From contig OZ005701.1 in assembly GCA_963930775.1 (NCBI GenBank), positions 1,984,001-2,048,000 on the forward strand: 64,000 nt of DNA, read 5' to 3'. Each line of letters opens with the position of its first letter. Positions within the stretch are counted from its first letter, which is position 1. Of this stretch, positions 1 to 64,000 are shown piece after piece. The DNA is from Cliona cf. orientalis (taxonomy: Eukaryota; Porifera; Demospongiae; Clionaida; Clionaidae). A program made the translations under genes and the position numbers. The notes under the pieces were generated by a model that was not told the origin of the DNA, ran no database searches, and worked only from the letters and a program-made list of their open reading frames with translations.

Positions 1-493
1 CACATTACTAGTCCCTGGATTGAGTAGCTAATTTTTTTTACCATTGTTGCCTTTACAGTCCGCATTTGAGATTAGTGCTGATCAGTAATGTCTTTGGGAA
101 ATGGCTACCTTAAGGATACTTTTTTAGCGGGTAATAAATTTAGCAAAATTAGCAATTTGCCCAATTTCACTAAAAATTGTACCTGCGTGAATATTAAATT
201 TTCAACATTTTCGAATAAATAGAATGTTAATTTTGATAAACTGCTAAAATGAGTACCCACTAAATCTACTATTTCCGAAATTAGCTAAAATTTGTACCCG
301 TAAATAATCATAGCCCTAAGGTACAAGATTTTGTAAGTTTTGGGAACCCCTGGTACGTATGTGCTTTCGGATGGGGGTGGAGAGATGAAGAGGTGGGAGA
401 AAGAGAAGGAGAGGGACGGGAGGTGGTGGAGGTGGGAGGGGGTCATCACTATCGGAGAGAGTACTGTAATTGGGATTATAACTTTCCTTGCAG

Positions 494-3400
494 CTATGTG
501 AAGCGCATTGTCAACTGGATCAAGCACAAAGAGGAGACTGAGGAAGATATATACACAAGGTGGGAGAAGGACTTTGACCTCATTCCTCTCGACAAGCATG
601 GCCTCTTCTCCGAGTACCTTGAGCTTGGTGAGTTAGCCAGGACTACTGAGGGACACAATAATAATAATATTATACTGCATATAATAATATATTGGAAGTT
701 TTATTATTATGATTTTCTCTGGCCCTCCCTCTCTCTCTCTCTCTCTCCTCCTCCTCCTGCTCCCCCTCCCCTCTCACTCTTCCTCCCTCTCCCTCCCTCC
801 CCTGCAGTCATCCAGTATGGCTTCATCACCATCTTTGTCGTTGCCTTTCCTCTTGCTCCGTTATTTGCTCTCCTCAACAACTGGATTGAGATTCGATTGG
901 ATGCCCACAAGTTCACCACCGTGCTCCGTCGACCTGTTGCAGAGCGTGCCCAGGACATTGGCGCGTGGTTCTACATTCTCACTGTCATCTCTCAGCTGGC
1001 TGTTATCTCCAATGCTTTTCTGATTGCCATCACTGCACAGCTTGTCCCCCTTGAGGTCTATGCTTTTGGTTACAGGTATGTACAGTATGGCCAGGGAAGC
1101 ATTTCCAGATATCCGGGCTAGTCAGAGTGATGCCATTTAAACAATCAAAATCTTGTCTAAAAATGCAAGACTGATACCGATCCAGCCTACTGGAATCGTA
1201 AAGCACCTAGATAAACCCTTTCTAAAATCTGTGCTAGATAATTGTTAGCTAAATCCTTACTGTTCGGAGTGAACATGAACTTTAGTCTACCGAACTCTGC
1301 ATGAAAACACCAGAATCGACAAGCACGTGTGTGGTTAATTAAATTCCTGAGTGATCACGTGCAACCCAACCATGTCCGATCTTCTCTGGCATCAGCACAT
1401 GCCAGTGGAGTGGGTGTGGTTGATAAACCACAGGCATGCTGAACAGAAAATGTATGATTTGTACCGCTAGTAAGGCTTTTCCAGTAATTCAAAGCATGTT
1501 GAAATCAGTTTTTTTTCCGATATCTATCGATTGGTTATGCTTACAGCACGTACAGATACCTAGAACTCAACATCTGGCGATTTTTGTGCCACTGATGATG
1601 ACAACAGACGGATAAATCAATTTGCTTACCCCTTACACATGTGTACGTGTGGGGTAATAATCAATGCAGCACCACTCTACTGCTTTTTAGCTAGAACACT
1701 GAATTACTCTGTATAATATGAGTGTCGTCATAAATACACCATCTCTTTGTTATCTCAGGAATTTGCTAGATATGCCTGACTCTGGGATTGTAGGAGTCGG
1801 TGATAGTCGAGCCAGTGGATTTGTGTCTTTCACTGTCAGTCCTTTCCAAGTTGTTAACCTGCTTGATGGCGCTGCCTTCCCTGGATATGCTGCACAGCAG
1901 TTACAACTTTATGACATTGAAGGAAACAGACTGCAGGATGACAATGGAAATGACCTGCTCTACCTCCCTTTCATCAACTTCACATGTCTCCTGAATAAGA
2001 TCCCTTCTCTAGGGGACACGTTTTCATTTGTGAACGTAACCGATCCAAGGTGTGCCATGAGCTATCAGTAGTAAAATGTACATGTGCCTTCTGCTTGACC
2101 ATGTACATGTATACACTTTGCATTACTTTCCATCTCAGAACACTTCAAATTCCATTCCTAGTTTAGCAAAATTATGAACATCAGTAAATCAATGTTATAC
2201 TGTGCAAGGGGGGGGGGGGATTTTATGGTATTATTAAATTTTTACATCCATTGGCAAGCTAGTGAAGGTACTGATATTATAAGTACATTATTAACCAATG
2301 AGAGTAGCTATATAATATACCTACACATCTTCTTTCCATGGTGTCGAGTATTGGAATTCTATACCTGCAGGAATGAAAGTACAACACTCACTACAGTTAC
2401 TCTGGAGACGTACAGACAGATGACCTCTAGGAGCACGAATGGTAACTTAACTACTATGATCTACCAGATGACTGTAGAACCACTGGGCAACAGCGTGAGA
2501 GGCATACCGACTGGTTCAAATCCTAATGGGGTACAACCTGGACAATGCTTCATTTCGAATGTGCAATGCCAGTAAGTATCAAGTCACCTTTTACTCTATA
2601 CAACCCATTTCCTAACTGTTTGTGCATAAATTTATTATTAAATTTTTTTATATGGCTACATATATGTGCTACCATACCTACATGTTATGTGTGCGTACGT
2701 ACAGTGTATACCGTACTTAATTTAATACTATGTATGGAAAAAAATAATTTCAATTTTGAAAAAAAGTGCGTTTTTCTGGTAAAGGTTGATTCTAGGCTAT
2801 TGATATAATATTATGTACATGTAGCTGCACATGGATATGGCATTCCATAAGATTATTCAGTTGAGCACTATTATAATACTCTGTTGGATACATGTACCGT
2901 ATAGCGGGAAATTTTCGTTGGTGCTAATTTTCGTATGATTGACCAAAACACCGTTAGAATAATTTTTCGTATTTTTAAATTTCGTATTGCTTGCTGCGGG
3001 AGATTGCGCGCATGCGCAGCTGGTAGCGCTCGCATTTCGTGCGGTATACGGTAACGCTAGCATCACTGGCTTCCTTCGATGCTGATAGCGGTCCACTGGG
3101 ATCAGAAAGGTCACTCAGTTTCGATGCCTTGGCAAAGAACCGATAAAGAGACATTGTTCAGTGAGCTAGCTTTGCATTTAGCACCTGCCGCTGGCGACCG
3201 CGTGTGGCCGTGGTAGGCGTATAGGTCAAAGGTCACACGCGAAAGGAAAACCAAAATTCGTACGTTCAAATTTTCGCAGTTTTTATTTTCGTATAAAGGA
3301 TGGAGCATACGAAATATACGAAAATTAGCACCATACGAAAATTTCCCGCTATACGGTATGACATTTGTGCTATTTGCAATAAAGCACTATCTTGCGATGT

Positions 3401-6400
3401 TATGTTAAATTTAACATGATATTAATTTTGAGACATTTTATGCCCAATGTTGATAACTGTACACGTCATGATCATGAAATTGCATGAACTCATGTATATC
3501 ATTTTGATCTTAGGTATCGTGGATATGTTGAGGATGGTTATACTGACAAAGGAGGGTTTGACACAATTCGTGGTACGCAGTTCTGGCAGGTTGTGGCTGC
3601 TCGTCTAGCGTTTGTGATAGTATTTGAGGTAACAGTTCCAACTTCGTGAAGTTTGTTGAGAGCTTGCATAATGTCCTCCCCCCCTCCCTTCCTCTCTCTC
3701 TCCCTCTCTCTTTCTCTCTCTCACATATCTCCCATGTAGCATGTCATCTTTGTGATCGCTGCTGTTATTGCATTCATTATTCCGGATGTTCCTCAAAGTG
3801 TTAAGAATGAGATTCAGCGTGAGAAGTTGCTTGCCTTTGAGGCTGTCCATGCCAGGGTGAGTGACATTGACCTTGTCCCCAACACTTGCCAGCTATAATT
3901 GATTGGAAATAAGCTCCGTATTCATTATTATTAAACCGTACAATATTGATATTTGTACTGGATAAACATTTCGTCAAGCCTAGCTACCTTTGTATTACGA
4001 AATGTTTGGTGGAGAGATTTTCACCAATGCACTAGAGTTCACCATATCCTCTATGCAATCATTGATACAAAATTAGCGTGATAAATTTTCGTCAATGAGA
4101 GCAGGTGGCAAAATGGCAAAAATTTTCCCCTGGCTCAACGTATATAGTATAGCAAAACCTAATAATAATGTCATGTGAATCCAAAAAAAATGGCAATGTA
4201 TATTATACACAAGTATAAAAACAATTGAATAAAATTGAAGAATGAAGTAGGGATGGCAGGATCAAAAAGTACACAAACAAGAGATAATCGATAATCACAT
4301 CTACTATACATCCCTACACTTGCTTTTCTCGACTATTGTGCACCTATTAGCTAATCATGGTTGATGTGTTTGTTGAGTACGGTATGTGGGAGACATTCGT
4401 ACAGGTTGTTCCCTAGTTGTCACGATAGTTCGGGTTTCAATCGTATTATTACTGGCTATTTTTTGCACCCCTCAAAAAGCAAGCGTAGGGATGTATAGTA
4501 GATGTGATTATCGATTATCTCTTGTTTGTGTACTTTTTGATCCTGCCATCCCTACTTCATTCTTCAATTTTATTCAATTGTTTTTATACTTGTTTCTGTT
4601 CTTTTTTTAGTGCAATTTATCAATGCCATCTAGCGTGGTTTGCTCATAAGTGGAAGATGGGAGGTGCGCAAAGTTCTTTGCCACGCCCCTCATTACTTGC
4701 GTTCGAACGTTCATATTACCGTATCAGAGGAGGTTGGACACGATCACGTGCGCACAAAAAGTGGGCGTGTTGCCCCATATATAACACTGTACAAATTGTA
4801 AGTCACGATCTAAAGCCTTGATGACAGTTTTAAATGTGAAAGCAAGTTGAAATCCATGAGAAAAGAAGATCCAGCGCCATACCCCGCCCGTCCACCCCTC
4901 ACACTTCTTGCAAATCGAGAAAACTCGTTCCTCAGAATGGCAACATCAAAAACAGTATTTGTCGATTGCAGTCAGCTTCTTTCGCCGTTATAACATTAGA
5001 TCTACACGATTCGTCTCCGTTTCAGCTTCAGATTTGGCCATAGTTCACAAACGCAAACATTTTAGCTACCAGCTACACTCGCAAATGACATTCTTTTGAA
5101 CGCGTGGCAGCATAATTGCATACCAAGGTCATGTGACTATGGCGTAAACATGCGTCATGTCCAACCTCCTCTGTTACCGTATAGCGGGAAATTTTCGTTG
5201 GTGCTAATTTTCGTATGATCGGCCAAAACACCCTTAGAATAAATTTTCGTATTTTTAAATTTCGTATGCTTGCTGCGGGAGATTGCGCGCATGCGCAGCT
5301 GGTAGCGCTCTCACTTACGTGCGGTATACGGTAACGCTAGCATCACTGATCGTAATCGATGCCGATAGCGGTCCACTGGAATCAGAAAGGTCACTTCGTT
5401 TCAACGCCTTGGCAAAGAATCGATAAAGAGACATTCAGTGAGCTAGCCTTGCATTTAGCACCTCCAGCTAGCGACCGCGTGTGGCGCGTATAGGTCAAAG
5501 GTCACGCGCGAAAGGAAAAAAATTTCGTACGTTCAAATTTTCGCAGTTTTTATTTTCGTATAAGGGATGGAGCATACGAAATATACGAAAATTAGCACCA
5601 TACGAAAATTTCCCGCTATACGGTATGACGATAAACAGGATCGGACAAAGAAGGCTGTTTTAGGTTTTAGGCGGCCCAAGCAGTGATGAGACTTTTCCGC
5701 TTAGGGAGAAAACCAAGTTCTAAGTTTTACTGTTGGCAGCAGCTAGCTACCCGGCATAACTTTATGATCTGTAGCTACGTTGAATACCGCTGCTCGAGCC
5801 TTGCGCCTTCGTATGATGGTATTGTCTATGATCGATCCAGCGTAGCACTAGCGCTGCAATTGCTAGCGAGTATCTCTCCTATGCCTAGCGCCTTACCATT
5901 ACTCGAGCCTTGAATCTTCATGTCCATGATCGGTCCAGCATGCCGTTGCACGCGCTAGCGATGTACGAGCTAGCTAGTAATCATCTGAACTAGCTCGCGT
6001 TGGCCTACATTGGCGCCTAGGCCATGGCGCTGTCACATGACTTCACCATGGCAACATATTCCGAGCATGCGCATTTATACCACAAAATGGCGTATCAGAC
6101 ACACCCATTCGATACTGCGCCGTACACACCCACTATTACGTAGCTGTCGAGATAAGGCCAAACTAGCGTGCCACTGCACTGCGCGCTACAAAATAGAGTG
6201 GATTTATAATCAAAGTAAGATGAGCGGTGGAGGCAGTCTTGAGCTAGCCCAAGAAACTAGAAAGAAAGAAAGAATGAGAAATGGCCTATTTTTTGAACAT
6301 CTGGTTCTGACGTTTACAAATGTTTTGATGAATGATCTTGGTCTTGTTAGATGCACAATTTGCTGGAGATTCTGATTTTCACACTTAGAAATTTCACAAA

Positions 6401-6597
6401 ATTACCTATTTTGAGATATTTGGGTATTTGTAATGTATTACATATATGGCATATCCGGGCCATCCCTACTTATAGAGTCTACCGACTCTATGATGACATT
6501 GTAAATTTGTAAGATTATTATCATCACTAATAATTTTTCTCTGAAATTAATGCAGCACGAGGAAGAAGAGGAACATGAGGCTACTTCGGGGGACTGA
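494..6597 (+). CDS. Anoctamin (TMEM16) family protein, 3' part of gene
   Basis: Exons read from splice sites: 494-627, 808-1075, 1759-2049, 2371-2571, 3514-3628, 3740-3856 and a probable last exon 6556-6597 ending in tga; all phases join. The 5' part lies off the left edge. Translation gives the family hallmark block DKHGLFSEYLEL, then VAFPLAPLFALLNNWIEIRL and LRRPVAERAQDIGAWF, then helices ending in ARLAFVIVFE and a stretch like the family's IPDIPK (here IPDVPQ). Anoctamins are multi-pass membrane proteins working as calcium-activated chloride channels or lipid scramblases; which one applies here cannot be told. Between the helix ending in LVPLEVYAFGYR and the one starting at FWQVVAARL is a loop of roughly 185 residues, far longer than the loop I know from vertebrate ANO1. 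The last exon encodes an acidic tail (HEEEEEHEATSGD), less certain than the rest. TC-rich tracts lie at 719-806 and 3676-3722 just before acceptors. Confidence 0.88.
2897..3356. mobile_element. MITE, CCGTATAGCGGG family, copy 1
   Basis: Ends are inverted repeats of about 40 bp beginning CCGTATAGCGGGAAATTTTC and flanked by TA on both sides (2895-2896, 3357-3358). No coding capacity. A second copy with the same interior lies at 5177-5623. TA target duplication suggests a Tc1/mariner-type parent. It sits in the intron between anoctamin exons 2371-2571 and 3514-3628. Confidence 0.85.
4209..4593. repeat. Foldback element with near-perfect 118-bp arms
   Basis: Left arm 4209-4326 is the reverse complement of right arm 4476-4593 with about one visible mismatch; the spacer is about 149 bp. 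It lies in the last anoctamin intron, so transcription would put a very stable RNA hairpin in the pre-mRNA. No coding capacity and no family recognised. Confidence 0.85.
4725..5173. mobile_element. MITE inserted into another MITE, 9-bp target duplication
   Basis: Starts CAGAGGAGGTTGGACACGA and ends with its near-exact inverse (ATGTCCAACCTCCTCTG side). An identical 9-bp direct repeat TTACCGTAT flanks it (4716-4724 and 5174-5182). That 9-mer is the left tip of the neighbouring CCGTATAGCGGG element, so this element jumped into the edge of the older one. No coding capacity. A duplication of 8-9 bp fits hAT- or Mutator-type parents. Confidence 0.8.
5177..5623. mobile_element. MITE, CCGTATAGCGGG family, copy 2
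   Basis: Same terminal inverted repeats and interior as the element at 2897-3356, with TA on both sides (5175-5176, 5624-5625). Its left border was split by the later insertion at 4725-5173. Located in the last anoctamin intron. Confidence 0.85.
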
Positions 6598-7523
6598 CCC
6601 CTCGGGGCACGACAGCCCCTCACGCATGGACTAGCAATAGTAACTTAACTGCTAATAATTCTAACGGAAATAGTTATTATGACACCAGTGTGTTGTTGGT
6701 AGTTGACCTTTGAACTCTCTGTAGTATTATCAAGAATATTTTAGGCTCTTTTATCTTCAGTTGTGCTATTGTTTATCCCCGCTTTTTATCTGAAAAGTTA
6801 ATAAATAACAATATTGTTATGGAATCACAACTAGAAATAGAAATTTAATTAAAGTTATATAATATTATACCACCTGGATCAAGTTATTTATTAGCCTCGT
6901 CCCCAGGCCACTCCCATGTTTTCATCCCCAACATTGAAAACGTGGGAGTGGCCTGGGGACGAGGCTAGTTATTTATGGTAATCGCTATATATAAATCACC
7001 ACTATTAAAATTTAATTGTTAATGTACATCCTGCATGCATGCATGTGCAAGTTATGTAATCAATAATAGGAGGTCATGCATAAAGCTATAACTGTCCATG
7101 TTCTAATAATTACAGTGATAGCTAGATGTCTACTGACATACAATGCAAGGTGGCTTGCATGCACTAGGTAGACCCTCCCCGTCTGGCATATAATAATTAT
7201 TATATACTGCATGCTTGGCTGGTGATGTGGCATCAAAGTGGAGGAGATAGGTCACTTATGGAAACCAGTGTACGTGGTTAAGAACATGTGCATGGCATAT
7301 GCATGCATGCATATGGAGTAATTTCTATTGTTCACGGATGTTATCAATAATATGTTTCCAGACTATAAAAGTGACATGCATGCCACTCCAGATAATGTTG
7401 CAGTTTTGCAAGAAATTCTGCTAAGAAGTCACTGAGAGCTTACAATAATAATACAAATTGGATTATAAATAATTATTGCAGAGCATTGTGATACGTAGCA
7501 TCACATACAGCATCAGTTCTGCA
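6598..7523. other. Intergenic region, anoctamin to Ig-A
   Basis: No gene seen. It holds a short hairpin at 6892-6967 (separate entry), AT-rich sequence with ATAATAAT runs, and the Ig-A upstream region. From about 7397 to the Ig-A start it shows partial similarity to the upstream regions of Ig-B and Ig-C, including the phrase gttgcagttttgcaa and a cactgagagcttacaa match. Confidence 0.6.
6892..6967. repeat. Short perfect-type hairpin (31-bp arms)
   Basis: Arms 6892-6922 and 6937-6967 are inverse copies of 31 bp with one mismatch and a 14-bp loop. The arms are GC-rich (tagcctcgtccccaggccac) in an AT-rich surrounding. It could be a tiny foldback element or an end-to-end MITE remnant; it is not followed by a T tract, so it does not look like a terminator. 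Confidence 0.8.
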
Positions 7524-10500
7524 ATGTCTCACACTACTCTGGGAGTCTTGATGATACTCCTCATTCAAGGTACGAGTTAGCTGACCACGTGCACCTGTAT
7601 AATAATAATAATAATATTATAATAGTGCTTCATTAATGATAATAATATTATGCAGAGCATGCATGAACCAGAAAGTCTCATAAAAAATTTTTATAGCTAT
7701 ATGATCAACAACCTTAGGTTATGGAGTAAGCTCATCTGTTCTCGAGGTGTCCATCACTGCTACCTACACCCCTCCATCCAATTTTCTCCGCTCTGCCCCC
7801 TACTATCGTGCAGCCAGTCCCCTGTCTCTCACCTGTGAGGCCAAAGGCACAAACAGTGCTTTCTATAGCTGGACATCGGACTGTTCTGGTAGCTGTTTCA
7901 CTGTGGGCCAGTCTACTAGAACTGTTTCAACACATTATCTAGAGTCGTCTGACTTCGGAGTGCACACATGCACTGCCTATGGTTTCAATGGAGAGACGGG
8001 TAGTGCTAACATTACCGTCTATGTGGTTGGTAAGTTTGTTCGCCTAATAGAAGCTGAGCTATAGGGGTATAGAGCAATCTTGTGGCAGATTGATAACAGT
8101 TACTGTACGTAGGTAGCTACAAGAAATAATGTTATATTAAATTTATCACTTGGTGATTATCAGACTGAGAGTTACACATAACCATAACTTTGTGTGCAAA
8201 AACCAATAGAATCCAGGTAAGGGGGAAATGATTTCAAAAAGCCCAAATCTTATAATGGATAATATAATAATATTATGTACACCAGCCTTCAGTGGCTTTG
8301 TCAATCACGGTCTGCTGTAGGTTATGTTGTTTACTGCATGGTCATACTCAAAATTCAAATGACATTTGCAATAACCTCAGGTGCCGGTATCTACGTTGCT
8401 CATGGCCACAACGCTCTCTCAAACAATGACATGATTGTGACTGGTGCCGGCGGACGAATCAGTGAATTTCGTTGCATTTCTGGTTCAAGTCGTTCCAACA
8501 TTGGTCATCTCTTTGACGTCAATGAAGTGGACATCACAGTGTCAAATGATGACCCCTTCTTCACCTTCCGCCATAATCCTGGCACTGTCCATGTGAGGAG
8601 TCTGCGTTCCCTTCGCAGCAATGAACAGGGTATCTATACCTGCCGCATACCTGATGAGACTGGGACTACTGCCAATGTGAATGTCGGACTCTACCTTAGC
8701 AGCAACGATTGTAAGTAAAGTACAACTCTTGCCACCTCAATAGCTGAGTACAGCGATAATTATGTACAATGGTTACAATATTATTATAGCATCGTTTTCG
8801 TCATTTGTTTTCTTATGCATAATACTATGGTCTTTGCAGTACTATTGACTATTTCAAAGATGGAGTTCAGTGCAAATGGTGATGGCACCTACACAATCAC
8901 TTGTACCTCCACTGGAGCTCCACCCACTGAGGTGGTGTGGATGAGGAACAAACTAGATGTGATAATAAATTCTGACAAGTACTTTCCATCCCAGAGGATA
9001 GTTGACAGAGCTTCTTCTACTTTTGATAATGAGCTCACCATCAAAGGAAACTATCAGGATGCTGTGGGCAATTACAGCTGTAACATTTCTAATTCCATCA
9101 GCTACATATCTGCTCAAAAAACCATCAATGGTAATTTAGAGTTATCTCCACTATTAATCTATTACTCTCTCTCCCCCCTTTCGATTAGCACTTGAAATAA
9201 CTGGGTATGAGAGCCCGATTGTAGTAGGATTACATGGAACTCTTCGCTGCACCACAATCCTCAATATCACCTCAATCAAGTGGTATCTGGCAGCAACTGA
9301 AAATGTTCTTGAAAGTAGCTCATCATCAATTGTTGAGTATGATGTAACACCAAATTCTGCTGGACTAGACGGTACACGCTTCACTTGCAAAGCTGAAACA
9401 GTGACAGGAGAGATCTACAGTAAAACAATTGCTATTAAAGTTAAAGGTATGTCTTTACTGCTCAGTGTGATAAGAGATAATTTAAGTCAAAAATATACCT
9501 CTAGTTAGCTATCTTTACTAGGATAAGTATTAAAGTACTTCTTAGAGTAGCTACTTCTTGCCCTGAGCAGCTGAAGTGCAGGTAATTTTGTTGGTGGTTT
9601 TCTGGAGTGCATGTTTGTGACTGAATCAAAGCTGCAGTTGTAGCCACAAGTTTAATTAGTCACTCAACTGGTACAAAAGCAGGAAATGCAAATGACAATA
9701 GCTCTTTTCTTTGTGGTAAGTGGCCATGGGATGTAATAATAATATTATTGCTCAAGGTACCTGATTGGTCCTAAAACATACCAGAATAGACCTGTACGTA
9801 GCATGTTCCTACATGTGGATTGGTTTTCTTAGATCTGATAGGTAAAAAAATGATAGTGCTTGGGTAGGTGACCTTGCAATGCTTGCTTGTGATTGGTCCT
9901 TTTGTTACCACCAAAAATGAGAAGATACCTTTATCACTATGGACGTGATACTTTGGCTTACCAGGTTATGTTACAGTGACTACTAATTCTGTGATAATGG
10001 TTAAGGGATGTGTAGTTAGTGCCCATGTGTGTAGCCATGACATTGTATGTGTGGTGTGAGTTTGGGCTCGGGTTGGGTTCCAGTTCAGGTGAAACATTAG
10101 TTTGTACAATCTGCAATAACATTGACCTGCTGCATACATTTACAAGAGCATTATTATTGTGTATAAATCATAATGACCACCATGCATACATTTCCTAGAA
10201 CTGAATAATAGCGTGACAATTCAGGGTCCCTCCAGCCCCTTACTAGCCGGTAACTCCTCTACTTTCACCTGTATTGCAACTGCTGAAGTTGCTACTGAAG
10301 TGAGATGGACTGATCCAAGTGGAAATTCTGTGGAAGAAGGAGATGGATTAACCCTTTCTGGTCCTTTTGTGATGGATGACACTACAATTCTTATGTTGAC
10401 ATTCAACTACCTTCGTACCTCACAAGCTGGTACTTACTCCTGTCTCTCCATCACTGACACACCAATATCTGTGCAGAGAGAAGTTAGGGATATCATTGTT

Positions 10501-13500
10501 CAAAGTGAGTTAGATTAATTTTAATTTTATGTAGACAGTATAGCTAGTCTGTAAAAGGGAGGACCATGCATATTACAGCCATACTCTAGCTACTAGGTAA
10601 TAGCTGCACTAGTTTGTTCTCAGAGACTTCTATATTATTATGATGTGATAACTTTCATATCAACACCTCTTTTCTAGTCCCATCTCCCACTGTGAGAGTT
10701 GTCCCTCATCCCAACACTGCTCAACTTTTCACCACCCAACAACTCAACATAACATGCCACACAGTCCTGCACCCAGCTGTTGACACAGCAGTGGGTGTGG
10801 CTAATACATGGACAGGACCATCTGGAGTAATGTCATCAAGTGGGCATATCACGGTAGTTGGAGTGGCTGGAACAGACTTAGAATTTAATTCTTCTGTCCG
10901 ATTTTCGTCACTTCGATCATCGGATTCTGGCAGCTACACTTGTATCTCTACTGTTTCTCTTTCCTCCTCATACATAGTTAGCAGTACCTCTATTTCAGCA
11001 TCAGTCGTTATTTCTGCAAGTAAGTGCACTCATTGAACCGTAGCCAATATTATTGTTATGTTAGCTAAATGGACTAATATTGCTATAATATCTACTGCAT
11101 ACTCCCCCTAGTACACTCCTGACACTTGGTAGCTATAGAGAAGCATATCCATAAACTATCGGTTGGTTTTTCTACTAGGTCTGAAAACCACCATCGATAT
11201 TGACTACACTCCTCCTGATCAGTATCCTGACTATGCTCCTCCCAACTATCGTGCTGCCTCCTCAGTGACGCTTCGCTGTAGGACACAGGGAGCTTATGGT
11301 AGTGTCAGATACAGGTGGTCATCAACCTGTAGCTCCTGCTTTGCTTCAAGTTCCAGTTCATCATCCATCACCGAAAGCATCCTGAAATCTCGCGACAGCG
11401 GCTACCATACTTGCACAGCTACTGACAATAACGGAAATACAGGAAGTGACAGGATTCAAATGAACATCGTTGGTGAGTTAATAAATAGTGATCAGTGTAA
11501 TTATTATTGATGAATTTTACTATTATAATGTGCTCTGTGCAGGTGCGGGAGTGTATGTGTCACAGACTCAAGGATATGCTGGAAGACAAGCAGCCCAGCC
11601 AAACAATACATATCTCAGTGTCTACTCGGGAACCTATTCTAGTGCTGGCTATTCGTCCACGAGATTTCAGGTCTACTGCTGCTCTAATCGGTCATCTTCA
11701 AGTAACATTGGTTCATTTACAGAACCCTATGGAAGTGTATATACCAGCAACTTTCATCACCTAATCATTGAGAGATATACGTACAGCTCAACCTATGCTG
11801 GGTGTATTCGATTGTACAGTTCTGTATCATACTATTATTCCCTATCCTACAATCCTGGAGTCTACATGTGTAATATTCCAGATTCAAATGGACAAACACA
11901 GAGGGTGAATTTTGCTCTTTTTAATTACAATAGTAAGTTTATTCCCTAATAAAATTAATTAATAAGCAGATTATTATCTTTGAACAATGTTTTAGCTCAG
12001 AGTGTTCCCACAATTTACCGCTTTCGACGTACACGAGTCTCCAGTTCAATTCTCACTCTGACGTGTGAGACTAGGACTGCTCCTCCTGCTGAAATCACAC
12101 TGCAAAGAGATGGAGCTAACCTCACTATCGATGGAAGTATAATTCAAATGACACAAACTGTCACTAATCGACTAAGCTCATACTTCACCAGTACTATATC
12201 CATCAACGATGATCCAGATAATGTTGTTGGGACTTACAGAGTGATTGTAGGAAGTTCTTTTGGACAAACCACAAGTGGCTCTATTACCATGAGGGGTATA
12301 TACCTGCTAAATTATGCTAATTTCAAAGGCTATTAATGCATTATAATATTATGCTAGCAGTTTGGGCCATAAACGAATATTATATATAACAATAAGTAAG
12401 TGGAAGTTTCGATTGCACATCGAAGATTCCGGCTGCAAATATAGTGTTGTCATCAAGTGAATGTAGAGGTCTTTAAAATAATTATGCAATAAAACGCATA
12501 ATTATTACCAGTAGGCTCAGCCCTAATTTCAAACAGTACATAATGCAATGTCTTTCTGTTTGGAAATTCCTGTAGGCATCACAATGTCTTCTAGTGTCAA
12601 CATTGGTACTGTTGGCAGTTTTATAACATTCAGCTGTTCCAGTGATTTGGATCCAGTGAGAATCGAGTGGTATCGGGATAATATTTTCCTGTCTCAGAGA
12701 TACGCTACCAGTGGTTCTGTAACTCTTGGGCCGATCTCCACTGATGATGAGGGAGCTGTGTTCACCTGTAGTGCTATCAGTAACTATGGATCACAAGAGA
12801 GAAATAAAACACTTCAGGTTCGAGGTAAACTCTGAATTTTACTGCGTTATACTAATGATGCACACTTTTATCATGTATGTATTGTATACAGTGCCGGACG
12901 ACTGGGCTACTGTTGAAATCGCCAATCTGATCGAAGGAGATGCTCTTCATCAGCACAACTACTCCCTGATGTGCACTGTACAAGCCATACTGGGAATGAA
13001 CATTACTCCAGAGGTTTACTGGTACAATTCAGATGGAATAGTCATCAAAACAGAAGGACGATTTAAAGTTGACACAGTGCAGGAGAATAGTAGCATTACC
13101 ACCCACACTCTCACCTTCTCCCCTGTGCTTCACGATCAAGATGGAGGAGTGTACTCATGTAGAGCCCAGGTCCGATGAGCATAAATTTCATTTTCAGGGA
13201 GGGGGGGTGGTGTTGAGGGGGTTGTGCCCACTCCATTACCCTTAGTATCCATGTGCATGCCTCATACAAGCTACTACTAGCTACCTAAATTTGCCTGTGC
13301 TGCAGGTGACTGTGCCCTGGATGACCACTCAACCACCAGTCAAGCAAGCTAGCATCAACATTCGTGTAATAAGTAAGGGTTAAAATTTACACCATTATGA
13401 ATCTGCATGCACAACACAAGACTACTTACCTATTCCCGTTCATAGTAAGCCACATGTACAATTACGTATGCATGTAATACACATCTAGCTATAATAATTA

Positions 13501-14175
13501 TTATTAATTTTAGATGCATGGTGGGGCAACCATAAGCAATATTTATCTTATTCTCTTCTACAGCTCAGGCTATGTTTCAGCTGAGAATGGGACCATTAAC
13601 ACATTGCTCAACCTGGGAGGTACAACACTTTAACTCAATCCCACTCTTTGATATGCACTCCTCTCCAATTAAACATTCAGGTCTCAAAAGCTGTAGGTCT
13701 TGAATATTCGATTAAAAAGGACATTGAAAAAGCCTTACGAAACCGCTGCAACTGTGATTTCAGCTCCTCAGCTATTTACTCTGGAGAGTTCAGCTGTCAG
13801 ACTACCACCACAGAGGTAGTTTACCGAGCCATCATCAACGGTTCAAGCGAGTCACGTAAAGCCACTGAACTTGTTGACCTTATCAAGAACTGGCTACAGA
13901 GTGAAGGCACCCTGCTCGATAATAAAATTCGCCTGCGACTCGCCCAAAATTGCTCCCCCCGTATCAAGTCCTTCAGTGAAGAAGAGTGTGGAGGGGATCA
14001 AGATCAGAAAGGTCGTGACCTCAAGGATGGTGGGATGCTGCTTGGTTCAAATTCTTGCTACAGGTTCCAGACTTGTGGTGATACTGGCAACGATAACACA
14101 GTAGGAAGTGGTGATGACCACGGTATGAACGATGATGCTGGAAGTGCTGGTTCCAATGATAGTAATTATGAATAA
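7524..14175 (+). CDS. Ig-A: secreted protein with eleven Ig-like domains and a C-terminal cysteine module
   Basis: Fifteen exons: 7524-7569, 7718-8029, 8381-8710, 8840-9130, 9189-9446, 10199-10504, 10678-11019, 11179-11472, 11543-11932, 11996-12295, 12576-12824, 12892-13169, 13306-13372, 13564-13619, 13681-14175. All phases join, giving 1337 residues. Residues 1-15 plus the next glycine form the signal peptide (MSHTTLGVLMILLIQG). Each following exon encodes one Ig-like domain with B- and F-strand cysteines and motifs such as DSGSYTC: D1 16-119, D2 120-229, D3 230-326, D4 327-412, D5 413-514, D6 515-628, D7 629-726, D8 727-856, D9 857-956, D10 957-1039, D11 1040-1154. D7-D10 resemble D1-D4 in order. 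Residues 1155-1337 form the C-terminal module (YSGEFSCQTTTTEVVYRAII), followed by a D/N/G-rich tail. I see no membrane helix, so secretion is inferred. Unusual: domain 11 is split by an intron that B, C and D lack. Function is not recognised; adhesion or recognition is an inference. Confidence 0.85.
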
Positions 14176-14868
14176 TTTCTGTACTATTATTAGCTATAGC
14201 TAGTAGCTACAGTGAGTTAGTACCAGCAGCTAGCTGATACATTACAGCTACATGTATGGTATATTAAATTTTGCGTTGTTATTTTTTTGAGGCTTAGCTA
14301 GTTGATTTCCTTAATTGGATTTACAAGACTTATTAGTAATGTAAAACTTTTTTCTCTATAAAGTTTGATACAAACTCATGCATTCAAGAATGGCAAGGTA
14401 GCAATAACTAATAATAATTGAGGAGTAAGGATTGAACAAAGATAATGAGGAATACAAATTAAAATTATGGGGTAGATGAATAATAATAATTATAACAATT
14501 AGTGATGAAGTATTATTTTTGAAGGAAGACCTGCTGCAACCATTAATTTATAAATTAAAAATCAATAAGATCAGTATAGCTGGTTTTGACATCAGCAAGT
14601 GGTTAATGATTTGTAATGGCTTGTATATAGCTAACCAGAGTACCACAGTTTAATCAGTCTGATAATTTCAAACAATGTCATACTCCTTTATTTGCATGCA
14701 TGCTGATCATGAGTTCTTAAACATAGTATAGGATGGGACAATAATAATATGAAACGATTACCACATCCCTAGTATAATATTATACCTCCACTGTATAATA
14801 ATAATATTATGGTAAAGGGTCACTGTGTATGTAAGTAGCATACCTAAGTTATGCAATGTTATGTAATA

Positions 14869-15050
14869 CCGTAGATCGGGATATTTTGTAAAATATTTCA
14901 CTTGTAAATTTTTCGTGTAGTCTAATTTTCGCCGCCAGGCTGAACTTGGTATAGGTCGTCATACATTACTCAAATATTTCGCGCGTTTAATTTTCGCCAC
15001 CTAAGCAACTGGCGAAAAAATTTTAACGGTAAAAATTTCCCGATCTACGG
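14869..15050. mobile_element. Short MITE with CCGTAGATCGGG ends
   Basis: Terminal inverted repeats start CCGTAGATCGGGATATTTT and end with the inverse; TA flanks both ends (14867-14868, 15051-15052). The ends resemble those of the two elements in the anoctamin introns (CCGTATAGCGGG) but the interior differs, so it is probably a related subfamily. Confidence 0.75.
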
Positions 15051-15410
15051 TAATAAATTCTTTACAGTGGCACTTGAAACTGAAACAGATGACAAACTTT
15101 AAAGTAATTTAATTCATTATTTTTCCATTATTCACCTGTGTCTGTGCCAAATTTCAGGATTCAATACCGTTACTGGGAAAAATTATATTGCATGCTTGTT
15201 TCAGAAAAGTACATTGCTACTAGGGATTTAATATGCATCATTGAGAAACTTAGAATGGACTGGGGATAATCTAGGGTAGGATATTGGGCATACTACGCGG
15301 CTATATAGTCTGAGCCAGCTTGCTATACTAGACCCTCCTGTGAAAGGATTTGGCAATTACATTAGTGGTCTGTGGGTATCTAGGCATGTGATCTATTGAT
15401 GACTCCATGC

Positions 15411-15418
15411 TATTTAAG
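15411..15418 (+). promoter_or_regulatory. Probable TATA box of Ig-B
   Basis: TATTTAAG lies 139 bp before the Ig-B start codon, inside a block of about 250 bp conserved with the region before Ig-C (same motif there 136 bp upstream of the ATG). Conservation between the two promoters, rather than the motif alone, supports the call. Confidence 0.5.
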
Positions 15419-15549
15419 TCACGGACCAGCTGCACCTCCAAACTTTGCAGTTTTGCAACAGTGACTGAGAGCTTACAACCATAGACCTGCAACTCAAACA
15501 GGTGGGCTGCATATTGGATTGTACAACCTTTAGACACTTGAGTTCTACA

Positions 15550-18500
15550 ATGTCTCACACTACTCTGGGACTCTTGGTGATACTCCTGCTCATTCAAGGT
15601 ATCTATTAATTTTGTTCAGTAACTTTGCTAGCTAATACAGTGATAAACTTATATCAACCTTCTTGAATCAAAAGTAGAAGTAGACAGTATTTTCAAAATA
15701 ATCTTCTACCGTAGGTTATGGAGTAAGCTCATCTGTTCTTGAGGTGTCCATCACTGCTACCTACACCCCTCCATCCACCTTTCTCCGCTCTGCCCCCTAC
15801 TATCGTGCAGCCAGTCCCCTGTCCCTCACCTGTGAGGGTGGTGGCAATAGTGGTGCTTTCTATAGCTGGACATCCAACTGCTCCGGTAGCTGTTTCAGTA
15901 TGGGCCAGTCTACTAGGACCGTCTCAACACGTTATCTAGAGTCGTCTGACTCTGGGGTGCACACATGCACTGTCTATGGAATCAATGGAGAGACGGGTAG
16001 TGCCAGTGTGACTGTCAATGTGGTTGGTAAGTTCAAGTGGCAAGCTGCTCAATTGAAGATTATCTTGCATTGCAAGCATGTATGTACTTGAAGAAGTGAA
16101 TGAGGAAGTCCGTGCATATACCCCTTTCTTGATTTTGTGGGTTAGTATTTAAACATTAATCTTTGTTTCATGCTGAAGCAAAGAAAGCACAGAGTACTGG
16201 CTATTAGGATGTGTGAAATTGTTTAGCTTATACCTGTCGTGTAAATAAGTTATATTTCATGTTAGGTGCTGGTATCCATGTTGCCCATGGCCACGTTGCA
16301 CTCCCAAACAACGGCATCATTTTGACTGGTGCTGGTGGACGAATCAGCGAGTTTCGTTGCATTTCTGGTTCCAGTCGTTCCAACGTCGGTCACCTCTTTG
16401 ACATCAATGAAGTGGACATCACAACATCCAACAGTGATCCTTTCTTCACCCTACGCCATAGTCCTGGAACCGTCCAAGTTAGGAGCATACGTCACCTTCG
16501 CAGCAGTGAGCAAGGTATCTATACCTGTCGCATACCTGATGAGACTGGGACAACTGTCGATGTGAATGTTGGACTCTACCTTAGCAGCAACAATTGTAAG
16601 TTCAGAGGTACTAACTTATTAGCCTTGATAATTGTTTCCAGGCCCACTCCCAGCTATTCATTAATGAAAATTAATGTAGCAAAATAATTGAGAATACCAG
16701 GAAATAATAAAGCTACTAGTTAGGCCAATCAAACTACATTGTTAGTTTCTCGTCCACCCGTTTTTATATTTCTATGCGGGCGGGCGATCATTATTCATTA
16801 TTCATTATTCAATATTATGGCATTTTGAGGGTGTGGTTTCCTGGAACCGCCCAAATAATTAGCAAAAAGAGGTGTGGCTGGTGTTTCAAGACAATAATGA
16901 AGACAGATGCGGTAGGTAGAAACAGACGCGGGAGGTGACGAGAAACTAATATTCAAGTTTGTGTGGCCTTATGTACAGCTATTAAAATCTATTTTCACGC
17001 AGCATTTCTTTCTCAATAATAGTATTGTTGACTCTTTCAAAGATGGAATACAATTCAAATGGTGATGGTACCTACACAATCACTTGTACCTCCACTGGGG
17101 CTCCGCCCACTGATGTGGTGTGGATGAGAAATAATCTTGATTTGACAAATTCAGACAAGTACATACCATCCCAGAGGATAGTCGATAGAGCTTCGTCTAC
17201 TTACGACAATGTGCTCACCATCAAGGGAAGCTATGAGGATGCAGTGGGTGATTACATCTGCAACATTTCCAACTACCTCAGCTATACATCCACGAAAAAG
17301 ACAGTTGATGGTAATTGTTTGTAATTCTTTACCACACTAATTTGCAGCTAGCTTTAGCTCTCTCTCTCATTCTGTTCTTTCTCCCTCTTTTCTTTCCTCC
17401 CTCCTCTTACTCTTTGTTCATCTCTCTCCCTTTCAGCTCTCCAAGTGACTGGCTATGAAAGTCCCATTGTTATTGGATTGAGTGGAACTCTTCACTGTTC
17501 CACCATCCTCAATGTTACCTCAATCAAGTGGTACCTAACAGCAACCAACAGTGTTCTTGAGAGCAGTTCATCATCGAGTGTGGAGTTCAAAATGATGCCC
17601 AATTCTGCTGGCCTGAATGGTACACGCTATACATGCAAAGCTGAGACTGCAAGTGGAGAAATTTACAGCAAAACTGTGGATATTCTAGTAAAAGGTACCA
17701 AAATACTGTCACCATAGTAAGGTGGATAACGGGGAATACCTATAGTAAAGGAAATATTGTAACAGTTGCACTTTCTCCAGAAGTTGTATAGTCTGCTAGC
17801 CTATGTGAACTGACCTATTATCAGTGATTGGTAGATAATTTCTTCATAGAGGTGAGGGAGTAGAGTGCATGTAAATTGCTATCCAACTCTTGATTGGTCT
17901 CCACACATTTCTTAGATGCAACACCATGCAGCATGGTTAATACTTATCTACACCTGTTTGCATAAAACACATCAAAGCTATCTAGCTAACATGTAGCTGA
18001 GCAGATGTCTATAGTGTGCAAATAAACACTTAGCTAGCATAATAGTACAAAAGTCTTTACAATATGCATTAGCACTAGCTACTAACACTACTGTCCCCAT
18101 TGTCATAGAAATCAATCCTGGATTGTCTTCAAGTTAGCTCCATGGAGTCTTTGATTCTAGTTTCCCTTTGTCTCTAATGTGTCCTGCTATTTCTTTCCAT
18201 TGTTCTCTTAGTTCACCTCTACAGCCTGGTACTGCTCCAGTTGCCTCCTTTCTTATCTAAGTTTGTTCCTCTCACTTGTGGGTAAAATGGGTGAGGACTA
18301 GTCACGCATACAACACCAGCATGCATTGTTAACACACCTACGACTCCATCTCCATGGCTGCCATCACCGCTGCATCCACAGAACATAACGTACAAACCTT
18401 TATTTACACAAAAGTAAAAAAATAATCAATAGAAACTACTAGTGGTCCATGCAGGAGGGTGCACACAGAGCAAATTCCAAAGTTCACTATGGGGTCATAA

Positions 18501-21500
18501 ATGGGTGAAATCCAGTCACACATGCAACACCAGCATGGCTAGCACTTATCTACACCTATTTATACAAAACACATCAAAGCTATAAATAACATGTAGCTGA
18601 GCAGATGTCCATAGTGTACTGACCATTCAACATTTATTATACTACTAGAAATAAAAATTAATATTTTTAAGGACCTGCTGGTGTTTCTGCACCTCAAACA
18701 GCTTCCAATCTAGATTATTTATCACAACTAGAGAATGATGCTTTACCATTGTTGCAAACTAGGGTGTGCTATGTGCCTCATATATAATTTCAGAGTATGC
18801 ACCCCTCACTACAATTCCTGTACATGTACCTTATGAAACCACAATGGGTGTATTCATGAGTAGATAAGGATTCTGGGCATGGCTGTAATTTACTGCAAGT
18901 TGGTAATACTTGGTAATAATATCACATGTATATGCACCCTAAAAACATATGCACAGAGCTGAACAACAGGGTGTCAATAGAGGGTCCCTCGAACCCTTTA
19001 AGAGCTGGTGGCTCCTACACTCTCACTTGTAATGCTACTGCTGACATCACTCCTGTGGTGAGGTGGACTGATCCTAGTGGCAACTCAGTGGAAACAGGAG
19101 AGGGAATATCTGTCACTGGTCCTTTAGTGTCTGGTGATACAACCATTCTTCAGTTAACATTTGACTACCTTCGTACCTCTCAGACCGGAACCTATTCCTG
19201 CCTCTCCATCGTTGACACACCAACATCGGTACAGAGAGATGTTAGAGATGTTATTGTTCAGAGTGAGTTGATCTACATGTAGCTAGCACATTTATAGTTA
19301 TAGCTATTTAATATATTATTATTATTATGGACTGTATACCTGCAAAAACAGTGAAAGTTGGATCTCTTGAAAATATCCGTTATGTGGTACTGGAATAGTC
19401 CAGTTGCCAGAAAGTTAATTATCGTATTCGCTCGATCAGACGCCACTCTCAAACAGTCGCTGCACCTCCAGAAGTGCTTAACAAAAATTAATAGTTGCGA
19501 CTTTCAAATAGTAGCTGTGCCATGCCTATTATTTATTGAGTAACACGTGCGCACGTGAACATGCCTCATGACACGTTCTCGGTGCATAGCAGGTAGCTAC
19601 AACAAAGGTGAAATAAAATGAAGATTCTCTCTATGGAAAACTTATTAAAACTGTTGGGTACAATTTGCTGACGTTTCAACTAGATGCTCTAGTAATCCTC
19701 AAGTCATTCAGAGAAAATTCACAGAGGAGGAAGAAAACTTTTTCTCTGGCAAGTTAATAAGTTCTCCACAGAGAATCTTTGTTTATTTCATGCGGATGGC
19801 AACTGACAGCGATATTATCACTACATACAACAAAAGTATTTAGCAGTCTTCTAGAATAAGCAATGTTGACATATTAAATCTAAAGTACAATACAAGCAGC
19901 CATATATCAGGTTTTTTCTCCGCATCTGCGATTTATTATATAGCTACGTTGAGAGGAAGAGCCTGGTGTGAGCCTCATTAATCACTTTGTCGTTTCCATT
20001 CCAGTTCCTCAGCCTACAGTGAGAGTCGTCCCTCACCCCAACACCACTCAACACTTCACCACCCAACAGCTCAACATAACATGCCACACAATACTGCACC
20101 CAGCTGTTGACACAGCTGTGGGTGTGGCTAACACATGGTCGGGACCGTCCGGAGTGATGTCATCGGACGGGCACATCACTGTAGTCGGAGTGGCTGGGAC
20201 AGATTTGGAGTTCAATTCTGCTCTCCGCTTTTCATCTCTACGATCGTCGGATTCTGGGTCTTACACTTGCTTCTCAACTGTTTCACTGGTCTCCTCCTAC
20301 ATTGCCAGTGGTGATACTGTTTCTGCTTCGATCACCGTAACTGCCAGTGAGTGGGTAACTGTCTATGTGACACAAAAATGCTTATGACAATGTTATAATA
20401 GTACGTACACTATGTAATCCCTCACCTAGACTTTCATATGTACAATCATGATAATAGTATACACTTGCTCTCTGTAATAATTTTATACTGATTATAGGTC
20501 TGAAGACTACAATTGACATTCATTACACTCCTCCTGATCAGTACCCTGACTATGCTCCTCCCAACTATCGTGCTGCCTCCTCAGTGACCCTTCGCTGTAG
20601 GACAGAGGGAGCCTCGGGTAGTGTCAGCTACAGGTGGTCGTCAACCTGTAGTTCCTGCTTTGCTTCCAACTCTTATTCTTCCTCTATATCTGAAAGTATT
20701 CTCAAGTATCGCGATAGTGGTGTTCATACATGTACGACTACAGATAGCATTGGAAACACGGGGAATAACAGCACACGTATGAACATTGTTGGTAAGTCGG
20801 CACACTACGCAGCTTGAAAATCATATTCTATAATATATTTACTACAGGTGCAGGAATATATGTTTCGTTTAGTCGAGGTTATGCTGGAAGACAGGCTGCA
20901 CAACCTAACAATACCTTCATCAATATTGACTCATATCCAGCCAGTAGCTACCAGCGTGTATTTCTTTACTGCTGCTCAAACTCCAGTTCTAGCAATGTGG
21001 GTTCATTCACAGAACCATCTGGAAGCACATACTACAGCAACTTTAACAACCTCTACGTTCAGAGGTATGGTAGCGGCTCAACGTATACTGGATGCATAAG
21101 AATGGAGGGTTCAAGAAATCGTTGGAGTTATTTAAGTTACAACCAAGGAATGTATACCTGCAATATTCCAGACAGCTATGGGCAGACACAAGCTGTGAAT
21201 TTTGCCCTATATGCAGAAACCAGTAAGTACTGTACACTTAATTCTATGAACATGATACCATCATTCCAATTTTTGTTTTCTTATACAGCTCGCGATGTCC
21301 CAACAATCTATAGCTTTGGGCACACACGGAGCTCCAATTCCATTCTGTCGTTCACCTTTGAGACCAGGACAGCTCCTCCAACTGATGTTATATTGCAAAG
21401 GAATGACTTGAACCTCACTATCGATGGAAGCACTATTCAGATGACTCAAACGATTACAAATAGATATAACACATACTATAATAATATTATATCCATTCAC

Positions 21501-23045
21501 AATGATCCAGATAACGTTATAGGCGACTATACTATTGTGGTGGGGAACTCTGTTGGGGAAAACACCAGTGACACAATTTCAATAGAAGGTAAGAATGCAG
21601 TAATAAGAGTTGCTACGTAACTACTTTTAATAAAATTAATTAGGTATCATGATGACATCGACTGCTGATATTGGCACTGTTGGTCGCACTATCACATTCA
21701 ACTGTTCTAGTGATTTGGATCCAGTGAGAATTGAATGGTACAGAGATGACAGGCTATTATCACAAACCAACTCAATTAGTGGCACTGTTGTTCTTGGATT
21801 AATCTCAACTGACGATGAGGGAGCAGTGTATACCTGTCGTGTCATTGGTCGCCATGGATCACAAGAGAGAAACAAGATACTGGAGGTCAAAGGTAGACAT
21901 AAAAGTGTATATATATAATGATACCAGATGGAGATATAACTATCTCAAATGTTCTTTTAGTACCAGACGACTGGAGTAGTATTGAGATCACTGCCAATGG
22001 AGACGCTCTTCATCAGCGCAACCATACTTTGACGTGCACCGTGCGAGCCATACAGGGAATGAACATCGCTCCACAAGTTGAGTGGTACTACCCAAATGGC
22101 TCAAAAGTTGAAGCGGGTGTGCGAATTAAAACGCGTGCCGTGGAAACTAGTGGAACTGTCACTTCACTCACTCTCACGTTCTCCCCTGCTCTGCATGATG
22201 ATGGAGGTGTGTATTTGTGCAGAGCCCAGGTCACTATACCCTGGATGACCACTCAGCCTCCAGTCAAGCAAGCAAGGGTCAACATGCTTGTGATAAGTAA
22301 GCCATTAGTATAATATGATAAAGATACAGTGTTGAATTGATCACAAAACCAGCGACTATTACCTCCCTCCTTCTCTTATCAGCTCAAGCACTGTTCCAAC
22401 TAAGGATGGGACCTCTGACGCACTGCTCTAATTGGGAGGTATTTGTTCTCAAGATATCTTAATAAGTCTGTAATCAATCATGTTATGGACAATTGTGAAG
22501 CCATGCATAAAGTTTACGATCATTCCTATTCCTCTCCTGTTCAATTTTAGGTTACAAAAGCTATAGACCTTGAAATCTCGATTGCAAATGACATCGAACG
22601 AGCCTTACGAAACCGCTGCAGCTGTCATTTCAGGTCCTCGGCTATATACAATGGAGAGTTCAGCTGTCAGACTACAACCACAGAGGTAGTTTACCGAGCC
22701 ATCATTAATGGTTCAAGCGAGTCACGTAAAGCTACTGAACTTGTTGACCTTATGGAGAACTGGCTACAGAGTGAAGGCACCCTGCTCTATAACAAAATCC
22801 GCCTGCGACTCGCCCAAAATTGCTCCCTCCGTATCGAGTCCTTCAGTGAAGAGGAGTGTGGAGGTGATCAAGATAGGAAAGGTCGTGACCTCAAGGATGG
22901 TGGGATGCTGCTTGGTTCAAATACTTGCTACAGGTTCCAGTCTTGTGGTGATGCTGGCAATGATAATACAGTAGGAAGTGGTGATGACCACGGTATGAAC
23001 GATAATGCTGAAAGTGCCGGTTTCAAGAATAGTAATAAAGAATAA
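15550..23045 (+). CDS. Ig-B: secreted protein with eleven Ig-like domains and a C-terminal cysteine module
   Basis: Fourteen exons: 15550-15598, 15715-16026, 16266-16595, 17023-17310, 17437-17694, 18957-19262, 20005-20346, 20498-20791, 20848-21222, 21289-21588, 21644-21892, 21961-22296, 22383-22438, 22551-23045; total 1329 residues. Signal peptide MSHTTLGLLVILLLIQG. Exon lengths match Ig-C exactly for the first thirteen exons, and the proteins look almost identical, so B and C are a recent tandem pair. Domain 11 is one exon here (intact CRAQVTIPWMTTQPP), unlike Ig-A. Domain 9 has lost the B-strand cysteine (SFTFETRTAPP) and has no F-strand cysteine (DYTIVVGNS). Domain 1 holds the extra pair CSGSC and domain 7 CSSC. 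Introns 5 (1262 bp) and 6 (742 bp) are long and hold repeats; intron 3 carries a B-only insertion. The C-terminal tail is D/N-rich. Role unknown; see Ig-A. Confidence 0.87.
16742..16949. mobile_element. Short insertion in Ig-B intron 3, absent from Ig-C
   Basis: Bounded by inverted TTAGTTTCTCGTC / GACGAGAAACTAA. The matching Ig-C intron (24833-25050) is about 209 bp shorter, nearly this element's length (208 bp). No coding capacity. It is likely to have arrived after the B/C duplication. Confidence 0.6.
17918..18622 (+). repeat. Two direct copies of a ~100-bp segment in Ig-B intron 5
   Basis: The segment from gcaacaccatgcagcatgg to gagcagatgtctatagtgt (about 17918-18019) returns with few changes at about 18523-18621. 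The copies are some 605 bp apart. No coding capacity; this intron is the longest in the cluster. Confidence 0.65.
19423..19595. repeat. Dispersed repeat, copy 1 (Ig-B intron 6)
   Basis: Starts near tattcgctcgatcagacgcc and is matched in the same orientation by 56473-56633, diverged but collinear up to a shared tagcaggta. Family not recognised. Confidence 0.6.
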
Positions 23046-23949
23046 CTTCTATATAACTAGTACGGCGAGTACCAGCAGCTGATACTGTAACAATGTCATT
23101 ATACTATCTTTCTGTTATTCTCATTTTTGAGGCTTATATAGTTGAATTCCTTAATTGGAGTACAAGACTAAATTAGTAATGTAAAAAAATTTCCCTATAA
23201 AATTTAGATGCAAAATGATGCATGCAGGAACGGCAAGGTAGTAGTAGCTAATAATTATTAAGCTATTAAAAGTTAAAGGAGTAAAGATGGTATCAGAAGG
23301 ATAAAGGAGGGGTAAAAAGCTATGGTGTGGATGAATAATGATTTATAGTGAGGTATTTGAGGAAACTACGCTAGGTGCCATGGGACTACATACAACAATA
23401 ATAGAAACAGTTAACAAGATTAAGAGTAGCTAGTATAGTTCTGATATCAGCAAATTTAATGGTTACATAATTAGGATAATTCCGATGGCTTGTAGTTAGC
23501 AAGAGTACCACAGTACAATCATACATACTAGTCTACTTTTCGTCAATATTTCCAATTTTTCATGCCAGTGCTAGCAACAGCAAATGGCACACCCGAGTTC
23601 TAAAACATAGCAGATATAAGCTGCATAATAATATTATACATGTGTGGACAATAATGATGTAACATTGGGGTAGTCTGAGCCAGCTTGCTACAGACCCTCA
23701 TCTTATAATAGACAGAGAAGTGGAAGGATAAGGATCAAACCAATTACATTGCCATGGTGGTCTTGTGGGTATCTAGGTATGTGATTGATTGCTCAATGAG
23801 TATGACTCCAGGCTATTTAAGTGACCAGCACCTCCAACCTTCGCAGTTTTGCAACAGTGACTGATCGAGAGCTTACAACCATAGAACTGCAACTCAAGCT
23901 GGTGGACTGCATATTGGATTGTACATACTTCAGATACTTCAGTTCTGCA
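23046..23949. other. Intergenic region, Ig-B to Ig-C
   Basis: No gene seen. The first ~300 bp after the Ig-B stop resemble the sequence after Ig-A (for instance gttgaattccttaattgga), so the duplication unit includes 3' flank. The last ~280 bp are the conserved upstream block shared with Ig-B. Confidence 0.6.
23814..23821 (+). promoter_or_regulatory. Probable TATA box of Ig-C
   Basis: TATTTAAG 136 bp before the Ig-C start codon, in the block conserved with Ig-B, which also keeps the downstream phrase ttgcagttttgcaacagtga. Confidence 0.5.
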
Positions 23950-26900
23950 ATGTCTCATACTACTCCGGGAGTCTTGGTGATAATCCTGCTTATTCAAGGT
24001 ACAAGTACTTGTATAGTGATCTGGCTAGCTAACACACTGTTGTATCTCAACCTTCACACGGAGCATAAATCAGAAACAGAAATAGAACAGTTTTTTCAAA
24101 ATAATAATCTTCTACTGTAGGTTATGGAGTAAGCTCATCTGTTCTTGAGGTGTCCATCAATGCTACCTATACCCCTCCATCCACCTTTCTCCGCTCTGCC
24201 CCCTACTATCGTGCAGCCAGTCCCCTATCACTCACCTGTGAGGCTGGTGGCAATAGTGGTGCTTTCTACAGCTGGACCTCCAACTGTTCCGGTAGCTGTT
24301 TCACTATGGGCCAGTCTACTAGGACTGTTTCAACACATTATCTCGAGTCGTCTGACTCTGGAGTGCACACATGCACTGTCTATGGAATCAATGGAGAGAC
24401 GGGTAGTGCCAATGTGACTGTCAATGTGGTTGGTAAGTTCAAGTTCAAATGGCCAGCGAATTGTTCAGCTTATACCTGTCATGCAAATAACCTTCATGTT
24501 AGGTGCTGGTATCCATGTTGCCCATGGCCATGTTGCACTCCCAAACAACGGCATCATTTTGACCGGAGCTGGTAGACGAATCAGCGAATTTCGTTGCATT
24601 TCTGGTTCAAGTCGTTCCAACGTCGGTCACCTCTTTGACGTCAATGAAGTGGACATCACAACGTCCAACAGTGATCCTTTCTTCACCCTACGCCATAGTC
24701 CTGGAACCGTTCAAGTTAGGAGCATACGTCACCTTCGCAGCAGTGAACAAGGAATCTATACCTGCCGCATACCTGATGAGACTGGGACAACTGTTGATGT
24801 TAATATCGGACTCTACCTCAGCAGCAGCAATTGTAAGTTCAGATTTACTAATTGGATAGCACAAGCCTTAGTTATCTCCATGCCCATTACAAGCTATTAA
24901 CAATTATAATACTGGTACGGTATTGTCGTTGCATGCTGATCTTGAAAAATGAAGCAAAACAACACTTTACTGAGAATGAGCCTGGGGACAACAATAAAAC
25001 TACTAGTAACGATACAATTTTCATGCAGCTTGCTTTCTAAATCATTGTAGTATTGTTGACTCTTTCAAAGATGGAATACAATTCAAATGGTGATGGTACC
25101 TACACTATCACTTGTACCTCCACTGGGGCTCCACCCACTGAGGTGGTGTGGATGAGGAATGATCTTGATGTGACAAATTCAGACAAGTACATACCATCCC
25201 AGAGGATAGTCGACAGAGCTTCATCTACTTACGACAATGTGCTCACCATCAAGGGAAGCTATGAGGATGCAGTGGGTGATTACATCTGCAACATTTCCAA
25301 CTACCTCAGCTATACATCCACAAAAAAGACAGTTGATGGTAATTATTGGTAATCCTTTACCTAGTGTGGCCAGCTAGATCTACTCCTCCTCTCCTATTCA
25401 TTATGCTGAGGTTGATTGTCAAGGGGGAAGGGTCTAGTAACTCTTGCTAATGAGCTGTTGAAATTGGTTTGAACTGACCAATGAGAGCTCAACGACAGAT
25501 TCTCTCCACTTGTTAGTTACGCAATAGGTAGTAACAAGTTTACTTAGCTACACTGTTTCTATGGTAGCCAGACTGCAGGTGATGCACCTGACCTTGTAGT
25601 GTTTACCTAACACATCAACTACTGACCACAATGGCCAAACTCCTGTATGTGGATAGTTCTGAGCTGCACAAGGAATGCTGCATGAGTCACTAGACCCTTC
25701 CCCCCACTACAAAACTCAAATAAATAATCTAGAGAGGGACAAGGGTCTAGCTGGCCAGATTATTCTTTACCATACTAATTTCCAGCTCTAGCTCTCTCTT
25801 CCTCCTTCTCCCTCCCCCTCTCTCATTCCCCCTTAACGTTCCTTCCTTCTCTCACTCTATCTATCTCTCTCTCCTGCAGCTCTTGAAGTGACTGGCTACG
25901 AAAGCCCAATTGTTGTTGGATTGAGTGGAACTCTTCACTGCTCCACCATCCTCAATGTGACCTCAATCAAGTGGTACCTGACAGCAACCAACACTGTTCT
26001 TGAGAGCAGTTCATCATTGAGTGTGGAGTACAAAATGATGCCCAATTCTGCTGGCCTAAATGGTACACGCTATACATGCAAAGCTGAGACTGCAAGTGGA
26101 GAAATCTACAGCAAAACTGTGGATATTCTAGTGAAAGGTATGCCACAACACCTAGTACATGACCTGAAGGAATAGTAATAACACTTTCTTGGGAGGTTAT
26201 ATGAGTGGTAGATAATACTTGTTTCCAAGAGGTACTGGTAGGTTATTTAACTTGATATCCATATTTTATGGCTTCCAAGAGGTGAAGTATGCATATGAAT
26301 TGCTCATGAAATTTGGTTGTCTCAGCACTTCCCTCACATTTTCTTGGAGGTGGAGGGGTGTATGCATGTGAATAAATCTTTGATTGGTCAAAGAGTGATA
26401 GTGCTTTGGTTGAGTGACCTCTCTTAGCTTGCTTCTGATTGGTTGTTGGTTTTGGGATGTTTTTATCATGCATGAGAAAAGAATCTTTGTGTGCGATGCA
26501 TTCAGGACCAATGTTGTTTTCTCAGTACCCATGTGGTTGCCAGTCTGTCGTAACCATAGATTCGATAGGGTTTGCTCTGTAATTGGTTCCCATAGACATG
26601 GCCGTTTTGAAGGGATTTTCAAAGCTCCGAAATGAGCTTAGTGTGGATACATTCTCAGCCAGATAAGGTCTTTCGAAGTACCCTCAGAATGCCGACAAAC
26701 CTACTAGAAAGTCCCTTTATAATGATATTTTTAAGTACCAGGTATTTCAGCACCTCAAACAGCTCACAATTTATATTAGTTACCACAAGGTAGAGAATGA
26801 TGCAGTATTGCTTTATTAACATTGCAAACTAGCAGTGTATTGTACTCACAGTATGTATCCCTCACTACAATTCTTGTACTGTACTTTGTGAAACCACAAT

Positions 26901-29900
26901 GGGTGTATTCATGAGCATATAGGGATTCTGAGTATATGCTTGTAGTTTACTGTAAGTTGGTAATACTTGGTAATAATACACTTTCAATACACACAACACA
27001 TGCACAGAGCTGAACAACAGGGTGTCAATAGAGGGTCCCTCGAACCCTTTAAGAGCTGGTGGCTCCTACACTCTCACCTGTAATGCTACTGCTGACATCA
27101 CTCCCGTGGTGAGGTGGACTGATCCTAGTGGCAACTCAGTGGAAACAGGAGAGGGAATATCTGTCTCTGGTCCTTTAGTGTCTGGTGACACAACTATCCT
27201 TCAGTTGACATTTGACTACCTTCGTACATCTCAGGCCGGAACATATTCCTGCCTCTCCATCGTTGACACACCAACATCAGTACAGAGAGATGTTAGGGAT
27301 GTCATTGTTCAAAGTGAGTTAGCTATAAGCAACTTATAATGGGTGCCATAATATTATTATTATCATGATATTTGGGTTTTCTTAAGACACAACATAGCTA
27401 CGTAGCTACCACATGGGCCCTCAAGGGTTAAGATGTCCTTTCGAAATTGTCCTTGACCCAGCCAGTGGAGATAGCTGCTAGCCTTGAACCAGACTCTTTC
27501 TTTCCATGTTTGCATGATAGATGCACAACAGTTTTAGTATAATATATGGAGGCTTTCACATTCACTCATGTCTGTGTTTATAGCAGTCGAATTGTATTAG
27601 AGCACCATAGACCCTTCCATTGTGTTGATAGCACCCAAGTCATACCAACACATTCTCTATTTCTAATCCAGTTCCTCAGCCCACAGTGAGGGTCGTCCCT
27701 CATCCCAACACCACTCAACTCTTCACCACCCAACAGCTCAACATAACATGCCACACAATACTACACCCAGCCGTCGATACAGCAGTGGGTGTGGCTAACA
27801 CATGGTCAGGACCGTCTGGAGTAATTTCATCGGATGGACACGTTACAGTAGTTGGAGTGGCTGGGACAGACTTGGAATTTAATTCCGCTGTCCGTTTTTC
27901 ATCACTGCGATCATCGGATTCTGGCACTTACACTTGCTTCTCAACTGTTTCTCTTGTCTCCTCCTACATTGCCAGTGGTGACACTGTTTCTGCTTCAATC
28001 ATCGTAACTGCCAGTGAGTGGGTAACTGTCTACGTGACACAAAAATGCTTATGATAATGCCTTAATAAGTACACTATGTAATCCCTCACCAAGATTTGGG
28101 TATGCTGTCAAAATAATATGCTTGCTTTCCATATACTAATTGTAGGTCTGAAGACTACAATTGACATTTATTACACTCCTCCTGATCAGTATCCTGACTA
28201 TGCTCCACCCAACTATCGTGCTGCTTCCTCCGTGAACCTTCGCTGTAGGACAGAGGGAGCCTCGGGTAGTGTCAGCTATAGGTGGTCATCAACCTGTAGT
28301 TCCTGCTTTGCTTCCAACTCTTATTCTTCCTCTATATCTGAAAGTATTCTCAAGTATCGCGATAATGGTGTTCATACATGTACGACTACAGACAGCATTG
28401 GAAACACGGGGAATAACAGCACACGTATGAACATTGTTGGTAAGCCGGCACACTACACAGCTTGAAAATCATATTCTATAATATATTCACTACAGGTGCA
28501 GGAATATATGTTTCGTTTAGTCGAGGTTATGCTGGAAGACAGGCTGCACAACCTGACAATACCTTCATCAATATTGACTCTTATCCGGCTAATGGCTACC
28601 AGCGTGTACTTCTGTATTGCTGCTCAAACTCTAGTTCTAGCAATGTGGGTTCATTTACAGAACCATCTGGAAATACATACTACAGCAACTTTAACCACCT
28701 CTATGTTCAGAGGTATAGTAGCGGCTCAACGTATACTGGATGCATAAGAATGGAGGGTTCAGCATATGGTTGGAGTTATTTAAGTTACAACCAAGGAATA
28801 TATACCTGCAATATTCCAGACAGCTATGGGCGGACACAAGCTGTGAATTTTGCCCTATATGCGGAAACCAGTAAGTACACTTAATTCTATGAACATGATA
28901 CCATCATTCCAACTTCTGTTTTCTTAGCTCGCAATGCTCCAACAATCTATAGCTTTGGGCACACACGGAGCTCCAATTCCATTCTGTCGTTTACATTTCA
29001 GACCAGGACAGCTCCTCCGACTGATGTTATATTGCAAAGGAATGGCTTGAGCCTCACTATTGATGGAAGCACTATTCAGATGACTCAAACTATTACAAAC
29101 AGATATAATACCTACTATAATAATATTATATCCATTCATGATGATCCAGATAACGTTATAGGCAACTATACCATTGTGGTGGGGAACTCCGTTGGGCAAA
29201 TCACCAGTGACACGATTTCAATAGAAGGTAAGAACAGCAAAAAGAGTTGCTACATAAATATAATATTATGCCACTTTTAACAAATTAGGTATCATGATGA
29301 CATCGACTGCTGATATTGGCACTGTTGGTCGCACTATCATATTCAACTGTTCTAGTGATTTGGATCCAGTGAGAATTGAATGGTACAGAGATGATAGGCT
29401 ATTATCACAAACAAACTCAACTAGTGGCACTGTCGTTCTTGACTTGATCTCAACGGATGATGAGGGAGCAGTGTACACCTGTAGTGCCATTGGTCATCAT
29501 GGGTCACAAGAGAAGAACAAAACACTTCGGGTTCAAGGTATAATCATGAAAGTTTGTATGACGCCGGATGGCAATAATAATAATGTATAACTAGTTCATA
29601 TGTTCTTTTAGTACCAGACAACTGGGGTAGTATTGAGATCACTACCAGTGGAGACGCTCTTCATCAGCACAATCATACTCTGACATGCACCGTGCGAGCC
29701 ATACGGGGAATGAACATTGCTCCACAAGCTCAGTGGTACTATCCAAACGGCTCAAAAGTTGAAGCAGGTGTACGAATTAAAGCGTATTTGATGGAAACTA
29801 CTGGAACAGTCACTTCACTGACTCTCACATTCTCCCCTGTTCTGCATGATGATGGAGGAGTGTACTTGTGCAGAGCCCAGGTCACTATACCCTGGATGAC

Positions 29901-30694
29901 CACTCAGCCTCCAGTCAAGCAAGCTAGGGTCAACATGCCTGTTATAAGTAGGCTATTAATGATAAAGATAGCTACAGTGTTGAATTGATAATTATATTAT
30001 TGACAATATTATTGCTTCTCTTCTCAGCTCAAGCAATGTTCCAACTGAGAATGGGACCTCTGACACACTGTTCTAATTGGGAGGTATATATGGCTATCAT
30101 TGTTTTGCTCCCAAGATATCTTAAGTCAATCACATTAGCCAAGTGTCTAGCTAGATATTCATAAAATTCAAGTAATGATGATTCTTATTCTTTTCTCCTC
30201 TCCAATTTTAGGTAACAAAAGCTATAGATCTTGAATCCTCGATTGCAAAAGATATCGAAGAAGCCTTACGAAAACGCTGCAGCTGCGATTTCAGCTCCTC
30301 GGCTATTTACTCTGGAGAGTTCAGCTGTCAGACTACCACCACAGAGGTCGTTTATCGAGCTATCATTAACGGTTCAAGCGAGTCACGTAAAGCTACTGAA
30401 CTTGTCAACTTCATGGAGAACTGGCTACAGAGTGAAGGCACCCTCCTCTATAACAAATTCCGCCTGCGACTCTCCCAAAATTGCTCCCTCCATATCAAGT
30501 CTTTCAGTGAAGAGGAGTGCGGCGGTGATCGAGACAGATCTGATAAGAATAGAGCAGATATCGATGGAGGTCGTGACCTCAAGGATGGTGGGATGCTGCT
30601 TGGTTCGAATACATGCTACAGGTTCCAGTCTTGTGATGATACTGATGGCAAAGATAATAACATAGAAGGAAGTGGTGATAGCCACATTCATTAA
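23950..30694 (+). CDS. Ig-C: secreted protein with eleven Ig-like domains and a C-terminal cysteine module
   Basis: Fourteen exons: 23950-23998, 24121-24432, 24503-24832, 25051-25338, 25880-26137, 27008-27313, 27672-28013, 28146-28439, 28496-28870, 28928-29227, 29289-29537, 29612-29947, 30028-30083, 30212-30694; total 1325 residues. Signal peptide MSHTTPGVLVIILLIQG. Very close to Ig-B in every exon. Domain 9 lacks both canonical cysteines (SFTFQTRTAPP; NYTIVVGNS), as in B. The last exon differs from B in its tail: after EEECGGD there is a longer charged stretch (RDRSDKNRADID) and a different, shorter end with a final HIH. Intron 4 carries a C-only insertion (25361-25760). No membrane segment visible. 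Role unknown; a recognition or adhesion role is an inference from the domain content and duplication. Confidence 0.87.
25361..25760. mobile_element. Insertion in Ig-C intron 4, absent from Ig-B
   Basis: Ends are inverted around GGCCAGCTAGA / TCTAGCTGGCC. Near-identical ~10-bp flanks (aatcctttac on the left, tattctttac on the right) match the single attctttac of the Ig-B intron, so they look like a target-site duplication. An inner inverted pair around gggtctagtaact also exists. A duplication of about 8 bp would fit an hAT-type non-autonomous element; family not certain. Confidence 0.65.
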
Positions 30695-31314
30695 TGAGAA
30701 GGATGCCTCCTATACTAGACCGGTAGCTAGCTTTGTACGTGTAATAATTATATATTAGCAATTTTTGGACAATGAGATTGTAAAACGCCATGTATGCACA
30801 CATAAACACTTAATACTCTTGGCACTGAAATGTATACTGATGGATATCTACGCATGATTATAATATGTGTATGATACCATAAATGATCGGACTTCAGTTA
30901 CCCTCTGTCCACACTTTGTGGCAAGGTTTACTGAACTTTGCACTATCCATATATACCAGGTCCTGCTAGTGCATGGAAGCTGAAAACATAATATAATGGT
31001 AATAGTGAAAGGTGGCTGACTAAAATTCATCAAGATAAATTAGTTATATTTGGCACTGTAGAACAGGAGATCCCAGAACACAAAAATTATGCTATAATGC
31101 TTGCCAGGTGTATAGCCATACTGCCAACTGATAATGGTCGTTCAAAAAAGTCACAGGATTTGTATTCATAATGAACTAGTAATAATTAGCTATCAGTATG
31201 CAGGAGAATTGACTACAATCAAACATTCCATATTTGGCATGGGGATGTAATGTAATATCTAGTTGCAATTAGTGTACTAATTAACATAGCACGCTATGAT
31301 ATTAGAACAGAAAG
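30695..31314. other. Intergenic region, Ig-C to Ig-D
   Basis: No gene seen. AT-rich. It does not show the upstream block shared by Ig-B and Ig-C, so Ig-D appears to have a different promoter. Confidence 0.55.
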
Positions 31315-34300
31315 ATGAAAGCAGCTCTTCTTGCAGTGATACTTCTTGTATCACTGATAGAAAAAGGTATGTCACTTCATGCAAGTAATGACATAGCATA
31401 GTATCATTAAGTTTTTTGTGCAGGTGCAAGTACTAACAACCAAGCAGTTGCTGAATTCAAAGTGTATATTGCTGTCAACTACACACCTCCTTCAACCTTC
31501 CAGTACATTGCCCCGTACTATCGTGCTGCCAGTCCCCTCACCCTCACTTGTGAAGTTGAAGGTATCAGTGGTGAAGGACTATTCTATGAATGGAGATCTA
31601 CCTGCCCTGGGAACTGTTTTGCGGCGAGGCAGACATCGAAGACTGTTTCTGCTCAATACCTTCATTCCTATGACTCTGGTGTTCACACTTGCATAGTGTA
31701 CGATGGACTTGGATGCAGCGGAAATGCAAGTATATCTGTTCATGTCAGTGGTAAGTGACTTCAGTATTTCTAATCTAGCAAAGGTTTTCTTGCATCATTA
31801 TTATGATGGGACATAAAATTAATAGGTGCTGGTATTTACGTGACTTCTGGACGAGAAGCTCTACCAAACAATGGTCTGATAGTGGCTGGTGTGACTAACC
31901 GAATCAGTGAATTCCGCTGCTTATCTGGCAGTAGCAGTCCCTTTGTTGGGCAGCTGCTTGGACCAAATGGTGAAGATCTCACTCACGTTGATGCTGACCA
32001 TTTCTTAGTGCACAGAGGTGGAAGTTATGATCCTGGACTCATTCATGTACGAAGGTTGGCTCCTCTGGCCAGAGAAGAACAGGGAGTGTACACCTGTCGG
32101 ATACCAAATGAGAGAGGCACTGCTGTGGATGTGAATGTGGGACTATATCTCAGGGACTCTGCCGGTTGGGAAACTAAAGAAGTTTATGAATGCACATTGG
32201 ATGACAGTAATTTCTTTTTTTATTTCAGGGCCACCAACGATCGAAAGCCTGAAATATGGACTGAATGATCAAGGACTTTACGTCATCAATTGTACAACTA
32301 GTGGGACACCCCCAACGAATGTCACTTGGACAAGAAATGATGTTGTCATAGACAATAATGATGGGACGTACAAGCCGTCACAGATACTGGTCAACAGAAC
32401 CAAGACCGTATACAATAATGTACTCATGATTGAGGGTTTGTTTGAGGATGCCATTGGAAACTATAGTTGCACTGTTGGAAATTCCCTTGGAACTTCAAAA
32501 ACAGTCAACAGAACTATAAAATGTATATCAACACTGCTATAATTTAATACCTCATGCATGGGTTTAAAGTGGAGGGGGGGGGGGCTTGTTGATAATTGCA
32601 AGTAAAGTAGATAAAACATTTTGCCATCATAATATCCAGCATTGAGCACTTTGCCAGTACAGTAACAATTTTTAAGTAGGGCTCAGTACCACAGCCTAAC
32701 CCAGTTTTTGATGACTGAATTTGGTGCAACTGTCATACCAGAATTAGGTCTATGTCAACAATCTTTGCCATGCCTACGTATAATACACAATCATGTATTA
32801 GAGCATAATAATGACAAAGCATGAAAGTTGGGGAGGGCTTTTGCCCCCCCCCCCCCCCCAGCCTGGTGTCTACACGCCCATACATACTTATTATTTTGTT
32901 CTCTCTACTCAGCTCTGGAGATAACAGGCCATAGTAAGCCCATCATTGTCGGGCTTGCTGGAACTATTAACTGCAGCACCCTGTTAAATGTCTCCAAGCT
33001 CGAGTGGTTTATCAGTGGGATTAAGGACCTCTCAGAAAGCAGAGAAGGTACGAAATTTATAACTCTGTCCCTTACTCCTCAAACCACAGCCTGGAACGGA
33101 ACAAGTGTTACTTGTAGTGCGACTACTCATGATGGTGATGTCTATGAAGAAAGTGTTGACCTCACTGTGAAAGGTAATATAAAGTACCTGGTATACATAC
33201 ATGATTCCTCCTAGATAGTTGTTTATGAGAATTGGTGCAAAAAGCACAGGTGTTGATTTATTCAACTATTATTATCAAATATAATGGATAACAATGGAGC
33301 ATTGTTGTTAAAGTTAGTTTTGTAAGTCATGAGAGTGTGATATTTGGTATGTGTTTCCACAGAATTGGACAATATAGTAAGAATCGAGGGCACCAGTAAT
33401 CCCTGGGTGGCCGGTAGGTCTGGGTACTCACTAACATGTATGGTCACCGCTGACATTGCTCCCGAGATCAAATGGAGGGATGGGAACAACAATCCGATCT
33501 CCAACACCAATAGCAGTGTTGATATCTTTGTCTCTGAACCAGTCGTGAGTGGAAGGACCACTCGTCTTATACTCAATTTCAACTCACTGCGGACCTCTCA
33601 TGGAGCCAGCTATTCGTGTTTATCAGTTATCACTGTTCCATCATCTGTTCAAGTTGCTGTAAGAGATGTCATTGTCAAAAGTGAGTTCATGCATATGGTG
33701 CATGACAATTAAGTTATATACGCCATTTTAAACTGGTATTAATGCTTCTTTTGTAATAATAGTTCCACCTCCCGCTGTAACGGTGGTGCGCCAACCAGAC
33801 AGGGTTCAGTTATTTACAACAGAAAGTGTTGATCTTATCTGTTTAAGTGACATCAGTCTGGCTGTGGACACACCAATCAGCGTCAGCATGACTTGGTATG
33901 GATCTTCAGGGAATAGAGTGCAATCTGATGGACGGGTTTCTGTACTGGGTGACCGCGGTATGTTTACAGAACATGATTCCACTCTTAGATTCAGTTCTCT
34001 ACGCTCGTCTGACTCTGGCACTTATACCTGCTCCTCTGTTGCCAGCTCAACTTCTCGATATGTGGTTGCCAGTGACACAACATCAGCTGAAAGTTCTATA
34101 AATGCAGGTATATGTATAGTCACCTTCTCTATTTGCTATGCTAAAATTTAATTGCGATCATTATACACATTTCTGAATCAGTTCTCAAGACAGTCATCAC
34201 TGTTTCCTATACCCCACCGGATCAGTATCCAATATATTCCCCACCACGTTATCGTGCTGCTTCCTCAGTCACTCTGAGATGTTCAGCCCAGGGTGCATCT

Positions 34301-36713
34301 GGCAGTGTCAGCTACAGATGGTCATCAAATTGCAGCTCCTGCTTTGCTTCTAGTTCGACCTCATCCACAATATCGGAGAACATGTTGAGGTCACGTGATG
34401 CTGGTGTACACACTTGCACAGTAACAGACAGCAGTGGAAACTCAGGAAGCAACACTACACAGATGCATATATTTGGCAAGTTAAGCTTGGCTGAAATGTT
34501 TGCTCATAATAATATCCCTGGCACAACATGTAGGTGCTGGAATTTATGTTTCTAGTAGCCGCTATGGTTATGCAGGAAGGCAAGCATCTCAGCCAGACAA
34601 CACATACATAAATGTGGACTCTGGTACCGGCAGTAGCAGTTCAAGATTTAATCTTTACTGCTGCTCAAATTCAACTGCCAGTAGTGTTGGTTCATTCACA
34701 GATCCCTATGGAAATACGTACACAGGTAGCTTCAATGATTTGAGAATTTCAAGATACTCAAGTGGGCAAACTAATACTGGATGTATCAGAATGGAAGGAT
34801 ATGAATATTATCGGAACCATATCTCATACACATCTGGTGTATACACTTGCAATATCAGGGACTCCACTGGACAGACTCAGTATGTGAACTTTGCACTCTA
34901 CAGTCAAAGCTGTACGTTCACTCGAGTCCACTTAGAGGATTTGTAATGATTGTACTTGTCTCTCCTATATAAATTTAGCTCGACCATCTCCAAATATTTA
35001 TCGATTTCAAAAAAGTAGCTCCACTTCTGCCTTAACCTTCACCTGTGAGACAAGAAACGCCCCTCCTACTGAAATCAGCTGGCAAAAAGATGGAGTCCCT
35101 CTTAGTATCGATGGAAATATCACCAAAATGTCTCACACAATCACCAACCGCAGGAGCACCTACTATACAAACACCTTGTCCATATATGGAAACCCAGATG
35201 AGATGGCAGGTCGCTACACTTGCTCTTATGGTAATCGATACAGTTCTCAGATTACTAGTTCATCAGTTACAGTCCAAGGTATTCTATAATTCATAAATTT
35301 GAACTCTCATTCTTAGACTAGTGTTGTTCATAATGTTTTGTTGTTAGGTATACAGCTTAGTGGTCATTCCAGTAATTATATCATCGGTCAAAGTGTATCA
35401 TTCAGCTGCTCCAGTGACCTGTCTCCAACCAGAGTGCAGTGGTACAGAAATGGATCACTTGTAACCGACACTGATGGATCACAGGGAAGAGTGAATCTTG
35501 GTACCATTACTACTGATCATCAGGGGGCAATGTACACCTGCAAGACTGTCAGTCCATATGGCTCTCAAGAAAGAAATGTAACAATAAACACTCAAGGTAA
35601 TACTACTAAGACCAATGACCTGAGATTACTCTAATTATTGTATTATTCTTGTATCCTTTAGTCCCTAGCTCCTGGGCAACAATTGAAATCACCAATACAA
35701 CCAAAGGAGATGCTTTGCATGAACAGAGATATGTGCTTGTTTGCACTGTGCGACTTACGACAGGGTTAAGAATTGCTCCTGGCGTGAATTGGTACTACAA
35801 TGGCTCCATAGTAGAGACAAGTGAACGTGTAACCGTCGATACAAGATACTCTTCACAATCCAATAGTGCGACCACACACACACTTACATTTTCACCTGTT
35901 TTAAATCATCACGGAGGAATGTACTCTTGCCGAGCCCAGGTCACTATACCCTGGATGACAACTCAACCATCGATCAAGCAAGCTAGTGTCAACATGCGTG
36001 TGACAAGTAAATAGCTAGCTATACCATAATGCAACACTGCATGCTGTGATAATTATAGGACCTTTGAATGTGAAGACTCCTTTCCCCACCCCCACCCCCC
36101 CCCCCCCCCCCACACTCACACATACACATGTAGCTCAAGCCACATTTCAACTTCAGATGGGTCCACTGTCTCACTGCTCAAACTGGGAGGTATAATAATA
36201 ATTATAAAACACTAAACTTATAAAGGTAAAATAATTTAATAGCACGATGTCGTACCACATATCAAGGTATCCAAAGCTGAAGATCTTGAAGAGTCAGTCA
36301 AGAAAAATCTAAAACAGGCCGTCCGCCAACGCTGCAATTGCAGCTTTGAGTCCTCATCCATCTATTCTGGAGAGTTTAGCTGTCAAACCACCACCACTAC
36401 AGTCATCTATCGAGCCATTATCAATGGTACAAGTGACCTACGCAATGCTACTGAACTTTTGGGCCACATTGAAAATTGGCGCAACAAGCAAGGAACTTTA
36501 CTCTACCACAAATTTCGTCTCCGTGTATCCCAGCACTGCCCACTTCAGATTGAGTCCTTTGATGAAGTGGAGTGTAAGAATGGAACATCACCTCTAGGAG
36601 GTGCACGTGATGGACAAGATGAGAGTGGATTGCTGCTAGGTGGTGGCAGCTGCTACAGGTTTCAAGCTTGTGATGATGGTTCTGACCCCACTACTGGCAG
36701 TGAAAATAATTAA
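31315..36713 (+). CDS. Ig-D: divergent secreted protein with eleven Ig-like domains and a C-terminal cysteine module
   Basis: Fourteen exons: 31315-31366, 31424-31750, 31826-32164, 32229-32522, 32913-33173, 33363-33680, 33763-34107, 34182-34475, 34534-34911, 34979-35278, 35348-35596, 35662-36006, 36134-36189, 36267-36713; total 1334 residues. Same exon plan and phases as Ig-A/B/C but clearly more diverged, with a different signal peptide (MKAALLAVILLVSLIEKG). Domain 9 keeps both cysteines and the core tryptophan (FTCETRNAPPTEISW; RYTCSYGN). Intron 8 appears to use a GC donor (TTTG|GCAAGT at 34476). Intron 3 (32165-32228) has a weak donor GTTGGG and is the least certain boundary. The C-terminal module retains YSGEFSCQTTTTTVIYRAII and ends with a short acidic tail. 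Introns are short. It looks like the outgroup of the array. Confidence 0.84.
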
Positions 36714-39700
36714 TGATAATAAAATTATCGATGAGAACAATATTTTAGATTGTATAGTTAGCTACTGACTGGATGTAATCTGAATACTAATTTGGGTGTG
36801 AATAACTGATTCAGTCTATTAGTAATTGGAGTGAATTAAGCTTAGTCTTTGAAATGATTTCTGTAAATGGTATGCTAATACTAGTGCTACTATAGCAAAT
36901 ATGACAGTTATAGAGGGCCAGAATAAGGTATATAATACATCTTGGATTTCGAAATAAATAGTTATACATGTAGTACCATCACTGAATGACTGATCACATG
37001 TTATTCAATAATTTAAAAGGGTTCAGATATCACAATGTGGTATAATTCAGGCAACTTTGTACAACGAGCAAGTCGGCAACCGCAGCAAGAATCAAGTGTG
37101 CTGCTGTGAGTCAACAAATTGCTGGTATAATATAAGTGTTGTTACAGTATATATTTCATTTGCAAAAAAATAAAGTTTCCGCTACATGTATATAATATAC
37201 TATAGAAATTTCATGTAGCTATAGCTAGCACTATTTAAACTGTACACCAAATTCTTAAATTTTCAGTGTTACGGTAATAGTTCCAGGTGAAATTTTCAAT
37301 CATGGAATAGCGTATTTATAGTTGATCAAGCGAAAGGCATTGGCTATTTGTCATAATAATATGGATTCACATGGTTATTAGCCAAACAGACTTACGAATT
37401 GCGTCTAGTCAGTAATTCTACTGGCAAAGGTTGGAATTGTTCATGCTACAACACTACAAATGTCAAACAACTGATTTTGTCAGGATCGCCTTTTCAGCTT
37501 GTTAGCAATTAATGGGGGTGTGCCATGGTATCAAAATTTAATATCAAAATCATCCGTCTCCCTTGCGTGTTTTGGAATATCCTATAGGACGAGAAACAGC
37601 ACATTAATTTTAATTTGTCTGGCCTAAATGAGATAATCCCGCTGACAATTGGACACTCAAGTCTGACAGCTTAGTGCAGTTAAGGACAGTCTCACCTGTT
37701 TCACCAAGGGACATTCAGAAACGAGGTAATTACTGATTAAGAAAAAACTTGCAATAGATACCATTTCAGCTACCCTGACGCTATGCAACGTCCAATCTTC
37801 TACTTACTTTTAAACTTATCCTATATGTACAGTATAATATTAGCATCGTAGAAAACTTAAAGGATTTAATTTCCAGAGCTCTTTAAATATTGAAAGTAGC
37901 ATTCTTGCACGTCATCCATGTGCCATCAGCAGACGTGACAGCACACCAAGTTTATGTTGGGAGGGCTATTGCGTAGGCGGCTCTATGGCCCTGTGCTCAT
38001 GATTGCATTGCACTAGCATAAAAAGATAAAAATTATATACCAGACTACTCAGTGCATTTAAGAACTGTCTCAAGTCAGGCTTATCATACACTGTACTGTA
38101 ACGATGACTTAGTGTGCATATTTGTCTCCCAATAGTGGCATACAAGCCATGGCTGAGTAGCTGCATAGCTGCAGTAATCGAGCAATTTTTTGACTATTTC
38201 GCAATTTGAATGGTAGAAAGTTGAACTTTAAGATATTTATCGAGGATCTGCTGATCAAGGGATAAGTTGACTGCTCATTCCGCTTTGTGGGTATATATTG
38301 TACAAATAGGAATGAACACCACTGGTGCCAAACCCTCAGCACTGTGAGATTTATAGTAATAAAAAAATAGTTGTGACATAGCTGCTGTAAAGGCTGATAT
38401 ATTCACAGAAAGAATAATAATGTTTGTACATGTTGCAAATTTGAGGCTTACTACTCGCTCTGTGATCTATAGAATCCTGTGAGAACTAGCACAAAGCATT
38501 GCCAGGACATAAAAACGTAGCCATACTGAACTTTTTTTACTCATAAAGCGCACTCATGCAGAAGCACACTCACCACAAAATGGCTTTCTGCACATTGTAC
38601 TACGACTATGGTCTACTGTAGACGCCCTCACAGACGCTGACTCCGTTGTCAGGTCGACCACTGTTGGTGTTTCCAAGCAGCCTTTGTAGCTTCTTACCGC
38701 TCATGATATTTTTTTTTACTCATAACAATGATTGCAGAAACGGAAATGTGTACTTTGTAAAAGGGTGGCGCGCGCGTTTCCAGTCCATCTGAAAGATAAT
38801 GTATAGTCCGTTGGAAAGGGAGCATGCAGCAGCCGGTGTTTGGATGGAAGAGAACGAAAAGATAAGCGTGTGTATAGATCGTTAGTACAAAGAATCGAAG
38901 AAAGAAGTAACTGCAGAAATTTATCCGTGCAGCTGCCGTGCTTGCCTACTGCAACTATGGCAACGGCTCCGTATCATGGACGGTCAATGTTATAACTACA
39001 CAGCCGACTTCTTTGAGCCATAACTCGGTAAGTAGAGCATTCTAGAAGTTACGAAGCAGATTTTTGTGTAGAGTAATGATTCCTCTATTGTTCTAGCTAT
39101 ATATACCAAAGTGAAAAATGATAATAATATTATTATCACTTCGGGCAACCACTTTGGCCTGAATCTCAGATTGATGTCTAGTGCATTATGCTTGCAATGG
39201 TTTCCTCGTGGAAGGTCACATATAGCTGCTCAAGTATGGTCTCCCCACCTTGGTGAGTCTTGACCTGATGCCAAAGGACTACCGTTCCATGCAATTTCTT
39301 TTGCTGGAAGTATTAATAAAGGCAACTTGCCTGTGACCAGTCACAAGCTGCAGCCAAAGGGCTCCCCTCCTTCTAACCTACTTACCATGCTGGAAGTATA
39401 CTAGTGCTACAGTACAGATCACAGGTCACTTGACGAACAAGTGTGAGTAGCGAGAAGGGAACTTGCGTGGCCTGGACGTTCACACACGCGTGCAAAAGGC
39501 GCCCTCGACATGCAAGCGCGAGTACTCGCACAATCACGCATATCCACACGCACTCGCGAGTACGTATAGGGTGTGGTCCAATTATTGCACCAACAAGACA
39601 ATGGTGGCAAGATTGAGACAACAGGCAGTTCACGTGCTTATCATACTTTTTGATGAACACTAGTGAGATTACTGAGCAAAGAGAGGTAGTAAAAGATTCG

Positions 39701-40199
39701 CTAGGCATAGATAAGCTTCCTATTCTCCGTATTTTTTTATGATAAGTCTCGAGTACTCGTAAACGTGATTGCGAGAAGCCTAGGCACGAGACTTTTGGAA
39801 AGCTTTAGCAAGCTTGTTGAGAGAAGAAATGCAGTAAAACTATACCTAGCTCACAAACTAGCTAGGTTTTTTTGCTGTCAAATCTCGAATACTTGCGTGT
39901 GCCCTCGCAAGGGTGTGCACTTGGAACGCGGGTACCGGGTACACACAGTTGCTGGAAATTGACTCGCGAGCAGGCGCTTCACTACACGCGTGTCACTCGC
40001 ACTCGTTTGTCAAGTTGCCTGTGAGCTGTGCTGTACGATGCTCATGCACGCATGACGAATGACCTAACTACTACAGATGTTGTATGATTTGACAGCTATC
40101 ATACATTATGATTATAGGGTGATACTCATTAAATATAATACTTCAGATATAGATATTAATCACTTCATTCCAAATACACAAACTGCTATAGAGTACTAC
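36714..40199. other. Long gene-free stretch after the Ig array
   Basis: No gene, RNA or recognisable domain seen on either strand. AT-rich, with short open frames that look like chance. It contains one copy of a dispersed repeat at 39541-39902 (separate entry). Confidence 0.5.
39541..39902. repeat. Dispersed repeat, ~360 bp, copy 1
   Basis: Collinear with 44317-44684 from tatccacacgcactcgc to cttgcgtgt, sharing long near-identical runs such as gatagataagcttcc-type sequence and aaaactatacctagctcac. Same orientation. Family not recognised. The two copies bracket the Crinkler-like gene. Confidence 0.75.
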
Positions 40200-42194
40200 T
40201 TATTCCCACTTAAAGGCACTGACACACCTCAAATCCAAAAAATAAACAAAGGCATTGTTAGAATGATCTTCTTGTGGAGTGGCATACACAAACACGGACT
40301 TGTAGTTTTTGAATATATTCTTATAATGATAGAAAACACTTTTACCTCCTTTTTCAATAGGGGTAGAAAAGAGGTCCTCCATCTTCTTCTTATGAGTCGA
40401 GTACTTGGAAAACGAAGTCTGTACAAGGTACAACATCTTCGTGCCCGGGTCAACTACCATTGCATCAATAACGGGATGTCCGTCCGCCAGAGATATAACA
40501 GCAATTTTCTCTGGACTCGACGTCACTTTTCCAATGATACGCTGACAAATGAAATCTTTTGTTGCTGTCTCGATATGTACAGGAGTTGACTTTGCTTTGC
40601 TATTTGACATGTAGCAAGATACATGTCTTAGCATAAACACTGTCAACTGCTCTAACCTTTTCCAGTCTCTTTGAATGACGAGATTTTTTTCTTGAGCGAC
40701 TATACTTATGTAATAAGGAGACACTATGTGATAATAGTTGGTATGCTCATCTTTATATGCTATTCCCCAACGCACAGTAGGATGGAGTGATGATGCGTCT
40801 TGGTTAAGTGCTACTTGCAACACTGAGCTCACTACATTCTCCCTACCTTCATGTTCATATACTTCTGTCATCTGCTTATCCAACTCCTCAGTCATTGCGT
40901 CATGGTTGAGGTCCACCACATAATTATACAAGTATCGTGGAATTCCACCAGTTTGATAAAAAAGCTTCATAAACTCATCTCCAGCAAGTTCTTTTAGATT
41001 TCCTGCAAACGAAATGGGGCCTGTTTGCACAGAGTCAGATGCTTCAGCTCCAGACACTTCCGTTTGCTCTAAGCCTAATGAGGACTCTCTTTCAGATCCA
41101 GACACTTCTGTTTGCTCTGAGTCTAATGAGGAATCTCCTTCAGCTCCAGTCACTTTTGCTTGCTCTGAGCCTGATGATGACCCTCTTCCTCCTCCAGTTC
41201 TTAACATTCCTTTGATTTTTTCAAATTTCTCTAAATAGTAAATTTCATTATCTGACTCCGCTGGCCCATTCTCTCTTTCACTAGAGCAAATGTTGTTACC
41301 TTGTTCTTTCACTTTTACACCATGACATTCGAGAAATTTTTTTGCATGTGTCAGACTTAAAGGAGAAAAAAAAATGGTAGTATCTTTTTTTCTACGAACT
41401 TGTCGAAATGATTGGACTCCAGTGTTTTCTTTTCCACATGGAGATACTGCTGCAATAATAAAAGGTATTTTGAATATATCAGTACTGTATTTGAACGCTT
41501 GCACATTGTCAATTAAGAGTACGTCAGGTTTACGCTCTTTGAAAAAATCAGATAAAAGTTTGGGATCCGTTTCATTCAGAAACATCATCCAATCAATAAG
41601 TAATACATTTACATGCTCAGCCTTTAAATACTCATACAACTGGAAAAGACCAGTTGTTTTTCCACATCCTTTTGGGCCGTATACAATAATACAATTGTAG
41701 CGTGCACTTGTCTCCTGACGACATTTAATATATCTTTTTTTGAGCTTGTCATAGTTGGGCAATTGCATCAATGGTCTTATTTCAAAACACGTTTTTAAAT
41801 CTTCGATTGTTGTAAGCATTCTCTCCTCAAAGGAACTCAGACGATCTGTGTGCAATATCAGTGGATGGGCAGATGTGCCATGATTGTTTCCTACTAGGGT
41901 CGATATCTGAGTAGTTAGTTCAACATTTTCACCTTTCTCGTTTCCAATCCAACACTCCAAGCCAGAACAGTCAATGCTTGTCTTACTCAAGAAGCGATCC
42001 TTTACATCGACTACATGATCGTTTTCACTTATAACAATGACCATAATTGTATTTGCTTTGCTTTCATATTGTACCCACACCTAAGGAAGACATGAGTCAT
42101 GGTCAATTATTGGTACATACAAAACTTAATTGCTTACTTTCACCATTCGTTCCTCATCCAATTTTAGCTTCTTAGATTCAGGTGGATCAGACAT
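40200..42194 (-). CDS. Crinkler-like protein: ubiquitin-like header, P-loop NTPase, nuclease-like C-terminus
   Basis: Two exons on the minus strand: 42194-42138 and 42080-40200, joined in phase 0 across a 57-bp intron; 645 residues. The first exon encodes MSDPPESKKLKLDEERMVK, with a lysine cluster that could act as a nuclear signal. Residues ~20-98 look like the ubiquitin-like header of Crinkler-type proteins (ending HPLILH). Walker A GPKGCGKT is at about 154-161 and Walker B KPDVLLIDN ends near 210; TGGIPRYL at about 397 is typical of this NTPase group. Residues ~318-365 are three 16-residue tandem repeats (48-bp DNA repeats). Near the C-terminus VIDAMVVDPG...LYLVQTS resembles the D...QxT form of the PD-(D/E)XK-like domain in these families. 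The reading frame is intact. Family known: Crinkler/RHS-type proteins couple an NTPase to a nuclease or other effector domain. The role in this organism is inference. Confidence 0.75.
41043..41186 (-). repeat. Three tandem 48-bp coding repeats in the Crinkler-like gene
   Basis: Three in-frame units encode SSxxxEQxxVxGxE-type 16-residue repeats, rich in Ser and Glu, as a linker between the NTPase core and the TGGIPRYL segment. Repeat number could vary between alleles. Confidence 0.85.
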
Positions 42195-42213
42195 AATTAC
42201 GACCTATAACTTT

Positions 42214-43081
42214 CACACCTACAATGATAATAGAATAGCGATCATGGCTGATCTGTGCAATGTGTACATTAATTCATTGTAGCCAAAGAGCATTTAACAT
42301 AAATCCTTGATTAGAGTTGACAAGATCATTATCCCTCGGCGCATGCACCACAACTACAGTAGGAGACAAAAAATGGTAACATTTTCGTTCTGTTCTGCCC
42401 CTTCAAGACGGAAATGAAACGGCCATTCCCCATGCACAAGAATGGAAATAGGATGGGCGGAGGCCGACGCAATGGAAAATGCAGTTGACTATTCCAATCG
42501 TAGCTAGCATGAAAATGACACCTCAAGAGCCTAAGAAGCATCACTCTATCCAAGCAATCGCATTTGGAGATAATCAGTCGATTGGCAACGCGAGATCGAT
42601 CGATCGTCAATACCAGACTTCGAACCCAGTCGAGCCTCGATTGCAGAACTCACTCAAAATCGAAGAGCGGCAATAGTGAACTGTCCCAGAATAGTTTAGA
42701 AGACCATAGCAGTATGAAACTATTGATTCTAGTCGGTGAGTCAGCGAGCTGGCCATCCTTTTTTTGCACGTCGAAAGACCACGCTCAATTAATAATTATG
42801 CACGCATGTATATGAAACGGAAACGAACTACTGGCATAAGCGGTGCAACAGCATCTGAATGGGGCGAAACAGAACAGAAGCATCACCATTTTTTTTGACT
42901 GCTACTGTATCACATACCTACAGTTAAGAGGGAATAGCAATCATGGCTAGAAATGCAGATTGATACAGATCTGTGCAATGTACGCTGGGTGTGTACTTCA
43001 ATTCATTGTAGCCAAAGAGCTTTAATGTAAATAGAGTTGACTAAAGAGTTACCCCTTGGTGCCCGCCGCAGCACTACAGTA
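42214..43081 (+). repeat. Duplicated 5' flank of the Crinkler-like gene, split by a MITE
   Basis: About 140 bp just upstream of the minus-strand gene (42214-42364) recur at 42911-43081 in the same orientation, sharing caattcattgtagccaaaga and gatctgtgcaatgt. The element at 42357-42908 lies between them. The first copy probably holds the promoter of the gene on the minus strand. Confidence 0.65.
42357..42908. mobile_element. MITE, CAGTAG family, copy near the Crinkler-like gene
   Basis: Ends CAGTAGGAGACAAAAAATGG and inverse, flanked by TA (42355-42356, 42909-42910). Inner terminal sequence ggtaacattttcgttctgtt matches, inverted, aacagaacagaagcatcacc. Same family as 58251-58825 and about 43650-44144. 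TA sites suggest a Tc1/mariner-type parent; no coding capacity. Confidence 0.75.
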
Positions 43082-43649
43082 GTAGTGAAATATTAACCGT
43101 TAAACGCCGGGTCATGCGCAAATGTGCAGGTGTGAGTGGTTGCAAATATATATTAATGACAATGGCGTTTTAACTTTGAAGCGAGCTTGTAGCAGGATCA
43201 TTGACGCTTAGTAGCAGAGGGTTCGAACGCACACAGAATCGAAGTGCTACATTCATAACTCTTCTTTTAATCGCACCGGAAATAGACAGTTTGGGGCGGT
43301 ACTGCATGGTATTACGCGCAAAATTTGGTGTAAAAACCGCGTATTTTCGACAATAAATCACACGTGCACCTGTGCTGTGGTTTGCACTGCTATAGCTCTG
43401 CAGCTACGCACTATGTGCTCTCTGTAGCTAGTGCATGTAGCCAGTGGATGTAGCTAGTGCTGTATGTTCTGCACCAATTCCCATACTAAAAATCTGCTGA
43501 AGCTGGCAAGATAAGCACATGTACTGGCATATGACTTGCAAAGCACTGCACTACTGGGTATATGTATGCTCGACCAATGTCAATCAAACCTGGGTACGGT
43601 GTTAACAAAATATTGGTTTAACAGTGAATAGTTATATTTCACACTGATT

Positions 43650-44144
43650 TAAACGGTGACGTTTCCGTCCTGTCCTATTCCTTTCAAACGGAAACATGCA
43701 TCCATTCCGGTCAATAGAATGAGATGGGAGGCAGAGCAAGTGACAAATGGTGCAACCAGCTACGTAAACTGTAACTAGCTCAAACTAAATACCAAGAGAG
43801 TCCAAGAAAGCTGAAAGAGTCGATCTGCTAGTTGTAGAGGCAATTTGAATCAATCAGCAATCCAAGGTCAATCGATTGATGATAGTAAAAACGACTCACA
43901 GTTGAGCAACGACGCTAAAAGTCAAAGAGAGGCAGCAGCACGGGTCCCAGCAAAGTTTAGAAGACAGTGGCAGTGTAAAAGCATCAATTCTAGTCCACAA
44001 GTGAATAGCGAGATTTGGTTCTAGACGAATTGGTAAGATACGCCCACCATGTTAATTGAATCACTTGTGCGTGTGAAATGGGAATTGAATAGAGACCGGA
44101 AAAGAATGTATTCTGTTTAGATGGAACAGAAACATCACCGTTTA
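43650..44144. mobile_element. MITE related to the CAGTAG family
   Basis: Inverted ends aaacggtgacgtttcc and ggaaac-type inverse (aacagaaacatcaccgttt). The interior (for example gtttagaagacagtggcagt) matches, inverted, the element at 58251-58825. The outer CAGTAG tips are not evident here, so the ends are approximate. Confidence 0.65.
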
Positions 44145-44316
44145 TGTGTATCCAATCATATGGTCACCTCTGCGTGCGCACATGCCTCCCTGCATCTACT
44201 GAGCAGGAAGCCCATACATGTAGTTAAAATACACACATAGATAATAGAAGGGGAGGAGGGATTGGAAACACCTGTACCAACGTATGGTGATGTGACAGCA
44301 CATGCTCGCCACGGTA

Positions 44317-44684
44317 TATCCACACGCACTCGCAAGCACATATAGGGCATGGTCCAACTTTTATACCGACAAGATAATGGTGGCAAGATTGAGACAACAG
44401 GCAGTTTGCGTGCTTATCGTACATTTTGTACTGGTGAGTTTACTGAACAAAGAGAGGTAGTAAAAGATTCACTAGGCATAGATAAGCTTCCTATTCTCTG
44501 TATTTTTTCATGACGAGTCTCGACTACTTGTGAATGTGATCGCAAGCACTGTCACCCCCCCCCCCCGACACAAGATTTTTAAAAAGCTTTAGCAAGCTTG
44601 TTGAAAAAAGAGAGGCAGTAAAACTATACCTAGCTCACAAACTAGCTAGATTTTTTTGCTATCATGTCTCGACTACTTGCGTGT
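44317..44684. repeat. Dispersed repeat, ~360 bp, copy 2
   Basis: Same orientation and order as 39541-39902, with point differences and a C-run expansion near 44554-44565. Family not recognised. Confidence 0.75.
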
Positions 44685-44719
44685 ACCCATGAGTGGTGTA
44701 TATAGCAGGGCATGTTGTC

Positions 44720-45758
44720 CAGGGTTTATTTCAAGGGGGAGCTTTTGTACCCCCCCTCCCCCGGAAACTTGGTTACCACCCCTAGAAATTTGTTTACTGG
44801 TCCTTAAAAATATTACTAGAGAGAGAGAGATGTAGCTGCATAATCTGTGACCGGATTTGGGAAAATCCTCCATATGGGATTTTTTGAGTTTGATGTATGG
44901 TTGATAAGTTCTACCATAGAGCTAACCCGCGTTCAAGTCTTAGGCCGACTATGTGCTTCGTTGTGGAGATACAGCACTTTGTTTGCGATCGCGCCACACC
45001 CGCAATAATTGAGAAATTACGGTCTAAAGGCGTTGCTATGCACGCGTATAGCGTTTCCGCATACTACGCGTGAACCGGAAATCAATTAAATGGCCCTGGG
45101 CGGGGCTGTTCAAAATGAACGTAAAGATCGAGCAAGGGTCGAATTTTGTCGTTCAAAACAACAGCCGATTGTTCTTCGATGCCCAAGAAGCTTAAAAGGT
45201 AAGCAAACTTACAGTAGTTCGATGAATCTAGCTGCATCTAGATAGCCCGCTGGCGGGAATTCCAATTAGCTCCCATAGCAACGGGCTCCAGGTACGGCAG
45301 CTGTGCCGACTAGGTGGGTCAAAATGAAGGCTTATTTCACCTTTGTACAGCACAACTAGCCTCTGTAGACAATGCCAACAGTTAGAAGAAGGGTGGTTAG
45401 ACACGTATATGACAAAATCTGGACTTTGACAAATTTCGACTTTAGCTACTAAAAACGCGCGTTGCACGAATCACGCACGGATCCCATACGGAGGGTTTTC
45501 CCAAATCCGGTCACATATAACAAAATGGTAGGCTAAAAGGTTGTTGTCATCATCATCATGCTCTCAGAAGCTACCAGATGCAATCCCAGGGGTTGTAAAA
45601 TTAAAAATTTTCCTGGGGGTGCATGCCCCCAGGCCCCCCCCCCCCAGATGGGCGTGCTTACGCATGCACTGTGCTGATTCGTTCCACTTGCCCCCCCCCC
45701 TAATATTGGGGCGCTAAGCATATGCCCCACCCCCAGCAAAATCCTGAAATAAACTCTG
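44720..45758. mobile_element. Older element with CAGRGTTTATTTCA ends, carrying a nested MITE
   Basis: Starts CAGGGTTTATTTCA and ends TGAAATAAACTCTG; a 5-bp direct repeat TTGTC flanks it (44715-44719, 45759-45763). Without the nested element (44846-45515) it would be about 369 bp. No coding capacity. CAG-type ends fit an hAT-like non-autonomous element; the short duplication makes this tentative. Confidence 0.6.
44846..45515. mobile_element. MITE with TGTGACCGGATTTGGG ends
   Basis: Terminal inverted repeats of about 35 bp with two mismatches (TGTGACCGGATTTGGGAAAA...). Related tips occur in the element at 49086-49508 (TGTGACAGGATATGAGAAAA). Nested inside 44720-45758. No coding capacity. Confidence 0.8.
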
Positions 45759-46070
45759 TTGTCAGTACATGCAACTCTAAGGCATAGAATACCACCAGCA
45801 TATGTACAGCTGCTGAGTCATTGTGGTCAATGTAGTTGGTGGGTGCTAGGCTTAGGCTTAGGCTGCACTGTAGTAGCTGACACTGTGTCAACAAGAGGCT
45901 GGCTTAGGGTATAGGCCAGTAAACAGGATGCTAGTCAGACATTAGTGCTTGAACTGCGCTATCAAGCAAATGGCAGGACACGCTGGCTATTTGTCCAAAT
46001 AATGTCGACCATTATCATAAGGTCTGTAATTAGAGAATCATTGCACCAGGTTTGAAGACTGTAGCTACTA

Positions 46071-48791
46071 CAGGGCCGGCGCAAGCGGTCCGGTTGGTCC
46101 GGTTTTGGCCGGACCAATATTCTGGCAAGAAAGTGGGCGGACCTACCTCATTAACATACGTTTGATCGATCATGCGCGATTGAAATGGGTGGGGCCGCAT
46201 TGCAATCTCGATATCTGAACTGCAATAATTATGTAATATGGCGAGCGTTGGTCAGCTGTCAGATCTACCAGAGATTCCAGATAGCCCACGTCAGCCTGGG
46301 CCCGAATTTAACTTCCCCAAGCGTTCATTTGGAAAAAAGAGCGTCGTTTCCCGATCATTTCAACATTCTTGGTTCAGGCAGTGGTCATTTCTACATTAGG
46401 ATGAGAGAAATGATTTGGCATATTGTCATACGTGTGTGATGGGCTTTAAGCAGAAGAAGATGAGGACTTCCAAGGCTGATCCCGCATTTGTAAGTGGATT
46501 AATATTAAACTTATAATTAGGTATCATTATTATGGTTAATTTACCAGTAGCTATATAAATCTAGCTAAAGAAGCAGTAGCTAGCTTACTAGATATATAAA
46601 TTAATTGCAGCTGAGCATAAACTATTATTATTGATGATTATAGGTTAGCAGGGGCTATTCAAACTGGAAAGATGCTACTACAGCCTTCAAAAAGCATGAA
46701 GAGAGTGGCTGTCATCGTGAGGCTATAGAAGTGATGATCACTCTGCCTTCCACTACCATGCACATTGGTGCTATGCTTTCACGACAACATGCAAAGGAGA
46801 TGGAAGAGAATCGGAATATGCTGATCAAGATATTGTCCTGTGTCAAATTTCTTGCTCGTCAGGCACTAGCACTTCGCGGTGATGGTGATGAAACTGATGG
46901 TAATTTCCTTCAGTTGCTAAGATTTCTAGGAGAGGATGATGCCTTGATTCTTGATTGGTTGAAGAGAAAGCAAAACAAGTACACCTCTCATGAGATCCAG
47001 AATGAGTTACTCAAGATAATGGCTCATCGTGTCCTACGTAATATTGCTGATCATCTTCAAAAATCACCTTTCTTAAGTATAATGATCGATGAAACAACAG
47101 ATGTTTCTAATCAAGAGCAAGTTACGATCGTGATGAGGAGAGTAGATGAAGATCTGGAAGTCTATGAAGAGTTTCTGGGACTTTACCAGGTTGCATCCAT
47201 TGGTGCCGACTCTCTTGCAGCTGTTATAAAGGATATCATGACAAGATTAAATCAGTCTATGAGTAAACTTCGTGGGCAGTGTTATGATGGGTGTAGTACA
47301 ATGAGTGGAGCCAGAAGTGGTGTAGCAAAGAGGATAACAGATGAAGAGCCACGTGCCTTGTTCACACATTGTTATGGTCACTCACTTAATCTGGCAGCCA
47401 GTGACACAGTCAAGAATTCAAGGCTTATGAGAAATGCATTAGACACAACCCATGAAATTACAAAGCTCATCAAGTTCTCCCCACGACGTGAATCAATTTT
47501 TAGGGAGCTTAAAGCTGAGGGAGATTTAGCATCAAGTTATCGTGCAGCTGGAATCCGAGTACTATGTCCAACCAGGTGGACAGTCCGTGCTGACTCTCTT
47601 TTCAGCATTATCAGCAATTATTCTGCACTACTTAGCACTTGGGATGAAGCCATTGAGGCAGTAAAAGATACCAAGAGTATAAAGCAAGAATTCAAGGAGT
47701 AAAAGCTCAAATGAAAACATTTGATTTCCTCTTTGGTGTTACTCTTGGAGAAATGGTGCTGCGACACACTGATAATCTCAGTAAGACCCTGCAAGACAAG
47801 TCATTCTCAGCAGCTGAGGGCCAGCAGGTAGCCAATATGGTCCTTTTCACGCTTCAGGCACTCAGGGATGTTGACTCATTTGACTTATTTTGGAACAAAG
47901 TGACTACAAGTGCAGAATCACTTGAAGTCGAGGAACCTCAGCTGCCACGACGACGAAAGTTGCCTAGGAGGTATGATGAAGGTACATCTGAAAGTGAGTT
48001 TCACACTGATTCAAACGCCTTTTATCATCAGCATTACTATGAAATAATCGATCTCATTGTCAATTGCATACAAGCTTGCTTCGAGCAGCCTGGTTATGCA
48101 GTGTATCGCAATCTTGAGCAACTTCTTGTGAAAGCTTCTCTTGGAGAGGATATCTCTTTAGAATTACAGGAAGTGTGTTCATTCTACAAAGATGATTTTC
48201 AAAAGGAGCTTTTGCAGGCACAGTTGGAGACCTTTAGGATCGACTTTCAACGTGCACAAAAAGAGTCTGCTGGTAGTCACCTTATCAAGACACCTACGAT
48301 ATTTGATATCAAAGACTACTTCACTTCCCTTAGTGCAGCCCAGCAATCTTTGCTGTCTCAAGTATGTAATGCACTTAAAATCATCTTGGTGATGCCAGCA
48401 ACTAATTCCACATCAGAACGATCGTTTAGTGCTCTTCGTAGAGTAAAGACCTATCTACGGAGTACAATGACTCAACAGAGATTAAATAACCTGATGGTGC
48501 TGCATGTACATAAAGATATCACTGACTCAATGAATCTAAAGAATATTGCAAATGAATTTGTAGGAAATTCAGAACATAGGCTGAGGATCTTTGGATACTT
48601 TAAGTAGACTTTATAGTCACAGACTCAATATATTTTTGTTTTATTTCTCCATCATGTAATAACAATATCATTGAATAAAATGATTATCATACTGAGAGGG
48701 GGACGGTCACACCTATACACATAGTGCAAATCATGTGTGCACACCATCTCAAAATGGCCTGACCAAAGAAAATTTGCTTCCTCCGGGCCTG
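46071..48791 (+). mobile_element. Nearly full-length hAT DNA transposon
   Basis: Left end CAGGGCCGGCGCAAGC and right end inverse of CAGGCCCGGAGGAAGC match at 13 of 16 positions, typical of hAT tips. The 5 bp TACTA sit on both outer sides (46066-46070, 48792-48796) and may be the target duplication. The sequence left and right of the element together resembles 49407-49508, so it jumped into a copy of a related repeat. It carries a two-exon transposase gene (46238-48607). Its length, 2721 bp, fits an autonomous hAT. Confidence 0.85.
46238..48607 (+). pseudogene. hAT transposase (TTF-type zinc finger, DUF4371-like core, hAT dimerisation domain), inactivated
   Basis: Exon 1 46238-46489 and exon 2 46644-48607 join in phase 0. 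Exon 1 has FPKRSFGKK and YCHTC, and exon 2 begins SRGYSNWKDATTAFKKHEES, together the TTF-type zinc finger. The core has SIMIDETTDVSNQEQ (first acidic residues) and RGQCYDGCSTMSG. The C-terminus has the dimerisation motif NSTSERSFSALRRVKTYLRS. Two defects are visible: an in-frame tag at 46397-46399 where the family has a tyrosine codon, and a one-base frame change near 47690, after which the frame resumes up to 48607. With only two breaks and good ends the copy looks fairly young. Confidence 0.88.
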
Positions 48792-49085
48792 TACTACAAC
48801 CTTGAAGTTATGAGCGATTTAAAACGAAAATTTGGCCTCCGCATGAAATTAGCCCTTTTCTCAGATCCTATCACATAATATAGCAGGAATCTTCCAAGGG
48901 AGAAAATTTTCACGAATTTGCGAATTCACAGCTATCCGCGAAAGTTTCTCCACAAAATTTTAGGCATGTCACACCCATTATGTGATCAGTTTAATATTCT
49001 GTGACAGTTTTCTCCTCATGCAAATGCTCCCTTCCTATCGGTCCACGAAACATGATGAAAGTAAAAAAGTTCCCACTATACTATA

Positions 49086-49508
49086 TGTGGTAGGATATGA
49101 GAAAAGGGACCACTTCGCGCAAAACGCGTTTTTTTGCCATTTTTCAAACTGTCACCATTCCAAGGCCTCAAGAGCCCCAGGCTTCCCACTTGGTTTGTAA
49201 GCAGTTTGGGCCTTCTACTTCACAGATCCAACGTTAGAAGCTGCAGCAAGCCTCCTGTCCCGAGCGGTGAGCCGCCAAAGTGAGGCATAAAATGGCGATT
49301 TTCGAACGAGATCGACGCGGCCGCTCACCCCGCCCACACCGGATGTGGGCGGGGCTTGCGATTTGCAGCGAGTGTAGCAGGATGATGTAAGAATATTATT
49401 CATGCCAGGTTTGAAGTTCATAGCTGCTATGGTTCCAGAGATATTAGCGTTTTAAAATGAAAATTCGGTAAATGCGCGAAGTGGTCCCTTTTCTCATATC
49501 CTGTCACA
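49086..49508. mobile_element. MITE with TGTGRYAGGATATGAG ends
   Basis: Inverted ends of about 35 bp (GGATATGAGAAAAGGGACCA core, two mismatches near the tip) with TA outside on both sides. The interior is GC-rich (gcggccgctcaccccgccca). Its right third resembles the DNA on both sides of the hAT element. Confidence 0.8.
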
Positions 49509-51446
49509 TATTTTATAAAAAAGGGGTGTACTTGAGGGCATTTGCTGGCTGATACTAGATAGCGTAGAATGCCAACTATTGGCCATACTTTGCCCCTCGT
49601 TTTGTAACTCGCGCTAGGAACGGTTCTAGGATACCAATCAAGCATCAACTCACAGATTAAAGTCTCCTGAAGCGACTGGTCTTTGTTTGGAGTCGCTAGG
49701 ACAATCTGTCTTCGAGCTACAAGTCCGAGACTGCTCACGGGTAAAAACCAGCTATCGACACCATGTACCTATCACCGCCCACCCATACGTTTTTTGTTAT
49801 CGATTATCAACCGTGAGCTTTTATTGGCCTACCACCCTTTACCAGCATTACTGGCAGTGTTTTTTTGTAGGCTACACCTTTCCAACTCTGAGGTGGGAAG
49901 TACTGATGAAGTACGAAGTTTGTAAACAAAGTTGGAGATCGAGCGAGTACCGAAAATGAACCGTTCAACCTTTGAGATCCGTTTAAATGAGAGACCAGAC
50001 ATTTGCATACACTCCCGCTTGACCAGTCCAAGTGTTTATAAGCTCAAGCGGGGCTTATTGTGACTACCACAGGCTGTTTCTGCTGAGCGTTTCCGTGTAA
50101 CGCTTGGATACCCCCGTATAATAACACGTAAACTAGTGGACGATAATCGGTATAGGTCGATAATCGGCAGTTTACGCTATATCAAGGCACTTAACGGGGT
50201 CAATCTGCAGCCCACCCATAAATCCATTCAGAAAAGCTGCCAGATTCGTTCTCAGTTTTGGCTTCGATACCTCAGGAGACTCACCACGAGTGCACCAAGT
50301 CTTCCTTCAACAAATGCCGTCTTTGCTAATGTAGAGTAATGATACGATTCACAAACCTCTGACAGTTACGTAACCGTGGCTAGCATCATCAGCATGCGTG
50401 TACAAGCGCTTTCTATCCCTGCCGATCCCCCTTATATTTTTATCTACGGTAGTAAAATGGCCACATATTATAAATAGTGGCAAACAATTAGCCAAATGAT
50501 CTTACTGAAACGATGACGGTGGACGAGAAGGAGGAAAGCTGCCGATCAATGCGAACTGGAGGAGAGCTGGTGAGCGAAACTGGAACTAGAGAACTCGCGA
50601 TGGCATCAAGTCACGGTTCACGTGATGTTCGTGTGATACGTACGTACCTATACCAGTACCACATGGTTCCATGTACCATAATATGCATAGATAGTATATA
50701 CATGGACTGGACTGTGGACTGAGATTTGGAGTCGATTTTGGACTAATGCTCAGTGCAAAACTGCCTCTAAATAGCGGACATCCGGAAACCACGCCCTTAA
50801 ATTAGCGATGCCACGCCCACCTTTGTCGCAATCTAGCGGTCGCGATATTATGCTGCATGCGCGATAATAATATTAGCCTTGAATCCAGATAACGATTTTG
50901 GAGTAGCCAGTACTTCAGAAACAAAAAAATTCAGCCTGTGCTATGTTGATACTGAAAACAGAACATACCAACCACTTGGTTATCATCTCTACTGGTCTTA
51001 TCATGCATTTCAGTGCATTTACTAAGTAATAGCTACAATCAAAATGGGTTGAAAAATCATGAACCTCCGAGATAGGGACAACCTCCGAGCAAAGGACAAG
51101 AGGCCCGTTCCCAAAGCGTCCTTTGTTCGGAGGCTCGACTGTACAACTGCAAGCTACCCTAGCCTCGTACTTACGTACCCAGGCCCTTTAGGGTATGAGG
51201 CTATGGGGAGCTGGCCTGGAGGCTACTTGTAAGTAAGGCCCCAATTCCTTGATTATTGCTGAAGTTCTCATCAGGTAGATTCCCAACATACCATGCGGGC
51301 GGGCGGGTATTACCATTATTTTTAATTAATGTTGACCACAACTTATGCAACACTTGAAAGGCACATAAAATCATTAATATAATGCATGGTGCTGCCTGGG
51401 AAAATATTGCTATTGGCACACACGAACAGTATAGCTAGCTACTAGC
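49509..51446. other. Gene-free stretch
   Basis: No gene or RNA recognised. Short open frames overlap on both strands without family motifs or splice-consistent chains. A CpG-rich patch lies around 50000-50130. Confidence 0.45.
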
Positions 51447-51542
51447 CACAAAAGTGGCATCAAGAGTGTCAGTCATGAAAGTAGCATGGTTAGGCACAAA
51501 AGTGGCATCAAGAGTGTCAGTCATGAAAGTAGCATGGTTAGG
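51447..51542 (+). repeat. Two identical tandem 48-bp units
   Basis: Unit cacaaaagtggcatcaagag... occupies 51447-51494 and repeats without visible change at 51495-51542. The identity suggests a very recent duplication or slippage. Non-coding. Confidence 0.9.
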
Positions 51543-51609
51543 CAGTACACAGATGCTTACCAGAGCCATAGCCTGACCCGGTCCCCCCTAGCTCGTCAAC
51601 AACATTGTA

Positions 51610-52311
51610 CAGTGCAACCAAGCAAGAGAGCAAAACTTTTTAAAACCATATTTTTGGGCTAAAAACTATACAGACAGACCTACTTGATATCAAAATGGCC
51701 ACAATAATCATTTTTACTGTGTTTTACAAAATTGCAAATTTCCCATATATAGCTAATACAGAAGCCACATATGTGCAGGCCAGTTTTCATATATTTTTCA
51801 CTGATTTTGGATAAAAGTGGCTGTATCTTGGAAGTGGTAAGGAGTCAAGACTTCACATTTGGGATTTAGTAACTTTGTTACAAGTGCTATCAGCCCACCA
51901 AGTGGAATTTCTTAACTAGAACTAAATAGGAAAAAATGTGCCTAACATATTTGGCCCTCCGAAAGGGATTTTAGGACAATATCTGGTTAGCAATGCACTG
52001 CACAGCCTCTACACTCATGTCCAATTAACTTCATATGGATGTGCATGACTGGGTAGAGCGCACACCCTTAACCGAAAACAATACTCATTTAATGTGCCTA
52101 ACATATTTTGGAGAGCCATGTTATCTTATGAAGCCATAAAAATGGAAGTAATCATGGTTACATCCCATAATTTAAATTCTATGTAGAGTTTATGTTGAAG
52201 AAGATTGGTACCAAATTTCAAACTCTTATCTATAATAGATTTTATTTTATGAGTCAAAATAGGCTCAAATTCTGAAATAAAAAAGTTTTGCTCTCTTGCT
52301 TGGTTGCACTG
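51610..52311. mobile_element. MITE with CAGTGCAACCAAGCAAG ends
   Basis: Terminal inverted repeats of about 28 bp (CAGTGCAACCAAGCAAGAGA...) with TA on both sides. TACAGT-type tips are typical of Tc1/mariner elements. The 702-bp interior is AT-rich and has no long open frame. Confidence 0.85.
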
Positions 52312-55300
52312 TAGCTAACTGCACGCTGCACACGGTCGGTCACGTGATTGTCCACACCTTTTATACGTCATTGGAATGCACTAATGAAATAAATTCTAAC
52401 TTGAAAAATTGATGCAGGCGGTTGATGAGAAACTAATAATCAACGAATTGGGGCCTAATTGCTAGAGAGAGAACTACAACTTCACCTACTACCAGGTATG
52501 TATCGTAACAATAATTGATGGGCATGGATTGGGCAGTGGAAATTAAATAGCGGGGTGTATATCACAGGAGCACATTTCACAGAATTTGATGAAGATTTCT
52601 GATTAATATTAATTATTCCCATAATACCATAGTGTCCCGGGCATGCAAGAGCCCATGTACTGCAAATCAAGGGGAAAGTAGCAGCTTTATTATTATAGTG
52701 CAATTTATATCCCGGGTAGCTAAACACTCATACGGGCCAAAATCACAAGCTGTGTTTAAGCATGGGGGACACTACAGTAGTCACATTGCTAATTATAAGT
52801 TCAGAACATTGCGCAGTGTGCATGGCACAAATTAAGTGGTATTATTTGCTTAGATGTTACAATAGGGATAACCAGGGCACTTGTCGTCACTGATAACATT
52901 CTTTAGCACAGAAATTGAAGAAATAATGCATGGTATCAAGCATCATACCTCGGCACCCTATCCTCCTGCCTCCATGGCAATTAATGCCTGCATGGGCTTA
53001 ATAATTGCATGCTGAGCGTGCTGTACAGACTGATTGAGGAAAATCACTCATGGTATATACCTTGCTCAAGTTTTCCTAACCTATACCGCCTCACTTCACA
53101 ATCCACTACTGGCGTCTCTCCGAGTATTGGAATACCGTCCTAGATCACGACTGGATCTCTCGAAATCCAATTATACTGCTGAGAGAGTAGAGAGGAACAG
53201 ATGAAACAGAAAGAGAAACATGCGCATATGATCTTAGATCCACATTTAGCTAATTTTAAGCTGGAGATGATGTTTTCGTGAGAAAGTACCATCATGAAAA
53301 CAAATGGTTGCCAGGTATATATTATACTGTTGAAGCATTAACTCTCTATTAATTATCACCACTGCCCTTCACTTTTTCTGTATTAAATTTCCTTCTTGTA
53401 TTCGAATTCATTTCTCAACCTTGCATACTTAATTGGCTTTCTACAGATGTGTGGATTGAAAGTAAAGTGCCGTGATCACCTACGAATATATTATACAATA
53501 CGTACTTTATATATAATATTATTATGTACACGCCATAATCACTACTTCCAGCAGCTGTTATATCCATGGCACTGGTTCTTCTGGTTGACTCACCTTATCA
53601 CTGCACACTCTGGGGCTTCCACATTCCTTGATGCCTACAGTCTGACTAGTAGGATTGTTGTACATGTATATCCTAGCTGTTGCCATCTCATGTGTACTTC
53701 GCAGTGCCTCCATGCTGCTCTCCTATCTTTCAGTATATAAATAATTCCCATGTTTCAGTATTGCATTTTCAGTATTAACTTTTTACAAAGAGCTCCATGT
53801 GTGATTTATGTACTAAAATTCTCCCAGTTTTCAATTTTTTTTTTTTGAAATGTTTCATGATCAGTACTGTAAATTAAAAAAAAAAAAAAACTCGTATACC
53901 TGGAGGCATCTCGAGGCCTATAATATTATAATATTCTATTCGAGTACTGTTAGTAGCGTACGTGCGCATGCGCGTGGTGTATAACCTTTAACCTCATTTT
54001 GGCTGAACTTGCATTTTTCAGCTGGCTCCTGTTTACTTCGACCCTGCAAGATTATTTAATGTACCATCGCTAATTTGTGGATATAAGAGATACCAATAAT
54101 TGTGAAAGATCTAGAACTCAGGTAGAACGCCGCATACAGTGTCTCTCAATCGTGCCATACTTGGTGTGAGCTCACAGTGACCATCCCGGCGATATTGTAT
54201 TCAGTGAACGATCGTTCAGGAAGAATAGGTATGACGTCCGAGTACTAATAAACCCTAGCTTATGAGTCAGTCTGATTAGCCAAAAGTCTTTTACATACTG
54301 TATAACTTTTAAGCCTATGTAACCCCTTGAACATTTCCAGGACTCCTGAATATAATATTAGCCCGCATAGCTGTTTGTGCTATATTGGCCTCAGTATGTT
54401 CCGGGCCTAGCTACAAATGCCGGGATTCTACATGTCAGATAGCTATGTTTTTGAAGGAATTTTATAAGACTCCAGTGTGCCAGAGGACACTGGCAAAGCT
54501 ACCATATAGCTCCAAATTCGAAGTTCGTCACAAGTTGCACAATATTTTTGTGAATTTCGTGATTTGACTTCTGATCATGAAAATTTTTCTCATGAAAATT
54601 AGTATTATTGCGGGCATAGCTACGTTCTGTGTGCGTACACATGCACATCGCGATCACAGTGCAAGTGCGATCAATGTACAGACTCTGTACGTTTACTTTC
54701 AGAAAATGAGCAAAGTTGCCTACCAAATCCGCAAGGACATTAATTTTGTCCAAAACTTCCTTCTTGTATCGAATCCGCCAACAATCATGTTGAAGAGATG
54801 GCCAAACAAGATGATAGCAGAAGGGGCTAAACGCAGAAAGAAAGTCCAGTATAAGTCTTGTCTAATTTCTTTCTCATCACATTAGCATGCTACCAGCCTA
54901 GCCACGTGCAATGTGGGCGGGGCTACAACATGAATTGTCCGCACAGGGGCTGCAGTGTGGCAGTATTCACGAAAAAATGTGGCGATCACAAAATTTTTAT
55001 CACGAAAATTTTCATTCATGCATGGGATTATCAGCAATTTCACGTTGGATTTTGAACCACGAAAATTTTGAGCTATAGATACGGCATTTGGAAAAGGAAA
55101 AGAATTTGGAGAAATTTTTGTTGGGCCTATGTTGAGGAATCTCCATATCCAGCAATCAGAGTCACAACTCTAGCACAGCACACTAAAGCTACTTGCTGTA
55201 TGGATTATAATTCTGAGTGAAGTTACCAGGTGTAAACTGTAATATAGTTCCTTAGCCTGGGATATTACCATTGCATGGGCCAATCCTATATGTGTCCATA

Positions 55301-55316
55301 CACTCAGCTGCGATCA

Positions 55317-55375
55317 GGGGCAAGTAGCTCAGTTGGTATGAGTATCTGGTGTTAAAATCCCGGCTGGATCCTGAC
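55317..55375 (+). repeat. tRNA-like segment, possible SINE head
   Basis: gggcaagtagctcagttgg contains a good pol III box A (TAGCTCAGTTGG). About 14 bp after it, gttaaaatcccggctgg weakly recalls box B. The spacing is shorter than in a real tRNA and no cloverleaf closes, so a degraded SINE head is more likely than a gene. Confidence 0.25.
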
Positions 55376-56472
55376 GTTTTATCCTTTCCACTAATTTTAC
55401 TTTAATAATGAAGTACTATAGTGCAAAACCCTCTGCACACAAGCATTGAGCGGTACTGCGATGTTCACATGGATCCTAATAGTATAGGTTTTCTAATATA
55501 ATAGCAAGAATCAAAGGAGAAACCACAAGAATGCACATTGCCTACGATTGCGTAATGTCCAGCAGTATATCATGTGAGCATTGCTGTGTCAGTACAGATA
55601 TAGCCCAGAAGCTTTTCTACCAGTGTGCTACGATCAATGATCAACCAGTCGTGTTGGTGGATGTATAATTACCGGGGATAAAGTAATCGGTTGTATCGTC
55701 CGGTGTTGTCGTTGTCGTATGCACGAAAATCGCCTATCTCGAATTGTAGCCGTCTAAGTGACTCGTAAGCACAACGAATTACTCAAGTTTGGCAAAAAAC
55801 TGGCTTCAGTGTGTGTCAAATCGAGGGATACCGTCCACGAGCGTCACAAGTAATGCCTTTTTGTTGGCCACCGTAGCCACGCCTATCGATAGTGCCATCA
55901 ATGCATGCCATTGTGCTTTCTGCTCATGCACACAACTGACTAAGTGGCCTAGCGTACGACTGGTAAAGATCGTCGATGTTCTAAAAATTAATAATGCTCG
56001 TGACCTCTACAGTGACTGAAATCTGAAGCCTTTGGAACCAATCACTATGTAAGATAGTTATACTATTATTACAACAAAATAATATTATAGATAGAAGTTC
56101 ATGTCTTCCTACTCCTAGCCTGGGCTAGATCTGGGTGCAGAGAGCGCTGTTTCAAGTGTCACCTGGACAACTAAGCAGCATTTTCATTATTTCTCTCATG
56201 CAAGTTCACAAAATTATAGCCATGCACCAAAAGTAAATCAATTGATTGCGCAATGTGCGCGTGGTGTGGCTGGGGCAGTGATCAAACAGGGCACTATCAA
56301 GTTGAACGGACTCTTTCTCGCTCCTGTTTCAATGATTCACTATATCCTCTGGCAGCTCTCAAGAAATGGCAATGAATGGTTTTCTAAATCGCCCATTGTT
56401 GCCTCTGTAGTAGTACTATGGCACCACACAAAATGATCCAAGCGAAAGCAACTAGCTCGCAATTGTGAATAC

Positions 56473-56633
56473 CATATTCGCTCGATCAGACGCCACTCTC
56501 GATTAGTTGCCACACCTCTTGAAGTGGTGAACAAATTAGTCGCTGCCCTCGAATAGTAGCCGTGCAACCCCTACTGTTCAAGAAGCACACAGCACGTGGA
56601 CAGGACTCGTGACTTGTTCTTGATAGCAGGTAC
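56473..56633. repeat. Dispersed repeat, copy 2
   Basis: Collinear with 19423-19595 (shared attcgctcgatcagacgcc and cgtgac...tagcaggta). Family not recognised. Confidence 0.6.
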
Positions 56634-57246
56634 AGGTACACGATAAAACAAGTTCTAACCTTCTTCTACATCAGCAAAGGGGCCTAGATCAGTGATGTCA
56701 ATTGACAGTTTCTCTAAGGATTGCCTCCCTGACAGCTACTGGTATTAATAAACTAAATGCTCCACAAACTCGGGTGATGAAATAAATAGTAGCCGCAGCA
56801 TCTGATCTAGTACTACTCATTTGTGTTAGCATAATATCTGCTATTTGTGCATCCTTTGTCGTAACCTTGGACATATACAAAAAAAACAAAAAAAAAAACA
56901 AATACGGTAAGCACTGATTGCTAGTATTCGCCCACGCATAAATTCCTGCCCAGGATCTGGACAGGTAAATATGATTAGTCAGCTCAAGTTCAATCAAACA
57001 GGAACTTTGCTAGACCCTTCCTCCCACGCGAGTACAAGCGCCAGGTAGGGTCTGGCTTGATAGACTACAGATACACACACAGAGCGATTACAGTAAACCT
57101 GCGGCCCATGCGCTGAGGGTCAATAAATCTCATAGCGCCGAGGGTTTAGCACTAATGGTGTTCATTGTGAGTGTGAGCGCAGTATATAGTATACTGATTA
57201 TCATTTCAAAATCTCTGGTATCAATTAGGTTCAAACACTGCTTAAA

Positions 57247-60200
57247 ATGGCTGTAAAGCGATCAAGTAAGCTACACATGCACTCTTAATCAAGAGATTAT
57301 AATAATGATATTATGCTGGGTATAACTTCAGGATCTAGCATAGAAGATCTATCGTGGATAACATGGGATGCTGTTCTTAGTGAAGCTGGTGTTGATAGAA
57401 GTGCGCCTGGCATATCACAGTAAGTTACAACAGACTACAGTAACTGTAGTATCCCAAGCAAGTGGCCGCCCACTCCAGGACCTGGGTGAAACACCTGTAG
57501 CATGCAGGCCGAACTCATGATTAATATTTATGCACCTGTGGATGCTTACATGCACGGAACGCTATGGTGTAAATGTGCAGTATACATGTAAGTTGTCATA
57601 ATATGATACACCATAAATCGCAAATATTTCATTCCTGCATGGGTAGTTTTCGTGTATAAGCCCCCACCCCCCCCCCACCCCTCCTTGACAATAAAATGTG
57701 GATATTTGAGTACATAAGCCAATAAAACCAGCTAGCAAACTAGCTATTTGTGCCTTATTATGCCTTTCTTTTTCATTTTTCTTGAGTTTTCCCCATCAAA
57801 CAGCTGGAGAAAGTACAGAGATTGTGTGCCCATGTGGCATGTGGCATTCGATGGTCAGTAACAGTCATCATACAGAAATGTAGGAATCCCACAAAAAAGC
57901 CTCCTCCCTGCTTTGCCCAATGCTACCATTCACTGGGGGGGGGGGGGGGGGATTCTACGGTATTACGCATATATTTACATGCGTTTAATTTTCACGAAAG
58001 TATTTTAACGACGACATATTTGTGATCTACAGTAGCTGATGCCGTATTTCCTTGTTATTAGGCATATATCGCTTTTCCTAGTGCATGCTATTTTGCTGGC
58101 CTAAGCACTCGCTATTAGGCACATTAACTTTCGTGTGATTTTCTGGTAAAGGTCATCATACGATGTACTATAAAAAGTCGTAGAACACGAATTTTCTTGC
58201 GCTAATAAGATCTTGCATTTTATTCGCATGGATACCTTAATAAGCGCATACAGTAGAAGACATAAAAACAGTGACATTTCCATTCCATACCATTTCGTCT
58301 AAATGGGATATGTCCCGTGCCGTTCGACGTTCAATTCCCATTTCGCATGCACAAACGATTAATTAGCACATTGGGCGTATCTTACCAACGTGTCAAGAAC
58401 CAGAGCTAGCTCGTTCTCTCGTAGACCTAGAATTGATGCTTTTATACTGCCACTGTCTTCTAAACTTCACTGGGACACTGTGCATGCTGCTGCTTCTCTT
58501 CTGATTTGTGCGTGTTTTGTGATCGCTGCTTGACTGTGAGCAATTTTCATTATTGCCAGTTGATCGACCTCAGATCGCTGATCGATTCAAATCGCCTCTA
58601 CAACTAGCAGATCGACCAAAGTAGTACTCCTTTCGGCTTTCTTGGATACCTCTGGTGTGTAGTTCGAGCTACATGTAACTACAGTTCGTGAAGTCGGTCG
58701 CACCATTTGTTAACTGCTCTGCCTCCCGTTCAATTTCCATTTTCTATTAAACGGAATGGGCACACATTTCTGTTTAAACGGAACGGGACGGGATGGAAAC
58801 ATCACCATTTTTATGCCTCCTACTGTATGTGACCCTTGACCTTGATATCTGGCATGCTTGCTTAATTGCTAGCCCAATGCCCCAGCCTTTTTGAGTTAGT
58901 TGAAGTTACGATGGCTGCAGTCAATTCTCAGGCCTTTTAAGCAGTGAGCACCATTTCAAGCGGGCCAGAGTTCAGTAGTGTGCAGCACGAACGATTGTGC
59001 GATTGACACACCCCTTAAATATCCCCGCAGACACACATGCGTACTTGGATGTCAGTATTTAAAGTATATCTATCTTTTATAGGTTATGTGAAGATTGCCC
59101 TTCTGTATATTGTTCCCTTAAGCATCCTATTCGATTCTTGAGTGTGTGTGTATCAGAAGAAATAGCGACTAAGATTGCGACTGCCCTTGCTAACTTAAGT
59201 AAGAAAGGTGAGAAACGAGCATGCATAGAAGAGATGTGTCCAGCTCCATCAGCTCTTGGTGATATGACTTGCTGGATTCAACATAGTGCACAAATAGGTG
59301 TACGTTGTCATCGACCACCACCAACAAATTGCCATTCCCTTCATGTGACTCTCCAAGTTCGAGCATTTGGTGAATTTATGGATGCATTGGAAGGTGACAT
59401 TGATTCTCGTTATATCAGATTAGCAGTTGAGCTAATGCTGGATGTTAGTCCAGTTTTGCTTTACGAGGGTAGGTTTCAAGAGATGATTTTAAAGCATTTG
59501 CAGAGTTTATTTCAAAATGATTCAAGCATGTACATGGTTTCATCAAAGAACTGGAATGGTGGTGCTGCTAAATCTGATATCACAGTTTACACAAATAATA
59601 TGGTGTTGGCAAATTTGGAAATTAAAGGGGAGCTATGCTCTGGTAATAAAGAACCAAATATACAAAATATTGGGTACTTTATCAAGTTTCAGCGAAATCG
59701 TACAGGTGAACGTGCTCCAATGTTCCTAGTAACAGTAGCAGGCTGCCACCACTTGCAGGTGTTTGGGGCAGTTTGGAATAAGAGTGTACTCTGTGTCGAT
59801 CCACTGTGTTCACCCATATCCCTTCTTTATGTGCCTCATGATCCAAATGATGGGATCAGAAAAACAGCTCGTGTCTTGAGTGCTCTAAAGTTGGGAGTTG
59901 ATAAACTGTACGATGAGTCATTGCAACAGGACACAGAGAGCTCAGGTCCCTACTTCAGTGCCTTCAACGGAAATCAGATTCATTACGTGGGAAGAATGAA
60001 TAATAAACGTAGACTATATGAAGCTGAGGTGGATAATAAGGATAATAAGGATGTCGTCGTAAAGTTTGTATGGCAAAAGTATGGACTAGATGCTCACAGG
60101 AAACTGGCAGAACTGAACATGGCTCCTCGACTCTTGCACTCAGAATCCCTCCCCGGCAAGTGGATTGTTGTTGTAATGGAGAGGATTGTGGATGGTATGA

Positions 60201-60505
60201 TGGTGGATAAGCCAAATGATACTTTGAAGAAATCTTTGCATGATGCTTTGCAAGTTTTGCATTCCATGGGCTTTGTACATGGTGATTTACGTCCACAAAA
60301 CATCCTTGCCTTACCGAACAACACCATTAGAATTTTGGACTTTGACTGGTGTGGTCCTATTGGAGAAGCAAAGTACCCCGCTGACATCAACTTGAGTGCT
60401 GACTGTGGCTGGCATGAAGGTGTCACTAGTGGAGGACTCGTACTGAAAGAACATGATGAATATCAGATTAGCACTCTTACTAACTACGATGCTAAGATGG
60501 AGTAG
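57247..60505 (+). CDS. Crinkler-type protein: PD-(D/E)XK nuclease-like domain fused to a divergent protein kinase
   Basis: Exons 57247-57265, 57332-57419 and 59083-60505 join in phase; 509 residues, frame intact. The N-terminus (MAVKRSRSSIEDLSW) is basic and has no signal peptide. Residues ~75-240: nuclease-like domain, with AKSDITVYTN (D201) and LANLEIKGE (E215, K217) matching the D...ExK core. Residues ~325-509: kinase-like, with VVVKF (K363), FVHGDLRPQNIL (D437, N442) and ILDFDWCG (D455/D457) followed by GEAKYP. The HGDLRP and DFDW-G...YP signature is the one I know from kinases fused to nucleases in Crinkler-type effectors and related eukaryotic proteins. The glycine-rich loop is not obvious. 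Intron 2 (57420-59082) holds a CAGTAG-family MITE. A broken partial copy follows downstream. Activity and target are unknown; I infer an intracellular, perhaps nuclear, role. Confidence 0.78.
58251..58825. mobile_element. MITE, CAGTAG family, in intron 2 of the nuclease-kinase gene
   Basis: Ends CAGTAGAAGACATAAAAACA and the inverse of CAGTAGGAGGCATAAAAATG, flanked by TA (58249-58250, 58826-58827). The partial copy of this region downstream reads straight through as cgcatatgtga near 60753, an empty site with one TA. That supports the borders and the TA duplication. Confidence 0.85.
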
Positions 60506-60841
60506 CATTTGTATCTTATATGCTTGACTGTCCGTAAAACAGTGTGCCATGTACTTGAGATCATAAATCATAGTATATCAGTCTTTATCCTAAATATTAT
60601 TGCTGTTTGTGATTGATCATGACCATTATTATGTATATTAACTAAAAATAGCCCTTACTTCGTGGCATAATGCCTTTAAGATGCATTATGAAAGGTCCTA
60701 TAGAACGCAAATTTTCTTGCGCTAATTAGATCTTGCATTTCATTTGCACAAACGCATATGTGAACTTTGACCTCGATATCTGGCATGCTTGTTTATTAAT
60801 TGCTAGCCCAATGCCCCAGACTTTTTGAGTTAGTTGCGTTA

Positions 60842-61148
60842 GGCCTCGCAGAATAAATTGTTTGGACTAACATGACCACAAAATACTTGGGTCGATTGGT
60901 CGGGCAGGTGATAATTAGACCAAAGAATTTCAATTACAAGTGTCAGTGTTCCTATGTATATAATCTTGTCATATTCCAGCTGTCATGAGGTTTGCATGTG
61001 CTGTACGTATGTGTGGTAGCTTAAAATTAAGACAGTCCTATTAAAAGTCTGAATTGGTATGGTATTATATGCCTGTAGTAAACTCAGCTATTGGATGCTT
61101 TAAATTTTACAGTTGGTCGGGTTAGTTCAAACAAACAATTCTGAGTGG
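60842..61148. mobile_element. 307-bp insertion in the broken copy
   Basis: Flanked by CGTTA on both sides (60837-60841, 61149-61153). The parental sequence near 58905 reads gttgaagttacgatggc across the same point without it. The ends are only weakly inverted (..attgtttg / caaacaattc..). Non-coding; family not recognised. Confidence 0.6.
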
Positions 61149-61165
61149 CGTTATGATGGCTATAC

Positions 61166-61936
61166 TACGGTGGCCGAGAAGGACACTGCCGCGGCGGCCA
61201 AAGCCGCCGTGGGCCGCCCGAGAGCCGCCGTTGGCCGCCAAAGGGCCGCCCATCGGCTGCGGCTGGCCGCCGCGGCTCAGCCGCGCCCGCCAATCTGTTT
61301 GAAAATTGATTCTCTAGCTTACGACTGGTTAATTAGACTATTATCCCGCACGCATGCGCAAGCGGTCAGTTTATTGGTCTGTCTTTGTCATCGTCCGCAC
61401 GATATGCATAGGCATCTGGGCACAGAACGGCGATCAAGTACAACAAAGAAACGGACTCGACCTCGTTTGGATTCGATTGATACTGGGTACAGGGGCTAAA
61501 ATGCTTGTTGGTCACTGCTATCAACCGCGTGCTTTCTGCCCATGCGCACGCGGAACTAACTTACCAGACCACGCCCACCGCAGCGTTTAAGCGCACGCTT
61601 TAGGCACGAGAACGATCACCACTGATAAAGAAAGGGCGGTAGACGTCACATAAACCTTTCCCTCTCGATTACCCCCACCGCAGCGTTTATTTTTCTGACA
61701 AACACGCGGAGGGCTGAATTCCCGAGTAAACGCAATGATCTAGACCTCACCAAACATTGTCCAGTTAACCATTCGTGAACTGAATATCGATTTTAAAGTT
61801 TTGGCGGGCGCGGCTGAGCCGCGGCGGCCAACCGGTAACCGCAGCCGATGGGCGGCCCTTTGGCGGCCAACGGCGGCTTTCGGGCGGCCCCAACGCGGCT
61901 TGGGCCGCCGCGGCAGTGTCCTTCTCGGCCACCGTA
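61166..61936. mobile_element. GC-rich foldback MITE with ~130-bp arms
   Basis: Starts TACGGTGGCCGAGAAGGACA and ends with the inverse; the arms (about 61166-61292 and 61799-61936) are made of repeated GCCGCC/GGCGGC motifs. A 6-bp direct repeat CTATAC flanks it (61160-61165, 61937-61942), and the parental copy near 58917 (gatggctgcagtcaatt) shows the empty site. The chance open frames in it are compositional. Very high GC against AT-rich neighbours. Confidence 0.85.
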
Positions 61937-62725
61937 CTATACTGTCAATTCCCAGGCTTTTTAAGCAGTGAGCGTCATTTCAAGCTGGTCAGCAGAGTGC
62001 AGTAGCGTGCAGTGCAAACAATTGTGTGATTGAATGAACAATTAGCCATGCCCCCGCAGACCTGCATGTGTACTTGGATGTCGGTATTTTTAGTGTGTAT
62101 CGTGATCCCCCTGTTTTATATTATTCCCTTGAGGCTCTTGTTCCACACTTGCGTTTATATGTATCGCAAGAAATAGCGACTAAGATTGCGACTGTCCTTG
62201 CTAACTTAAGTAAGAAAGATGAGAAACGAGCACACATAGAAGAGATGTATCCAGCTGCATCAACTCTTGGTGATATGACTTACTGGATTCAACATAGTGC
62301 ACAAATGGGTATACGATGTCATCGACCACCACCAACAAATTGCCATTCCCTTCATGTGACTCTCCAAGTTCGAACATTAATTTTGATGAATTTATGGATG
62401 CATTGGAAGGTGACATTGATTCTCGTTACATCAGATTAGCAGTTGAGCTAATGCTGGATGTAAGTCCAGTTTTGCTTTATGAGAGTAGGTTTCAAGAGAT
62501 TTTGAAGCATTTGCAGAGTGTACATATCACGTGGACAGGAGCAGCCCCACCCACCAACACGCATGAGCTTACTCGTCCGATCTCGACAGGTGGGAGGGGC
62601 TGGTTCACGCGTATTCATAGACATTACGTATGTGCTCGCTCAGCGAGGTCAAACCAGTCGATTAGGTATCCAAGTGTAGTACTGCAGTTGAATCCTTGAG
62701 GTACATCGCTTATTCGAGCATAATA

Positions 62726-64000
62726 ATGGCTTCAGCTGGTAAGTTGTGACAGCACTGAGTAGCTATTAAATAACCAATGAAGGCTTACTTTTCAGTGAGA
62801 GCATGATACTAGCTCTTCATATACATAAATTTTCAGGATCAGCTATTAAAAAGACCTAGACCAATTTATGTTTAATTCTATTGGACTTTAACAACTGCTT
62901 TCAATACATGCCGCTTTGTTATTCAGATCAGAGTGAGGCATTGAAGATCCTGACACAGCCCCAATGCCAAGGAGCTGTGAATGGAGATAAGGTGACCTTT
63001 ACAGTGGTGGCAGAAGGCTCCGAGTATTTGACCTATGAATGGCTGAAGGATGGTGTTCCCATCAGCGATCCAACAGCCAAAGCAAAATCTTCTACCTTCA
63101 CAATCCCCTCATTTCTACCGGCGGAGCATAAGGGAAGCTACCAATGCATAGTCAGCAGTGACTATGATGGCAGTGTGGACCTAGCCATGTCAAAGCCAGC
63201 AGAGTTGAAAGGTATTAAACACTTCACGATAGTTTATATAGCATGTTCATGCCAATTAAATATGGGATTTAATGTTATGTAGTATGTTATTATAGTTCTT
63301 TCTCTACTGATCCAGATTTATCTGTTGAATTGGATAGAGCAAGAAGCATCCAGAAACCACTGACCATTGTCTTTCTTGGCAGAGTTGGAAGAGGGAAGTC
63401 CACTCTTGTCAATAGCCTGTTTGGTAAAGCCGTTGTCATGGAGGGTGATTCAGTGTATCCAGTCTCGCAAGAAGTCCTCATTAACACGTACCACATGAGT
63501 GGGATCAATGTCATTATGATCGACACCCCAGGCTTCATGGCTGCCACGGAAACACCGAAGTCTACTGCAGAAACGATGAAGGAGATCGCTGAAAAAATTC
63601 CTGCATACGACGTAGACTTGATTGTTTACTGTCTCAAGATGACTGATAGGTTTGATGGAATTGACGAGAAAATTGCAAGGGAGTTAACTAGGACGTATGG
63701 GGAAAAGCTGTGGACTCATTCACTCTTTGTACTCACGTTCGCAAACGAAGTTAAACCATCTCGAAACTGTGAAAGTTTAGGCACTATCACTCACTTTAAG
63801 AAACGACTCGGTGAAATGACTGATGCTATTCAAAAGAGAATGCTTCAGAAATCTGCCCAAGTGTCTGGGGCAATTGCCGATAATGTTCCAGTGGTAGCTG
63901 TTGGACGTCCGGCTAGTTTGCGAGTGGGAAGCATCATAGATGAACTACCAGATGGATCCAATTGGATGTCCAACTTTTGGTATCAAGTTCTTCATCGAAT
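62726..64000 (+). CDS. Ig-like domain fused to AIG1/Toc34-like GTPase, 5' part (runs off the right edge)
   Basis: Exons 62726-62738, 62927-63211 and 63316 to beyond 64000 join in phase 1. The start MASA gives no signal peptide, so the protein should be cytoplasmic. Residues ~5-99 are an Ig-like domain (LTYEWLKDGVPISD; HKGSYQCIVS) in which the usual B-strand cysteine position is TFTVV, with a cysteine earlier (PQCQG). Residues 100 onward form a GTPase: P-loop GRVGRGKS 121-128, IDTPGF (169-172 DTPG), and LTFANE (240-244) in the place of the base-specificity motif. The order and motifs resemble the AIG1/GIMAP and Toc34 branch. GTPases of this group act in membranes or immune responses in plants and vertebrates; the role here is not known. 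The C-terminal part is outside the window. Confidence 0.8.

Follow-up and report, generated by a model that had tools for sequence, protein, structure and literature searches.

What do four adjacent genes for long chains of immunoglobulin (Ig)-like domains contribute to a sponge? IgSF proteins of sponges are tied mainly to cell adhesion and intercellular recognition, according to a review (PMC11999971). Here, we follow up a first-pass annotation of such a locus in a window of 64,000 nucleotides of Cliona cf. orientalis DNA (the whole stretch analysed) and consider which role the gene models, domain content, duplication history, and pattern of selection favour.

The array, at 7524–36713 on the plus strand, runs from the first base of the gene A ATG to the final base of the gene D stop and is filled by four complete genes, A–D (Table 1). 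Each can be translated from ATG to stop without an internal stop, and all four share one layout: the signal peptide has an exon of its own, as does each of eleven Ig-like domains (phase-1 borders), and a 56-nt linker exon and a C-terminal exon follow. The four neighbouring genes on one plan reported in the first-pass annotation are confirmed, with exact coordinates and all four copies intact. Its further description of eleven Ig domains, about one per exon with phase-1 borders, holds as a plan in all four genes but needs amending in two respects: Ig11 of A is split, and Ig2 and Ig8 are weakly Ig-like.

Table 1. Features of the array (positions in the window; the promoter role is predicted).
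Feature	Position	Strand	Description	Basis
Gene A	7524–14175	+	15 exons, 1337 aa; signal peptide exon, Ig1–Ig11, linker exon, C-terminal exon	gene model, full translation
Extra phase-0 intron in A Ig11	13170–13305		absent from the plan of B, C, D	
Gene B	15550–23045	+	14 exons, 1329 aa; plan as in A	gene model
Gene C	23950–30694	+	14 exons, 1325 aa; plan as in A	gene model
Gene D	31315–36713	+	14 exons, 1334 aa; plan as in A	gene model
Upstream block, B	15410–15549	+	putative promoter; common to A (7363–7523) and C (23813–23949); TATA-like CTATTTAAG (CTATAAAAG in A), GCAGTTTTGCAA, GAGAGCTTACAA	alignment
Five-domain block, first copy, B Ig1–Ig5	15715–19262	+	ancestral block	profile matches
Five-domain block, second copy, B Ig7–Ig11	20498–22296	+	ancestral block	profile matches
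Linker exon, B	22383–22438	+	56 nt, phase 1 to 0	
Linker equivalents	A 13564–13619; C 30028–30083; D 36134–36189			
C-terminal exon, B	22551–23045	+	unclassified cysteine-containing module	alignment of four copies
C-terminal exon equivalents	A 13681–14175; C 30212–30694; D 36267–36713			

Splice sites were picked by eye in A and B and by a script requiring GT–AG in C and D, with the first and last exons and D Ig7 set by hand in the scripted models. Because sites were selected for GT–AG, its presence at 52 of 53 introns (the other, in D after Ig7 with its donor at 34476, is GC–AG) is not independent evidence. Such evidence comes instead from the agreement of intron positions, phases, and frame across copies at or close to synonymous saturation (each of A, B, and C versus D). 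The donor of D Ig2 (after 32164) is weak and uncertain. Within the window, tblastn with the four proteins (E 0.01) gave no match beyond the modelled exons and no broken or partial extra copy, and profiles of the 44 Ig domains and of the C-terminal module found no additional copy among 711 open reading frames of at least 40 aa (E 0.1). Scans of the window for tRNAs and Rfam families were empty.

Protein B as a whole belongs to the multi-Ig superfamily, matching Pfam Ig_3 above the cut-off (E 1e-33). The exon-by-exon Pfam scan was restricted to B and D, covering 10 of 11 Ig exons in B and 10 of 11 in D (Ig4 omitted). Seven of ten exons matched an Ig family at E<0.001 in both B (Ig1, 3, 4, 5, 6, 7, 10) and D (Ig3, 5, 6, 7, 9, 10, 11), and Pfam's own cut-off was exceeded by four in B (Ig1, 3, 5, 10) and six in D (Ig3, 6, 7, 9, 10, 11). 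The D Ig1 match has an E of 0.0089, and that of B Ig11 comes from the whole-protein scan. Neither B nor D exons for Ig2 and Ig8 gave a Pfam match; conserved cysteines are weak evidence that both are Ig-like, as is, for Ig8, a medium-confidence model (pLDDT 62.5) for which a PDB search ranks NCAM Ig1 domains first, though weakly (lowest E 0.013, with nothing reaching 0.001). Ig9 matches Pfam clearly in D and not in B; D retains cysteines that A, B, and C have lost from this domain, a stepwise loss of the disulphide. In PDB sequence searches, protein B matched 14 sequences overall, Dscam best (E 7.8e-08), with Robo2 and NCAM2 among them, and this resemblance to adhesion proteins is generic.

The proteins are apparently secreted, judging by the appearance of the signal peptide and the gene models. 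In all four proteins, every 19-residue hydrophobic window scoring at least 1.5 begins within the first 11 residues, and the final 40 are hydrophilic. Nothing points to a membrane segment or a GPI tail, and the absence of a membrane anchor noted earlier therefore stands for all four gene models. N-glycosylation motifs number 17–23 per protein. A hidden membrane exon was considered because scanning the 3′ regions from inside the last exons revealed TM-like stretches, some of them in the flanks of A, B, and D. It is not favoured: stretches recurring among A, B, and C are the C-terminal exon read in other frames, as is the only one in the 3′ region of C, and the remainder (A, B, D) differ from gene to gene, as judged by eye. 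An additional, so far unrecognised downstream exon may exist.

The C-terminal exon encodes 148–164 aa across genes, and GEFSCQTTTT and YRAIING are invariant in its alignment. It has no Pfam match near the cut-off (four exons) and no PDB match, and three linker-plus-core pieces contain no Pfam match at the cut-off and no chitin-binding domain, in keeping with its earlier description as novel-looking. Sub-threshold Pfam candidates, DUF3472 (E 0.071, in C) and DGKD_4H (E 0.22 and 0.12, in A), lie far below the cut-offs and were set aside. A SEA domain, suggested by the apparent order of strands and helices, was also rejected: there was no Pfam SEA match, and an hhalign comparison with one SEA sequence was unsupportive, since shuffles did as well in 23 of 60 cases for the local alignment and in 40 of 60 for the global one. 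AlphaFold gave no usable model of the B exon without its linker (pLDDT 38.8). Best conserved towards D are the linker (79–84% identity), C-terminal columns 28–64 (76–78%), and Ig7 (69–71%); the whole C-terminal exon shows average conservation towards D (57–58%) and is among the least conserved exons between B and C (85%). Prokaryotic and viral contig collections, which by their contents say nothing on animals, yielded no relatives of the module or of the Ig1/Ig7 type.

The genes grew in two stages. Reciprocal best inter-position profile matches join domains 1–7, 2–8, 3–9, 4–10, and 5–11, and this in-register matching indicates that a five-domain block was doubled inside an ancestral gene; whole-gene tandem duplication, and then exchange between copies, followed. 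Judged from identities rather than a tree, D probably branched first, then A, and B and C last. D is just 51–54% identical to the other three, in agreement with its earlier description as old, and B and C, the most similar pair, are 92.3% identical with a dS of 0.21, for which the earlier ‘near-identical’ is too strong. Intron lengths differ between B and C. From the pattern of divergence, exchange is evident for the A–B pair, a mosaic with synonymous divergence low at both ends and high mid-gene, and for gene B, whose 3′ end is nearer A than C; C past its stop cannot be aligned with A or B. Two weak conversion tests gave p 0.039 (A–B), 0.088 (A–C), and 0.14 (B–C) for the longest identical run of fourfold sites, and p 0.36 for B–C heterogeneity across exons. 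The block upstream of A, B, and C, being common to them, suggests joint expression; a bacterial promoter scan downstream of D is inapplicable to animal DNA.

Overall dN/dS is ~0.2 in each of the three unsaturated pairs (B–C, A–B, A–C), indicating that the copies are maintained, and wherever it is computable, which excludes many D comparisons because dS is saturated, no domain in any pair reaches 1; pairwise averages may overlook a few selected sites. Each unsaturated pair was also divided into 67 windows of 40 codons, not all of them computable, and two windows have dN above dS: one for B–C in Ig8 (alignment columns 820–859; six non-synonymous and zero synonymous changes) and one for A–B that starts at column 1300, in the C-terminal tail (dN 0.07, dS 0.03). 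Amino-acid change between B and C is uneven over exons (permutation p 0.0005), the changed codons being 28 of 710 in Ig1–Ig7, 70 of 588 in the part that begins with Ig8, and, in the signal exon, 3 of 16; the C-terminal half thus evolves more quickly than expected from a purely structural role. B–C changes in Ig8 include the loop triplet R89A–N90Y–R91G and affect 10 of 79 residues in loops versus 2 of 45 in strands (p 0.21). Loop concentration, in this pair and the others (B–D p 0.006, C–D p 0.007, A–D p 0.037, A–B p 0.34, A–C p 0.19), is taken, on the medium-confidence model, as ordinary for Ig domains. The genes look conserved, unlike fast-evolving self-recognition genes. The per-domain dN/dS comparison proposed in the first-pass annotation as a check of a recognition role consequently speaks against one; of its reading of the products as adhesion or recognition ligands, the adhesion part fits secreted multi-Ig proteins multiplied by duplication, but recognition is unsupported.

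We give about even chances to the products being secreted adhesion or matrix scaffolds. They would form one family of large secreted glycoproteins, each an eleven-Ig-like chain ending in a non-Ig module; the signal peptide present in each would export the chain from the cell, the Ig domains would contact partners, and fixing or oligomerising the chain would fall to the C-terminal module, whose core is conserved. In favour are the four intact copies of one exon plan, maintained under low dN/dS; the lack of any membrane or GPI signal; the N-glycosylation motifs; the resemblance to adhesion and guidance Ig chains; the conservation of the linker, Ig7, and C-terminal columns 28–64 towards D; the common upstream block; and the sponge review cited above (PMC11999971). 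Against it weigh the generic nature of that resemblance, the average conservation of the whole C-terminal exon, and the faster change in the C-terminal half. It is possible, if doubtful, that they are instead soluble immune recognition molecules or opsonins, with the Ig chain binding microbes and the module tethering it to host matrix, by analogy with the chitin-binding C-terminal domain that holds VCBPs at gut mucus (PMC4757023). The secreted multi-Ig plan with its distinct module would suit such a role, as would the four or more cysteines that every gene has in Ig1, Ig7, and Ig8, the faster C-terminal half with its Ig8 triplet, and the finding that in two sponges the genes responding to microbial molecules include Ig-domain genes (PMC6208332); the low dN/dS in the unsaturated pairs and the lack of Pfam matches to chitin-binding, lectin, or fibrinogen domains in protein B count against it. 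Ordinary tandem expansion for dosage or tissue-specific expression, all products doing one job, whatever it is, appears unlikely: it would account for the shared upstream block and the similar constraint across pairs, and a sponge genome is described as having many tandem gene clusters with identical intron–exon structure, for which slippage and unequal crossing-over are held responsible, their duplicates similar in coding and variable in intronic sequence (PMC7385117), but the divergence of D and the loss of Ig9 cysteines from A, B, and C alone fit it poorly.

Tandem Ig genes exchanging sequence also recall allorecognition loci, and the candidate fuhc locus of Botryllus includes a secreted, highly polymorphic product of 555 aa that may be the major determinant (PMC3691228). 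We nonetheless hold it highly unlikely that secreted products of this array carry individual identity: selection between paralogues is purifying; the window has no extra broken copies, unlike the Hydractinia ARC clusters, in which many genes are likely pseudogenes (PMC11067881); how a released protein would report its source is hard to see, as the Botryllus authors observe (PMC3691228); and a graft study in Amphimedon describes no significant enrichment of cell-adhesion genes, the word immunoglobulin being absent from its text (PMC5450542). Were this a recognition locus, its importance would be much greater, but present evidence does not lean towards it. Rather improbable, too, is a private secreted recognition family of a non-bilaterian animal, its long Ig chains anchored by their own module and diversified by inter-copy exchange, with the faster-changing half, Ig8 to the C-terminus, as the binding region. 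That B and C are two alleles placed end to end by the assembler is hardly credible: they are indeed the most similar pair, but their dS and non-aligning 3′ regions are far past expectation for alleles, and their introns differ in length.

New here are the doubling of a five-domain block, the A–B mosaic, and the stepwise loss of the Ig9 disulphide. We recognised no description of such an array in literature titles and abstract openings, a scope from which we claim no absence from print. For secreted scaffolds or otherwise, the array offers a usable case of how multi-Ig proteins are built, through two-stage growth and exchange between copies, and the C-terminal module, if a real separate domain, would be a searchable marker for an unnamed secreted Ig family.

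Dscam, Robo, and NCAM (and hemicentin, by plan) are likewise long Ig chains, with weak sequence match; these adhesion and guidance chains differ from the array proteins, which have no membrane segment and carry their own C-terminal module. Dscam has fibronectin III domains and a membrane anchor, and hemicentin a VWA domain plus EGF repeats; protein B matched no fibronectin III, VWA, or EGF family (Pfam, E up to 10), which separates it from both. Sponge aggregation factors are secreted adhesive proteins with Calx-beta, VWD, or Wreath domains, and FREPs join IgSF domains to a fibrinogen-related domain; protein B had no Pfam match to Calx-beta or VWD, and none to fibrinogen (E up to 10), setting it apart from aggregation factors as regards these two domains and from FREPs. 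Hydractinia Alr genes are also a clustered IgSF family, but Alr1 and Alr2 are described as crossing the membrane once and having highly polymorphic ectodomains (PMC11067881), whereas the four array proteins lack a membrane segment and every copy is intact. The Botryllus fuhc gene shares with the array a secreted product (predicted for the array), although the array proteins, at 1325–1337 aa, are much longer. VCBPs of tunicates and amphioxus are secreted V-domain proteins retained with bacteria at gut mucus (PMC4757023); the array proteins have eleven Ig-like domains and, in B and the four C-terminal exons, no chitin-binding domain was found, but both families would be secreted and place Ig domains ahead of a distinct C-terminal module.

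Four neighbouring genes (A–D) lie head to tail, all on the forward strand, and encode proteins of 1325–1337 aa on a single common plan. A signal peptide exon, whose end is in phase 1, is followed by exons for eleven Ig-like domains (Ig1–Ig11) with phase 1 borders at both ends, by a 56-nt linker exon that opens in phase 1 and closes in phase 0, and by a final exon, which codes for 148–164 residues and runs to the stop codon. Gene A alone has an extra intron, inside Ig11. The four translations contain no internal stops. Introns are GT-AG in 52 of 53 cases and GC-AG in one, a count that gives no independent support because splice sites were placed by eye in A and B and by homology, with GT-AG imposed, in C and D; independent support comes from the frame, phase, and position shared among diverged copies. 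A, B, and C have in common an upstream block, which includes a TATA-like element. No further array member was found within the 64-kb window outside A–D (see table). A sponge genome is described as having many tandem clusters whose members share one exon plan (PMC7385117), so an array of this kind is unsurprising in itself. The compact gene structure and this type of Ig domain would suit a sponge.

Features in and around the array
Feature	Position	Strand	Remarks
Gene A	7524-14175	+	gene model, ATG to stop
Gene B	15550-23045	+	gene model, ATG to stop
Gene C	23950-30694	+	gene model, ATG to stop
Gene D	31315-36713	+	gene model, ATG to stop
Ig9, A	11996-12295	+	cysteine count: one
Ig9, B	21289-21588	+	cysteine count: none
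Ig9, C	28928-29227	+	cysteine count: none
Ig9, D	34979-35278	+	cysteine count: two
Anoctamin match	285-1118	+	E 1.3e-37; part of longer ORF
P-loop NTPase, AAA_14/STAND-like	40203-42080	-	single 626-aa ORF; AAA_14 E 1.4e-07
hAT-type transposase	46644-48604	+	two overlapping frames; DUF4371 E 2.1e-21, Dimer_Tnp_hAT E 9e-09
Kinase-like ORF	59063-60502 (region 58920-60502)	+	Pkinase E 9.5e-08
Separate Ig domain	62860-63279	+	Ig_3 E 3e-10
Inverted repeat	4209-4327 / 4475-4593		arms 99% identical
Direct repeat	2895-3362 / 5175-5629		91%
Direct repeat	39540-39904 / 44316-44688		82%
Inverted pair	43651-44089 / 58330-58810		73%

The eleven Ig-like domains proposed in the first-pass annotation are a fair reading, least sure for Ig2 and Ig8, which had no Pfam match in B or D when scanned exon by exon. 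In that scan, an Ig family reached E<0.001 in seven of the ten exons scanned in each gene, and Pfam's own cut-off was exceeded in 4/10 (B) and 6/10 (D). For B Ig8, AlphaFold predicts seven strands with medium confidence (pLDDT 62.5) when given eight sequences from the window; in PDB this model is matched best by the Ig1 domains of NCAM and ZIG-8, with none of 492 matches at E 0.001 or lower. Ig9 has lost its disulphide step by step (cysteine counts in the table). Profiles built for each of the eleven positions, compared with domains at all other positions, gave reciprocal best matches Ig1-Ig7, Ig2-Ig8, Ig3-Ig9, Ig4-Ig10, and Ig5-Ig11, and Ig6 had its nearest match in Ig5; hhalign placed three of these five pairs (1-7, 2-8, 3-9), and no other position pair, above the display score, a threshold that we set. 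Such in-register matches indicate that a five-domain block was most likely doubled in the ancestral gene before A–D split.

Protein identity is 92.3% for B-C, 74.7% for A-B, 74.5% for A-C, and 51.4–53.7% for D versus the others. Whole-gene dN/dS (Nei-Gojobori) is 0.19, 0.20, and 0.21 for B-C, A-B, and A-C, and, with saturated dS, 0.13 for A-D and 0.12 for C-D (B-D was not computable). Ratios above 1 in surface loops had been suggested as a sign of recognition; every computable per-domain ratio is below 1, the highest (0.69, A-B) falling in the short signal peptide exon. Among 40-codon windows (67 for each of B-C, A-B, and A-C, including some that could not be computed), two show dN above dS: one in Ig8 of B-C (six non-synonymous changes, no synonymous) and one in the C-terminal tail of A-B (0.07 versus 0.03). 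B and C differ in amino acid at 101 of 1314 codons, unevenly among exons (permutation p 0.0005): 28/710 in Ig1–Ig7, 70/588 from Ig8 to the end, and 3/16 in the signal exon. All four copies are intact and constrained.

A-B synonymous divergence is 0.28 (Ig1), 0.50 (Ig2), 2.43 (Ig8), and 0.19 (C-terminal exon), and fourfold-site differences are 10/58 in Ig1, 20/33 in Ig8, 5/7 in the tiny linker exon, and 6/62 in the C-terminal exon, with heterogeneity along the gene at p 0.0002 (A-B), 0.0024 (A-C), and 0.36 (B-C). Although B-C is the closest pair gene-wide, the 3' end of B is nearer A: across the latter half of the C-terminal exon the A-B difference is 8.6% of sites and the B-C difference 21.6% (A-B closer in 2000/2000 bootstraps), whereas in the first half A-B are closer in 26% and the usual order stands. 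Downstream of the stop, C is not alignable with A or B. The pattern is best read as conversion or unequal exchange at gene ends. Run-length tests for exchange gave little (p 0.04 to 0.14), so we regard a mosaic as well supported for A versus B and the 3' end of B, and as unproven for the remainder of the B-C comparison.

For the C-terminal module, no Pfam match reached cut-off, a PDB search allowing E values as high as 10 found nothing, and structure prediction gave no usable model. GEFSCQTTTT and YRAIING are invariant in all four genes, and columns 28-64 of the exon show 76–78% identity when D is compared with A or B, against 50–51% in the remainder. A SEA-like identity was tried, and the comparison gave no support. 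Hydropathy agrees with the absence of a membrane anchor: in all four proteins every hydrophobic window (>=1.5) starts within residues 1-11, and the final 40 are hydrophilic.

Ten other ORFs in the window were scanned for domains; they include the anoctamin match (an exon), the STAND-like P-loop NTPase, pieces of hAT transposase, the kinase-like ORF, and the separate Ig domain listed in the table. The nSTAND_NTPase5 match to the 626-aa ORF is under its cut-off. The first part of the kinase-like ORF is duplicated (58920-59509 versus 61944-62522, +; 83% DNA identity). A profile of the array's Ig domains did not match the separate Ig domain at E 0.1. The four repeat pairs are possibly mobile elements.

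An adhesion or matrix scaffold is the best fit, at middling likelihood, for Ig chains that would be secreted and glycosylated and that carry a module at the end. A soluble immune molecule with VCBP-like logic ranks second and is distinctly less probable. Plain dosage expansion ranks third, as improbable, and an allorecognition locus is very unlikely, last among the biological options. Proteins A–D are members of the Ig superfamily, but they lack one or more of the defining features examined for each of Alr, VCBP, FREP, Dscam, hemicentin, and sponge aggregation factor, the absence of domains having been judged on protein B (the product of gene B) only.
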